From the NCBI GenBank assembly GCA_964019695.1, contig OZ026525.1:85942279-86006278 (forward strand): a stretch of DNA of 64,000 bases, in the 5' to 3' direction. Below, in pieces: positions 1-64,000 of this stretch. A program made the position numbers and the translations under genes. Position 1 is the first letter of the stretch; every line of letters starts with the position of its first letter. Source of the DNA: Loripinus fragilis (taxonomy: Eukaryota > Mollusca > Bivalvia > Lucinida > Lucinidae). The notes under the pieces are model-generated. The model had not been told where the DNA came from and did not search any database. It was given only the letters and a program-made list of their open reading frames with translations.

Positions 1-330
1 GGAGAAACTAGGCACATTAAACAAATATATATAGACGGGCCGTCGATGCACCATTGCCCCCGAATTTGTATATTTAAAACGGGATTTCCTTAGTGCATGT
101 AATAACTCTACTTCTTATTGAATGGGAATTTATTTCGATCATCAACTGTACTTGTTATTCAGTAACATATATGGGAACTAGACCGTTAAACAAAGGAACC
201 AATCGTCCTATCACGCTATGTACAGTAAAACTATTTATACAGTTGATGTACAATAAAAACGACCATCTTGCAAAGTGGTCTATTTTTTGTCAGATATTTG
301 ATGTCTTCTTTCGCTTATACAACCCCTTTG
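1..330. other. No recognisable feature
   Basis: AT-rich sequence. An open stretch on the plus strand from 93 runs across the hairpin at 331-419 and has no recognisable domain, so I do not call it a gene. Confidence 0.4.
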
Positions 331-419
331 CCCCCCTAGACCCAAGACGCCCTTTACATATGTTATGTATTTGTATAGCGACATTTAATTGTCTAAAGGG
401 CATCTTGGGTCTAGGGGGG
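331..419. repeat. Inverted repeat, 25-bp arms
   Basis: Arms 331-355 (starting CCCCCCTAGACCCAAGACG) and 395-419 are reverse complements with one mismatch, separated by about 39 bp. This could be a stem-loop or the remnant of a small foldback element. No target duplication was identified. Confidence 0.75.
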
Positions 420-1660
420 AAAAGCATCTAAAAACAAACTGAAAGACGCCAGTTTCATCTTTTCAATGACAAACGTCACAATTTTAAGTATATTTCGTAC
501 GCATGCGCAGAAGAAAAACCGCAAAGTTTCGAAAATGAAGGGTACTTATATCCTTAATATTTTAGCACTTTTACTTTTTGAAAACCTGCAAAGGATTTAC
601 TAAAGCTCGTCTAAACGGCACCCAGTCTAAAGACGTAAAATGAGGGGTAGGAGTAGAAGGCGCAAGTTTTAACGGTTTTGTAAACGATGAATCGCTTTGA
701 AACCTATTTTGATGCCTTCTATGTAAATTTTACTACCGGAACAGACCAATTTTAAAAACATTAGGGCAATTTCAAAATTTAGGTTTTGTAATCATGTCAA
801 CTAGGGAAAATATACGCCTTATCGCTAGAACTCCTTCACCAAGATTTACGGTAAATGTAAAAAAAAAATGAACACTGAAATTTTGAACACCTAAAATTAT
901 TGTCGAAAATATTTTTTAAAAACATTCTGAAATATAGAACACTGCCCTCTTTAGAGAAAGTGAATTTCTAAAATTATGAAACACGGAAAATCTATGCCCC
1001 TTTATATGTTTGTCCCATCCTTGTTCTACCCTACAGCACATAAACTGTTGGTTCATGGGCAGGCGAAATTTGGAAGGTTCCATTCTACGTAGATGGCTAA
1101 TCTTGCAACGATGTTCTTTTTCGCATGCTGAGCGCGCGAGAAAACGCCCGTCTAAGCTTGTGTTCAGGTCATACGCTGCCTGGTCATAACTTCTTTTCGT
1201 AGACGTAATTAAGCCATATAAACCACAGCGTTAAACAACAGTCTTGATATGCTTATACATGCTAAATAAGTTTGCTTATATACGAAAGGGGCCTTTTCCC
1301 ACGTTGTGGTTTGAGTTGTGAAGCATATAATTAATCCATTCAACACACTGTGATGCTTGAGCTGTACTGATTGAGCCATCATCTACTCCCACGCGTTATG
1401 TGTGGCACAGTGAGCAATGAATGGTGTTTTAAGAGTGCACCTTTGAGCAGGCTCATCTAAGTAGCAAAATATGATAAAGGACAGTTTAATTTAAATTGAG
1501 CAGGTTGACACATAAATGAAACGGCGCACTGCATGCATCTTGAAGAAAAGGTACATTTGTGGTACTTGTCTGAAATTTTCTTTACTTTGAGATATATGAG
1601 TATACCCAGCGGACGCAAATAGGTCGGACATGCACTTACTAGATTAACTATTGGAATGCA
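420..1660. other. No recognisable feature
   Basis: AT-rich, apparently unique sequence with no supported gene. A motif resembling an NRF1 site (CGCATGCGCAG) lies near 501-511, too little to call a promoter. Confidence 0.4.
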
Positions 1661-2440
1661 TGTTTTCCCCAGATCAGGCTCGGCGAAACGTCGGACGATC
1701 ATCTGGATCCAAATTGTTTGCAAACTTGGCAGGTGGTAAAAGGAGAGAGCAAACGAATCTTTTGTTTGATTTCTTAGAATCTTTAAGCACGATTTTGGGA
1801 CAGTCTATTAATCTTGATACAACTGCTTCCGATGAGGACCCAATGTATACGCTTACTGAGATATACTGAAAACCCATCTTATCATACCATCAGTGTCAAA
1901 GAGTTTGGATCCAAATCAAACATGACACTGTTTGCATGCCCGGATCCAGAAAATTTTGTCAGAGGGAGTCAAACTTTTACACGTTTTTTTTATTATTTAA
2001 TGAGGGGAGAGAGAATCGAAATACAACTATAAGCGGGCCATCATCGGCCCGCCAGCGAATCGCCATTTAAATGACGTTTCGCTAGAGTGCCGATATTGGC
2101 CATTCATAAAAATGTAGCTTTCTGATTTTTCAGGGGTCCTGACCAATTACTAAGAGAAACTATATTTTTGTGATATTTTAGAAAGGATCCTCCAAGACCC
2201 CCGTCCCCCCTCCCCCATTCGGATCCGCGCATGGCATGGACGCAGAGCGAAGCCGGGCATTATTATGTCTGGCTTGATCTGGTTCAAACTGTTTGCATAA
2301 AAATCATTTTGAATAAGTTCTCCCAGGTACATCATCAATGGATCAACATCACACCTGACGCTGTTCAGATGCAGATCAAGCCCGACTTTTTTTATGTCGG
2401 GCCTGATCTTGGTCCAAACTGTTTGCAAAAGTAATAATCA
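1660..2440. repeat. Degenerate fragments of the TTTGCAAACAGT MITE family
   Basis: The motif 'gatc(t/a)gg.tc(c/a)aaactgtttgca' recurs at about 1697-1722, 1903-1936, 2273-2299 and 2401-2430. It matches the core of the MITE that is abundant between 30.8 and 58.4 kb, but these copies lack the TTGTCATCTGCTG ends. The stretches between 2250 and 2430 look like two tandem partial copies. Confidence 0.55.
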
Positions 2441-2920
2441 ACTTTTTCAAGGGAGAGGCCTGAGGGTCTGTGAAGGGGATACGTCATCAAGACATGTACC
2501 CATTTCTATACAACATTTTAAGATACAAAATTTATAAAATACAACTCGTCAGGCTAAAAATCCGTATTAGGATATCAACCAGTGGATCCAGATCAGGCCG
2601 GATTAATTCAGTAGCAGGTGGATAGGTCAATAAATACAAGTTTAGGTTATTAAATATTTATATGAAATAAGCAAAGCCAAAAGTAGCCTCCGTACATATT
2701 TCCTATATTGTGTTCATGGCACCGCTTATTAAACGAAACTTTTGCTGCCTTTATTCTGGAAATCGAAAAATAAATCAGTCCCGACATTAAAGTAAGCTGG
2801 TTTATAAAACAGTTATGCATACCTTGACATTCCTCTCCTGTCCATCAGTATCAAAAGATCGCTGCAAATCCGTTAGTTTTTGCGTGGAGAAAAGTACCTC
2901 TATGTTGTTGTTGTGTAAGT
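2441..2920. other. No recognisable feature
   Basis: AT-rich. Only a short 'ggatccagatcaggccgg' fragment near 2584, related to the MITE core, stands out. Confidence 0.4.
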
Positions 2921-2923
2921 AAT

Positions 2924-3024
2924 AGTTATACCATGGCTTGTCCGCCTTTACGTGGAGATACTCCACGAGCTTTAGCGAGTGGATTATCTTACGTACAGGT
3001 GGACAAACATGGTATGACTATTTT
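2924..3024. repeat. Imperfect hairpin, about 45-bp arms
   Basis: Left arm 'aatagttataccatggcttg' and right arm 'caaacatggtatgactatt' are inverted and continue inward with several mismatches to a short loop near 'ctttagcg'. Size and form fit a small foldback MITE or a relic hairpin. Confidence 0.6.
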
Positions 3025-3935
3025 ATACCACCTACATCAGTGTAGACCTTGCAAATCAAGTGATATTTCATGCTGAAGTTGGTAAAGGTGGTATAAAGCT
3101 ATAAATTTCGTGCATGACCTCGCTAATGGACAGACACGACTATACATGAAGTAAAATAGTCCTTCAAATGGGTTTAAAAAGTATGAAAATAATCGCAATT
3201 GCATAAACATACACAGTTATTTAGCCAAATTGAGTGTTGTTGTGAATAGATATAAACTCAAATACCTGGAAATTCGCCCAACATTAATAAAGTTTCATGT
3301 ATAAATACGCTATGATCGCATAACAGCATTCCATCGAAATTGGACATGCCGGTGTGCCAATATAATTGCGCCCCCATGTTGAAGACATAAAGTTGACGGT
3401 AATTTTGATAGTTCTAAGTGAAATCGAATGATCATATACTGATAAATTGTTTTGAAATTAGTGAAATAAATCATTTTGACGAAAAAAGTCCGTAAAACTG
3501 TTGAGAAAAGCGGATGGCGGGACGTCACTGTTCGATAATTTTATCCGGCACTGTACGAAAAACAAATGTCATTGAATCGCAAATTCAACTTCGAATGTCA
3601 TGACATTATCGTAATAGGGAAGAATATGAAATATAGCAGATTAGCACATGCACCAGACCAGGGGGTGGTCTTTCGGATGGCATCGATAAGTAACTTTGAA
3701 AATCATTTTATTTCAAAAACATTTTGAAGTTCAAAGTCATGTATAATCATGTACTTTTTCTGACAAATTTGCAAAATACAACAAGATAAAAAATGAAAGC
3801 TGTTTTTTTAATCATTGCAATGATTTGGAGTAGATCTCTTTAGATTGATACATGGCTTGTGAATGGGAGTCCCTTTCGTATCGGAGTTTTGCTAACAGTA
3901 GAGTTTTATCGAAAAAGTCTGAAGTGGTACGTTAA
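3025..3935. other. No recognisable feature
   Basis: AT-rich sequence with no convincing ORF, repeat or RNA gene. Confidence 0.4.
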
Positions 3936-4949
3936 AATTCTTTTGCTGTACCTGGTAGAGTAGGTATGGAGGAATGCTCTCTAGATTTGATTTCTTATTA
4001 GGGACAGCTAGAGCATTTGGTTTTCTGGTGGGGGAGGGGCTGTTTGTTTCAAATGGATGAAACTAGATTTTCTTAGACAAAGTGAAAGCATTTATGTTTG
4101 TAACCATAGAAATTGTGTTTTTTTATATAATTGCTATTAGGCCCTATACGTAAGATTAACTTCAGTTTCAACAAGTAAGAATATATCTGATCAACATTCA
4201 TCAAAGTTTTAATAAAAAGCATCTAATTACCTAGATAGAGAATTACATACCAGTTGCGTAGGTAGCCCTGTTATGATGTTGATTATCACTTGTGCTAAGG
4301 GGTCCGGGGGCATGCTCCCCCTGAAAATTTTTGATAAAAATGGTGCGATCTGTTGCATTCTGGGTGTTCCAAAGTTAGCTATTATCAACCTAAAAATCAG
4401 CATGTTTTTGGGTAATAAATCAACAGCTCAAATTTTTGTGCCATATTTTTCTCCAAGATCAATCCAGATGCACACTTTGGCACAAAAATAAATACATACA
4501 CATTTTACAAGGGGGGTCTGGGGGCAATAGCCCCCAGAATCCAAATAAATGTAAAAAATGGAGGCTTTATGTTTTTATCAAATATTACATATCAGACGCG
4601 AAGATAAATCCTGTTATGAAGTGAATTCAGATTCATGCTAGGGGGGGGGGGGGTCCGGACATTTTTCTTTTTATTAAAATGGTGCAATCTGGCGCATTCT
4701 GAGTGTTCCCAAATACGTTACTATGAACCTAAAAATCAACAATTTCAAGGCTAATTTTCCACAATAGTAAGAATTATTTGCCATATCATTCATCAAAAGC
4801 AATCCAGATAAACTTATTAGCACGAAAGTAAATATATTTAGGTACCCAAGGGGGTCTAGGGGCTCCCCCCAGAAGCCTAAGAAATATTTTGAGAAAAAAA
4901 TCAAATTAAATGAAGGATTTTCCTTTAAGGTGAGTATGTTTTACTTTTT

Positions 4950-5075
4950 GCAGGGCTCCCTAAATCCCCCAAAACTATGAGCTTGCTCCCCAAATCCCTG
5001 AAAATAATTACAAGTGCTCCCCAGCTCCCTGAAAATAAATAGCCATTCTCCCCAGATCCCCAAAACCCCTGGGGC
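4950..5075. repeat. CTCCCCAGATCCC minisatellite, block 1
   Basis: Roughly 28-30-bp units of the form 'gctccccagatccctgaaaa' repeat four to five times. On the minus strand this gives glycine/aspartate-rich pseudo-repeats that look coding but are not. Confidence 0.65.
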
Positions 5076-5284
5076 CCTAGCATTGTATCCCATATCCCTA
5101 AAACTGATCCAAGTATCCCGTATGCCTTTAAATATTTACAAAAATATCCTGTATCGCCAGTATCACTAATAACCCTTCCAGAGCCTCAGACACACAAGCG
5201 CATGATTTAATGTTCACTTATCATTGTCGCAAACAGGAAGCTCGCTAGCACGAACAAACCTGTGAGGCCCCCCAGGGGGGGGGG

Positions 5285-5450
5285 GGGTCTGTGCTCCCTT
5301 GATCCATGAAAGTAATGCATTGATCTCCCCAGATCCCTGAAAATAATTGCCTCTGCTCCCTAAAAGTATTTTGCCTTTGCTCCCCAAATCCCTAAAAAAG
5401 ACCAGCTTCTCCACAGATCCCCAAAAATATAAGTCAATTCTCCCTAAAAT
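5285..5450. repeat. CTCCCCAGATCCC minisatellite, block 2
   Basis: Same 28-30-bp unit as the block at 4950, about six degenerate copies, preceded by a G-run at 5275-5287. Confidence 0.65.
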
Positions 5451-6299
5451 GTATTTATCTTTTCATAGGATTAAAATCACATACTTAAAAACTATGAAGC
5501 TATACAAGAGCGCATGACATATTGATAACTTAATATTTTGCCTTATACATGTAAAGACAGGGCTTAGTCATAGATTACATGACATAATTATTTCAATGAA
5601 ATGCATGGTATATGGCTCAAAGTATCAAAGGCCATTCCTTAAAATGTTGTTGCTGTACCTGGTGGAGTGGGCATGACGGAATGCTCTCTAGATTTGATTT
5701 TTTAATTAGAAACTGACCATTTGTTTTTCTGTTTGGGGGGCATGGGGCTGATTTTTTTCCAACAGCTTAAACTAGATTTTTTTTATTGACAAAGTGAAAG
5801 TATTTTTTTTTGTAATAAAATTTTCTACAATTGCTATTAGCCCCTATACACTTGTTTAGCTTCAGTCTCATTAAATAAGTATATATTTGATCAGCATTCT
5901 AAATTTTTCTTATAAAAATGAGCTTACCATCTAAAAAGAGGATTACATAGCAGGTGCATAGGAACCACTGAAACAATACGCAGCCAGACTCGTGCTAGGG
6001 GGGTCCGGGGGCATGCACCCACGGGAAAATTTTGATAAAAATGGTGCGATCTGGTGCAATCTGGGCGTTCTAAAGTATGCTTTTACCTAGCTAAAAATTC
6101 ACGATTTTAAGGTTAATAAATGAACAACAACATAAGTTAATTACCATATTTTCCCCTGAGGACAATTTAGGTGTACATGTTATACAAAAATAAGTACATT
6201 TATAATTTACAAGGGGGGTCTGGGGGGCTAGCCCCCCAGAAGCAGAAGAAATTTTAAAAAATCAAACAAAATGGAGGCTTTTCCTTTTTTTTTTGCTTT

Positions 6300-6426
6300 T
6301 TGGCAGGGCTCCCTAGATCCCTAAAACTATGAGCTTGCTCCCCAGATCCCCAAAAATAATTACCAGTGCTCCCTGGATCCCTGAAAATAAATAGCCATTC
6401 TCCCCAGATCCCCAAAACCCCTGGGG
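6300..6426. repeat. CTCCCCAGATCCC minisatellite, block 3
   Basis: Closest to the 4950 block, sharing the order of variant units and ending in 'aaaacccctgggg' as that block does. This shows the larger repeat unit was duplicated together with its minisatellite. Confidence 0.65.
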
Positions 6427-7310
6427 GGCCCACCTGTCGCCTTTCGCTCGGTGCACACTGGGATTGAGCCGCCATTTTTATTTAAAATATATTATGCGAT
6501 CACTGCTTGCATGACTTGGGGCTTTAAATCCAGACAATATTGACTAAAAGAGAAATAATAAACTGTCAAAAATTGAACTTTTTGCTATTTTTAACAATAA
6601 ATTCAGTCACTACAGCAGTGCGAGAATTGAACGGGACTAGCCAAAGATCATTGTCTGCGCATGTGTGATATTAAAGGATCAGTATTTGATAAAATGCTTC
6701 CGGTCGATGACAATGAGCCAAATATCGCTAGTTACACATGATGCAAAGGGCGAAATGCGAGAGATCTAGATGAGGTATCGTCAGGTCTCGCGAGAATGGT
6801 TCACTTATATTTTGCGTCATCCATGTAAAATTAAGGTTTAGTCAATAGAATACAGGGCATAAAATACAATTTTTTAGGCAATCCTTAAAATGTTGTTGTT
6901 TTACCTGGTAGATAGGTATGGAAGAATACTCTCTAGTTTTGAGTTTATTTGTTTTTTTTTTTCATTTGGGACAGACCATTAGGTTTTTTTCTGGTGGAAG
7001 GAGGGGCCGTTTTTCCCAACAGCTTAAAATATACTATGCTTTAATAAAGTGAAAGCATTTATTTTTGTAACCATAAAAACTCTTTTTACAATGCTATTAG
7101 GCCCCTTTACGTATGTTTCAGTTCATGTAAGCAGCCCTGTAAGGACGTGGATTAAAACTCTTGTTTGGGTGGTCCGGGAGCATGCTCCCCCTATAGTTTT
7201 TTTATATAAAAACGGGGCGATCTGGTGCATTCTGAGCGTTAAATCAACTATACTGATTGACAAAAAATGCTTGATACATAAGTTCACTAAATTACTTAGA
7301 AGGATTTAAA

Positions 7311-7960
7311 ATTAGTGACAGCAGTTAAAATATTCATGTATATTAAAGCTGCATAGTCTGTAACTTTTGATCTTTTAATTTTAGAAATAATGTTTCTATT
7401 TTTCAAGAACACAGTAAAAAAGCTAAAATTCAGGTATACATTTTACCAATTTCGTTAATCTTAACAAATTATCAGTATCAAAACAACAGCATTTATGTTA
7501 AAAATTAACTGTCTATAATTATTGGAGGGACGCAAATAATTACCAACAAGGGAATAAATACCTGTTTTTATAAGATAATTCACCTTTCCATGCAGTTTCC
7601 AGCTATAGTGCACATATTTATTGTGAAAACATATCTTAAGTCTACTTTTACAAATGATTTAAAAAGAAATGAAAATTTTTCGAAAAATTTTCATTGTTGC
7701 AGACTTAGTCTCTTTAATATAAGCCAAAATGCCTGTTAAACAAAAATCGATAAATGTTTTACTCAAAATTCTGGTCATGTTCAGATCGTGCAGCTCGTGT
7801 TTGTGAACCACTTGTCTTACATTACAAGTTTCTATTGTAGCGTCTCATTTGCATGCGAATATATTCAAGGGGGACAAACACGTGATACACGTGTTAGACT
7901 TCAAGCTAAAAAAAGGTCCTCCCCCCTCTAGGGAATTTAGCAGACATAAATTATCTTTAA
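7311..7960. other. No recognisable feature
   Basis: AT-rich sequence without supported ORFs. Confidence 0.4.
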
Positions 7961-8160
7961 AAGAATTGCAAGCCGCATCTTTTAAGAGAAGTTTGCACTC
8001 TGTGCTCCGGGACATTAGTATCTGACAGCTGTCACATGTGTTACTGAAACAAACTTAGAAAAAAGCAAAATGAAAGTTTGAGCTACAGAAAGAAGACATT
8101 TAACCATCTTATTTAAATTTCGTATGTAGTCCACAAGCTGGATGCCTTAGCTACATAAAA
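7960..8160 (-). repeat. Diverged GTAACATATGTAAC-family repeat, inverted copy
   Basis: The stretch with 'aagagaagtttgcactctgt', 'cacatgtgttac' and 'agaaagaagacatt' resembles 10195-10370. It is related in reverse orientation to 12680-12760 (reverse complement 'aagaaatgtttgcactctt'). It is a member of the diverged family annotated at 10046-14330. Confidence 0.45.
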
Positions 8161-8435
8161 GCAGCATTTTAAATAAAATAACAGCTTCCAGTTGTATTAT
8201 ATGCGTAACATAGATAAAATCTTCTTTTGAAAATTGAAATTGTGACTAACATCATTTAATTTTACAGCTAATTTGTGCATTTTTTCAAATGTTTTTAATC
8301 ATAGTTTACTAGGATACTTATTTGACTAATCTAAAAAACAAAGTTTGCTTTTCTATCTTAAATATATTGTCTTATATGAGCTGCTAAACAACCCCACCCC
8401 CTCCCAATTTTAAGTATCCAATTTTGATATCTATA

Positions 8436-9216
8436 CCCAACAAAAAAAGAAACGCACCACTTAGAACTGTTCAACTCTCAGGAAGATCACAAGTGATACG
8501 CCAGTTTAGTTTATATCAGTGCAAGGGTATGTCATGTACTGTTGCGTCACACGTCTTTTGCAATCTGGCGTCGAAATTGTGTTAAAGAAAATTGGTCATG
8601 AGCAAAGTGGGGGTCAAATTGTAAAGTCACAGGAAATTAGCGTTTTTATAATGCTCTCTTGCTGGATAAGTTCAAGCAATTGGAATCACATCAGTAGACT
8701 AAATTGTACCCAGACATCTATTCTTGCAAGTTCTATCTTTGATTCATCATACGCGATAAATAAACGCTAGGTACCCCATGTATTGTGACTAACCTTTGGA
8801 TACTGATTCCACACTGGAGATAAACCTTACAAAACATTTAAAGATTTCAACATTGTTTAATCAGTTTAAACGGTCCTAACTGATAAAAATGGATTTTGAA
8901 ATTACAAGAAAGCATCAATAAACACATTGGTTGTCTCACATAACAACAACATATCGTTTTCATAATTTGCAAATGTAAAACAAACTTGGAATTCCATGCA
9001 GACAGCAGCGTTGAATTAACGCTTCCAAAACTCGTTTACCATTCGCCTTGATGTCTTTTGTGCCTACACAGGGAAAGTACAGATACTCATCATAGTCGCA
9101 CTCAGGTTTTAGTAAGATTTGATCAGAAATGAATATTTCATAACAATTTACATTTTCCTTTTAAAAGGAGATCTTAATGGGAAAAATCGTAGTGGTGCGT
9201 TTCTTTTTTTGTCGGG
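8436..9216. mobile_element. Mariner-like non-autonomous element (MITE), TA-flanked
   Basis: Two 25-bp TIRs, 8436-8460 (CCCAACAAAAAAAGAAACGC...) and 9192-9216 (reverse complement CCCGACAAAAAAAGAAACGC...), differ at one position and are flanked by TA on both sides (8434-8435 and 9217-9218). TA duplication and these ends fit the Tc1/mariner superfamily. The 781-bp interior has no transposase; the longest open stretch, 83 codons from 8519, shows no DDE-type motif. Confidence 0.8.
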
Positions 9217-9677
9217 TATATTATTGAAGAAAAAATATAAAAATATTTGACACTGGTGGATATCTTACATTTTAGGACTGTCATGCTAATGCAATAAAGA
9301 ATCATAGATTTGCAAAAAGATAGTTAAACGTTATATAAGGGTTTGATATAACTTGGATATCATGCGACAATCTGCATGCCTAGTTTTAAACCCAATCACG
9401 GTTTATAGCTATCGTTTCCTCTTTAATTGCACGACGGTATGTCAGGCCTCAGACTCTATGACGGCTCTGACGTAAAGCTTTAATCGGTGGGTTGGTGCCT
9501 GATGCTTATCTGTAGCTGGACCCACCGTGGCTCAACTTGAGGTTTTCTTTAGCTCTGACTATCTGTGAGTCGTGAGCCCTTTTCTTTGTTTCATCAAGGT
9601 GTAGAAATTTGATTAGAGTGTTTTTCCATGGTGATACATTGCATTAGTTAAATGGCTTCCATGCGAGCTGAACATTT
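9217..9677. other. No recognisable feature
   Basis: Unique-looking sequence between the mariner-like element and the 370-bp repeat. Confidence 0.4.
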
Positions 9678-10045
9678 CTTGTACTTCAACAACAGCAGAA
9701 TCTAGGGCGACGATTTGGTACCAGTAAAATGCATTTAAGCCCCCCCCCCCCCCCGGTGGCTTAGGCTGCTGTCCGTTCTAAGGCGGTGGTTCTGTTGTTG
9801 TTGACTTTTTGTTTATTGTTACTCCCATTGTGGAAGTCTGTAATTGTTCTATGTTTTGTTGTTCGTTACTTTATGTCCATTCTAGTATTGCAATCATCTT
9901 GATGGGGAAGAGAGAGCTGATTGCTTTGCTTAATTTGTCTTCCTGGTGTATCGTGATGGTTGAGCGGCTCTTCCTCGCGGTGCCACGGGGTTGTCTGCAG
10001 TTTGTGATTGTGGTATTTCCTGATCATACTCATTTACTATTTTTG
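9678..10045 (+). repeat. 370-bp repeat, copy 1 (inverted relative to 21309-21672)
   Basis: Starts CTTGTACTTCAACAACAGCA and ends in 'gatcatactcatttacta'. The copy at 21309-21672 is its reverse complement with few differences. A partial third copy sits at 21897-21998. Both full copies keep the same open frame (about 80 shared codons, containing MGKRELIALLNLSSW). That frame is hydrophobic with no recognised domain and is more likely a by-product of the repeat than a gene. A C-run at 9740-9754 differs in length between copies. Confidence 0.75.
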
Positions 10046-13000
10046 ACATCAGGATTGGAGCACTTATTAAAGTATGTAACATGTGTTACCTGCCATTATG
10101 AATGAGCAAGGAAGTTGTCTTGATGTTAGAGACGATATTTCGAAAAAAACTATTTTTCACATGTTTCCCATAAGTCTCTATACTAGCTGACATATCCTAT
10201 CTTAAAGAGCAATTCAAATAAGAGATGTTTGCACTCTATAAACCAGGGGGTTATGAACCTGTAATAGAATGTTACCACATCAATATAAGAATAAAGGAAT
10301 TGAAAGTCTGAGAAACAGAAAGAAGACATGAGACTATCTATTTATTTGAATTATTCATGTAGATTGCATGCTGAATACCATTTTATGCCCATTAAAACTT
10401 TTTAACAAATATACAGCTTCCTATGCTTAGGGGAATGGTCGTAACTTAAGTACTGCTGCATAAATAAGAAATGCGAAAAATAGACTTTAAGTGCACATTT
10501 TTCACGTTGTTTTCTCTTGAAATTTTCGATATGCGCGTAGAAAAAGCTGCAGTATGTGTGGCCTCTGCCAGTATCAAACAAATTGACTCAGCTATAACAT
10601 TCTTCAAAAGCAGAAACAGCATGTCAGTGTCAATGGGCTTTATGCCATTTCACATTTATGCATACAGTGGAGTATGACTCCTGTGAAGTGGCAAGAGAAA
10701 CCTTACTGAACTGCCTCTGCATCCGTGCTAGTCAAATGACAGCATTGCTATGATTTCGCAAAAGGTATGTCTTTACCATGTACCTCTCAGAATACATTAA
10801 GATTTCTGACATTGTTCAAACAGAAATTTGATAGGCTGCTTTTTTCGTTGCATCATTTGCCATGGAACCTTTCCAGTCCTTTTGTGCTTAAGTCTTCAGA
10901 TTTTAGATAAAAAGTGTTTCGCTGCGTCTAAAGAACTTGATTAAGTTTTCTTTAGTTACAATGTTTTTACTCTTGATGGTTTTGGCAGACAGTCAGAAAC
11001 AATTTCTGTTACACTTTGAAATTATGTTTGCTAATGGTTGTTTTTGTTATCAGCACATTGAAGCGAGCCTTAAAAATGTAAAGCCTTCTCATTTTTGCAG
11101 CCTTATCAGTAGATGTTGCATTCGAAGAAAGGAAACTGGACTATGGGCAGAATAGGATAACCAGTAGTTCTATATTGTGCTCTATGGAAGATTTATAGAG
11201 AGTAAACAAGTTAATAAGAAAACGCTGAAATTGAAAACACTTGCCTCTGACTGTGTAATCAAAAAGCATGTCACGCCAATTTCCTTGCTCATTTATTATG
11301 TCAAGTTATATATGTTACATCCTTTAATAAACGCTCTAATCTTAGAAACTTAGTGAATCATTGAAGTGAAAGGGTCTAATTTGCACTCTGTTCAACCTGC
11401 ATTGCATTGCTTTACCTGCTGTGATAAATCTAGCCCGTTTATCTGAAGGGGAAAGAGTTACCTCTGTTTCAGTACATCAGAAGTACTAAGACTTCATATA
11501 AGTTTTAAGTGCTTGGGGAAAGATCATAAGTGCAGAGACATTATTAGGCGAAGATATGTTTGTTGCATGTATGGAAAGGCTACATTTATAAAAAAAAAAT
11601 AACCAGCTAAGATATAATTCTTTTTCACAGAAATATCCAAGTACATCAGTCCAGGTACTCATTGCTTTTAATGGCATCTTTTTCCTCCTTATAAACCTTC
11701 AGTTTTTCTCCTAAACTTGCAGAGTATCAATTGAAACACATAATCAAAGAGCCAACTATTAGGAATTCATATCAGTTTCCGAATGTTCCAAACCATGAAT
11801 GGCATAATTGGAAAGTTGATGTTGGCTATTCAATTTTAATGGACTGGTGGTAAAATTGTATATCAGTAAATGATTGAAACATTGTGTGATTATTCTACTA
11901 GTTGCAAGGAGGGGGGTGATAATAATTATTACCACAGAAGCCGACAACGACAGACGTTTAACATGAGTGTTAAATCGATGAGAATTAGTTTGGACCATTT
12001 CATTTATTGAATGTTCTTGTAAAAATGTAAAAATATCTTTTCTATTTGTGGCTCTATATTCAGCATTATATGCAAAGTATTAGGAAATGTGTCAAAAAGT
12101 TAATTGATAACATCTGTAACAACAGGCTATGATATTAAGAAATAAATATAATTTCTAGTGTTTTGGCACCGAAGACTTATAAGTACACATTAAGTTACCT
12201 GATCTTAGAAGCCTGATGACAGCTTGCAAATATATGAGCAAGACAGACTATGAAAATGTAAAATATCCACACGCTGCACTTGCTTTCATGTGTTTACTTA
12301 AACGCTATCTTGGCAAAAACTGGGAGTAGGGCTGTGAATTAGCTCCTTTAAGACAATATTTTAAGATAGAAAAACAAACGTTGTTTTTTTTCTATTTATA
12401 AATTGAGTATATGTTTGTAAAACCTAATAAAACAGTTTGAAACCAACACATAGCAGTTGTTTAACTAAATGACGATAGTAACAATTATGGCTTTTAAATA
12501 ATAATTAAGTTCATGTAACGCACAGAACACCACAGGTAGCAGAAGTAAGGTTAAACAGTTTCCATATGAAGTAAAGACATCCAGTATGCAGACTATAAGA
12601 ATCTCAATGTATTAGATAATTTTAATCATTCTTTCTGAAGCTCAAACATTTAAATTTCATATTCTCAAATTGATATTGTAACATATGTAACAAGCTGTTA
12701 CCGGCTAACACCACGACTAAAAGAGTGCAAACATTTCTTATTCGATACAACTTGGATGTTTTTTTAAGATGTTATCTGTTTGCATAATTTCAAAGGGGAT
12801 AGGGATGGAGCAGGCCCTTACTCAGCTTGAAGTCAAAATACTGTTTGATGATTCTACTTATTACGATTATGACGATGACACAGAAGCAGACACAATGATG
12901 GAAGTTGTGTATGAAGTAGACTCTGATGATGATTAATTTTGAATATTCTCATTTAACATGAATATTTATAAACTGCCCTGTTCAAAAGTGAAACAGTCTT

Positions 13001-14330
13001 AACTGCTTGACTGTGTCCTCCCTATAAGTTTTAGCATTTTACATATATTAAGAAATATATGAAAGTAAGTTTTCTTTATAACATGTGTAACAAATATCTT
13101 TTGGTTTGATAGTATGCACTGAATATGATTTCTAAGGTTAAGGCACCAATGACAATAGATTTATAGGGAAACATGTAAAACTATTCATTCTTTCTGAAAT
13201 ACTTTCTCTTAAGTAAAGACAATACTCTTGCTCACTCATTATGCCATGTAACATATGTAACGATCTTTGATCTTTAACACTTGGTGACAACTTGCATTTC
13301 TATAAGTCTTTATCATACAAGCCAGCTAAAAGTCCCTAAACAATGTAAGATTTACAGTGGCTGCAAGTTTTTTTTTCCACAATTTTAGCTCAAACTTTCT
13401 AATTACATTTTCTTTTTTGGATACAGTAACGCATGTATAAGGCTGTTTCAGACAAACTCCCCAGCTTAGAGAGTACAAACATCCCTTTTTCGATGCAGCT
13501 TCAGATTTACTTTAAGAAGGAATATGAATGCAAAATTCCCTTGAGGAGATTTAAACATTTTAAGCGTATCTTACGTAAAGACAATGAGCTTACCCATTAA
13601 TTACGTCAGGTAATAGATCTTACAGCCCCTGATACTAGAAATATTACAAAAAACTTGCAGATTTATGAGTCTTTTCATTTAAGCAATTAAATCTCAAACA
13701 ATGAACGATATTCATCACCTGACCTGAAAATATTTTAAACTATTTTACTTGAGTTTTAATACCATACTTTTCACCTTAAAACTGGGTAGGGGTAGGGTTG
13801 TTTAATTGCTAATTCCAGACAAAATAGTTAGATAGGGAAACAAACTTTAATTAATCTGTTAGCCAATGGCATAAGCTTGTCAAACATTGTTACAAATATT
13901 TTGCAAAACACACAGAGATCGTCAATGTAAATGATGCTAGCCACACTTGCAAATTTCAATGGGTAATCTGCTTTATGTAACGCATTTGACAACTTAGGAA
14001 GTCGCAATTTAGTTCAAAAGGCTGTTGTGCGTAGTTAAGATATCCAATATGCAGACTATATGAATGACTTAAAAATAAATATTTTCAATTTACTTTTTCT
14101 TAATTTGATAAAGTAACGTGTGCTACAGGCTCTTACAGGCTAACGCCCCAATGCACATAGTGCAAACATTTCTCAAAAGACATAACTTTCAATTCTCTAC
14201 AGGATAGGATATGTCTGCAAAATTCCTTAGGGGTGGGAATGGGGGAGCAAACCCATTCTCAACCATCCATCTTTGTGGTAATTTCACACGTTCGCTTACA
14301 TTTTGCGCTCAATTGAAGGTGTGTTTGATA
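10046..14330. repeat. Diverged repeat family with palindromic GTAACATATGTAAC core
   Basis: Near-palindromic cores occur at 10076-10089, 12678-12691, 13078-13091 and 13248-13261, with weaker ones near 12107, 13426 and 14115. They sit in diverged units sharing 'gtgcaaacatttctta' and 'tctgcaaaattcc'. The part around 10195-10400 is in the opposite orientation to 12680-14250. A further copy of about 900 bp lies at 61200-62120. No ORF in the block is credible. Confidence 0.55.
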
Positions 14331-15239
14331 ATTATTTTCTTGGTGGAGTTTAGAAATAATACCTAGTACAGAGTATCCAGACTAGAATATTCTTCCTTAT
14401 GATGCTGTAATTTTAGGCTAGAGAAGTATAGTTATGTTGAATTTTGTCGCAAGGTTGTGCTATTTGAGCTGGTCAGAATCACACTTAAGTTTTCAAACAA
14501 AATGGATAAGTATCACACTCGTAAATTGTTGTATGAATATCACATGGATTTTATACTACATAGCTGCTGTGAATGAATAATTTTGTAGAGTAAGTAAGTA
14601 AGGGTGCAAAGATCAGGAATCGATACAATCAAGTACCACGCCTGACCCAGGATACCAATGGGAAAGTGACAAACTAACAGTTAGACACCACAAACGAGAG
14701 CCAAGAGGTAAACCCTTTCCAAGCAGGTGACCACAAGGCACATATAAACAGACGCGCACAAAGGCATAACAAACACAAGACAGAAAAAACATAAAAGATC
14801 CACAAAAGAAGAAACATCCAGTTAAAAATCTCCATCAGTGAAAAACATACTCACTCATTCTGAATATAGGCTACTCTATACGATAATCCACGTGACTTCC
14901 GGTGGAGGGTTGGAAAACAATTTGGACAAAGGAAATATGTAATTTTTGTTATTTAAGTGGGAAGTCAGGATGTTTTAGGAGCCATGATTATACGAGGTGA
15001 TGTACTTTAATATGCTCTATCATTATATGTTTCGATTCTAGAAGATAAACTTGATTTGTGGAGTTTGAGCATGCCAACATTTTTTAAATATTCGTCACGC
15101 ACGATTGCACCAGTTCACTTACTCATTTAACGATTATTACATTCCGCTGGTCATTCATTCATTCACTCATCAACATTGAACGGAGCATTCTATTATAATC
15201 CATAGTATATATTCCATAGTATACTGATCAAGTTTAAAG
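14331..15239 (-). repeat. Possible retroelement 3' end with TTAC tail, then unassigned sequence
   Basis: 'agtaagtaagtaag' at 14589-14602 reads on the minus strand as a (TTAC)n tail, like those at 24063, 40541 and 45714. The adjoining 14603-14900 could be the 3' untranslated part of a minus-strand LINE or SINE. No coding remnant was recognised. Sequence from 14900 to 15239 may be the 5' part of the LINE below. Confidence 0.4.
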
Positions 15240-16242
15240 ATGGCCACGAATAATTGCGTAGCCAGTACAAATACACCAAAACACTCTGGAGCACCAGCAC
15301 CAGTACAAGTGCAGTCAAATCAGTTGGTTACAGAAAGCCCCATTGTTCGTCCTAAGTCACAACAACAACCTAAGCCCACTAGTGTAAATAAGCCCAAGAC
15401 AACTGAAAAACTTGAAAACAAACGACGTAGGGAGGATACGCATTCTTCTATCGAGGGAGACGGCAGTGCGGGGACCAGCATGTTAGATACCAGTGAAATG
15501 ACTGTTCAGCATGACAAATGAAAACAAATGATAGATCACGCTGTTCAGGACGCCATCGGCGCAGCGATGAAAGTTGTCTCAGTGAGACTTGAAGCATCAT
15601 TAAAAATATATTTACGGAGCATTTTGAACAGGCTTGAATCGCGTGTGTTTGATATTGAACATAAAGTGGACACAGAAGTTAAGAAAGTGAATGAATCCAT
15701 CAGGTCTCACAAAACAGAAACAAATAAAATTATAAACGATCACGAAACAAGGATTTACGATAATGAAAAGGATATTTTTGCAAGAGGCAACGATATATAC
15801 GACATAGAATTGAAATGCAATGACGTAGAACAATATACAAGGCGGAACTCTATAAGGATACACAGTATGCCAGAAAAAAAGCTTGGGTGCTAGTCCTGAA
15901 AACACGTCGGAGTTAGTATCTGATCTCCTATATAATAAGTTGGAGCTTGAAACTGGTATAGAGGTTGCTCCACGGAGCATTATCGCCAAGTTTTTACGTA
16001 GATCTGATAAACGTGCAGTCATGCTACGTCGTAAATTGTTGAAAGGCTCCAAAGTATCCATTTCTGACGATCTTACGTCCAGAAATGTTTATCTTATAAA
16101 AGAGGCACGTGATCATAATCGTATCGAAGCTGTATGGTCCTGGGACGGTAAAGTACACGCAAAAGGGGTGAATGGTCATAAGTTCCTGCTGCGACCTAAT
16201 ACTGACATTGACATTGAGCTTGAAAAAAGGAAACCAGGGTGA
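15240..16242 (+). pseudogene. LINE ORF1 protein pseudogene
   Basis: Two in-frame segments, 15240-15521 and 15528-15893, are separated by one TGA at 15519-15521. A third segment, 15883-16242, continues in another frame after an A-run at 15871-15878. The N-terminal third is Pro/Gln/Lys-rich. The middle has a heptad pattern expected of a trimeric coiled coil, ending in NDVEQYTRRNSIRI, which resembles the LEQYSRRN-type junction of LINE ORF1 proteins. The last part (IIAKFLRRSDKRAVMLRRK..., then DDLTSRNVYL) resembles the RNA-binding C-terminal domain. ORF1p binds element RNA as a chaperone. No endonuclease/reverse transcriptase ORF follows, so this is a truncated, dead copy. Clade assignment is uncertain. 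Confidence 0.75.
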
Positions 16243-16547
16243 CTAAGTCATAACATTTGTGTAATCACATATACCTGCAGCCTGCGCAGTCCCTGCTCCA
16301 CCGCACCAGCCCCCACGGGTGTATTAAGTGCTAAGTACATGCATGTACTAATATATACTGATTTACCTAATTTATGCATATGTACATTCGTGCTGATTGG
16401 TGTTGGTGTAGCTCGGGCTGGCGGCATACGAATGATTGCACTCAAGCTACACGTTTGTGTCAAAATAACTGTTATCTTTCAGAATACATCTGATAAATTA
16501 CAATAATATTGACGCAGGAAGCAAATATAATATATGAAACACTGCTG
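16243..16547. other. No recognisable feature
   Basis: Where ORF2 of a complete LINE would begin there is only short, unrelated sequence. Confidence 0.4.
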
Positions 16548-16780
16548 TACTGTCGTGCCAACCAAGAATGATGGTGACGTACTATTTTGTTTATAGATGT
16601 CAAGTAAAACATTAAGTTGTACACTCTACTTGAGCTTACGCGAATCGATATATCATTTGTGTAATTATCCTATCCTGTGGATAGGATTGATGCACAAGTG
16701 TTATATCGATTCTAAGTCCCTGATAACTTTGTAAACAAAATATGACGTCGCTGACACTCTTGGCTGGCGGGACAATAGTT
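16548..16780. mobile_element. Foldback MITE, copy 1 of 3 (TACTGTCGTGCCAACC)
   Basis: Ends TACTGTCGTGCCAACC and, on the opposite strand, a diverged copy of the same motif. The centre is a palindrome built on ATCCTATCC/GGATAGGAT with arms reading 'aatcgatatatca' and 'tatatcgatt'. The same design is seen at 17478-17690 and 20946-21173. It has no coding capacity. Confidence 0.75.
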
Positions 16781-17477
16781 ACTTGGCCATAAAACCGCCA
16801 ATTAACAAGAAATGTTGTTAGCTTTTACCCGTGTGTTGAAATGTTCTTGAATGACTCTTCGATAAAGAGTGTGGATCCATGTTAGACTGTTCCAGCTGGA
16901 AAAGACTGATATAGGTCCACATTATTGGCATTTGTGCTTTATACAGTAACTGTTGCCGTATACGTGCAGCGGATGACTTGGGCGGACGAAATTACCGGAT
17001 GCATTTTTCGAGTGCATAAAACTGTGTGTAACAGATAACAATATGCTAGCAAACGAATCAAGCAATCTCACTAACTATCAAATCAACGCTAAGATTTTGT
17101 CTTGTTTTTGTGTTTCCTATTCAATGACTGCCCAACTACTGCCCGTAAAGTACTTGTTAATCTGAAGCTTACGTAGGCGGTTATCGTTGTTTGCGATCGT
17201 GGATACTCACTAAAACAGCCTCGCCGAGACAGTCTATCGAGATTACACGATGCGTATATAGCACAAAACAATTGTATATTCAGTTATATGTAGTTAATCC
17301 CTTGAGCGCCAACAACAAAAATGTCATTGCTCGCTCTGTAGCCTGCTGAAATGATATTTTTCTTCTTCAGCCAATAGTAAGGACACAGATCTGGCTGCTC
17401 CGATAGATGCATTCTGATCTGTGTCCAAACGGTTTGCTTATGCGCTTAAATATGTAAATGTTATAAGATAATGTATG
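16781..17477. other. No recognisable feature
   Basis: Spacer between two MITE copies. It contains one degenerate MITE-core fragment (gatctgtgtccaaacggttt) near 17417-17436. Confidence 0.4.
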
Positions 17478-17690
17478 AACTGTCGTGCCAACCGACATAG
17501 TACTTTGTTTACAATTGTTAAGTAAAACATTAACTTGTACACTTGAGCTAACGCGAATCAATGGATCACTTGAGTATTAATCCTATCCTGTGGATAGGAT
17601 TAATACGCGAGTGATCTATCAATTCTAAGTCCATGATAACCTTGTAAACAGGACATGACGTCACTGCCACTCTTGGCTGGCAGTACAGTA
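17478..17690. mobile_element. Foldback MITE, copy 2 of 3
   Basis: Best-preserved copy at 213 bp. It begins near 'tgaactgtcgtgccaacc' and ends 'ttggctggcagtacagta'. The central palindrome runs through 'atggatcacttgagtatt', ATCCTATCC, tgt, GGATAGGAT, 'taatacgcgagtgatcta'. A TGACGTCA octamer lies near 17655. Confidence 0.8.
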
Positions 17691-18115
17691 GCGGACGACG
17701 TGTGCTGACAGCAGTTGCAGATCATTTTTGTGTGCGTTTTTGGTTGACAATGCCACAGTGAGTACTGCTTCAGATAAGAAAAACGCAATACTTGCCATTG
17801 CTTGAATGTAATCTCCTCTTTTTTTTATTTTAGCAAAAATACGACATTAGAAGTTTTACACTTCATACATTGCAGACTCGGACGAGATGTCGCAAAAATC
17901 GGTATCTCGTCTGTGTTTGCACTGTCTTTACGCATAGATTCACACATTTTTGAATGAAATTATTTTGTAATCAATACACAAGGAAAGCGCGGAAAACTTG
18001 CACAGGTATATGTGACTAACGGAGCGGATCTAGAAGTGTTTTAATGAGCAAAATATATTGCCACAATCTCTGTTAAAAACTTGTATTCCGTATAGCATTA
18101 TCATCTGATTATTTA
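17691..18115. other. No recognisable feature
   Basis: Unassigned sequence. A short inverted repeat 'cggacgagatgtcgc...ggtatctcgtctg' lies near 17879-17912. Confidence 0.35.
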
Positions 18116-18119
18116 TATA

Positions 18120-18400
18120 GAGGATCTTACATGAGTGCTCATGTTTTATTGATTTTATTAAACGAGTTGGGGAAAACGCAACGAGTTTAATAAATTCAAT
18201 AATACAAGAGCACGAATGTTAGATTCTATTTATCATATGACATTAAGCGTAAAAACGTTATAATTGTGTCATTTACGCAACGTTGTTATGGACGTCATAA
18301 CGTTTCCCGTAAATCTATAAACCACTATTGGTTTACAGATTTTATTGCATGGCGTTATTTCACTCCCAGACGCGACGTCATATGATAAATAATCTTTGAC
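18120..18400. repeat. Palindromic AT-rich element
   Basis: Two nested inverted repeats are visible. 'gtgctcatgttttattgatt' near 18135 pairs with 'aattcaataatacaagagcac' near 18195. 'tctatttatcatatgac' near 18225 pairs with 'gtcatatgataaataatct' near 18377. This is probably a small foldback element; the superfamily is not determined. Confidence 0.5.
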
Positions 18401-18848
18401 TGAAATATAAATTTGATTGCACATGCTTAATTATCCTCAAATTGTCGACTCCCAATTTAAGATATTTCTTGTATTTTCAAGATTGAATCCAAGGATGATA
18501 TAAATAATATCACTATATTGTTATCCTTTGACCCTTTCTTGTATTTCGTTTCGACAAGATCGGATCTAGGGATTTATTATATACCTACAAAAAATACCCA
18601 TTGATACTACCAATTTTCCTCCACAAAAATACAAAATCCTGTATCACCCTACTAGCGTTTTCTGATTCCGTATCACCATCCTCCATAGTTTACCCACGTC
18701 GAACTACTTTTACACTGGTACTGTATTTGGGTAAAACCCGGCAACGGGCCGGAATCTGAATCAAACATTATTACGATGTCATTTTTTCCACGGTGCTTTC
18801 TTTTTTTAAACGTGTTCGAAAGAAAGACTCAACGGTTCTCTGCACTTC

Positions 18849-19105
18849 TGACGTCACAAATGACGTCATATATATGCGATGACGTTGCATAACGTTTCTG
18901 TCTTCCACCACGGGAACAGGAGAAGCTAGAGGTACAAAAATGACAAATTATAGAAAAATACAATAAATTTGGTACCAAAATGTTCCTTACGGTCTAATTA
19001 AGAAAACGAGTACCCACACTTTATGTTTTTGTTCATTTATAAGAAAGTTACAGACGTTTGAAATTCCGAGGTGGACTCGAGGAAGAGGATTTTCAAAATG
19101 GCGGC
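18849..19105. promoter_or_regulatory. Promoter-like motif cluster (two CRE octamers, YY1-like motif)
   Basis: Two TGACGTCA octamers at 18849-18856 and 18861-18868 lie upstream of CAAAATGGCGGC at 19094-19105, which matches the known YY1 consensus often found just downstream of metazoan start sites. No downstream coding exon was recognised, so a promoter for a gene or element outside my recognition, or chance, are both possible. Confidence 0.3.
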
Positions 19106-19274
19106 CTTCCAATTCTTTCAGCAGTGAACAGCTGATGTATTACTACTCGGGTAAAAAATATCATGCCACATCACATAGGTCTGCCGTAGTATTTTACCTT
19201 ACATTTGTGCAAATGCATGTATTATTGAACCGTTCTAGCCTTGTTGTTATTTTTGTAGGTATATAATAAATACA

Positions 19275-19432
19275 TAATTACTTTAGTAACTTGATCCAAT
19301 GGTTCGGATCACGTCTCGTGGGTGCGCCAGGAACGACCGGATCACACTCGACTTCGTCTCGTGTGATCCGGTCGTTCCTGGCGCACCCACTCGACGTGAT
19401 CCGACCCATCGGATCAAGTTACTAATGTAATA
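19275..19432. repeat. Long near-perfect palindrome (about 69-bp arms)
   Basis: Arms 19284-19352 and 19356-19424 pair through a 3-nt loop with only a few mismatches. Outer bases (attac...gtaat) extend the pairing weakly. Internal landmarks are 'ggatcacgtctcgtgggtgc' and 'gcacccactcgacgtgatcc'. As RNA it would form a single long hairpin. It could be a very short foldback transposon or a small-RNA source. Confidence 0.85.
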
Positions 19433-19527
19433 ATGTGTATATATTTCTTCATGGAAGACAGCCATTATCCGCCTCTGCAATTAATTAATATATACACAAG
19501 ATAACTATCACCGTAGCTTAAACAAGT

Positions 19528-19569
19528 GTGCTGATCAGGTTGTGCGAATGCGCAGGCTGATCAGCACCA
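19528..19569. repeat. Short inverted repeat GTGCTGATCAG
   Basis: GTGCTGATCAG and CTGATCAGCAC flank 'gttgtgcgaatgcgcagg'. A similar structure without perfect arms occurs at 55778-55830. Probably a dispersed repeat. Confidence 0.5.
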
Positions 19570-19922
19570 TTTTTTGTCAGCACCTTATGCGGATTTCTCT
19601 ATATGCGACACATATCAATTAGACCAAAACTTGACTCAGAGGAAAAAGAGTACCTCTCCCTATACACTTAAAATTCACGTATCACCTAAAACTTGGTATG
19701 AAATGCTGCTGTCATTGTCTTGCAACTGTGTTGTGTTCTGTGAATCTCGCTATCCTGAATTGTATCGTATTTGTATTTGTTTATATGCTCATGTGCCAGT
19801 ATGGCTTTATGCATTATCTCAATGATATACACTGTGGCGTGAAATGCATGATTTGTTTGTCTCACTGAGAGATAAGCCTGTCTCGTTAGTTTAATTATGC
19901 TATGCAAACAGAGAGGCGCCGT

Positions 19923-20750
19923 CTGCAGAGTATGATCCGAGTCCAATCTGTTGGCCTATGTTCAATTTTATAAGACACCAGTGAAGTGTTAGAATTTAAC
20001 CCCTTTTCATATCTTGGCGGAAAGTGATGATCCGTATGTGATTCGGCTGTATGCCGCATTCCATAATAGGTCTGCAATGTTTGCCCTGATAACTTGAGTT
20101 CCATAATTCACTCGGATCGGATAAACGAGTATCTTGGCGAAAACTAACGATCATTATGAAAACGGCTGTATGCTGTATTCCATGTGGGTCTACACTGTTT
20201 ATTATCATACTCGACAAAAAAAATCTGCTTCAGTGTCGGCCCTGATCGGGCGCCGTACCTGCTGCGTGTGATTTGGGCCCACATTGTTTGTTTATGTGCG
20301 ATGTATGGAACCAAAGTGAAGAAAAAAAAATGTTCTCATTTTGGACAAAGGTAAGGGTGATGACCCGGATGGGATGCAGTCGTGTGTGGCATTTCATCCA
20401 GGCCTGCACTATTTGCCCTGATGAAAAAGAAGCAATCAGGGATGAAGTTGCTGTATGTGTGGCCATTAGCATGCCACTTGCATCAAATAGACTACTGTAT
20501 CAACTTCTCGATGGTTCCAGTTATTTAATTCGATAGCTACCTTACACTGTAGACCCTGGTCAGGCGCCACATCTGTTGAGTTTGATCTGGGACGTATTGT
20601 TTTTCTTATGTTTCTTAATAAGGTTTTAACAGTGAGTAAACTCTGTACATTGTATGTCCAAGTTAAACCGGTACTTGGAACATCATCGGGGACCCCGATG
20701 GAGTGCAACCGTGTGCTGCATTCCATCCCGGGGTCCGCCCTGATGCTTAG
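19923..20750. repeat. Diverged tandem repeat, about 310-bp period, three copies
   Basis: Copies begin near 19926, 20243 and 20555 with 'tgatc.g(g)gc.cc...(t)ctgttg' and share an internal segment 'cggctgtatgccgcattcca' (about 20044, 20370, 20710; an extra copy at 20162). Several overlapping minus-strand ORFs come from the repeat and have no recognised domain. Confidence 0.55.
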
Positions 20751-20945
20751 ATAAAACAGCTCTCACGGATAGAGGCTCGCGGCCAGATGGACATTTTTAA
20801 AGTCGGTACACAATTTATACCCCCGTTTTGTTGTATTGTCGTCTGAGTCACGATCAACCAAAATTGGGGGTAAGACAGCCAAGCGTTGATATGACGTCTT
20901 CAATTTAGATCAGCATACTTCTAATCTTACAATTATCGAAATATT

Positions 20946-21173
20946 TACTGTCGTGCCAACCAAAAGTGACAGAGAGGTAGTACTTTTTAACAATTGCTGA
21001 GTGAGGCACTGGCGTGTACGCGTCACTTAACTGGCACGAATCGATGGATCACTTGTGTATAGGTCCTATCCTGAGTATAGGATTAACACGCGGGTGATTT
21101 ATCGATTATAGGTCCCTGATAACTTCGAAAACAGAATATGAAGTCATTGTCACTTTTGGCAGGCAGAACAGTA
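20946..21173. mobile_element. Foldback MITE, copy 3 of 3
   Basis: Starts TACTGTCGTGCCAACC and ends 'ttggcaggcagaacagta'. The central stem is altered (TCCTATCCtgagtataggat) but its outer arms 'aatcgatggatcacttgtg' and 'gggtgatttatcgatt' still pair. Confidence 0.75.
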
Positions 21174-21308
21174 CCAATACACGGTTTCTATTGTTGTACA
21201 GGGGCCACTAACTCGTACACATCTTAAGTTGACCAACTTACGATGGTCTTAAATTGAAGTTAAGTTGACGACCGTAACATTTAAGGTGGCGCTATTCCGA
21301 TAACATAA

Positions 21309-21672
21309 AACTAGTAAGTGAGTATGATCAGGAAATACCACAATCACAAACTGCAGACAACCCCATGGCACCGCGAGGAAGAGCCGCTCAACCATCACAA
21401 GACACCAGGAAGACAAATTAAGCAAAGCAATCAGCTCTCTCTTCCCCATCAAAATGATTGCAATACTAGAACGGACATAAAGTAACGTACAACAAAACAT
21501 AGAACAATTACAGACTCCCACAATGGGAGTAACAACAAACAAAAAGTCAACAACAACAGAACCACCGCCTTAGAACGGACAACAGCCTAAGCCACCGGGG
21601 GGCTTCATTGCATTTTACTGGTACCAAATCTTCGCCCTAGATTCTGCTGTTGTTGAAGTACAAGAAAAATAA
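21309..21672 (-). repeat. 370-bp repeat, copy 2 (inverted relative to 9678-10045)
   Basis: Reverse complement of the 9678 copy, including the shared open frame on the minus strand and the TGTACTTCAACAACAGCAG outer end. The two copies could be the ends of a 12-kb element, but I see no matching target duplication, so two independent insertions are equally possible. Confidence 0.75.
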
Positions 21673-21896
21673 GGCCGTCTTAGCGTATTCTTAACTTAAG
21701 GTCACCTTATCTTTTAAGCTTTACCTGTGTTATATTTATTCTCTCCTGCAAAGCGTGTTGTTTACAGTATTTAGAACCGACTCAGTAGAAAAGATAAATA
21801 TATGGGTCGCGACGCTTCGAGTAGGCTGAAATCAGCATACTCAGCTACAGAGAACTCCTACAATATTGAAAAAAAAATCGTGTTGCAAGTTGTGTT

Positions 21897-21998
21897 GCCT
21901 GTGTTTTGTGTCTCTTCCTCACGGTGCTGTGGGTTTGTGGGTTTGTCTGGAGTCTGCCATCGTGGTATTTTCTAGCCATACTCACTTTCTGACTACTT
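21897..21998 (+). repeat. Partial third copy of the 370-bp repeat
   Basis: 'ctcttcctcacggtgctgtg' through 'tagccatactcactttctga' parallels the inner end of the 9678 copy with about 20% differences. Confidence 0.55.
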
Positions 21999-24060
21999 TG
22001 CTTTACAGGTTGATATTACCTATTTAAACGTCTATTGATGCCAGTATTTTATATTTTTTATTACCCTTTGTATTCGGAAAAACCCTAAACGAGTACTAAT
22101 GCAAACAGTAAAAGCCAAGATGAACTGCAGCATTCATTAGGCTCTATACTGTGCGTAAAGATAATATAAAACGATCGTCGGAAAAAAGAATACACTTTGT
22201 TTTTCCTTTTTGAAAAATTACAACCTGACACCTTAGATATCTAGAATGGACTATCCCAAGTTCATTGTATCAAACCAGAAGGAAGAATTCATTAGTCTTC
22301 AAAGGATTAAATTACGCCTGGTTCCATTACAAGTCTTAAACGTACACGATGATTAAAGAAAATGTGATTATGTCGCAGTCTGGGCGGCTTCAAGTTGTCA
22401 AAGATGGTTTTCAATGCGTTTTATGAACATGATTATTATGCTGGATGAGTTAATTTCAATAGTCCACAATTTACATACAATTAAAAAAAACTATTCATTA
22501 TTATTGTCATAGCTTACTGAATAAAATAAATAGAAATTTTAAGCAAAAGCTTACAAAAAGAAACCGTAGTCTATGCAACAATTTGAGCTACCTCTAGTCC
22601 AAAAATTAATAGCAAAACGTCCAAAATTAATGAAATTTATATTTGTTTGCACGGCGTTTTAAGGTAAAGGTGTGAATGGGCGCTTGTAAGCGGTTTATGG
22701 TACATCAAGTCTTAGTTGAAAAGGCATTAAATAGTTAAGTTTCACGTGAGTTGTATTCATTTGAAAAATGAATTTCCACGTGAAACTTTAATTGCACGTG
22801 ACGACAGGTGTATAAAGAGAAGATATACACAAGAGAATTATCGAAGCCTTAGCCAGCAGATCGTTCAAACGTGCTTTCATAGATGAGTGAATGGGACATT
22901 TATCCGGATACAAGCATTGTTACAACAAGAGGTACAACTGACAGGCGTTTTTCAATGTGGAGAGTCTGGACATTGGAGGTCCTTCCGTTAGCCTAAAGGG
23001 CCACTTGGACTAAGAGAGGACTCTAAATGATAAGTATTCTTTTTATAACCAGTGCAATACAGATCTAGGGGAATTCGTTTATCATGACGAAGGCTGATAA
23101 GTCAAGCTAGATATTTAACTTGATATTTTATAGTTTCAGCCTGGTCAAAACATTTTTATTCAAGGCCGCTCTTTTTTTTTTGTTTCAAGCTGTTTCAAAA
23201 GTAAAGTACTTGCTGTCCGATACATAGAGGCTATGACAGGTTTGACAATATGGTACTTATGTTTTATAACACGTTAAGTTTTACTTGCGCCGTTAGAGCA
23301 TTTTAGGTCAGAAATTATTATTTTCGGTATAAGGGAGGCTACTCTTAATATTTTAAGCATACGAAGAAGAAAAAGCTTATCTCCCTCTTAGCGCAAGCTT
23401 TCGGAAAATGTTAAAATAACTAGATAAAATTGGGTTTTTTCTGAATTTTTGCATTCTTCACAGGTGGTGTGGCGCTTCTTGTCCGGTGCGATATTGTTTT
23501 GGGTTTGACTTCTATTATGACGAACATTATTCTTCTAAAAAGGGTGAGATTCCTGGATACATTGAGCTCTTAATTTATTCGAGAATAAGTAGCAATTTAG
23601 TTCCTAAAAGCAAATTATTATTGCGAGTTGACGTACAATGCACATGATGAACTAAGCATATGCATGTTTTTAGTTTGGTTACCATTGTGTAAAGCAGGAG
23701 TACAGATAAACCAAACGCTTTGAAGCGTGACTATATTTACAATATTGATATGTTGATCTAGAAAAAATGGTTTCAGGCATTTATTTACATTTACTATAAA
23801 AGCTTTGACATACATATATGTTCCAGCAAACTGGCTCATCTTACGCATTCTGCATCAATCGTTTTTTCTTTCTATCTTTACTGGTTCGCTCATACATGAG
23901 CATTACACCAGGGAAATAGAAAGACCCAAAGGCCATTGGTCAGAGGTCGTGGTACATCTATAGTTATCATAAAAAGCAACTTAAGCGACGCAATAGTGTA
24001 TTTTGCACCTTTGTCGCTTAGGGGTACTCAAATATTTGCTAATACATGCAGGTTTCATAT
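21999..24060. other. Mostly unassigned; one E-box hairpin
   Basis: No supported gene. At 22736-22793 'aagtttcacgtg' and 'cacgtgaaactt' form an inverted repeat with an inner ATTCATTT/AAATGAAT stem. A TATA-like box (TATAAAG) follows at about 22812, which could mark the core promoter of an unrecognised transcript. Confidence 0.35.
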
Positions 24061-24062
24061 TA

Positions 24063-24540
24063 TAGTAAGTAAGTAAGTAGTTTAATCACAACTTAAGCAT
24101 GTACAGCTCATTATACAGACACATGTAACGGCATATACTTAAGACTTGGTTTGTGTGGATCAACGGCTTGTTGAAGTCTGCTATTTCCCAAGAATGGGCG
24201 ATGAGTTTCTAAAATATCAAAAATAGTAAAGTTTTACTTCTGACATGAATGGGTTCGTCCACATATTGCTTGGATATGGATTATTTGCTGGTTTGCATAG
24301 TAAGCCGTCAATCTAGAGTGAGTGTTCCGCATCTCTAGCTTTAAAAAAATTCTCATTCGTTTGAAATACAACAGTATGTGCTTGGCGCGTTATGTTTGGA
24401 GATACATCATTTATAAAGTCGATCTTTAGGGTGATTCCCTATAAGTTTACCTAAGAAAAGGTTGAGATGCCTTTGGTTGCATCTACTATGGCGATTAATT
24501 TCAAATTTGATGAATTTATACTGAACAAGATTGAGCTTAG
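24063..24540 (-). repeat. TTAC-tailed retroelement end, then unassigned sequence
   Basis: 'agtaagtaagtaagtag' at 24064-24080 is a (TTAC)n tail on the minus strand. The following bases may be a 3' untranslated remnant; no coding match was recognised. Confidence 0.4.
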
Positions 24541-26791
24541 CGCTTCTTGCTTGAATTTAAATTGTTGTTTTTTGTGAGATTCCCAATGCTATATACCAAG
24601 AAAGGGTGAACGCTTCTTATTAGATTGAGTATTCTCAGTTTGAGATTAATAAAATAAACTTATGAATTAAAACGAAACAAGAATGGACTTGGCGCTTCTT
24701 GTTTGGATAGTTTATGTTCATACATGGTCTTCGCGATTCAATCACAGAGTGAGAAGTTTCTTGCTTGTTTTAGCTAGCAATCTCGATTTTGAGATTATTA
24801 AAATAAAATTTACGAATTCACATGAAACAAGAATGGGCTTGGCGCTTCTTGTTTGGCGAGACGTAGTTTATACAATGTAGATTGTCTTTGGTCAGACTCC
24901 AAAAGTGATTAAACAAGAAATTTGTGTGACGTTTCTTGGTTGTTTAGCATCCTCAGATTTGAGATTATTGTAATGAACTTTTAAAATCTAGCACGAAACA
25001 AGAATGGGCTGGGCGCTTCTTGTTTCGCGAGATGAGGTTTATACAATGTAGATTGTCTTTGGGAAGAGTACAAAAGTGATTAATCAAGAATGGGTGTGAC
25101 GCTTCTTGGTTTTTTTTTATCATTCTTAGATTTGAGATTATTAAAATGAACTTTTAAGAACTCGTACGAAACAAGGATGGACTTGGCGCTGCTTGTTTGG
25201 CGAGATGAGGTTTATCGAATGTAGATTGTCTTTGGACAGACTCCAAAATTGATTAACCAAGTATGGGTGTGACGCTTCTTGGTTGTTTTAGCATTTTAAG
25301 ATTTGAGATTATTAAAATGAATTTTTAAGAACTCGTACGAAACAAGGATGGGCTTGGCGCTTCTTGTTTGGCGAGAAGACTTTTGTCAGACTCCAAAGTG
25401 ATTAACCAAGAAAGGGTATGACGCTTCTTGGTTGTTTTAGTATTCTAAGATTTGAGATTATTAAAATGAACTTTTAAGAACTCGTACGAAACAAGGATGG
25501 GCTTGGCGCTTCTTGTTTGGCGAGAAGACTTTGGCCAGACTCCAAAAGTGATTAACCAAGAATGGGTGTGACGCTTCTTGGTTGTTTTAGCATTCTCAGA
25601 TTTGAGATTATTAAAATGAACTTTTAAGAACTCGTACGAAACAAGGATGGGCTTGGCACTTCTTGATTGGCGAGAAGACTTTTGACAGACTCCAAAGTGA
25701 TTAACCAAGAATGGGTGTGACGCTTCTTGGCTGTTTTAGCATTCTTAGATTTGTGATTATTAAAATGAACCTTTAAGAACTCGTACGAAACAAGGATGGG
25801 CTTGGCGCTTCTTGTTTGGCGAGAAGACTTTGGCCAGACTCCAAAAGTGATTAACCAAGAATGGGTGTGACGCTTCTTGGTTGTTTTAGCATTCTCAGAT
25901 TTGAGATTATTAAAATGAACTTTTAAGAACTCGTACGAAACAAGGATGGGCTTCGCGCTTCTTGTTTGGCGAGAAGACTTTGGTCGGACTCCAAAGTGAT
26001 TAACCAAGAATGGGTGTGACGCTTCTTGGTTGTTTTAGCATTCTAAGATTTGTGATTATTAAAATGAACCTTTAAGAACTCGTACGAAACAAGGATGGAC
26101 TTGGCGCTTCTTTTTTGGCGAGAAGACTTTGGTCAGACTCCAAAAGTGATTAACCAAGAATGGGTGTGACGCTTCTTGGTTGTTTAAGCATTCTCAGATT
26201 TGAGAATATTAAAATGAACGTTTAAGAATTAGTACGAAACAAGGATGGGATTGGCACTTCTTGTTTGGCGAGAAGACTTTGGTCAGACCCCAAAAGTGAT
26301 TAACCAAGAATGGGTGTGACGCTTCTTGGTTGTTTTAGCATTCTCAGATTTGAGATTATTAAAATGAACTTTTAAGAACTCGTACGAAACAAGGATGGGC
26401 TTGGCGCTTCTTGTTTGGCGAGAAGACTTTGGTCAGACTCCAAAGTGATTAACCAAGAATGGGTGTGACGCTTCTTGGTTGTTTAAGCATTCTCAGATTT
26501 GAGATTATTAAAATGAACGTTTAAGAATTAGTACGAAACAAGGACGGGATTGGCACTTCTTGTTCGGTGAGAAGACTTTGGTCAGACCCCAAAAGTGATT
26601 AAACAAGAATGGGTGTGACGCTTCTTGGTTGTTTTAGCATTCTCAGATTTGAGATTATTAAAATGAACTTTTAAGAACTCGTACGAAACAAGGATGGGCT
26701 TGGCGCTTCTTGTTTGGCGAGAAGACTTTGGTCAGACTCCAAAGTGATTAACTAAGAATTGGTGTGACGCTTCTTGGTTGTTTTAGCATTC
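24540..26791 (+). repeat. Tandem satellite, about 150-bp monomer, left block
   Basis: 'actcgtacgaaacaagg' recurs near 25160, 25331, 25480, 25630, 25779, 25929, 26078, 26229, 26378, 26528 and 26677. Monomers from about 25480 alternate 149 and 150 bp; earlier ones are longer (about 170 bp) and more diverged. Each monomer has two hairpins: AACCAAGAA...TTCTTGGTT, and AAACAAGAA (or AAACAAGGA)...TTCTTGTTT. The last monomer is cut after 'tagcattc' by the large insertion. Minus-strand ORFs here arise because 150 is divisible by three. Confidence 0.95.
26788..26791. repeat. ATTC target-site duplication, left
   Basis: ATTC precedes the left terminus and recurs at 62873-62876 directly after the right terminus. 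An uninterrupted satellite monomer has a single 'agcattctaag' here. Confidence 0.8.
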
Positions 26792-27255
26792 AACAGCCAC
26801 CAGTTTTTTTTTGCCACACCAGAATTTGGCAAAATCACATCATCTTTCTAGTGGTGCAAAAGACTCAAAACCACTAAAATACAAAAATACAGACATAAGG
26901 GAGCAAAACATATATAATTATGACTAAAAAGATATATGCCATCATAATGAAAAAAATGGTCAAAGTCAAAAACCCCGCGGGGTTTTCCAAAAACCCCGCG
27001 GGGTTTTTAAAACCCCGCGGGGTTTTTAAAACCCTGCGCGGGGTTTTTCCCCCATATTTTCAAATGGGGGAAAAACCCCGCAGGGTTTTTTCAAAAAAAT
27101 AAATATCAAAATAAGTTCAAGAAATAAACTTGTTTGATTGTAATTATTTCAGAAAATGATTGGTAAGGCTTAATTCCAACCTTTAATTTCCCCTGCGGGG
27201 TTTTTCTCCCATTTCAGATTGTGGGGGAAAAACCCCGCAGGGTTTTTTGAAAAAA
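26792..27255 (+). repeat. Left terminal inverted repeat of the 36-kb element
   Basis: Aligned by eye with the reverse complement of 62427-62872, there are about four substitutions in the first 180 bases. Length differences follow in the number of CCCCGCGGGG units. From about 26967 the TIR is a string of palindromes such as AAAAACCCCGCGGGGTTTTT. Homology fades after 'gggttttttgaaaaa', but a further shared palindromic block occurs at 27355-27430 (right counterpart 62250-62325). The short ORF from 26920 is an artefact of the repeat. Confidence 0.85.
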
Positions 27256-27354
27256 TAAAAAGGTTTGTTTTTAATTGTATTGCTTTACAAAACAATATAG
27301 AAGCTGAATTGAAGTTTTTCTCATCATTTGAAGCCTTTCAAGCAAAATAAAAAA

Positions 27355-27430
27355 AAACCCGCGGGGGAAAACCCCCGCAGGGTTTTTCCCCCACAAAATG
27401 AAATGGGAGAAAAACCCTGCGGGGTTTTCA
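27355..27430. repeat. Subterminal CCCCGCAGGG palindrome block, left
   Basis: 'ccccgcagggtttttccccc' through 'gggagaaaaaccctgcgggg' matches the inverse of 62250-62325. It is separated from the TIR by non-homologous sequence, as expected of subterminal transposase-binding repeats. Confidence 0.65.
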
Positions 27431-27539
27431 CCAAAGAGTGATTATCAGTTTTACTAATGATTGAGATCAGTTATACATTCAGAGCTCATATTATTTAAGT
27501 TTTTACAGTAATTAAAGGCCATAAAACAATTCTCTCGAT

Positions 27540-27635
27540 GGCCCCTCCCCCCCCCCCCCAACCCTTGTCCGCCCCCCCCCGCGCCCCTCCCCCCCCCCCC
27601 CCCCGCCACCCCCCCCCCCACCCCCCACCCCCGTC
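27540..27635. repeat. C-rich low-complexity tract
   Basis: Almost pure C with scattered A, T and G. Proline-rich and glycine-rich ORFs on either strand are artefacts. Prone to sequencing and assembly error. Confidence 0.9.
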
Positions 27636-27639
27636 GTCC

Positions 27640-28704
27640 GCCATGCACTGCATCAGTGGTGATCACTACCAAGTTTGCACCATCGAACGGCCCAAAAAAT
27701 ATTGTTCGGGTAGCACTGATATTATTTGTTTAGCACGATTCATTACATCCCAGTCAACCATTTATCAGTCATGTTAGGATGCGTCTTATGGGTTGAAACA
27801 GTTCTAACAGCAGATAAAAGCACTAATATTAATAACGGCCATTGCAGTACATGTCATACATAACTGCAATCTTATAAACTGGTTAATATGTAGTACATTG
27901 ACAGACAGTGCAAGCCAGGATCAGATGCAGCAGAATGTAACATCTGATCACGGTCTTCATTGATTGTTTAGGAATCATAGAATGGGTTGGGCATTAAGAA
28001 ATTTGGGTCTTTTCTACAACCCTGTGTGCATCCTATAGAAAGATCCTGGTCTAAAGCAGACTAATTTCACAGATCTTAATTGATGTACCAATTCCGGCTA
28101 CACAGTGTCTTTCATGCATCCAAGGGTCCATGAGGGGGGTCGCGCCTATAGCAATGCACCAAACTCCTGGGGAGTGTACAGGAAGATAGAGTACGGATTG
28201 GGTAGTTAAAAAAACTAAGATGGCAGATTGATTACTAAATCTGCATGACATTCTATTTTCTACTAGTTACAGAGGTATAGTGAGATTTACAAGAAAAGTA
28301 TTACTGGAATGTGCTCACTTTGACAACTAGCTGATGAAAGGTAAATTGATTTTGCCTTGTCAATTAGTTTTTAGCTACTTTCATTTTGCCTACAAGCTGA
28401 CAAGTTCCCCACCCCCTGGCCCTGCCTCTGTAGACAGAAAATAACCAGTGATTAACTGTGATTTGCAAATAAATTTGTGTTGAGTTGAGTGAAAGAGTTG
28501 ACTACTTGCGAGACAATACAGTCAAAGGGCTGTTAATAACAATAACAGCTTACATAAACTTTTGCACTGTCACATTTTTAAACAACAATTTTTAAGCCGG
28601 TACAGACAAACCATTGGCAGAACAGATAGAACGGGCCCACTGGGCACCGAGCCTGTTGTGTTAAAGTCAATTGTGACAGTACAATGTATCGATGTATATG
28701 TACA
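27640..28704. other. No recognisable feature
   Basis: Unique-looking AT-rich interior of the 36-kb segment. No domain-bearing ORF was found. Confidence 0.4.
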
Positions 28705-28712
28705 GTCGATAG

Positions 28713-29267
28713 TAGTGGTAGGCCGATTTATCGAGCTCATCGATCATTGGTCATTTTTAGTGAACTGATTAATTGATCGGTAGTTTTTCAATAATCGATT
28801 ACTCAGTATAGACCTTCTGCTTCATTGGCCTTCAATTTTTAGCTTGGTGTATTTATTTAATATGACCCTTTTCTGCATTTTCAGTTTCTGGTATGAACAG
28901 CATATGGTTCAAATAATGTACATAGGTTTAGATAAACAAAAGTTTTGAGTGTAAAATTGTAAATATATACTAATCCATCAGTTTGAACATATGTTTTGGG
29001 TGCTCAAAAGAACCGTCTTATTGAGATGGTTCTTTTGAGTACCCACAACATATGTTTTGGTTGAGAAAATTAATTTTTTGGTACACACTCTGAACACCTA
29101 GAACATATCTGGTCAATCAACTTGACCCCGTAAGGCATCTTAGACATACCTGGCATGATATGTACCATATATAATATGTATTTTATTTTAGTCCATTAAT
29201 GATTGATCATTGGTCACTTGTTATTTTCAATGATCGATTATAAAAATCCAGCCGATTCCTACCACTA
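28713..29267. mobile_element. hAT-type MITE with 8-bp target duplication
   Basis: Ends TAGTGGTAGGCCGA and TCGGCTGGA.../...TCCTACCACTA are inverted. GTCGATAG flanks both sides (28705-28712 and 29268-29275), a perfect 8-bp target duplication as made by hAT transposases. Inner arms (tgatcattggtca, aatgatcgatta) extend the foldback. A separate hairpin repeat is nested at 28987-29055. No transposase. Confidence 0.85.
28987..29055. repeat. Hairpin repeat, copy 1 (nested in hAT MITE)
   Basis: 'acatatgttttgggtgctca' folds back on 'tgagtacccacaacatatgt' with loop TATT. The stem includes AACCGTCT/AGATGGTT, giving one G-T pair. A second copy is at 43941-44003. Confidence 0.75.
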
Positions 29268-29275
29268 GTCGATAG

Positions 29276-29830
29276 AACCTCACAACCAGAAGAAATGATG
29301 CTGCATTCTTGGGACCGCCGTGACGTCACAGCCTTAGTGGCACATAAACAAATGTACCTAGGTGAATTGGACAGTGAATTTTAACATTACGGGTAACAGG
29401 AAAATGATGAAAAACGTGCTGCATTCATTCAAATTCTCTGATTTTTTCACCAGTCTGCGCTTAATTCGAAGGAAAAACATTGTCTTTTGTCCCACCACGA
29501 TTAATTTAATTATAATTTCACCGATTATTCACAAATTATTGAAAAACTTGGATGTGGGTGGGGTGAACGGCTATCGGTTTGCGATCATTTAGATGTGATG
29601 TCTAATGTCTTAGGAGCTTTAACAACAGTAGAACACTCAATGCCTTTGGTACAATATGCAGCCTGTCATAAAAGCTATCCTTTTCAAGAAAAGTTCCCAG
29701 CTATTGTTATAAGGAATTCGAGCATAATCTCAAGATTTGTATCAATAGGCCTACATGCGGGGATCCAGGAATTTTCGTCCGGTGGGGCGTCCAGGTTTAT
29801 CTGTCATAAAAAGATAAAAAATCTTAGACA
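29276..29830. other. No recognisable feature
   Basis: Contains a TGACGTCA octamer at 29311-29318. ORFs of 76 and 95 codons show no recognised domain. Confidence 0.4.
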
Positions 29831-29834
29831 ACGT

Positions 29835-30115
29835 TTTTCTTTGGGTTTTTATGCCGCCAAAGGAACTTTGGGAGGCATATAGTAATTGCACAGTCCGTCC
29901 GTATGTCCGTCCCTCCGTCCCGCTTGGTGTCCGGTGCATATCTCCTAGATTCTTTGAGGTAGGGATTCCAAATTTGGTATGTGGATACATCTTGGGATGG
30001 GGGAGTGTCGCATACCATTTTCGGGTCACTGTGACCTTGACCTCTGACCTAGTTTTTAGAATAACCGTGTCCGGAGCCTATCCCTTACATTATTTGAGGT
30101 AGGAATTTCAAAGGA
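29835..30115 (+). repeat. Bivalve-type repeat start with TGACCTTGACCTCTGACCT unit
   Basis: 'ccaaaggaactttgggaggc', a GTCC-rich stretch (cagtccgtccgtatgtccgt) and one unit containing TGACCTTGACCTCTGACCT at about 30029-30047. This appears to be the leading part of the array continued at 31530-32650. The overlapping ORFs on both strands are repeat artefacts. Confidence 0.7.
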
Positions 30116-30787
30116 TCATTGACGGTTTGGGCCTTATACGCCTATTTTTCTGATTCCCAGAACGCTACTTTTGAGCTTCTAGTGTGGTGCATGTAGTATC
30201 AGTGCAATAGGTGAATCTAATGGCAAGAGCCAGCTAGCAAAATATTTTCAAAATTCCTACGCACTCGAGAGTAATGGCGGGTAGAAAGGGGAGGGGGTCT
30301 GAAATTTCATGAAAATAAAAAGTGCTTTAAAAAGTGATTTCTGCACGTTTTCTTGATTTATTTGGTAGGCATGGTGATATCTATCGAAAATACCATATGC
30401 AGAGTATCAACGGATCACGATAATTGACGAAATTGTTTTAAAAACAAAATATGTTTTGTAATAAAATGATTTTGGGGAGATAAGTTAGAAGTTACCTGTA
30501 CATTTTTGACTACATGTACCATACATAATACAAAAATGAAAGCTCAACAAAAGAAATAATTATTTTTGAAGGAAGGAAAGTGTCCCATTTAGCATTGGAA
30601 AGTAAAACTGATTCTAACTAGATCCTTTAAATATTACTTTGGCTTTGTTAAAAGGGCATTGCATGTTAAATGTATTTAAAGTGTCCGAATATTTATGGTA
30701 TATATATACATGTATATCCCTATATGAGACAATGTATTGAACACTAACGTATTTACCTGTTATAACTCTTTGCATCCCAGTGGATAA
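30116..30787. other. No recognisable feature
   Basis: AT-rich interior with no ORF or repeat that I recognise. Confidence 0.4.
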
Positions 30788-30951
30788 TTTTGTCGTCTGT
30801 CAATAGCCTTTTTGCAAACAGTTTGAACCCAGATGAAGACCAACAGAATGTCGGTCTTGATCTGGATCCAAACTGTTTGATACTCCGATGGTGGTCCTGG
30901 GTGTTTTATTTTTAAAAACTTAATTTTGAAGAAAGTCAGCAGACGAAAATG
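30788..30951. mobile_element. TTGTCRTCTGCTGA-family MITE
   Basis: Ends 'attttgtcgtctgtcaa' and 'gtcagcagacgaaaat' are inverted. Inside, TTTGCAAACAGTTTGAACCC and GGATCCAAACTGTTTGA form a second inverted pair around 'agaccaacagaatgtcggtc'. This internal pair is the family's signature. Confidence 0.8.
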
Positions 30952-31221
30952 AAAAACATGAACAATTCCCTAGCATGCAAATAGATAAGTACAGGACGTT
31001 TGCAAAAGAATGTGTCATTTAATAACAGTAAGATTTTTTCTTGTGAAAAAATGCATAAAACCTTGCTAATTCTACTTTTAATCTTTAAGTACTTTATATT
31101 AAACTAGCACAGAATACAAAGCAATTTAGGAGATTGGTTCATTACTTTCAGTAATTTCATATTTTGGTAAAAAAGGCATTTTATGGGCTTAGGCCCCCGG
31201 TTTTTGGGCTGCTGAACATCT

Positions 31222-31316
31222 TTCCCCCCCGTGTGCCAGCAAGCCACTTCCATACAATGTGTAAAATACGGTAACACATATACATGCCAAAGCTTTTGCT
31301 GGCACACAGGGGGGAA
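31222..31316. repeat. Inverted repeat, 21-bp arms
   Basis: 'ttccccccc' followed by 'gtgtgccagcaa' pairs with 'ttgctggcacacaggggggaa', with one mismatch and a loop of about 53 nt. Confidence 0.7.
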
Positions 31317-31529
31317 TGATATTTTAAAAAATGTTTTCGGATTTCTATATATTATAATGTAAAACTGATTGTTCTACCCAAAATTTTACATCTTTGAAGC
31401 ATTTAATATCGAAAACGGATTTCACAGCCATAAAGTACTCAGGTCAGGGTAGCTTTAAGGTGAAGAAAGGGACGATTGACAAACTTTTATTTTTACTGAA
31501 AACCATAGGCATTTACCCATAGCAAGTGT

Positions 31530-32650
31530 CAATGATCCTTTGGTGTGTTGATGCATCTTGGGATGACAAAGTGTTGCGTACCATAATTGGGACACTTTGA
31601 CCTTGAACTTGACCTCTGATTTAGTTTCTAGAAACTGCATTGAGTCTGGTGCATATCTCCTATATTCTTTTAGATAGGAATTCCAAATTTGGTGTGTAAA
31701 TGCATCTTAGGATGACAGAGTGTCACATACCATTTTCAGGTCACTATGACCTTGACCTCTGACCTAGTTTTAAGAATTATTATGTCCTGAGCCTATCTCC
31801 TACATTCTTTGAGGTAGGAATTCTAAATTTGGTATGTGGATACATCTTGGGATTGTGGAGTGCCGCGTACCATTTTCGGGTCACTGTGACCTTGATCTTG
31901 ACCTCTGACCTAGTTTTTGGAATAATCGGTTCCGGAGCATATCTCTTATATTATTTGAGGCAGGAATCTCAAATTTGGTGTGAGGATGCATCTTGGGATG
32001 ACAAAGTGTCCCGTACCATAATTGGGTCACTGTGACCTTGAACTTGACCTCTGACCTAGTTTCTAGAAACTGCAATGAGTCTGGTGCATATCTCCTATAT
32101 TCTTAGAGATAGGAATTCCAGATTTGGTGTGTAAATGTATCTTGGGATGACAGAGTGTCACATATCATTTTCGGGTCACTGTGACCTTGACCTCTGACCT
32201 AGTTTTAAGAATTATTGCGGCCGGAGCCTAAATCATAGGATGTTGATGCATCTGGGGATGGCGGAGTATTGTTTACCATTTTCGGGTCACTGTGACCTTG
32301 ACCTAACCTAGTTTTTAGAATAATCGTGTCTGGAACATATCTCTTATATTATTTGGGTAAGGAATCTCAAATTTGGTAAGTGGGTGCATCTTGAGATGAC
32401 GAAGTGCCGTGTACCATAATCGGGTCACTGTGACTTTGAACTTGACCTCTGACCAAGTTTTTAGAAACTGCATTGAGTCTGGTGCATATCTCCTATATTA
32501 TTTGATGTAGGAATCCCAAATTTGGGGTGATGATTCCTCTTGGGATGGCAGAGTGGTGCATACCATTTTGGGTCACTTTGACCTTGACATTGACTTCTGG
32601 CCTCATTTCTAGGTTTTTCCTGTTTGGAGCATATCTCCTATATTACAGCT
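31530..32650 (+). repeat. Tandem array of TGACCT-rich units, about 145-bp period
   Basis: About eight units. Each carries 'catcttgggatg(a/g)c', 'gggtcactgtgaccttgacc', 'tctgacctagttt' and 'ggagcatatctcctatatt'. The conserved block occurs near 31611, 31758, 31898, 32050, 32192, 32300, 32446 and 32590. Read on the minus strand it is AGGTCAGAGGTCAAGGTCA, three nuclear-receptor half-sites. ORFs here are artefacts of the array. Confidence 0.85.
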
Positions 32651-32827
32651 TACTTTCCTCAAATGTGTCTTATGCTAGACCAATTCCTTTGGGGGCATTC
32701 GTCACGTGTTTGTGACATTTCTTGTTTAGTCCTCAACTTATTTTACAGAAGTCCAATGGTTTATTTTAAAGAAAATTGTAATTTTCCAAGGATCCAGAGG
32801 GGGTCTATCATTTTTCCCAAGGGGAGG

Positions 32828-33990
32828 CAGGGGCGTAGCTTGGCTTCAATGAATGTGTAGGCCTAATGGTAGGGGGGTCTGGGGGCATGCTCCCCCAGAA
32901 AAAATTTCGGTCCTAGACTGTCCAAATATGGATTTTGCGATTATTTTGCACTTATAAATGCGTTCATGCGATAGTTAGAAATTACAGTTAGTTATCACCA
33001 TCATCGCCCATATGGCCTAATATGCTTATCAAGTTTGATCAACTTACGGTGCTGAAATGCAAAAACAAAATCATTGACCTGGGAGTCAGGGACAGGTATC
33101 ATACTCTTTTAACCATTGAATGGCCAATCACTACAAAAGTAGTCCGCTTTCTCATCTGCTGAATTGTTTTACAAGCGTCTCCGACAAACAGTGAGAGATC
33201 CAGATCTGGGTCTACACTGTTTGGCTCAATACTGACATTAGTCAATAATATTAGCAAATATATGCAACAGAGGACTTAGGCAGACGCGTCTTTCATTTGC
33301 AGTTTTTGGCTGATGCTTTAAGGATTAGAAGGCTTATAGGAGCCTACATGGTTATATAGCAAGAAGACATGTGACATTGTAATGATCATCCCAAATAAAA
33401 GATACAATGTACTGTACATGTATGTTGAAAAACAAGCGACATCAAGTTTCAATATCTAAATGCAGGTAGCAACAAAACTATGAATCACAAGCCAACTTAG
33501 AAAAAAAACTAATTTTCTACATTAAATTTGTCTGACGCAAACATGTTTATCACCCTGTCAACATCAAGTGTCTGTAGATCATCGCTACGAAGGACAGCCT
33601 GGCAGACATCATTGTTGAGCGCAAGTAGTTTTTAATTCTTTTCATGCTACCTTTGGCATGTTGCGGACGTCGGTGGCATGGTCAAAAGGACTCCAATTAT
33701 GGTGAAAATGCAATTATACAGGTTGCAAAGCTTCGTGCGATGGTTCATTTCCTATTGGGTAGGCTAGCAACATCACTTGACAGCTCGTCCTGGAACGCAA
33801 ACAACCGTTCTTCTACAGTGGGTAATGGGTGACGTCTGATATCAGGATAATTTGGAATATCTTTCTGATTTACTCACCCCCTACCCCCTCCCCCCCCCAT
33901 TTTATTGCATTTTTGGCATTTATATTTTTTTTACTTTCTGAAAAAGTGTAGGCCGCGGCCTACATGGCCTAAAGGAAGCTACGCCACTGG
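32828..33990 (-). mobile_element. Decayed hAT element with CAGKGGCGTAGCTT ends
   Basis: The left end CAGGGGCGTAGCTTGG and the reverse complement of the right end (CAGTGGCGTAGCTTCC) are inverted; both are followed by T-rich, GTAGGCC-containing bases. CAGTGGCGTAGC-type ends are common in hAT elements. The interior holds a minus-strand transposase C-terminal remnant (33515-33730). A GGGGGCATGCTCCCCC stem lies just inside the left end. Flanks are G/A-rich and I cannot settle an 8-bp target duplication. Confidence 0.7.
33515..33730 (-). pseudogene. hAT transposase C-terminal (hATC dimerisation) remnant
   Basis: Reading the minus strand, three short frames follow each other. The first contains LLTMPPTSATCQR, matching the family pattern LLTLPVT.A.CERSFS. 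The second contains MKRIKNYLRSTMMSARLS, matching K.IKTYLRSTM...RL. The third contains LDVDRVINMFASDKF, matching the D.D.VID.FA tail. At least two frameshifts separate them. This domain mediates transposase dimerisation in known hAT proteins. The catalytic part is not recognisable upstream, so the copy is dead. It is bounded by the TIRs of the 32828-33990 element. Confidence 0.75.
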
Positions 33991-34850
33991 GAGGGGTCCA
34001 ACTTTTTACAGGGGGGGAGGAGGGGCAATCGCTTATTCCCTATACCCATATCAGCAGTGTTTCCGCGAGAGTGCGTTTCTTGCGTTTTTGACGATTTATA
34101 TTTTGTCATTTATAAGTTTCTCTAAAGTAACCCTTCGCCCGGAATATAAATTCAACAAATTTGCCTTGATTGACTTCTGTTTGGCCAGGCGACACATCCG
34201 ATTCTCGGAATTCTAGTGTTTTTTTCCTTATCTTATTGTTTCAAGCTGTATATACCATACATGTACAAATTAATTTGAATAAAATATAATATTTGATCCA
34301 ATTGAAACCGCTGATGGGTGATTTAAAAAAAAATGCATCCGAAGTGTGACATTGGGGGTCAAATTTCAAAATTGCTCTATCATTATCTTTTTTACATCCT
34401 CTTAACCAGGGAACATCAAAATTTCAGAAACAAATACTGGTTTAAGAATAAAATTTAGGACAATGCTTTAAATTTAATACTTTAATCATTTTTCCTTATT
34501 TTTTTACAATTCTATAAGCTACACTTAGCTTGATTATAAACAACACAGGTATGCAGAATTGTAAATATTCTTTCATGAACTGATGAAGTAGTTATGTATA
34601 CACATTTTCAAAGTAAAATTTAATCTTTCGCTCAAAATTTGCACTTGTAATAAAATTTTATGTGAAAATACACCCCTGGATTTTCACTGTGTAGAGGAAA
34701 AAGTTTTTCTAATTTAAATAATAATTATGATTTTTGTTAAAAATTGTTCTTAGATAACAAGTAGGGTATATGAAAAACATAGAACAAATTTCATTTGAAT
34801 ATAGATAGGATATAAAACATATTAAACACAATAACATATGTTGGTAATGG
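33991..34850. other. No recognisable feature
   Basis: AT-rich sequence following a G-rich patch at 34010-34026. No supported ORF. Confidence 0.4.
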
Positions 34851-36450
34851 AATGTGTTACACTTGTGACAAAATCAGAAGAGGGAGTTTCTCCTTTGAAT
34901 TTTTTATCTCTTATAGATTTTTTATAGGATGAAGTGAATTGGCTTCATGGAAATTGATTAAAATGTATCAAAACATAAATCAATTCCCTTTTTTTAGCAC
35001 AAGACTTTAAAAAATGAACTATTCAGATTTGTTTATTAAGCATAGTAAGGAGTTATAAAATGTTAATGATCAGAAAACAGTTGACAGCACTCATTGTGGG
35101 ATAAATTATCAATTGAATGATTTGATTGATACCATTTTTGCAATTCTAAAGAATCTGTAACAAATTTAAGGCTTAAATAGAAAGAAATAATTGTGTTACA
35201 CTTGTGACAAGCAAACAAAGGAACTGATTATGACCCTTTTGTCTTTTCTTATCTCTTATACTTTATGTAACCTACTATAGTATGTACAACTTAGCATCTT
35301 TTTTGGTTTTCTTCAATAAATTCCTGTAAATATTTTTTGAATCGTGAAAAAATACCTTTCCCTCCTTGTGAGTGCATAATTTTATCCTTTTTGTTTACAC
35401 CATTTTGTGTTTTCTTTGTATCGAAAGAGTGAATAACTACCCTAAATGCCAAAATATATCAAATTAATTGTTGAATAGATCATCCTTTGACCAAACACAG
35501 GAAAAAGTGAGATGAATTCAATCCATAATATATGTTACACTTGTGACACAAATCACATTTTAAAGTCTACCTGTCTAAATCAAGTTATAGTCTGGTTTAA
35601 GATTGTCTGATTTCTTCAGTGTTGAATTTAGCATGATTCCTATCCCAGAATGTAGCTCAAGGATGGCCAGCTTCATAATGAAACTAGTATATGGGCTTGA
35701 GGAAGTATCATTCCTGCTGGACCGTAACTAGTATTGACTACACATTTGGTGAAGTTGTTGACTTTTTGTTGTGTTTAAATTATATTTATGCATTCAAGAA
35801 TTATTAAAAAGACCAAATAAGTAATATTTCATTTAAGATTTGCCATGTATATGCATTTATCACATATTCCTAAAATGTGTTACACTTGTGACATCAGTTA
35901 AAATCATGCCACAAAGTCAGCAGCTTAAGGATTTCACCACAATTCCTCATAATGTTTTTTGGGGGCTCCCTTGACCAGAAAAACAGCAAGAAAGCTATGA
36001 AATGCAAAACAAATTGAAATGCTGATGGTTTAAATCTTAAATGTTACACTTGTGACATATCTGGGTGGTTTTATTCAGTACTGGCTACATAAAATCATAC
36101 TTGTTGTTTTATAGGCAAGTTGGTTCCTTTAGAAAGCTTAAAGACAGCTAGTCATTAAAAGAGCATTCCTTTTGAATAAAACTTTGTATATTTTATGAGG
36201 CAATTCACTTTACTCCAATCATATGAAATTCTGTATGATAAAAATTTGAAAGGGTGTGTTTATAAAAGGTTACAAATTTCTGATTTATCTGGTTTAAAAA
36301 AGATGAAAAGATTGTTTTCCTACAGCTTTTATGCTATATTTCAACTGCAATTCACCATTTGACTATACATGAATAGTGTTTAATACAATTTACAGTTGAA
36401 TTGAAGGTAAGGGAAAAAATGTCACAAAAAAGTGTTACCCTTGTGACAAT
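34850..36450. repeat. Diverged tandem repeat with conserved TGTTACACTTGTGAC core
   Basis: The core occurs at 34855, 35194, 35533, 35878, 36042 and 36433 (last copy with one change), spaced mostly about 340 bp apart. Flanking bases are only loosely alike (for example 'ttatctctta' after the first two copies). No ORF accompanies it. Confidence 0.7.
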
Positions 36451-36906
36451 TTGGATGACTTTTTTCCATGTAATTTTTGAACGGAACATTCTAAAGCGAT
36501 GAAACTTGGCATGATGCAAGAAAAACATTAATTACATATCTTAAAATTAGTTTTAACAATAAATCTGCTTTAGATAGTCTATAAACATTGATAATAGAAA
36601 TGGATGCATTATTTTTGAAATCACCCTGATCCATTTAAGATTTTCATAGCTGGATATTTGGCCAAATAATACTTTTCCATTGTTCAATCTTGGAAATCTG
36701 GGTGATATTCATTTGATTTCACGTGATAATATAACTCAATATTTCCCCATCCACATACAATGTAATAGATGGCCCACTCTAGCTTTTCAGCAAGGGGTCA
36801 AAGGCTTTAGATTGAACCTGACCTAATATAGGGCCTTGTATATTTTCAGACTGAAAAACAGTAAGGATTTTGCTCGGATAGTTCCACAGACACCAGCTGA
36901 TCTTAA
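36451..36906. other. No recognisable feature
   Basis: AT-rich, no repeat or gene recognised. Confidence 0.4.
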
Positions 36907-37164
36907 TTGACAGTACATGTATTTGAAAAAAAGGATAAATCCAGACTCAGCAGGACTTTGTTTATATTTAAATGTTCTTCAGAGCATCAACATGCAACAG
37001 CTGCCATCCAGCAGTCCAAGTCATTCCAGAATTGCAGGATTAGTATGGCTATCAGTAGCCAGGAGGCTGTAGAGGCTTCTATGATGAACACATACTTCAC
37101 TGACAAGAGGGACACCGCAGGCAGTTTGGTCCCTCAGCTGAACATGCTGAATGGTGATAAATGA
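36907..37164 (+). other. Open stretch of 85 codons, possible exon remnant
   Basis: Reads ...SSEHQHATAAIQQSK..., then ISSQEAVEASMMNTYFTDKR. Composition is less AT-rich than its surroundings, and 'gaggtaagat' directly after the stop resembles a splice donor. The start would be TTG, which argues against a complete gene. I do not recognise a domain. It may be a captured exon, a transposon exon, or chance. Confidence 0.25.
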
Positions 37165-37379
37165 GGTAAGATTTTGACCTTAGTATGAACAGTAAATATT
37201 TTTGCACTGATGAGATTACTGCAATACATTGAGAGACTGACCCAGAATCTAGGTAGCTGTACAATTATCTAAATAAGTAAAACAGATGTGTTTAACACAA
37301 ATCCCCCACCCACATTCTTCCAGAGCACTGCAAGTCACCAATTGTTATGTACTAAGTACTACTAGTCAATTGTATAGGC

Positions 37380-38310
37380 TCAAGGTGAGCTATTGTGATC
37401 ATAGGATGTCCGTCGTCCGTCAACAATTTCCTTTAAATAATGTCTCCTTCTGTACCACTTGGTGGTATTTCACCAAACTACACAGAAATCCTGCTTCAAA
37501 GCACTTGATGAGCTATTGTGATCGTTGGAAGTCAGTCGTCGTCTGTGGTCAACATTTGCATCAAAGGACATTTCCTAAACTACTAGCTGGATTTTGGCCA
37601 AACTTGGCAGGAATGATCTTTATATAGCCCTCTTTGATAATTGTTCAAATGATTTTGGTCAACACAGGCTAAAAATAGATTTTCAAGATGAAAAATTTAA
37701 AAATGTTCTTGTCTGAAACCACAAGCCATATAGATTTGATATTTGGTATGTGCATCATCTAAGTGACCTCTACCAAGCTTGTTCAAATTATGCCCATTAT
37801 GCCCATGGGTCATAAATGGGCCTGTCCCTGGGGTTACATGTGATACATAGGCTTATATAGGGAAAACATAAAAAAATCTTCTTGTCTAAAACCACAAGGC
37901 ATAGAGCTTTGATATTTGGTATGTAGCATCACCAAGACTAGTGGACCTCTACCAAGTTTGTTCAAATTATGATCCAGGTCCACCAAGTTTGTTCAAATTA
38001 TGCCCCTAGGGCCAAAAATGGTCCTGTCCCAAGGGGCCACATGTTTTACACAGGCTTATGGAAAACATGAAAAAATCTTCTTGTATGAAACCACAAATCA
38101 TAGAGCCTTGATATTTGATATGAAGTATAACCTAGTAGACCTCTACCGGCTTTGTTCAAGTTATACTCCTGGGGCCAAAAATGTTCCCGCCTCAGTGGTC
38201 ACATGATTTACTATTTTACATAGGCTTTAATAAGGAAAACTTGAAAAAATCTTCTTGTCTGAAACTACAAGGCTTAGAGCCTTGATATTTGGTATGTAGC
38301 ATCACCTCAC
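37380..38310 (+). repeat. 'gagctattgtgatc' dispersed repeat with 180-bp tandem units
   Basis: Two head units ('gtgagctattgtgatcatag' at 37384, 'gatgagctattgtgatcgtt' at 37507) with GTCCGTCGTCCGTC-like stretches are followed by about four tandem units. These share 'aatcttcttgtctgaaacca', 'cttgatatttggtatg' and 'cctctaccaagtttgttcaa' (near 37709, 37881, 38075, 38251). The style is one I associate with bivalve interspersed repeats. The ORFs in it are spurious. Confidence 0.75.
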
Positions 38311-39104
38311 ATTATGTCATAGGCTTATAAATATAAAATCAATTTTTTTCAGAATATAGTCATGTTGCATATTAAATTTAAGGGAATGAAGCATACAATA
38401 ACATGCTAGCTAATATTTTGTGCCAACACACACCCTTGACCCCTGGGGTGTGGTCAAAAGATCATTTTTTTTCTTTTCTGAAATTACACACTGGGTAGGC
38501 GCAACAAGAATACAACCGAGGAACTGTGATCAATATTTACATTTTACAGCCGCCGTTTTGGGTAAGTTTCATATTTTATTTTTTTCATTGGAATGCTCAG
38601 GTTTCAGTAAAAGTAAGCATGATATCAGTTTTAGGTAAGATCAAAGAAATGTGCTTGGTGTTATATTTGTCCAAAAAATGTGTGAGAGTTGGCTGAAAAA
38701 TAACATTTTATTTCTGATCATTACTTATTTCAACTTAAAACTGAAAAATATGTATATTTTTTCGCATTCATTGTCGTATTTCGATCTTTCAGAAACAGAA
38801 GGGTAAAATTAAATTATTGGTGGATATCCTGTGTGTATTCAATAATTTCTATCTGATAAGTGAAAAGCGCAGTATCTGTTTCAAAGGATGATGGTAATGA
38901 TACTAAGGCAATCGAAAACTTCATTAATGGCAATCGGTTATCGATAGCAATCAATGTTTTTGGCAATCAATGAGCAATTTTTTGTTTGCTTTTGTCCGAT
39001 ATATATATATCCGAGCTTTATAAGTATGTTTTCTGTTTTATATTGATCCATAAACTCAAATCGGACCTGGAAGGCTCAGGATCAAACCCTATGTCACATG
39101 CCTA

Positions 39105-39190
39105 CTGTGTGGCCCGACAGTTAAGTGGTAAACATACACCCACATTCTGAGAGGGTCCTGGGTTCACGTTCAGGACGGGTCATGGGGGGG
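39105..39190 (+). repeat. tRNA-like unit (SINE head), plus strand
   Basis: GTGTGGCCCG, an A-box-like CAGTTAAGTGG (39118-39128) and a weak B-box-like GGTTCACGTTC (39161-39171). It is the diverged inverse of the unit at 39228-39303. Not expected to be a working tRNA. Confidence 0.55.
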
Positions 39191-39227
39191 GGTGTGTAGA
39201 TGACACATGTGAAGAAAAAGCATATGA

Positions 39228-39303
39228 CCAGATGGGGACTCGAACCCGGGACCTATCACAGACCGTGCAAATACTCTGACCACTTAGCTAACGGGCCACA
39301 CGA
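39228..39303 (-). repeat. tRNA-like unit (SINE head), minus strand
   Basis: The minus strand reads GTGTGGCCCGTTAGCTAAGTGG, with A box TTAGCTAAGTGG (39280-39291) and B box GGTTCGAGTCC (39236-39246), close to polymerase III internal promoter consensus. Spacing between boxes fits a tRNA of about 75 nt. It faces the plus-strand unit tail to tail. Confidence 0.65.
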
Positions 39304-39684
39304 TGAGCCTGCCAGTTCTACAATATATACGGCAGGGTAGTTGTACTCCTTCCAAGGTCTGTTTGGACATCACCAGACACATCGAAAAAAAAGGTTTTCT
39401 TGTGACGGAGCTCATATGAAAGAAAGCTAAGAACCCATTGTCTGCGATCGGCCGACTGTAAGTTCATTTTACTTGTTTATCAGAAACAACACCTGCATAG
39501 AACAAATCACGATTCATTTCAGAATAGATAGGCGAAACCAATTTTATTAAAATACTGCTATAAATTATAAAAAAAAACCCAGATAAACTGACTTATTTAT
39601 AACAGCGGCTGTACATACATGTATTGATCGCAGTTCCTCGATTGTGTTCAGCGTTCGATGTTGCCGCCTACCCGGTGTGAATTA

Positions 39685-40280
39685 GTTGTGTTGCATATCA
39701 AATTAAAGGGAATGAAACAGGGTAGATAATCCTTATGTCTACCGAAGTTGAAGTCAATAACTGTTTTGTTGTATGGCGTTTCAACTAAGAATGAAACTTT
39801 TCTACTTTTTGTTTTGTTGTTTAAGTTATGTTCAACCTTCAGCCTAAGGACTTTCTCATAAGTTTTATCAACTGTTATTAAAATATTTAAACATAGTATT
39901 TTGCATGTTGAAAAGGATACTAATTCTCTGAGTGTGGAACGTAAAATTTAATTAATATAAAACTTTTTTTTATACTTTTTGGTTTTTCAAAACAAAGATA
40001 AATTAACAAACAAGATAATACAAAACTGTTTTCAAAAAGATCATGAAAGTCTTTAATTTACCTGTTGGGATGTGAAACAGCAAATCATGTCAATTTCATG
40101 CAGCACATGTTAGTTTTATATTAATCATGCTATTTTTAGCTCTACAGATGGTGATATTAGTGTCAAAATATTAACTTCTGGAAACTAGTTTGAGCTGGTT
40201 TTCATGCAATATTAACTTGTAGGCCAGTTTAGACCGGTTTTCAGGTAGACAGAGATTTATGAAGACAAATTGAGCCAATC
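39685..40280. other. No recognisable feature
   Basis: AT-rich sequence with no supported gene. Confidence 0.4.
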
Positions 40281-40540
40281 AGGAGGGTCCGATGATTAAC
40301 CGAAATCACCAAGAAATCACCAGATAAAAATAAGAAAAAACTACCATTTTATTGTTAGTTTAATGTCATAATATATAAGAATTAGAATTAGTATAATAAG
40401 CTTATTTCTACTTTGATTTTAAAAAGAAATGAAAAAAATGTTATGATTTCACTTTCAAATTCAGTGCACAGTGAATTCACCGAAATCACCAGATAAAAAT
40501 AGGAAATCACAATTTTATTATTAATTTAATGCCATAATTA

Positions 40541-40620
40541 GTAAGTAAGTAAGTAAATAAGTAAGTAAGTAGGTAAGTAAAGTCTTTATTTAAAGAGGGT
40601 GACAACATTTAGTAGTACAA
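40541..40620 (-). repeat. LINE 3' end with (TTAC)n tail, minus strand
   Basis: On the minus strand: 'gtcaccctctttaaataaag' then TTTACTTACCTACTTACTTA. The polyadenylation-like AATAAAG followed by a tetranucleotide tail is typical of non-LTR retroelement 3' ends. The same end recurs at 45714-45780, and the neighbouring 'tgtactgctgagcaaatata' is shared too. Confidence 0.65.
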
Positions 40621-40976
40621 CTAATCTTCCATGAGGCCCTCAAAATAAATAATATTTACACACATAAAAAAAAAACAACAACAAAAAAACCACAATTCTA
40701 CACAAACTATCAAATTAAATTGTTTAACCCTGTACTGCTGAGCAAATATAGCTAAATTTTGGCAAGACGGTAAACTGAATGCAAAACTGTGGATCCCGAT
40801 CAGCTGATCAGTTTCCACACTGTTAGTGTTTCCAAAAAACAGGATATATCTAGGTTCAGCAGGACAAGGGTTAATTTGATATTAACACAAGTGCATTTAT
40901 TATAATATAGTAACCCTATTTATCTTGACATGCATCCGTTTCTATTTTACTCTGCTTGTTGGAAATTTTTTGATAT

Positions 40977-42290
40977 TTTTGTCATCTGCTGTCTTTTTTA
41001 AAATTAATTTACTATATAGTTCTCAGAGAGTCAAACAGTTTGGATTTAGATCTGGCCCAATATTTTGTTGGTCCTGATTTGGTTCCAAAACTGTTTGCAA
41101 AGGTTATCAGCAGACAACAATAGCAGGCAGAGTAACTTCAGCAGTGTTTATTTAACCAACTTGCAGGGTACCACTTATTTGTATGCCTTTGCAAGCAAAG
41201 TAGAAAACAATATACATCCTGATCAGCTGGCTTCAGGACCAGGAAAATGTTTAGGTATTTTGTCATCTGCTGTCTTTTCTAAATTAATTTACTATATAGA
41301 TTACCATATAGATCACCATCAGAGAGTCAAACAGTTTGGATCCAGATCAGGTCTGACATTTTGTCGGTCCTGATCTGGCTTAAACTGTTTGCAAAGGTTA
41401 TCACCAGACAACAATTGCAGGCAAAGAGTAACTTTAGCAGTGTATATCTAACCAACTTGCAGGGTACGGTAAGCGCAATGTTTACCGCCGTTGCCCTGGG
41501 CCCTGTTATCTGTTAAACTAACGGTACCGGAGCAAACATTGAAGGCATTATACCACTTATTTGTATGCATTTACAAGCAGAGTAGAAAACAATATACATC
41601 CTGATCAGCTGACTTCAGGACCAGGCAAATGTTTAGGTATTTTGTCATCTGCTGTCTTTTCTAAATTAATTTACTATATAGTTCCTTAATGATCACCATC
41701 AGAGAGTCATACAGTTTGGACCCAGATCAGGTCTGATATTTTGTTGGTCCTGATCTGGCTCTAAAACTGTTTGCAAAGGTTATCAGCAGACAACAATTGC
41801 AGGCAAAGAGTAACTTCAGCAGTGTATATCAAACCAACTTGCAGGGTACAGTAAGCGCAATGTTTACCGTTGTCGCCCTGGACCCTGTTACCTGTTAAAC
41901 TAACGGTACCGGGAGCCAACATTGAAGGCATTATACCACTTATTTGTATGCATTTACAAGCAGAGTAGAAAACAATATACATCCTGATCAGCTGACTTCA
42001 GGACCAGGCAAATGTTTAGGTATTTTGTCATCTGCTGTCTTTTCTAAATGAATTTACTATATAGTTCCTTCATGATCACCATCAGAGAGTCATACAGTTT
42101 GGACCCAGATCAGGTCTGACATTTTGTCAGTCCTGATCTGGTTCTTAAACTGTTTGCAAAGGTTATCAGCAGACAACAATGTCAGGCAAAGAGTAACTTC
42201 AGCAGTGTATATCTAACCAACTTGCAGGGTTCCACTTAATAGTATGCATTAACAAGCAGAGTAGAAAACAATATGCATCCTGATCAGCTG
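40977..42290. repeat. Tandem array of four TTGTCATCTGCTG MITEs with shared flanks
   Basis: MITE copies at about 40977-41123, 41258-41413, 41640-41793 and 42023-42180. Each has TTTTGTCATCTGCTG and CAGCAGACAACAA ends (one copy CACCAGACAAC) and the internal CAAACAGTTTGGA/AAACTGTTTGCAAAGG pair. Spacing of the last three is 382-383 bp because the flank 'aacttcagcagtgtatatc' to 'ccaggcaaatgtttaggtat' was copied too. The first spacing is about 100 bp shorter because it lacks an insert starting 'ggtaagcgcaatgtttaccg'. Confidence 0.8.
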
Positions 42291-42797
42291 GATAACAATT
42301 TGAATAATAAGCTTATTTCTACTTTGATTAAAATATGAAAAAAAATGTACATTTCAATTTCCAATTCAAGGTATGCCGAAATCACCAGAAAAAAGGAAAT
42401 ATCCATTTTAATGTTAATTTTATGCCTTTATATGATATAAATGATAGTAGAATAATTGATATGTTTACAAAAGGCTTATATTTTAATGTGCCAGCAAATA
42501 AATATTTCAATAAAAAATATAGCAACACATTATAGCAATTTGAAAGTGATTTTTTTTATCAACATATTTTTAAAAACAGACTAGAAATAAGCATATTATA
42601 CTAATTCTTATCATATTTTTGCATTAAGTAAACAATAAAAAGGTGATTTCTTACTTTTATCTCATGATTTCGGTGATTTTCTGGTGATTTCGGTGATATC
42701 TGTTGATTTCGGTTAATGAAGGCACCGAATCAGGAGATGGGATTCTCTCCAGTTATATAACAATATGTCATATTGGTTTGTGCAATAATTTTTTCAG

Positions 42798-43013
42798 GGT
42801 GAACAGCATCTCACAGATAAGATAGTTTGGTCTCAGAGAAAGTCCAGTTCTAAGGAGTCCATTGACCACAGTCACCAACTTACAGCAATATCTGATGTGA
42901 TTCAAGGGAATTATACCTCTTTCATTTTAATGTTTGATAAGAGTACAGATTTGTTACTCACTGAGCCAAATTTTAACTACTCAGTATGGTCTCAGCAAGA
43001 GTTGAACATATAA
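42798..43013 (+). other. Open stretch of 71 codons after a splice-acceptor-like site
   Basis: 'aattttttcag' precedes 42798. The frame then reads GEQHLTDKIVWSQRKSSSK and continues without a stop to TAA at 43011, with no ATG start. Codon composition differs from the AT-rich surroundings. I do not recognise the protein. It may be a captured or transposon-derived exon, or chance. Confidence 0.2.
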
Positions 43014-43490
43014 CATCTTTCTTGGCCATTAGGACTCTATTCCAATATTGAATCCCTAACCCATGATTTCTGGATGTGATAAATAAGGAACAAGTTCTGC
43101 TGGACAAACTGATTGGCTTGTCGAATGATGGCCAGTGATGGGCAGCTTCAATGTCAGCAGGAAATCAGGAGTGGTACAAGACACTTTAACCTGAGACTGA
43201 TTGGTACTGGTTCAACACAGAAGACCCATCCCGACATGACTGAAAAATTATTGACTGGTTGAAGAAACAAATCATCCATAATCAAACACTTTGGATCCAG
43301 ATTAGGACCGACTTCAGTGTTAAATCCATTAAATTTTCAGTGGTCATTTTCAAGTGATTTCAGGTGGAAAAACACTGTCTAATATTTGCCCATTTGCATG
43401 ATGTTGATGATGGCCAACTCTACCTTTAGCAAGGGGCCATTTGATACAAAAGGGGGCCACTTAAAGGGGGCCAGTGGCCGCCTCTAGATT
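43014..43490. other. No recognisable feature
   Basis: Contains one degenerate MITE-core fragment 'ctttggatccagattaggac' near 43289. No gene. Confidence 0.4.
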
Positions 43491-43494
43491 TTGC

Positions 43495-43724
43495 AGAGGT
43501 AATCAGCAGACAACAATAATAGGCAAAAAGTTAACTCATAAAGTGCCACATACAATTTGCAGCAGACGACAATTGCAAATTTTGCTGCTTTTTCAAAGAA
43601 TAAAAAAACAAATAAGGCACGACGTTTCATGAGAATAGTCTGCTGGCAGACGATTCTCATGAAATATCATACCTTATTTTTTTCAAAAATTAGGAAAGTT
43701 GTTGCCATATTTGTCATCTGCTGC
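43495..43724. repeat. MITE-end repeat enclosing a 68-nt hairpin
   Basis: The MITE right end 'aatcagcagacaacaata' lies at 43501. Then TGCAGCAGACGACAA (43558) and its inverse TTTGTCATCTGCTGCA (43710) enclose a strong hairpin at 43611-43678. In this hairpin 'aataaggcacgacgtttcat' pairs with 'atgaaatatcataccttatt' and GAGAATAGTCTGC pairs with GCAGACGATTCTC through a tiny loop. Confidence 0.7.
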
Positions 43725-43940
43725 AGTCGTGATTGGTGCTTTAAGGGTTAAATAGAAAAGACTGAAGAAATAATCAGATGTCATCTGTTTTAATAAAATG
43801 CATAATTTTAAGCTGTATAACTTTTAAATATTGAAATAGATGAGTTTATATGTACATGGAGTTTGGTCTAACATAAGTCCAGATAAGTGAACTTTTATTG
43901 ACAAAATTGTGAGAACATATGCAATTTTTCAATCATTTGA

Positions 43941-44003
43941 ACATTTGTTTTGGGTGCTCAAAAGAACCGTCTCATTGAGACGGCTCTTTTAAGCATCAAG
44001 AAA
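43941..44003. repeat. Hairpin repeat, copy 2
   Basis: 'gggtgctcaaaagaaccgtc' folds on 'gacggctcttttaagcatc' with loop 'tcattga'. It is the same repeat as 28987-29055; here the GTCT/AGAC part pairs perfectly, where the other copy has a G-T pair. Confidence 0.7.
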
Positions 44004-44369
44004 ATTGTTTTTTGATATGATTTTTAAGCACATTCAACTGGATACCTAAAGTGTATTAGCAATTTTCTATAATGGACTTAACTGATAAGAGACTGCCTGC
44101 AGCTAAATCAAGGACAGGTGCCATACTGGGAATTTAGTCATATAGTACACAGGTATAGGTTAACCGCTCAATAGCCCTTCAAAAGCCTCTATATCACCAA
44201 ATGAGAGTTTTTATCTAAACATCCAGAATATCTGTTCTGGTTGTTTTATTTTATGTGATTCTTTACATCCCATGAACAATCTTTCAGCTATAAAGGGATG
44301 GGTCTTCCTGGGTTGAACCAGGACTAAGCTAGGATTAATGTGTCCTGCTCAAGGACACAACGCAGTGAT
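44004..44369. other. No recognisable feature
   Basis: AT-rich sequence with no gene. The last 40 bases ('tcctgctcaaggacacaacg') probably belong to the tRNA-like SINE fragment that follows. Confidence 0.4.
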
Positions 44370-44437
44370 GCCGGTGATGTTCTAACTCGGGGGCCATCTG
44401 TCTCGAGTCAAGCACTCTACCACTGAGCCACTGCACT
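44370..44437 (-). repeat. tRNA-like SINE head fragment, minus strand
   Basis: The minus strand reads GTGCAGTGGCTCAGTGGTAG, AGTGCTTGACTCGAGACAG, then a degenerate B-box region (cccgagttagaacatc). The A box TGGCTCAGTGG is near consensus. The B box is damaged, so it is a pseudogene or SINE relic. Confidence 0.55.
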
Positions 44438-45713
44438 CCTGGATTTGGTTTTGAAATAACAATTTGAAAATTATTTTCTTATAAGCACTTTCATCTGGAG
44501 GCCAAATAGTGGATTTGGAATTGGACATAAGTCACCTGGCTATTAAGTGCTCAAACTGAGCTATACATTTAATATTGCCTTCAAATATTTCTGCAAGATG
44601 TGAATGGTGTGTCTGTCATTTGTGTGTCAAGACAAGAGGCCCTTCTGAATACTAAACTTAGCATGTGCATTTTCAATTGACAGCACACCATGAGGTCAGG
44701 TCATGAATGTTTGCATGCCAGATAGTTTTACAAGCTTTTGTTGTCCTCTCATGTCCACAGATGTGTTCACTAGATTTAGCCAGCTGATTCTGGATTTACT
44801 CTCTTTTCTGAAGATGACATATCCGGTTTCAGCAGGACAAGGGTTTATCCATCATTTTATGGGACATTGGCAGACAGTACATAACCAGATCAGATATGAC
44901 ATAATGTGACCTCTGATCAGGTTCTGCACTGTTTCCTAACATTACATACTTTTAATATTTGAGTGTAATTATAATCCCAACTGGAGATGGATGCATTCAA
45001 TTGGAAATTCAATTTGTGACTGGGGAGGAATTATTGAAAATTTACAAGCCATTCTTTGTGGAAGTATAATGGGTTAGTGCTATTATGTCCCCCAAAATGT
45101 TTGTTCTTGAAATGTCTACTGTGCCAAAATGTCTATTCCCATGATGTCTACTATGGCAACTTGCAAGACCGGGTGGATGTCCATGCCCGTTTCAGCAATC
45201 TCCGATCCCCAGTATGCATCGTATTAACCTTTTTACCTGCTAGGGACAATTTGAAAACAGTTTGGATCTGGATAAAGACTGTCAAAACGGTAGGCCTGAT
45301 CAGAATCCAAACTGTGTGCCACTCTGATGGTATTCCTGAAAATTCATTAGAGAAAATTATGACAATGGTCATCATGTTAACCCTCTATCTGCTAGTAACA
45401 GTTTGCAAACTGGTTGTAACCAGATCAGGAACATCAAAATGACTTTGCTGGGTCTGATCTGGATCCAAAATGGTTTGACAGTCTGGTATTCCTGAAAAAA
45501 TCATTAGAGTTACTTCAATCAAGGGTTATGATTGAAGCACTATCATTTAATTTGGACACTTTAATCCTTGCATCAGTACTGGTGCAATCCAGATAGACCC
45601 ATCCCGCCATAACTGAAAAATTATTGACTGGGGCGTAAAGAATCAAATCAAATCAAAAAAAAAAATTGGAGAAATCAATTGTTATGATGGAATAGGTCTT
45701 TCAGGAGTATATT
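44438..45713. other. Mostly unassigned; degenerate MITE cores
   Basis: MITE-core fragments occur near 45247-45320 and 45400-45482 ('gatctggatccaaaatggtt'). No gene recognised. Confidence 0.4.
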
Positions 45714-45949
45714 GGTAAGTAAGCAATTAAGCAAGTTAAGTCTTTATTTAAAGAGGGTGACAACATTTAGTGGTACAACTTATCTTCCATAGGCCCTCAA
45801 AATAAAGAATATGTACACACACAAAAAAAAAACAACAATTCTACACAAACTATCAAATTTAAATTGTTCAACCCTGTACTGCTGAGCAAATATAGCTAAA
45901 TTTGGGCAAGACCGTAAACTGAATGCAAAACTGTGGATCCTGATCAGCT
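45714..45949 (-). repeat. LINE 3' end with TTAC-like tail, second copy
   Basis: Same sequence as 40541-40800: tail remnants 'ggtaagtaagcaattaagca', then 'agtctttatttaaagagggt' and the shared 'accctgtactgctgagcaaa' flank. This shows the retroelement end and the neighbouring repeat were copied together. Confidence 0.65.
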
Positions 45950-48900
45950 GATCAGTTGTTTCCAAAAACAGGATATATCTAGGTTCAGCAGGATAAAGGT
46001 TAATTTGATATTTATGCAAGTGCATTTATTATAACATAGTAACCCTATTTATCTCGACAAGCATCCATTTCTATTTTACTCTGCTTGTTGGAAATTATTT
46101 AGGTATTTTGTCATCTGCTGTCTTTTATATAGTTCCTTCATTATCACTATCAGAGAGTCAAAAAGTTTGGATTCAGATCAGGTCTGGCATTTTGTCGGTC
46201 CTGATCTGGTTCTAAAACTGTTTGCAAAGGTTATCAGCAGACAACAATTGCAGGCAAAGAGAAACTTCAGCAGTGTATATCTAACCAACTTGCAGGGTTC
46301 CACTTAGCAGTATGCATTTACAAGCAGAGTAGAAAACAATATGTATCCTGATCAGCTGGTTTCAGGCCAGCTGATTCAGATCTATACTGTTTTCAAAACA
46401 AGTTAAACCCAGGTACAGCATGGTATGTGCCATTTTACATTATTTACAGGTCATCATATTTCTGTAATTTTTATTTTTGTTAATTTTCTCCGAATTTTAT
46501 GCGCATAAAATTCGACAAAAACACATCAGAAGAAATTTTGGATACTGCCTAATTATGACTATTCCCTATGAGTGCAGATCCAGATCAGCTAGCTTCTGAG
46601 AGGCCAGCTGATCAGGATCCACACTGTAAGGTACAAGAATTGTCATAGGTAAAATAATAAATTGATAGAAGAGAAATGAACAAAATATTCACTAAAAATA
46701 TATACAAACTACAAACATGTACTTAAAATGAATAGTTTAGCATTTTAAAAGGATTTTTGCTTGGAAGTAGATATTGTGGGAGTATCATTTTGGGAGCAGA
46801 CATAGACGGCACCTTCAGGTGTGTAAAAACAAAAACCTTACACCCTAGTGCACATTATGTTTACTAAGTTTAGACATAGAGTGCATTAATAGTGAACATC
46901 ATGCAATTCACATAACAACTTTAGTTATAATTCATTACTCGAATATTAAGCGAATAAAGAAATGTGCTTCATGCAAGATTGTCATTTTGTATCCTGCTTG
47001 ATAACTTATATCACTTTAACTATCCTTGTTAGCAAAGACTTTTGTCATCTGCTGATAACCTTTGCAAACAGTAAGGACCCAGATCTGGAACGAGAAGAAT
47101 GTGGATCCTGATCTTGATCCAAAAGGATTGACACTCTAATAGTGTGTTCCTGAAAGAATTTATTGAAAAAAGTAATTTTTACAAAAAAAAAGTCAGCAGA
47201 CGACAAAAAAGTTTAAAGAAAAAGATCTTTCTAAATCTATTGTATTGTTATAATACATACCGCGAAAATATTAAGCCAATAAAGAAATGTGCTTCATGCT
47301 GGATTGTCATTTTGTATCCTGCTTGATAACTTATGTTATTTTGAATTACATTATTTTAACTATCCTTGTTAACTAGGTGGTAAGGCAGTAGACATTAGAA
47401 TAAAAACCCGCATTATTAGCTTTTGGATGAATATTGTGAATGGTAAACAAACAAAACTATCAAAATGGTTATACTTACTTCTACTAGGAGAATATGATGG
47501 TGGCATCCATCAACATAAATGGATCCATTTTATTAAACATATTCTATTATCTGTTGGGCGTCCCGCTCTTTAAAACAAGGAAGTCATTGAAAACCCAAAA
47601 TCAATCAAAAATCAAATCTCTAAAACTCTATCAGACCTTTATGTTCAGGAGTGGCATAACAAAGTAACTTCATCCTCTAAAGGAAAGAATTATACTCTTT
47701 TCAAGCAAGATTTAAATTTTGAAAATTACCTAATCAAATTAAATAGGAAACACTGTTCTTCATTGTTAAAGTTTAGGTAAAGTAATCATCGGCTTCTGGT
47801 TGAAACTGGTCGCTGGGAAAACACACCTTTAGAAGACAGAAAATGCACATTATGTAGCAAACATGATATCGGGTACGAATTTCACTATCTTTTTGTTTGT
47901 GATCACTTTATATCTGACAGAAAGAAATATTTAAGTTTATATTTTTACAAAAGTCTTAACATTATAAAATTCGAAGAACTATTTTCTTCAGCAAATACCA
48001 GGAAGCTTGTAAAGTTATCAAGTTTTGTAGAAATTATAATGAATAAATTTTCATGTGCAGCCTAACCCTAAAAGAGTCAATCATTACGATAATATACTTC
48101 TTACTATGTCTTGGCTTAATATTTCATGGGAATTGCCTGATTATAGACAACTCACATGATATGTCATATCATGCGAATTGTCTATAATTAATAATGTGAA
48201 GCCTTATTTTGTTTCTTAATGAAGCAACAACAGTCGATTATGTTGCCTACTGTTAGTTATAGAAGGCTCTTTCAGGGTTGATTTTGCTCGCATTTTAATT
48301 TTCACCTTTTTCATGCTCTTTGTACACTGTATTTTATGTATATCATGTATATGCTTTGTTTTTGTATCTTATGCCTTTACGCTATCTATGAGTGGCCTGA
48401 GTTTTATGTCAACAAAGATATGTTCTGTTCTGTTAACAAAGACTTTTGTCATCTGCTGATAACCTTTGCAAACAGTAAGGACCCAGATCAGGGCTGAGAA
48501 GAATGTTGATCCTTATCTTGATCCAAACCGACTGACACTCTAATAGTGTATTCCTGAAAGAATTTATTGAAAAAAGTTTTTTTTAAAAAAAAGTCAGCAG
48601 ACGACAAAAAGTTTATAGAAAAAAGATCTTTCTGGTTCTATTGTATTGTATTTGAATTTAAGGTACAACTTGCATTTTATATTGTAGAACAGTGACCTAT
48701 GTCACTGTACAGAAATATTTAGAAAGACCCTTGTTACTGTGTATAACATTTTATCAGACAGACAATGTCGTCTGCTGATAACCTTGCAAACAGTTAGGAC
48801 CAAGATCAGAACCAATTGAAAGTCATTCCTGGTCTGCATCCAAAATGTTTGACAGTCTAATTGATTTCCTGAAAGAATTTTTGCAAAAGACATAAAAAGT

Positions 48901-49478
48901 ATTCAACTAGTTAAAAAACATCTTTTTGGTTTTAATGGTCAGCAGACCTCAAAACATTAATGTGGGCATGACTGGATTTGTTCATCTAAATTGAAGTGTT
49001 CTTGTTACCCTGGCAACAAATAGCAGGCTTCTGACCACATGGTGAGGCTATTACCTGGTGACTTATCCCAATAAACACCGAAATTTCAGTTTTACACTGT
49101 CAATCACATACCAGCTTTAGCAAACAGTGTAGATACAGATGAGAAGCAGCTAATAAGGAAAGAGTTAAATCATTAAGGTCCTTTAAGATAGTCTTCTGGA
49201 ATTACCTTTTAGTGAATAAATTATTTTGTTCAAAGAACAAAAAAAATAGTCCCTGATCAGACTGCATTGAATTTTTTATATAAATCTTTACATGCAACAT
49301 ACTTAGTGATTTTGTTGTCGTCTACTGACTCCTTTCAAAATAAATATTTTCAAGAAATTTCAGGAAAAAAATCAAGGTGTCAAATTGTATGGATCCAGAT
49401 CAGGACCAAACATACTGTTGGTCCTGATCTGACTCCAAACTGTTCATAATTGTTATCAGCAGATGACAAAAGTTTGAT
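45950..49478 (+). repeat. Segmental tandem duplication, unit 1
   Basis: Starts 'gatcagttgtttccaaaaac'. In order it holds a MITE (46107-46247), 'ttttctccgaattttatgcg' with a short inverted repeat, a MITE (47040-47208), a truncated LINE (47373-48434) and MITEs (48444-48610, 48764-48955, 49311-49472). Units 2 and 3 repeat this order with high identity. An internal segment of about 325 bp (46932-47257 and 47258 onward) is itself duplicated. Confidence 0.9.
47373..48434 (+). pseudogene. 5'-truncated LINE (CR1/L2-like), unit 1
   Basis: Only the C-terminal end of the reverse transcriptase ORF survives, from 'VDIRIKTRIISFWMNIVNG' to a TAA at 48063-48065, followed by a 3' untranslated region ending 'tatgttctgttctgtta'. 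The zinc-knuckle-like tail is KCTLCSKHDIG then EFHYLFVCDHF, a pattern of C-terminal regions in CR1/L2-type non-LTR elements. Two in-frame stops disable it: one in the RPAL region and one before SNHRLLVETGRW. A GTTA repeat at both ends fits target-primed insertion. Confidence 0.8.
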
Positions 49479-52400
49479 GATCAGTTGTTTCCAAAAACGG
49501 GATATGTCTAGGTTCAGCAGGACAAAGGTTAATTTGATGTTTATGCAAGTGCATTTATTATAACATAGTAACCCTATTTGTCTCGACAAGCATCCATTTC
49601 TATTTTACTCTGCTTGTTGGAAATTATTCAGGTATTTTGTCATCTGCTGTCTTTTCTAAATTAATTTACTATATAGTTCCTTCATTATCACTATCAGAGA
49701 GTCAAACAGTTTGGATTCAGATCAGGTCTGACATTTTGTCGGTGCTGATCTGGTTCTAAAACTGTTTGCAAAGGTTATCAGCAGACAACAATTGTAGGCA
49801 AAGAGAAACTTCAGCAGTGTATATCTAACCAACTTGCAGGGTTCCACTTAGTAGTATGCATTTATAACCAAAGTAGAAAACAATATGTATCCTGATCAGC
49901 TGGTTTCAGGCCAGCTGATTCAGATCTATACTGTTTTCAAAACAAGTTATACCCAGGTACAACATGGTATGGGCCATTTTACATTATTTACAGGTCATCA
50001 TATTTCTTTAATTTTTATTTTTGTTAATTTTCTCCGAATTTTATGCACATAAAATTCGACAAAAATACAGAAGAAATTTAGGATAATGCCTGATTATGAC
50101 TATTTCCTATGAGTGTAGATCCAGATCAGCTAGCTTCTGAACAAACATGTACTTAAAATGAATAGTTTAGCATTTTAAAAGGATTTTTGCTTGGGAGTAT
50201 ATATTGTGGGAGTATCATTTTGGGAGCAGACATAGACGGCACCTTCAGGTGTGTAAAAACAAAAACCTTACACCCTAGTGCACATTATGTTTACTTAGTT
50301 TAGACATAGAGTGCATTAATAGTGAACTTCATGCAATGCACATAACAACTTTAGTTATAATTCATTACTCGAATATTAAGCGAATAAAGAAATGTGCTTC
50401 ATGCAAGATTGTCATTTTGTATCCTGCTTGATAACTTATATCACTTTAACTATCCTTGTTAGCAAAGACTTTTGTCATCTGCTGATAACCTTTGCAAACA
50501 GTAAGGACCCAGATCTGGAACGAGAAGAATGTCGATCCTGATCTTGATCCATAAGGATTGACACTCTAATAGTGCGTTCCTGAAAGAATTTATTGAAAAA
50601 AGTAATTTAAAAAAAAAAAGTCAGCAGACGACAAAAAAGTTCATAGATGAAGATCTTTCTGGTTCTATTGTATTGTTATAATTCATAACTCGAAAATATT
50701 AAGCCAATAAAGAAATGTGCTTCATGCTAGATTGTCATTTTGTATCCTGCATGATAACTTATGTTATTTTGAATTATATCATTTTAACTATCCTTGTTAA
50801 CTAGGTTGCAAGGCAGTAGACATTAGAATAAAAACCCGTATTATTAGCTTTTGGATGAATATTGTGAATGGTAAACAAACAAAACTATCAAAATGGTTAT
50901 ACTTACTTCTACTAGGAGAATATGATGGTGGCATCCATCAACATAAATGGATCCATTTTATTAAACATATTCTAATATCTGTAGGGCGTCCCGATCTTTT
51001 AAACAAGGAAGTCATTAAAAACCCAAAATCAATCAAAAATCAAATCTTTAAAACTCTTTCAGACCTTTATGTTCAGGAGTGGCATAACAAAGTAACTTCA
51101 TCCTCTAAAGGAAAGAATTATACTCTTTTCAAGCAAGATTTAAATTTTGAAAATTACCTAATCAAATTAAATAGGAAACACTGTTCTTCATTGTTAAAGT
51201 TTAGGTAAAGTAATCATCGCTGGGAAAACACACCTTTAGAAGACAGAAAATGCACATTATGTAGCAAACATGATATCGGTGACGAATTTCACTATCTTTT
51301 TGTTGTTGACCACTTTATATCTGACAGAAAGAAATATTTAAGATCATATTTTTACAAAAGTCCTAACATTATAAAATTCAAAGAACTATTTTCTTCAGCA
51401 AATACCAGGAAGCTTGTAAAGTTATCAAGTTTTGTAGAAATTATAATGAATAAATTTTCATGTGCAGCCTAACCCTAAAAGAGTCAATCATTACGATAAT
51501 ATACTTCTTACTATGTCTTGGCTTAATATTTCATGGGAATAACCTGATTATAGACAACTAACATGATATGTCAAATCATGCGAATTGTCTATAATCAATA
51601 ATGTGAAGCCTTATTTTGTTTCCTAATGAAGCAACAACAGTCGATCATGTTGCCTACTGTAAGTTATAGAAGGCTCTTTCAGGGTTGATTTTGCTCGCAT
51701 TTTAACTTTCACCTTTTTCATGCTCTTTGTACTCATGTATTTTATGTATATCATGTATATGCTTTGTTTTTGTATCTTATGCCTTTACGCTATCTATGAG
51801 TGGTCTGAGTTTTATGTCAATAAAATATGTTCTGTTCTGTTAACAAAGACTTTTGTCATCTGCTGATAACCTTTGCAAACAGTAAGGACCCAGATCAGGG
51901 CCGAGAAGAATGTTGATCCTTATCTTGATCCAAACCGACTGACACTCTAATAGTGTGCTTTTGAAAGAATCTATTGAAAAAAGTTATTTAAAAAAAAAAA
52001 GTCAGCAGACGACAAAAAGTTTATAGAAAAAAGATCTTTCTGGTTCTATTGTATTGTATTTGAATTTAAGGTACAACTTGCATTTTATATTGTAGAACAG
52101 TGACCTATGTCACTGTACAGAAATGTGTAGAAAGACCCTTGTTACTGTGTATAACATTTTATCAGACAGACAATGTCGTCTGCTGATAACCTTGCAAACA
52201 GTTAGGACCAAGATCCTGGTCTGCATCCAAACTGTTTGACATTCTAATTGATTTCCTGAAAGAATTTTTGCAAAAGACATAAAAAGTATTCAACTAGTTA
52301 AAAAAGATCTTTTTGGTTTTAATGGTCAGCAGACCTCAAAACATTAATGTGGGCATGACTGGATTTGTTCATCTAAATTGAAGTGTTCTTGTTACCCTGG

Positions 52401-52865
52401 CAACAAATAGCAGGCTTCTGACCACATGGTGAGGCTATTACCTGGTGACTTTCCCAATAAACACAGAATTTTCAGTTTTACACTGTCAATCACATACCAG
52501 CTTTAGCAAACAATGTAGATACAGATGAGAAGCAGCTAATAAGGAAAGAGTTAAATCATTAAGGTCCTTTAAGATAGTCTTCTGGAATTACCTTTTAGTG
52601 AATAAATTATTTTGTTCAAAGAACAAAAAAAAATAGTCCCTGATCAGACTGCATTGAATTTTTTATATAAATCTTTACATGCAACATACTTAGTGATTTT
52701 GTTGTCGTCTGCTGACTCCTTTCAAAATAAATATTTTCAAGAAATTTCAGGAAAAAAATCAAAGTGTCAAATTGTATGGATCCAGATCAGGACCAAACAT
52801 ACTGTTGGTCCTGATCTGACTCCAAACTGTTCATGAATGTTATCAGCAGATGACAAAAGTTTGAT
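49479..52865 (+). repeat. Segmental tandem duplication, unit 2
   Basis: Same order as unit 1: MITE 49634-49791, MITE 50470-50637, LINE 50803-51843, MITEs 51851-52017, 52173-52338 and 52697-52860. It lacks about 125 bp present in unit 1 between 'gctagcttctga' and 'acaaacatgtac' (near 50140). Confidence 0.9.
50803..51843 (+). pseudogene. 5'-truncated LINE (CR1/L2-like), unit 2
   Basis: Longest preserved frame of the three copies: 117 codons from 50855 to the shared stop at 51206-51208. The 21 bases after 'gtaatcatcg' are deleted at a CG microhomology, removing the LLVETGR part. The downstream frame with KCTLCSKHDIG resumes and ends at 51470-51472. One T is lost in the FVCDH segment ('tttgttgttgacc'). 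Confidence 0.8.
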
Positions 52866-53733
52866 GATCAGTTGTTTCCAAAAACGGGATATATCTAGGT
52901 TCAGCAGGACAAAGGTTAATTTGATATTTATGCAAGTGCATTTATTATAACATAGTAACCCTATTTGTCTCGACAAGCATCCATTTCTATTTTACTCTGC
53001 TTGTTGGAAATTATTTAGGTATTTTGTCATCTGCTGTCTTTTCTAAATTAATTTACTATATAGTTCCTTCATTATCACTATCAGAGAGTCAAACAGTTTG
53101 GATTCAGATCAGGTCTGACATTTTGTCGGTGCTGATCTGGTTCTAAAACTGTTTGCAAAGGTTATCAGCAGACAACAATTGTAGGCAAAGAGAAACTTCA
53201 GCAGTGTATATCTAACCAACTTGCAGGGTTCCACTTAGTAGTATGCATTTATAACCAAAGTAGAAAACAATATGTATCCTGATCAGCTGGTTTCAGGCCA
53301 GCTGATTCAGATCTATACTGTTTTCAAAACAAGTGATACCCAGGTACAACATGGTATGGGCCATTTTACATTATTTACAGGTCATCATATTTCTTTAATT
53401 TTTATTTTTGTTAATTTTCTCCGAATTTTATGCACATAAAATTCGACAAAAACACAGAAGAAATTTAGGATACTGCCTGATTATGACTATTCCCTATGAG
53501 TGCAGATCCAGATCAGCTAGCTTCTGAGAGGCCAGCTGATCAGGATCCACACTGTAAGGTGCAAGAATTGTCATAGTTAAAGGAAAGCGCAATACACCGT
53601 AACCGCTGACATAATTTAAAGGACTATATCTTGGAAAGAATTTGTAAGCAAAGAAATTGCTTAAAAAGTATATATTCAATCAACTATCGCTATTTCAAAT
53701 TTACGAAATTCGCGTTGGAATCCGCCTGAGGTA

Positions 53734-53762
53734 GCCGCCATGTTTTTACACCAGTGACGTCA
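53734..53762. promoter_or_regulatory. YY1-like and CRE motifs, left end of TTAA element
   Basis: GCCGCCAT at 53734-53741 and TGACGTCA at 53755-53762. The mirror arrangement occurs at 56276-56358. These are consensus motifs of metazoan promoters; activity is inferred. Confidence 0.35.
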
Positions 53763-54893
53763 CTTACTCACATCGATTTTCTAGTCGGTATACCATGCGC
53801 AAGGAGCGCTTGTGTCTTAACAAAATTAGCTGTCAATTTGTATTGAAACTTTGATTTAATTAGCGAGAAAAACAGCTCAAGCGTGTGATAATGTGTAGTC
53901 AAAATAGTTATGGACTAATTGGATAAAATTTTGGTAGCTGATTGGATGAACTGGAATTCAAAGTAAAAGTTACGATATCAGTCTAACGGCCTTTTATCTA
54001 TCTATCTATCACAGTGTTAAAGTGTTAAATCAATCACTTTTAAATCCACATCCCTTCATCAAATTTGCTTCGTTTTTACTCGAGGTTTTTATTAATGTCT
54101 TTTATATCGAAATATTTAACGCATTCACGCTTCCTATTCAATTGTTTGTTAAATTTTAACAAAGTCAGAACTGTAAGAAATATCAACGCATTTCCTTACA
54201 CATCTGCAAAAAATGTACACGCCAACCGACCCCACCGCAACATGATTTTGCTGACATTGCGAGGGTAGATCTACTCCTTTTAAATATTAAACTCATAATG
54301 AATAAGCCAATAAAGCATTTACAAATAGTCTGGGCCTCAATCACAGAGAAAAAACATATATGAGAATGGATACTTTTTAAGTTCAAACGGACGGTACCTC
54401 GTCTAAAGATCGGCCATCTTTGAGAAGTTTTCTCTGGATATTTAATAGAGCACTCATAAGCACTGGCCCCAGCCTATTCTCGAAGGCTTATCCAACAAAA
54501 TAAACATACATTTACTCATCTTAACATTTACACTTTTTATGCAAACGATATTTATTTCAGTTGTACGTCGAAAGCTCGTCTAACCATTTTGGCAAAACGG
54601 CTAAATTTGCGAGAATGTGTAGAGATATGATACCCAATCTATGCCACGGACCCTGTATAATCTAGTACCTGTGTTCACACGTGATTTGAACGAAGTTTAA
54701 CCGTTTGAATAAGAAATGAATTTCATTATTTGTCCAATTTTGTTAACACAATGTGACCCGCAACGCATTTCACCGGCTGATAAATTTTTAACAAGAAAAA
54801 AAATTGGGGAATAAGCGCATGAAAAAGTTACACAAGATGGGTAACTTTTTCATTTCTTTATTACAGAGTTTAATAATTTAAGCTCCAGTTTTT

Positions 54894-56126
54894 CAGGGCC
54901 GTCGCCGCGTATTTGAAAGTGGTCCGGCGGAGGAAGCGATCGAGTGCTGAAGGCACGAGAGGGGAAGAGCACGAAAGGGAATTATTCCCCCTCTTGTAAG
55001 GGGGGTTTGGGGGCCTCCCCCGAGAAAATTTGTGAATTTTGAGCGCTTCTATGTGCGTTTTAAGGGGGTTTTATGCGTTTGGGACCAGATATCAGTCGTT
55101 TTAGGCACGTTCTTTTACTAGAAAAGATATTCTCTTGTCGCTCTAGAAACCGAATGCTGTTTAGACAGTCACAATCTTTTTTTTTCAGCATGTTTCTTTG
55201 ACATTATTTCATCTATGTCCCCGCAAATTTTTGCAAAGTACTTTTAGCACTGATCCTTAGTGGTACTTCAGAGAGTCGTGTTTTAGAAAAGTCTAGTCTA
55301 GCGTCTTTTCAATTAGAGCACCCGTTAAGGATGCATGCTTCATCTATATTTTGGCTTCGGCAGGCATAACGAGATCTTTGGCTTCATCGTAATTGAGCCA
55401 GGGCCTACTGTCGAACCACGACGGCTAAACACTTCTCTGCTCAGGCTTATTAAAGTCGAATGAACGTTGGGGAACCGAAAAGTCTTGGGCTGAATTGGAA
55501 CAGGCGGGGCTTGAATGCATTGTAACAACACAGGCTCACGATGCTCATATATGTAAAGTCAAAACGTTTTCAACATACTTTGTCGCTCGACAATGTTAAC
55601 TAGAAGAAGAAAAAAATTTGCCAATATGAGGGAAATGAAATCGTCTAGACCTGTCTTCAGGGGTTCCGACCATGCAAGACTCAAACCAACCTACTCAGTC
55701 ACAGAGATTAGCTAGAATACTGAAATTTTGCGTGTAGTAAGTTTATCAATACACTTTCTTGGGAGCAAACAACAAAGGCGCTAATCAGACTGCACGGATG
55801 CGTAGGCTGGTCTGCGCCTTTGATGTTCGCATGCAGCTACGTCAGGTTTTCTCTGGTATGATAACGTCCATTATGAAATTAATCAAGCAGGTGTCATTAT
55901 ATTTTTTCAATGTTTTCACACCTTGGCTAGGTCGGTCTATTGATGACACGCGCAACGAGCGCTATGGGTAATCGCATCGATAAATTGTGACCGATTGAAT
56001 AAAATCAGAGGTAAGCTCAAAGTAAAATGAGCCGAAACGAGAAAAAAGGGACACGGCGGAAAGCATACTCGACCAAAAAAGTGGTCCGGCGCTTGCCGGT
56101 CTGCCGGACCGGCGACGACGGCCTTG
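54894..56126. mobile_element. Nested element with CARGGCCGTCGYCG ends
   Basis: CAGGGCCGTCGCCGCG on the left and the inverse CAAGGCCGTCGTCGCC on the right. Inner 'gtggtccggc' occurs near both ends. The left portion carries the 'aaggggggtttgggggcctc' G/C stem also found at 4.3-7.2 and 32.9 kb. T-runs flank both sides, so the target duplication is ambiguous. No transposase recognised. Confidence 0.65.
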
Positions 56127-56275
56127 TTTTTAGGTCTTTCATTCCAGTCGATCTTTATTCAATATATAAACCAATGATACTCAAAAAATAATAATAAAGT
56201 GTACACTCCAATATAATCCGACTCACTTAAACAATGCGTCTCACACATTCTCAATACACACAGAATGAGCGTAAA

Positions 56276-56358
56276 TGACGTCACGTCCAGTATCCTGGCT
56301 CCCGCGCTCCAGGTAAAGCGCTTACAAAAACGGGAACCAAACCAAAAACTATGGCGGC
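56276..56358. promoter_or_regulatory. CRE and YY1-like motifs, right end of TTAA element
   Basis: TGACGTCA at 56276-56283 and ATGGCGGC at 56351-56358, mirroring the left end. Confidence 0.35.
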
Positions 56359-57234
56359 GCTCTCAAGCAAACAAAAATCGCTGTGTTGGTATATTTAAAC
56401 GGCGAGATATCCTATTCAATCGTCTCCATTTTCCTTTTCTCATCAAATTTATGTTATGTGACACATCTTGAACAAATACAGTTCACGTTTTTTCATTTGT
56501 TGCGCTTTCCTTTAAATAATAAATCGATAGAAGAGAAATGAACAAAATATTCACTAAAAATATATATACAAAGTACAAACATGTACTTAAAATGAATAGT
56601 TTAGCATTTTAAAAGGATTTTTGCTTGGGGGTATATATTGTGGGAGTATCATTTTGGGAGCAGACATAGACGGCACCTTCAGGTGTGTAAAAACGAAAAC
56701 CTTACACCCTAGTGCACATTATGTTTACTAAGTTTAGACATAGAGTGCATTAATAGTGAACATCATGCAATTCACATAACAACTTTAGTTATAATTCATT
56801 ACTCGAATATTAAGCGAATAAAGAAATGTGCTTCATGCAAGATTGTCATTTTGTATCCTGCTTGATAACTTATATCACTTTAACTATCCTTGTTAGCAAA
56901 GACTTTTGTCATCTGCTGATAACCTTTGCAAACAGTAAGGACCCAGATCTGGAACGAGAAGAATGTCGATCCTGATCTTGATCCAAAAGGATTGACACTC
57001 TAATAGTGCGTTCCTGAAAGAATTTATTGAAAAAAGTAATTAAAAAAAAAAAAGTCAGCAGACGACAAAAAAGTTTATAGATAAAGATCTTTCTGGTTCT
57101 ATTGTATTGTTATAATTCATAACTCGAAAATATTAAGCGAATAAAGAAATGTGCTTTATGCTAGATTGTCATTTTGTATCCTGCTTGATAACTTATGTTA
57201 TTTTGAATTATATCATTTTAACTATCCTTGTTAA

Positions 57235-58302
57235 CTAGGTTGCAAGGCAGTTAAGACATTAGAATAAAAACCCGTATTATTAGCTTTTGGATGAATATTG
57301 TGAATGGTAAACAAACAAAACTATCAAAATGGTTATACTTACTTCTACTAGGAGAATATGATGGTGGCATCCATCAACATAAATGGATCCATTTTATTAA
57401 ACATATTCTAATATCTGTTGGGCGTCCCGATCTTTTAAACAAGGAAGTCATTGAAAACCCAAATCAATCAAAAATCAAATCTCTAAAACTCTATCAGACC
57501 TTTATGTTCAGGAGTGGCATAACAAAGTAACTTCATCCTCTAAAGGAAAGAATTATACTCTTTTCAAGCAAGATTTAAATTTTGAAAATTACCTAATCAA
57601 ATTAAATAGGAAACACTGTTCTTCATTGTTAAAGTTTAGGTAAAGTAATCATCGGCTTCCGGTTGAAACTGGTCGCTGGGAAAACACACCTTTAGAAGAC
57701 AGAAAATGCACATTATGTAGCAAATATGATATCGGTGACGAATTTCACTATCTTTTTGTTTGTGATCACTTTATATCTGACAGAAAGAAATATTTAAGAT
57801 CATATTTTTACAAAAGTCCTAACATTATAAAATTCAAAGAACTATTTTCTTCAGCAAATACCAGGAAGCTTGTAAAGTTATCAAGTTTTGTAGAAATTAT
57901 AATGAATAAATTTTCATGTGCAGCCTAACCCTAAAAGAGTCAATTAGTACGATAATATACTTCTTACTATGTCTTGGCTTAATATTTCATGGGAATAACC
58001 TGATTATAGACAGTTCACGTGATATGTCAAATCATGCGAATTGTCTATAATCAATAATGTGAAGCCTTATTTTGTTTCTTAATGAAGCAACAACAGTTGA
58101 TTATGTTGCCTACTGTAAGTTATAGAAGGCTCTTTCAGGGTTGATTTTGCTCGCATTTTAATTTTCACCTTTTTCATGCTCTTTGTACTCATGTATTTTA
58201 TGTATATCATGTATATGCTTTGTTTTTGTATCTTATGCCTTTACGCTATCTATGAGTGGCCTGAGTTTTATGTCAATAAAGATATGTTCTGTTCTGTTAA
58301 CA
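57235..58302 (+). pseudogene. 5'-truncated LINE (CR1/L2-like), unit 3
   Basis: Same truncation point and shared TAA before SNHRL as the other copies. A single A deletion in 'gaaaacccaaatcaatc' shifts the frame after 60 codons. The downstream zinc-knuckle-like region is intact to TAA at 57926-57928. The tail is 'gttctgttctgttaaca'. Confidence 0.8.
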
Positions 58303-58370
58303 AAGACTTTTGTCATCTGTTGATAACCTTTGCAAACAGTAAGGACCCAGATCAGGGCCGAGAAGAATGT

Positions 58371-58795
58371 TATAATCCCAAATAATTGGTATGTTCTAGA
58401 ATGTTCTAGAAAGTCTCAGTCCAGTTCCAATTCTGCTTGAATAGAACTTCCTGGGATTTTGTGGTACTTCACTTTACATGGTATTTAATGGAATTCCATT
58501 AAATCCCAAAAGTTGGAACAATTGGTATTTTCTGTCACTATCTGGAACTGGAAAATCCCAGAAAGTCTCAAATAATTCTGCTTAAAATATAAGTGGGATT
58601 TTATGTTACTTTCTGGGATAAATATTTCATTTAATCCCCAGAAAGTCCCAGTAGGTACTTTAAATGGGATTATTAAGATTTTCTGGGACTTCATCAATTC
58701 AACACATCCATATAATTTGGGATTAAATGGAATTTTTTGGTACTGCTAGTAAATAATTTGGTTCCATTTAATACCAAATAATCCCAACCTAGATT
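58371..58795. mobile_element. AT-rich element with GGGATTAAATGG-type inverted motifs
   Basis: Many forward and inverse copies of 'aatcccagaaagtcccag' and 'gggattaaatggaa'. It starts 'tataatcccaaataattgg' and ends 'taccaaataatcccaacct'. It abruptly interrupts a MITE at 58370, so it inserted later. Superfamily unknown. Confidence 0.6.
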
Positions 58796-59555
58796 TGCAT
58801 AGGACCATTATATTCTGAACTCAGTCTGACCTTGAAATATGATATAACTGTGTTAACCTGGTTCTCTCATTTCAATGACTCAAGCTGAAATTCTTTAATC
58901 TTGCAGGAAACCAGAAAAAGATTCAAATAAACCTCATGGTTTGCAAGGCTCTAACTATTTGATAAATCCTGTGTTAATTTTGGATATATACTGCATAAAC
59001 TGCACAAAATAAATCCTACAACAGACAATGTGAGTAAATAGAACATATTTCTATGCTTATAAATTATACTTGCATGAGACTTTTCATCATATAATTTAGT
59101 TTCTCAGAAACAAAGCCATTTGTAGTTGTTTCTTTCTTTAAATGCTGATGAAAGACGCTTAATACTGAATTGTGTTCATTATGGTTATACAATTTTACCA
59201 TTATCATTATTATTTACAGCAGCATTTATGGCAGTACAACACTTAGTTAGTGTGGTACATGTAAGCAGGTTAATTACTGAAATTACAGGATAATCAGGCT
59301 GATCATTGGGGCTTATTTTTATTTGATTTTTTTTATCCATTCTCTTTTTAAGATGGTGTTGGAGATATTGCGATGCCTTCGTCTGTATATCAGGTTTTTG
59401 TTTGTTATGCTATCTTCTAAACAACTGGACAGATTATCCAACCAAATTTGTTGAGCAACTGGTGTATGCAACAGCAAAATTCCATTACCCCAATGATGTG
59501 GGATGTAGGTCAAAATTGTCCTTCGGTCTGCCCATTTGCCTGCAATACTTTCACC
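58796..59555. other. No recognisable feature
   Basis: AT-rich sequence with no gene. 'aactggacagattatccaac' near 59421 resembles the style of bivalve dispersed repeats. Confidence 0.35.
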
Positions 59556-59557
59556 TT

Positions 59558-59880
59558 GCAAACAGTTTGTTTGTTTTGTTGCTTTACGTCCCAAGTCAAC
59601 AGCTATGGTCATGGCGGGACAGTTAGTTCACCTAACCACACTTTTTCCTGGGCAAGCTTTAACAAGCAGTTAACCAGTACTTCGTGCACATACTTTCACT
59701 TGTAACTGACAACAACCCTTCTTGAATGATTCAGCAGAAGGGAGGAGAATGACCGTAGAAATTATTTCATGATCAATCTCCACGAAAGTACGGGACCGGG
59801 TTGGGATTCAATCTCGCGACCCCTGGAATCGGACTCACATCTGTTGCCAGACACGTTACCGACTGCGCAAACGGTCATAC
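59558..59880 (-). mobile_element. tRNA-derived SINE, minus strand
   Basis: The minus strand starts with a tRNA-like head at about 59797-59877: A box TTGCGCAGTCGGTAACG (from 59854-59870) and B box GAGATTGAATCCC (from 59803-59815). A body of about 200 bp follows ('cttctgctgaatcattcaag'). The end is 'ttgggacgtaaagcaacaaa' with an ACAAACAAAC tail. Head, body and AC-rich tail match the organisation of tRNA-derived SINEs. Overlapping ORFs on both strands are artefacts. Confidence 0.75.
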
Positions 59881-60680
59881 TGAATCCAACCGAATTTGTT
59901 TGGTGACTTACTTGCACAAGTGGGTGAGCAGGAGCATTACTGTTTTTTGCTTTTTGGATCCCCTTTGCATGGGCCTCAGAAAGTGTGCATTTTCTGGCTA
60001 AATTGCAGTCTCTTTCTGAATTGCTGGGTAGAACTCAACCAAATTTGTGCACAACTTAAACAAATTGTGTATACAAGAGCTTATTTTTGGGTACCCCACT
60101 CAGAGGCGCCCTATAATGGGGTCAAAAGTGTCTGCCCATTCTTCTTTTTGCTAATCCAAACATGCTGGGCTGAATTCAACCTAATTTGTTGAAAGGTCGA
60201 CTTTCTCACAAGTGGGGAGTGGTAAAGAACATTTATTTTTTTAACCTTCCAGCCAAATTTTCGATTATCCGAAACTACTGGGTTATTCGAAGACTACGGA
60301 CAGTCCTGACTTTTTTCTCTATTATCTATTGCAATAAAACTACCTATTATTCGAATTTCGATTATCCGAAAAATTCAATTTTTCGAAGTGATTTGTCGGT
60401 CCCGATAAAAGAAATGGCTATTAAATTACCTTTCAAGATTCGAAGTCCAAATGTCACGCATGGTGATCATGATTTCTTTGTTTGGTCGAGTTTATTTTTA
60501 TTATATAGATTAATAATAAGAAAAAAATAGGTGAATGCCATTACAATAATACTTCATCAGTGTTGACGTGGTCTATTGTCATATACAGCATGGATGTTGG
60601 TGACCTGATTTTGAATGAAACGATTCAAATCTGAATATCGATATATAAACAAACAGGTTTTAAAATATTAAAACCAAACC
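59881..60680. other. No recognisable feature
   Basis: Two loosely similar stretches ('tgctgggtagaactcaacca' at 60022, 'tgctgggctgaattcaacct' at 60163) suggest a diverged dispersed repeat. No gene. Confidence 0.35.
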
Positions 60681-60684
60681 AATA

Positions 60685-60815
60685 ATGTATATGATGTATA
60701 TATGTTCAATGTTTCTATCTTGCTTTTGTAATTGTGCTTTATTTGTATGCTCTTCACATGTGGAGGAAATAAAGAATATTATTATTATCATTATTTTTAT
60801 TATTATTATTATTTT
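60685..60815 (+). repeat. LINE-like 3' end with (ATT)n tail
   Basis: 'tctatcttgcttttgtaatt' through 'gtggaggaaataaagaatat' followed by repeated ATT to about 60815. This is the layout of a non-LTR element 3' end with AATAAAG and a microsatellite tail. No coding part is attached. Confidence 0.6.
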
Positions 60816-61199
60816 ATTAAGGTCGTCTGCAATGATGGTTTTGTTTGATGTTTTTTTAAATGTCTAATTATGGGCAATAAATGAGCTAAACTTGATTTTA
60901 ATTGGATCTTCTCATCCTTTGATTTATTCTTGACCACTGTTTACATTATATTTAATATAGAATACAAGTATGTCTACAGAATTCCAAAGGGCCCTTACTT
61001 AGACTACAGTTATAATTCTGTCTGATTACTCTACTGGTTGTGATGAGATGAGACGAGCAATTATTTTGCCACACAAGCAGATATAATGATAGATATTGTA
61101 TACGACTTGGATAAGGATAAGTTAGATATTTCAAAACATTTAACCAATTTAACAAATACTAAATTGTCATGTTGAAATAGAAACTATTATTTTCCACGC
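60816..61199. other. No recognisable feature
   Basis: AT-rich sequence, no gene. Confidence 0.4.
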
Positions 61200-62120
61200 C
61201 CCTCTATCTATATCGTAGTATTATACATATATGAAAATATTGAAAAAGTTTATATATAACATCTGTAAAAAAGGTCTTGATAATAGAGCAATGAATTGCT
61301 TCCTAAGATTAAAGCACCAAAGCCCAGAGATTTATAAGAAACCATGCGAAAAATATTCATTTCCCTTTGAAATATCATCTCTTACACCAAGTCAATGGCC
61401 TTGCTAATTTATTATGTTAGGTAACATAAGTTACAACCTGTAACACAACCTGTAACAAGTACTCCTATCTTGTTGTTTAACATGCAAAATCTATGATTCT
61501 TTATAATATGAGCAAGACTATCAAAATATGGAAGATTTTATATAATTTTTACGTAAATAATACCTACCAAAGTGGGCTCCTTAAAACTTGGGGGAGTGTT
61601 GTTTAATTGCTTATATAAGGCAATGCATTTAAGATAGATAAACACACTTTGTTTTTTTTCTATAAGCCAAATAAGTGTGTTAGTACAACTAGATTAAAAG
61701 CATTTTAAAAATTCCCAAATCAGCTGTAAAATTAAATGCTATTGATCACAGTTACCGTTTTTAAAGGGTAGTTTTATGTAAGTAACGCACATAACACATT
61801 AGGATGCCGTAATTTTGCTTTAAAACTTTTATCTGCAGCTTAGGTATCCAGCAGGCAGACTATATGCGTGATTTAAATAGTTAGTTTAATGCCTTTTTTT
61901 CTGTAGCACAGCCTTTTAACTTTTCATTTTCTGAATTTTATATGGTAACATATGTAACAGACTGTCAGAGGCAAACACCAAATCGTACACATGCAAACAT
62001 CTCTTATTCTACGCAGCTTGAAATGCTCTTTTAAGATATGATGTGTCTGCAAAATTCTTTAGCGGGGAGCAAAACATTCTCAGCCATCAGTCTAACAATG
62101 ATACATTGCCATTTTGGTAA
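61200..62120 (+). repeat. GTAACATATGTAAC-family repeat, distal copy
   Basis: Cores at 61421-61434 (GTAACATAAGTTAC) and 61945-61958. 'gcaaacatctcttattctac' and 'tgtctgcaaaattctttag' match 12.7 and 14.2 kb, same orientation. It lies just inside the right end of the 36-kb segment, while its relatives lie outside at 8-14 kb. Confidence 0.6.
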
Positions 62121-62249
62121 CGTATATTTTAGGATTTCCCACCAAGGGAGAAATTGAAATCTCTCTGTTTTGATATAAAACTCTCACAACTTTGAACACA
62201 GAGTGTAAAATGCTTCTTTGAGCTAAAAACTAAAAATATTATTTTTGGA

Positions 62250-62325
62250 TAAAAAACCCCGCAGGGTTTTTCTCCCATTTTATTTTGTGGGGGAAAAACC
62301 CCGCAGGGGAAAAACCCTGCGGGGG
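62250..62325. repeat. Subterminal CCCCGCAGGG palindrome block, right
   Basis: Inverse counterpart of 27355-27430, with 'aaaaaccccgcagggttttt' units. Confidence 0.65.
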
Positions 62326-62426
62326 AATTTTCTTTTTCCTCTAGAGGCACAATATAATGCTGAAAGTTTTTGATATACCTTTTATTATGCATTGTGATGA
62401 ATAATAATCAAAAAAAAATCAATTTG

Positions 62427-62872
62427 AATTTTTCAAAAAACCCTGCGGGGTTTTTCCCCCACAATCTGAAATGGGAGAAAACCCCCGCGGGGGAAATCAA
62501 AGTTTTGAATTAAGCCATATCAATCATTTTCTGCAATAATTACAATCAAACAAACTTGTTTCTTGAACAAATTTTAATATTTATTTTTTTGAAAAAACCC
62601 TGCGGGGTTTTTCCCCCATTTGAAAATGGGGGGGAAAAACCCCGCGCGGGGTTTTAAAAACCCCGCAGGGTTTTCGAAAAACCCCGCGGGGTTTTTAACT
62701 TTGACCATTTTTTTCATTATGATGGCATATATTTTTTTAGTCATAATCATATATGTTTTGCTCCCTTATGTCTGTATTTATGTATTTTAGTGGTTTTGAG
62801 TCTTTTGCACCACTAGAAAGATGATGTGATTTTGCCAAATTCTGGTGTGGCAAAAAAAAACTGGTGGCTGTT
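62427..62872 (-). repeat. Right terminal inverted repeat of the 36-kb element
   Basis: Reverse complement of 26792-27255 with few substitutions and one fewer CCCCGCGGGG unit. The outermost bases are CTGGTGGCTGTT. Confidence 0.85.
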
Positions 62873-62876
62873 ATTC
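62873..62876. repeat. ATTC target-site duplication, right
   Basis: ATTC directly follows the terminus, then 'taagatttgtgattatt' resumes the satellite monomer where the left block stopped. Confidence 0.8.
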
Positions 62877-64000
62877 TAAGATTTGTGATTATTAAAATGA
62901 ACCTTTAAGAACTCGTACGAAACAAGGATGGGCTTGGCGCTGCTTGTTTTGCGAGAAGACTTTGGCCAGACTCCAAAAGTGATTAACCAAGAATGGGTGT
63001 GACGCTTCTTGGTTGTTTTAGCATTCTCAGATTTGAGATTATTAAAATGAACTTTTAAGAACTCGTACAAAACAAGGATGGGCTTCGCGCTTCTTGTTTG
63101 ACGAGAAGACTTTGGTCGGACTCCAAAGTGATTAAACAAGAAATTTGTGTGACGTTTCTTGGTTGTTTAGCATCCTCAGATTTGAGATTATTGTAATGAA
63201 CTTTTAAAATCTAGCACGAAACAAGAATGGGCTGGGCGCTTCTTGTTTGGCGAGATGAGGTTTATACAATGTAGATTGTCTTTGGGAAGAGTACAAAAGT
63301 GATTAATCAAGAATAGGTGTGACGCTTCTTGGGTTTTTTTAGCATTCTTAGATTTGAGATTATTATAAAGAACTTTTAAGAACTCGTACGAACAAGGATG
63401 GGCTTGGCGCTGCTTGTTTGGCGAGATGAGGTTTATCGAATGTAGATTGTCTTTGGACAGACTCCAAAATTGATTAACCAAGAATGGGTGTGACGCTTCT
63501 TGGTTGTTTTAGCATTTTAAGATTTGAGATTATTAAAATGAACTTTTAAGAACTCGTACGAAACAAGGATGGGCTTGGCGCTTCTTCTTTGGTGATAAGA
63601 CTTTTGTCAGACTCCAAAGTGATTAACCAAGAAAGGGTATGACGCTTCTTGGTTGTTTTAGCATTCTAAGATTTGAGATTATTAAAATGAACTTTTAAGA
63701 ACTCGTACGAAACAAGGATGGGCTTGGCACTTCTTGTTTGGCGAGAAGACTTTGGCCAGACTCCAAAAGTGATTAACCAAGAATGGGTGTGACGCTTCTT
63801 GGTTGTTTTAGCATTCTCAGATTTGAGATTATTAAAATGAACTTTTAAGAACTCGTACGAAACAAGGATGGGCTTGAAGCTTCTTGTTTGGCGAGAAGAC
63901 TTTGGTCGGACTCCAAAGTGATTAACCAAGAATGGGTGTGACGCTTCTTGGTTGTTTTAGCATTCTAAGATTTGTGATTATTAAAATGAACCTTTAAGAA
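62877..64000 (+). repeat. Tandem satellite, about 150-bp monomer, right block (runs off the window)
   Basis: Same monomer and orientation as the left block. Near 63130 the monomer type switches to the diverged longer form found at about 24900-25300 (shared 'aaacaagaaatttgtgtgac' and 'cctcagatttgagattattg'), so the array has itself been rearranged by duplication or unequal exchange. Minus-strand ORFs are repeat artefacts. Confidence 0.95.

Follow-up and report, generated by a model that had tools for sequence, protein, structure and literature searches.

Pack-MULEs are non-autonomous, cargo-carrying elements in which terminal inverted repeats (TIRs) surround non-transposase DNA and the whole unit is cut and pasted in trans, as described in a review (PMC6431247). 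In that review's account of Jiang et al. 2004, no reported Pack-MULE was longer than the full-length element of 7 kb, and most were 1–2 kb (PMC6431247). The same source describes the Polinton/Maverick elements, giant DNA elements with TIRs that typically span 15–25 kb and in some cases extend to 40 kb; Ising's composite TE of Drosophila, whereby cytologically visible host segments were mobilised between two foldback elements; and LARDs, large units amplified with outside enzymes, which lie between two LTRs and whose content is rarely above 10 kb (PMC6431247). Teratorn, a fusion of piggyBac and a herpesvirus, is reported as a giant animal DNA transposon with TIRs and target-site duplications, ~180 kb long, with ~90 predicted genes in addition to its transposase, and present in 30–40 plus ~5 copies (PMC5601938). 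As to size, the review states that DNA transposition becomes significantly less efficient once the cargo exceeds 6 kb, and that elements may be held lean by natural barriers; it also records artificial constructs by which cargoes of 100–200 kb were moved (PMC6431247). Several hundred young, gene-poor TIR copies of ~35 kb in one genome, as proposed below, would be a natural counter-example to such a size limit.

Results

The window, which is the whole 64,000-nucleotide stretch of Loripinus fragilis DNA that was analysed, contains a block of DNA with inverted ends inserted in a satellite, as had been observed in a first-pass annotation. The block is real, but the span of 26788–62876 originally given to it includes both copies of ATTC, and the element proper is as listed here with its surroundings.

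24494–26791, + strand: satellite array left of the element, in 150- and 171-bp units
26788–26791, no strand: left target-site duplication, ATTC
26792–62872: the element, 36,081 bp
26792–27428, + strand: left TIR, L type, with 9 of the window's 18 CCCCGC(G/A)GGG-type palindromes
62253–62872, − strand: right TIR, R type, with the other 9 palindromes
62873–62876, no strand: right target-site duplication, ATTC
62873–64000, + strand: satellite right of the element, the same repeat in the same phase as on the left side

Both the ATTC on either outer side and the continuity of the satellite had been claimed from the letters alone, and both could be seen: once the element and one ATTC are taken out, the satellite monomers are back in phase. 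When the flanks were joined with one ATTC and compared with intact satellite in the window, they aligned without a gap over 415 positions with 12 mismatches (97.1%). The N count of the window is 0.

The inverted ends of the window copy (26792–27428 against 62872–62253) align at 85%, with an identity of 94–100% in the first 200 bp that fades by ~640 bp. Long inverted ends are thus present as first described, but they are somewhat longer than the 450–465 bp then proposed. Within the left TIR, the stretch 26792–27110 has a strong single-strand fold (z −10.2). The end sequence, AACAGCC, is not known to match that of Sola, Chapaev, Ginger, or Academ. L ends of four other copies are 99% identical to the window L end, and R ends of four other copies are 98–99% identical to the window R end, whereas L and R inside one copy (the window and four others) agree at 87–89%, from which it follows that the two ends travelled together. 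Judged by these identities, L and R are distinct types. Among the best 40 places per end search, each of the 8 pairs that could be matched by eye was made up of one L and one R.

Other members were sought in the host assembly (1.987 Gb) using a 31-bp end pattern with up to 3 mismatches, the reversed pattern serving as the control. The pattern gave 308 + 315 = 623 matches against 0 + 0 for the control, and an inner motif gave 792 ends (reversed control, 0). The assembly may therefore hold, very roughly, 300–400 copies; if each counted end belongs to a full copy, the family would total ~11–14 Mb, or 0.5–0.7% of the assembly. For pairing, the 122 listed ends on C1–C4 (to 82.9 Mb) were used. They formed 51 convergent pairs with a median length of 35.1 kb, 20 of the 122 being left without a partner. 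Distances between ends, which the first-pass annotation had proposed to record, fell at 30–45 kb in 40 of the 51 pairs and at 30 kb or more in 44; 4 pairs were 10–30 kb, 3 were below 10 kb, and four exceeded 45 kb (C4:33286690, 48.6 kb; C1:112908787, 51.0 kb; C3:91295157, 59.0 kb; and C1:59891592, 79.5 kb). Members of the family are mostly ~31–37 kb long.

Target-site duplications were next to 33 of the 34 pairs read at both ends, each an exact 4 bp (32 of 33 by script and one more pair, CTAG, by eye), in agreement with the duplication length first claimed and with the proposed check of flanking 4-mers; C2:27780169 is the one pair that lacks a 4-bp duplication. The longest match between flanks was 4 bp in 32 of the 33 scripted pairs and 3 bp in one, and never above 4 bp. 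Three of the four pairs above 45 kb had their ends read, and these carry exact 4-bp duplications. Targets vary, with TTAA absent among the 33 scripted pairs. The duplications are A+T-rich, 4 bp long, and made by insertion of the whole unit as a block. In showing both TIRs at the two ends of many copies and a duplication of fixed length, the family shares general features of class II cut-and-paste elements. An empty site could be restored at the satellite and at the dispersed repeat that holds the C11 copy, both of these being paralogous rather than allelic sites; at C11, the best 38 places besides the copy's own flanks align through the junction, all at 71–80%.

Five copies were fetched at length, and all five are colinear with the window copy except for copy-specific indels, with 1.4–1.7% substitutions relative to it. 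The copies on C11 and C212 are 98.8–99.8% identical in each aligned piece over ~33 kb, and they lie within unrelated flanks with the duplications TTGA and TAAT. This near-identity, together with the unrelated flanks and different duplications, indicates that units of ~33 kb move. The earlier suggestion that a single transposition moved 36 kb is supported for ~33–36 kb by the C11 and C212 copies, and the comparison argues that one transposition can carry about that length. The interior of the window copy is made up as follows.

29929–30112, + strand: start of a 149-bp tandem array, cut off from the remainder in this copy by the insertion at 30113–31538
30113–31538, no strand: insertion private to this copy and missing from the other 5 read at length; its ends are GGATCATTGAC / GTCAATGATCC, and it lies between AAA and TTT with no duplication
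31539–32645, + strand: 149-bp tandem repeat array, common to other copies read at length
37690–38307, + strand: imperfect ~170–200-bp tandem repeat, common to other copies read at length
41169–42230, + strand: 383-bp tandem repeat, 2.8 copies
46711–53527, + strand: two tandem 3.4-kb units (46711–50140 and 50141–53527), 96% alike
53582–56513, no strand: insertion private to this copy and missing from the other 5 read at length; its ends, AGGAAAGCGC, are inverted, with TTAA on either side
56514–58371, + strand: third 3.4-kb unit, partial

Since the two window-only insertions (1.43 and 2.93 kb) are missing in all five other copies read at length, the unit that landed here would have measured 31.7–36.1 kb. 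The number of 3.4-kb units varies from copy to copy, and stretches of them resemble a non-LTR reverse transcriptase in its C-terminal part, a likeness unconfirmed by any library.

Coding content was examined by a six-frame Pfam scan of 42 pieces covering nearly all of the interior (52232–53279 and the left TIR were left out), which was run with no working positive control and gave no domain above cut-off; the sole match, DUF2460 (E 0.062), fell below its own. The same scan gave no domain at E 0.1 for Polinton PolB, integrase, ATPase, protease, or capsid, so within its scope the original statement that no Polinton gene is present stands. No family scored above cut-off in three forward frames of a 2-kb stretch of C5 and a 7.4-kb stretch of C2. 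In a stretch of the window outside the element, one sub-cut-off match (Herpes_UL3, E 0.055) was taken as chance. The longest stop-free frame of the window copy is 135 aa. Other copies have longer open frames: one of 230 aa lies within the 3.4-kb units in C11, C212, and C5, and a C5-specific insertion holds one of 253 aa; by eye, both are LINE-like. When 74 ORFs of at least 45 aa were tested for an excess of synonymous change, none was convincing (lowest p 0.022, uncorrected). An Rfam gathering scan returned no matches and ARAGORN, with the bacterial code, no genes. The three short members that were read, C1:87830238 (4.8 kb), C2:62433611 (6.3 kb), and C3:98662550 (2.9 kb), were considered as autonomous partners and rejected, as they are internal deletions of the giant that keep both ends and have no long ORF. 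Neither a transposase inside the element (Pfam and ORF tests, no positive control) nor an autonomous partner was found.

Discussion

The window element very probably belongs to a family of giant TIR elements of the class II, cut-and-paste type that is young and present in high copy, likely to be non-autonomous and moved in trans. We infer non-autonomy from the lack of any Pfam domain above cut-off, the 135-aa longest frame, and the lack of convincing selection on the ORFs tested; movement in trans is likewise inferred, and the failure to find a transposase or an autonomous partner counts against it. The required transposase would come from elsewhere, or from rare copies outside those read, and would bind the ~620-bp ends, perhaps through the nine palindromes that each contains. 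Both ends would then be paired across ~35 kb, the unit cut out, and the excised DNA pasted where the target is cut with a 4-bp stagger. In this view the interior consists of older repeats and LINE-like fragments that the founder carried and that were passively amplified. Such a family would suggest that there is transposition machinery capable of carrying long cargo.

In most non-autonomous families deletion derivatives are common, the reverse of what is seen here, and their rarity in this family could mean that the interior is needed in cis or hides a gene. We give a minor but real chance to the ~31-kb interior, with its tandem repeats between palindrome-rich ends, being needed in cis or encoding an unrecognised transposase, whereby intra-element selection keeps the giant size. 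If so, this would be a new superfamily of gene-poor giants, in which the large form is the mobile one and short derivatives are poor movers. Slightly less probable is that the giant is autonomous, its transposase belonging to a family that Pfam lacks and being split into short exons or kept in some copies only. Giants far outnumber short derivatives (44 of 51 pairs at 30 kb or more), as if the interior were needed, the pairs above 45 kb whose ends were read have exact duplications, and families that lack Pfam models would slip past the scan; set against this are the 0 of 74 ORFs convincing for synonymous excess, the short longest frame of the window copy, and the absence of a Pfam match above cut-off.

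It had also been considered that the ends might come from short elements, two of which flank an unrelated 36-kb segment as a composite transposon or as chance neighbours. Ends alike in no more than their first 12 bp (AACAGCCACCAGV) were also searched for, with 122 matches against 24 for the reverse, although the control is weak when the pattern has 13 bases; among the 100 matches listed, only one close inverted pair was noted by eye. This is a 160-bp element (C15:38340771–38340931), the right 85 bp of which are 88% like the TIR, so that a short element with a related end does exist, though without a 4-bp duplication. Most copies of the family are long, however, and the three short ones read carry both ends; L and R are distinct and combine as one of each in 8 of 8 matchable pairs, and all five copies fetched at length have a colinear interior. 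Furthermore, when an inner segment was searched for, 10 of its best 40 places were on C1–C4, and each of these lies, by eye, within 25 kb of a listed end. This origin is refuted for the window copy and is highly improbable in general. Copies arising by segmental duplication or as an assembly artefact are equally improbable: apparently inverted neighbour pairs of equal length on C3 and C4 (37,052/37,052 and 39,523/39,524) and a left flank common to C440 and C212 speak for duplication, but 33 of 34 paired copies own a 4-bp duplication each and an almost identical 33-kb unit sits within unrelated flanks, which refutes it as the main mode and leaves it able to account for a few copies only.

To return to the giant family, its features can be set beside those of known systems. 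Helitrons have neither TIRs nor duplications and were rejected, both being present here. Sola, Chapaev, Ginger, and Academ make 4-bp duplications, which fits, with no transposase seen here, and we assign the element to no family. Polinton/Maverick elements share the giant size and the TIRs but duplicate 6 bp, whereas the longest match here is 4 bp and no Polinton domain was detected by Pfam. Whereas piggyBac elements target TTAA, which did not occur in the scripted pairs, the giant family uses variable 4-bp targets, and it differs further from Teratorn in its ~35-kb length, its poverty in genes, and its greater number of copies. LARDs are likewise large; the ends of the giant family are inverted. 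Ising's TE is also very long, in contrast to which the unit here is fixed, with one L and one R, and recurs several hundred times. Pack-MULEs resemble the giant family in that TIRs enclose non-transposase DNA, but the Mutator duplication of 8–9 bp contrasts with the 4 bp found here, and the typical unit of the giant family is ~35 kb.

Element boundaries and target duplications

The giant element occupies 26792–62872 of the window (C14:85942279–86006278 of the 1.987-Gb host assembly, 685 contigs), starting with AACAGCCACCAG and ending with CTGGTGGCTGTT. As proposed in the first-pass annotation, it is bounded by terminal inverted repeats (TIRs) with ATTC immediately outside either end; the inverted ends (26792–27428 and 62872–62253) are 85% alike in alignment, with 94–100% identity over their outer 200 bp. 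One satellite is common to the outer sides of both ends, and the flanks, when fused with one ATTC, aligned gap-free to an intact array stretch in the same window (415 positions, 97.1%). For a second copy, on contig C11, the insertion site is an old dispersed repeat; among the best 40 places for the joined junction, 38 aligned across it at 71–80% and the other two were the copy's own flanks. These empty sites (satellite and dispersed repeat) are paralogous, not allelic. Elsewhere in the window, an inverted pair of ~370 bp (9675–10044 and 21307–21667) is 94% alike.

The 4-bp duplication, first noted at this one site, was then scored by script at both ends of 33 copies chosen for exact ends, mostly from lists of best or listed matches. 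Identical 4 bp on both sides were found in 32/33, and the match extended further in none; the exception, C2:27780169, has ATAT versus TATG (3 bp shared). In a 34th copy, of 2.9 kb on C3, CTAG could be seen by eye on either side. The 32 scored duplications have A+T at 97/128 positions.

Copy number and spacing of ends

Whole-assembly searches with a 31-bp end pattern (≤3 mismatches) gave 308 forward and 315 reverse places (reversed control, 0), and those with a 23-bp motif lying 61 bp in from the end (≤2 mismatches) gave 395 + 397 (control, 0), a count that may take in relatives, as the motif is also present in a 160-bp relative. At two ends per copy, halving these counts suggests a family of ~300–400 copies. 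Among the first 100 ends listed for the 31-bp pattern, there were 38 convergent pairs and no other arrangement within 100 kb. Merging the first 100 listed places of each pattern on C1–C4 up to 82.9 Mb gave 122 ends, forming 51 convergent pairs with 20 unpaired ends and 1 non-convergent neighbouring pair; the 31-bp listing alone had left 24 ends without a partner, of which 12 gained one from the 23-bp listing and 12 did not. The 51 listed pairs span 2.9–79.5 kb, with a median of 35.1 kb: 40 are at 30–45 kb, 3 below 10 kb, 4 at 10–30 kb and 4 above 45 kb. The 79.5-kb pair (C1:59891592–59971114) has an exact CTGT duplication.

Neighbouring copies of equal or nearly equal length, seemingly inverted to each other, were seen on C3 (89772330–89809381 and 90037215–90074266, both 37,052) and C4 (47232546–47272069 and 47296097–47335619; 39,524 and 39,523), and represent either inverted segmental duplications or assembly doubling. 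Copies on C440 (stretch L005) and C212 (L006) have a left flank in common, and probably represent either both haplotypes of a single insertion or a duplicate made in assembly.

Movement as one unit

Five other copies (C2, C4, C5, C11 and C212; ~40 kb each) were fetched. All keep the order of the window segment, starting at the left end and continuing across the interior, apart from copy-specific insertions and deletions, and differ from the window by substitutions of 1.4–1.7%. The right end was reached in the C11, C212, C4 and C5 copies; in C2 it fell outside the ~40-kb stretch, and was located by pattern and then read. The interior comprises three tandem arrays, LINE-like fragments and tandem 3.4-kb units, which vary in number between copies. 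A ~500-bp repeat lies inside at 61565–62067, near the right TIR, and outside at 7923–8429, 12316–12789 and 13774–14267 (64–72% alike). Two blocks are absent from all five other copies and look like later insertions into the window copy:

30113–31538: bounded by the inverted ends GGATCATTGAC / GTCAATGATCC and flanked precisely by AAA and TTT, lacking a duplication when compared with uninterrupted copies
53582–56513: 2.9 kb long, bounded by the inverted ends AGGAAAGCGC and flanked on either side by TTAA

The first presumably resembles Spy elements; where the second sits, C11 is uninterrupted and its sequence departs slightly from TTAA.

The C11 and C212 copies align in eight pieces, seven at 99.4–99.8% and the eighth (1.6 kb, left end) at 98.8%, together covering 33.4 kb of the C11 copy; C212 is longer by about 565 bp at one place. 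Compared with the window, these near-identical copies have insertions in common; their flanks nevertheless differ, as do their duplications (TTGA and TAAT), directly showing that about 33 kb transposed as a single unit. The earlier claim that a single transposition moved 36 kb is supported for a unit of about this size, although what landed in the window may have been shorter: without both blocks, the copy measures 31,723 bp.

Left and right ends

Within one copy, the left and right ends are 87–89% alike (window and four other copies), whereas between copies the agreement on the same side is closer: the four other left ends match that of the window at 99%, and the four other right ends match its counterpart at 98–99%. 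The two ends are thus not interchangeable and descend as a pair. All 18 CCCCGC(G/A)GGG-type palindromes matched in the window lie inside the TIRs, nine per TIR, and may be transposase binding sites; the fold of the left TIR is much stronger than that of shuffled sequences (z −10.2). Just inward of it, a ~90-bp C-rich tract (27542–27632) has many indels between copies, with 11 distinct frame-shifting ones among five copies around 27457–27774. On C15 (38340771–38340931; L092 71–232) lies an inverted-repeat element of 160 bp, the rightmost 85 bp of which are 88% like the giant's TIR; it is possibly a small relative, and no 4-bp duplication was seen in its sequence.

Coding content

Of the ORFs between paired ends, the longest stop-free frame in the window copy is 135 aa. 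Frames reach 230 aa in the 3.4-kb units of other copies, and an insertion found only in the C5 copy has one of 253 aa; both look LINE-like by eye. A six-frame Pfam scan (X at stops, 42 pieces covering 27430–52231 and 53280–62871) gave no domain above cut-off, the sole match being DUF2460 (E 0.062, below cut-off). The extra regions tried likewise had no domain that passed, which left the scan with no working positive control. Among 74 ORFs of at least 45 aa with at least 8 changes, there was no convincing synonymous excess (lowest p 0.022, uncorrected; with six copies, a weak test). No transposase for these ends was found by the Pfam scan or ORF tests on copies.

Short copies, mechanism and comparison with known elements

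Insertions of an intact unit of ~31–37 kb, with a 4-bp duplication, have been numerous and recent. The first-pass annotation had allowed that such ends might belong to short elements. The three pairs below 10 kb that were read (2.9, 4.8 and 6.3 kb) point the other way: each has one left and one right end adjoining pieces of the giant's interior, and they are therefore internal deletions of it. The 2.9-kb copy, 90–93% like the window, predates the giants that were read. Cut-and-paste by a DDE transposase supplied in trans would be the likely mechanism; what a simple non-autonomous reading chiefly leaves unexplained is that short deletion derivatives are so rare.

Superfamilies with 4-bp duplications exist. 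Polinton identity, already doubted from the sequence, fails on the tested features, as does Teratorn identity. The novelty of the family is judged here only against known kinds and one review of giant eukaryotic elements (PMC6431247); in the closest of these, size, duplication length or gene content differs from the giant.
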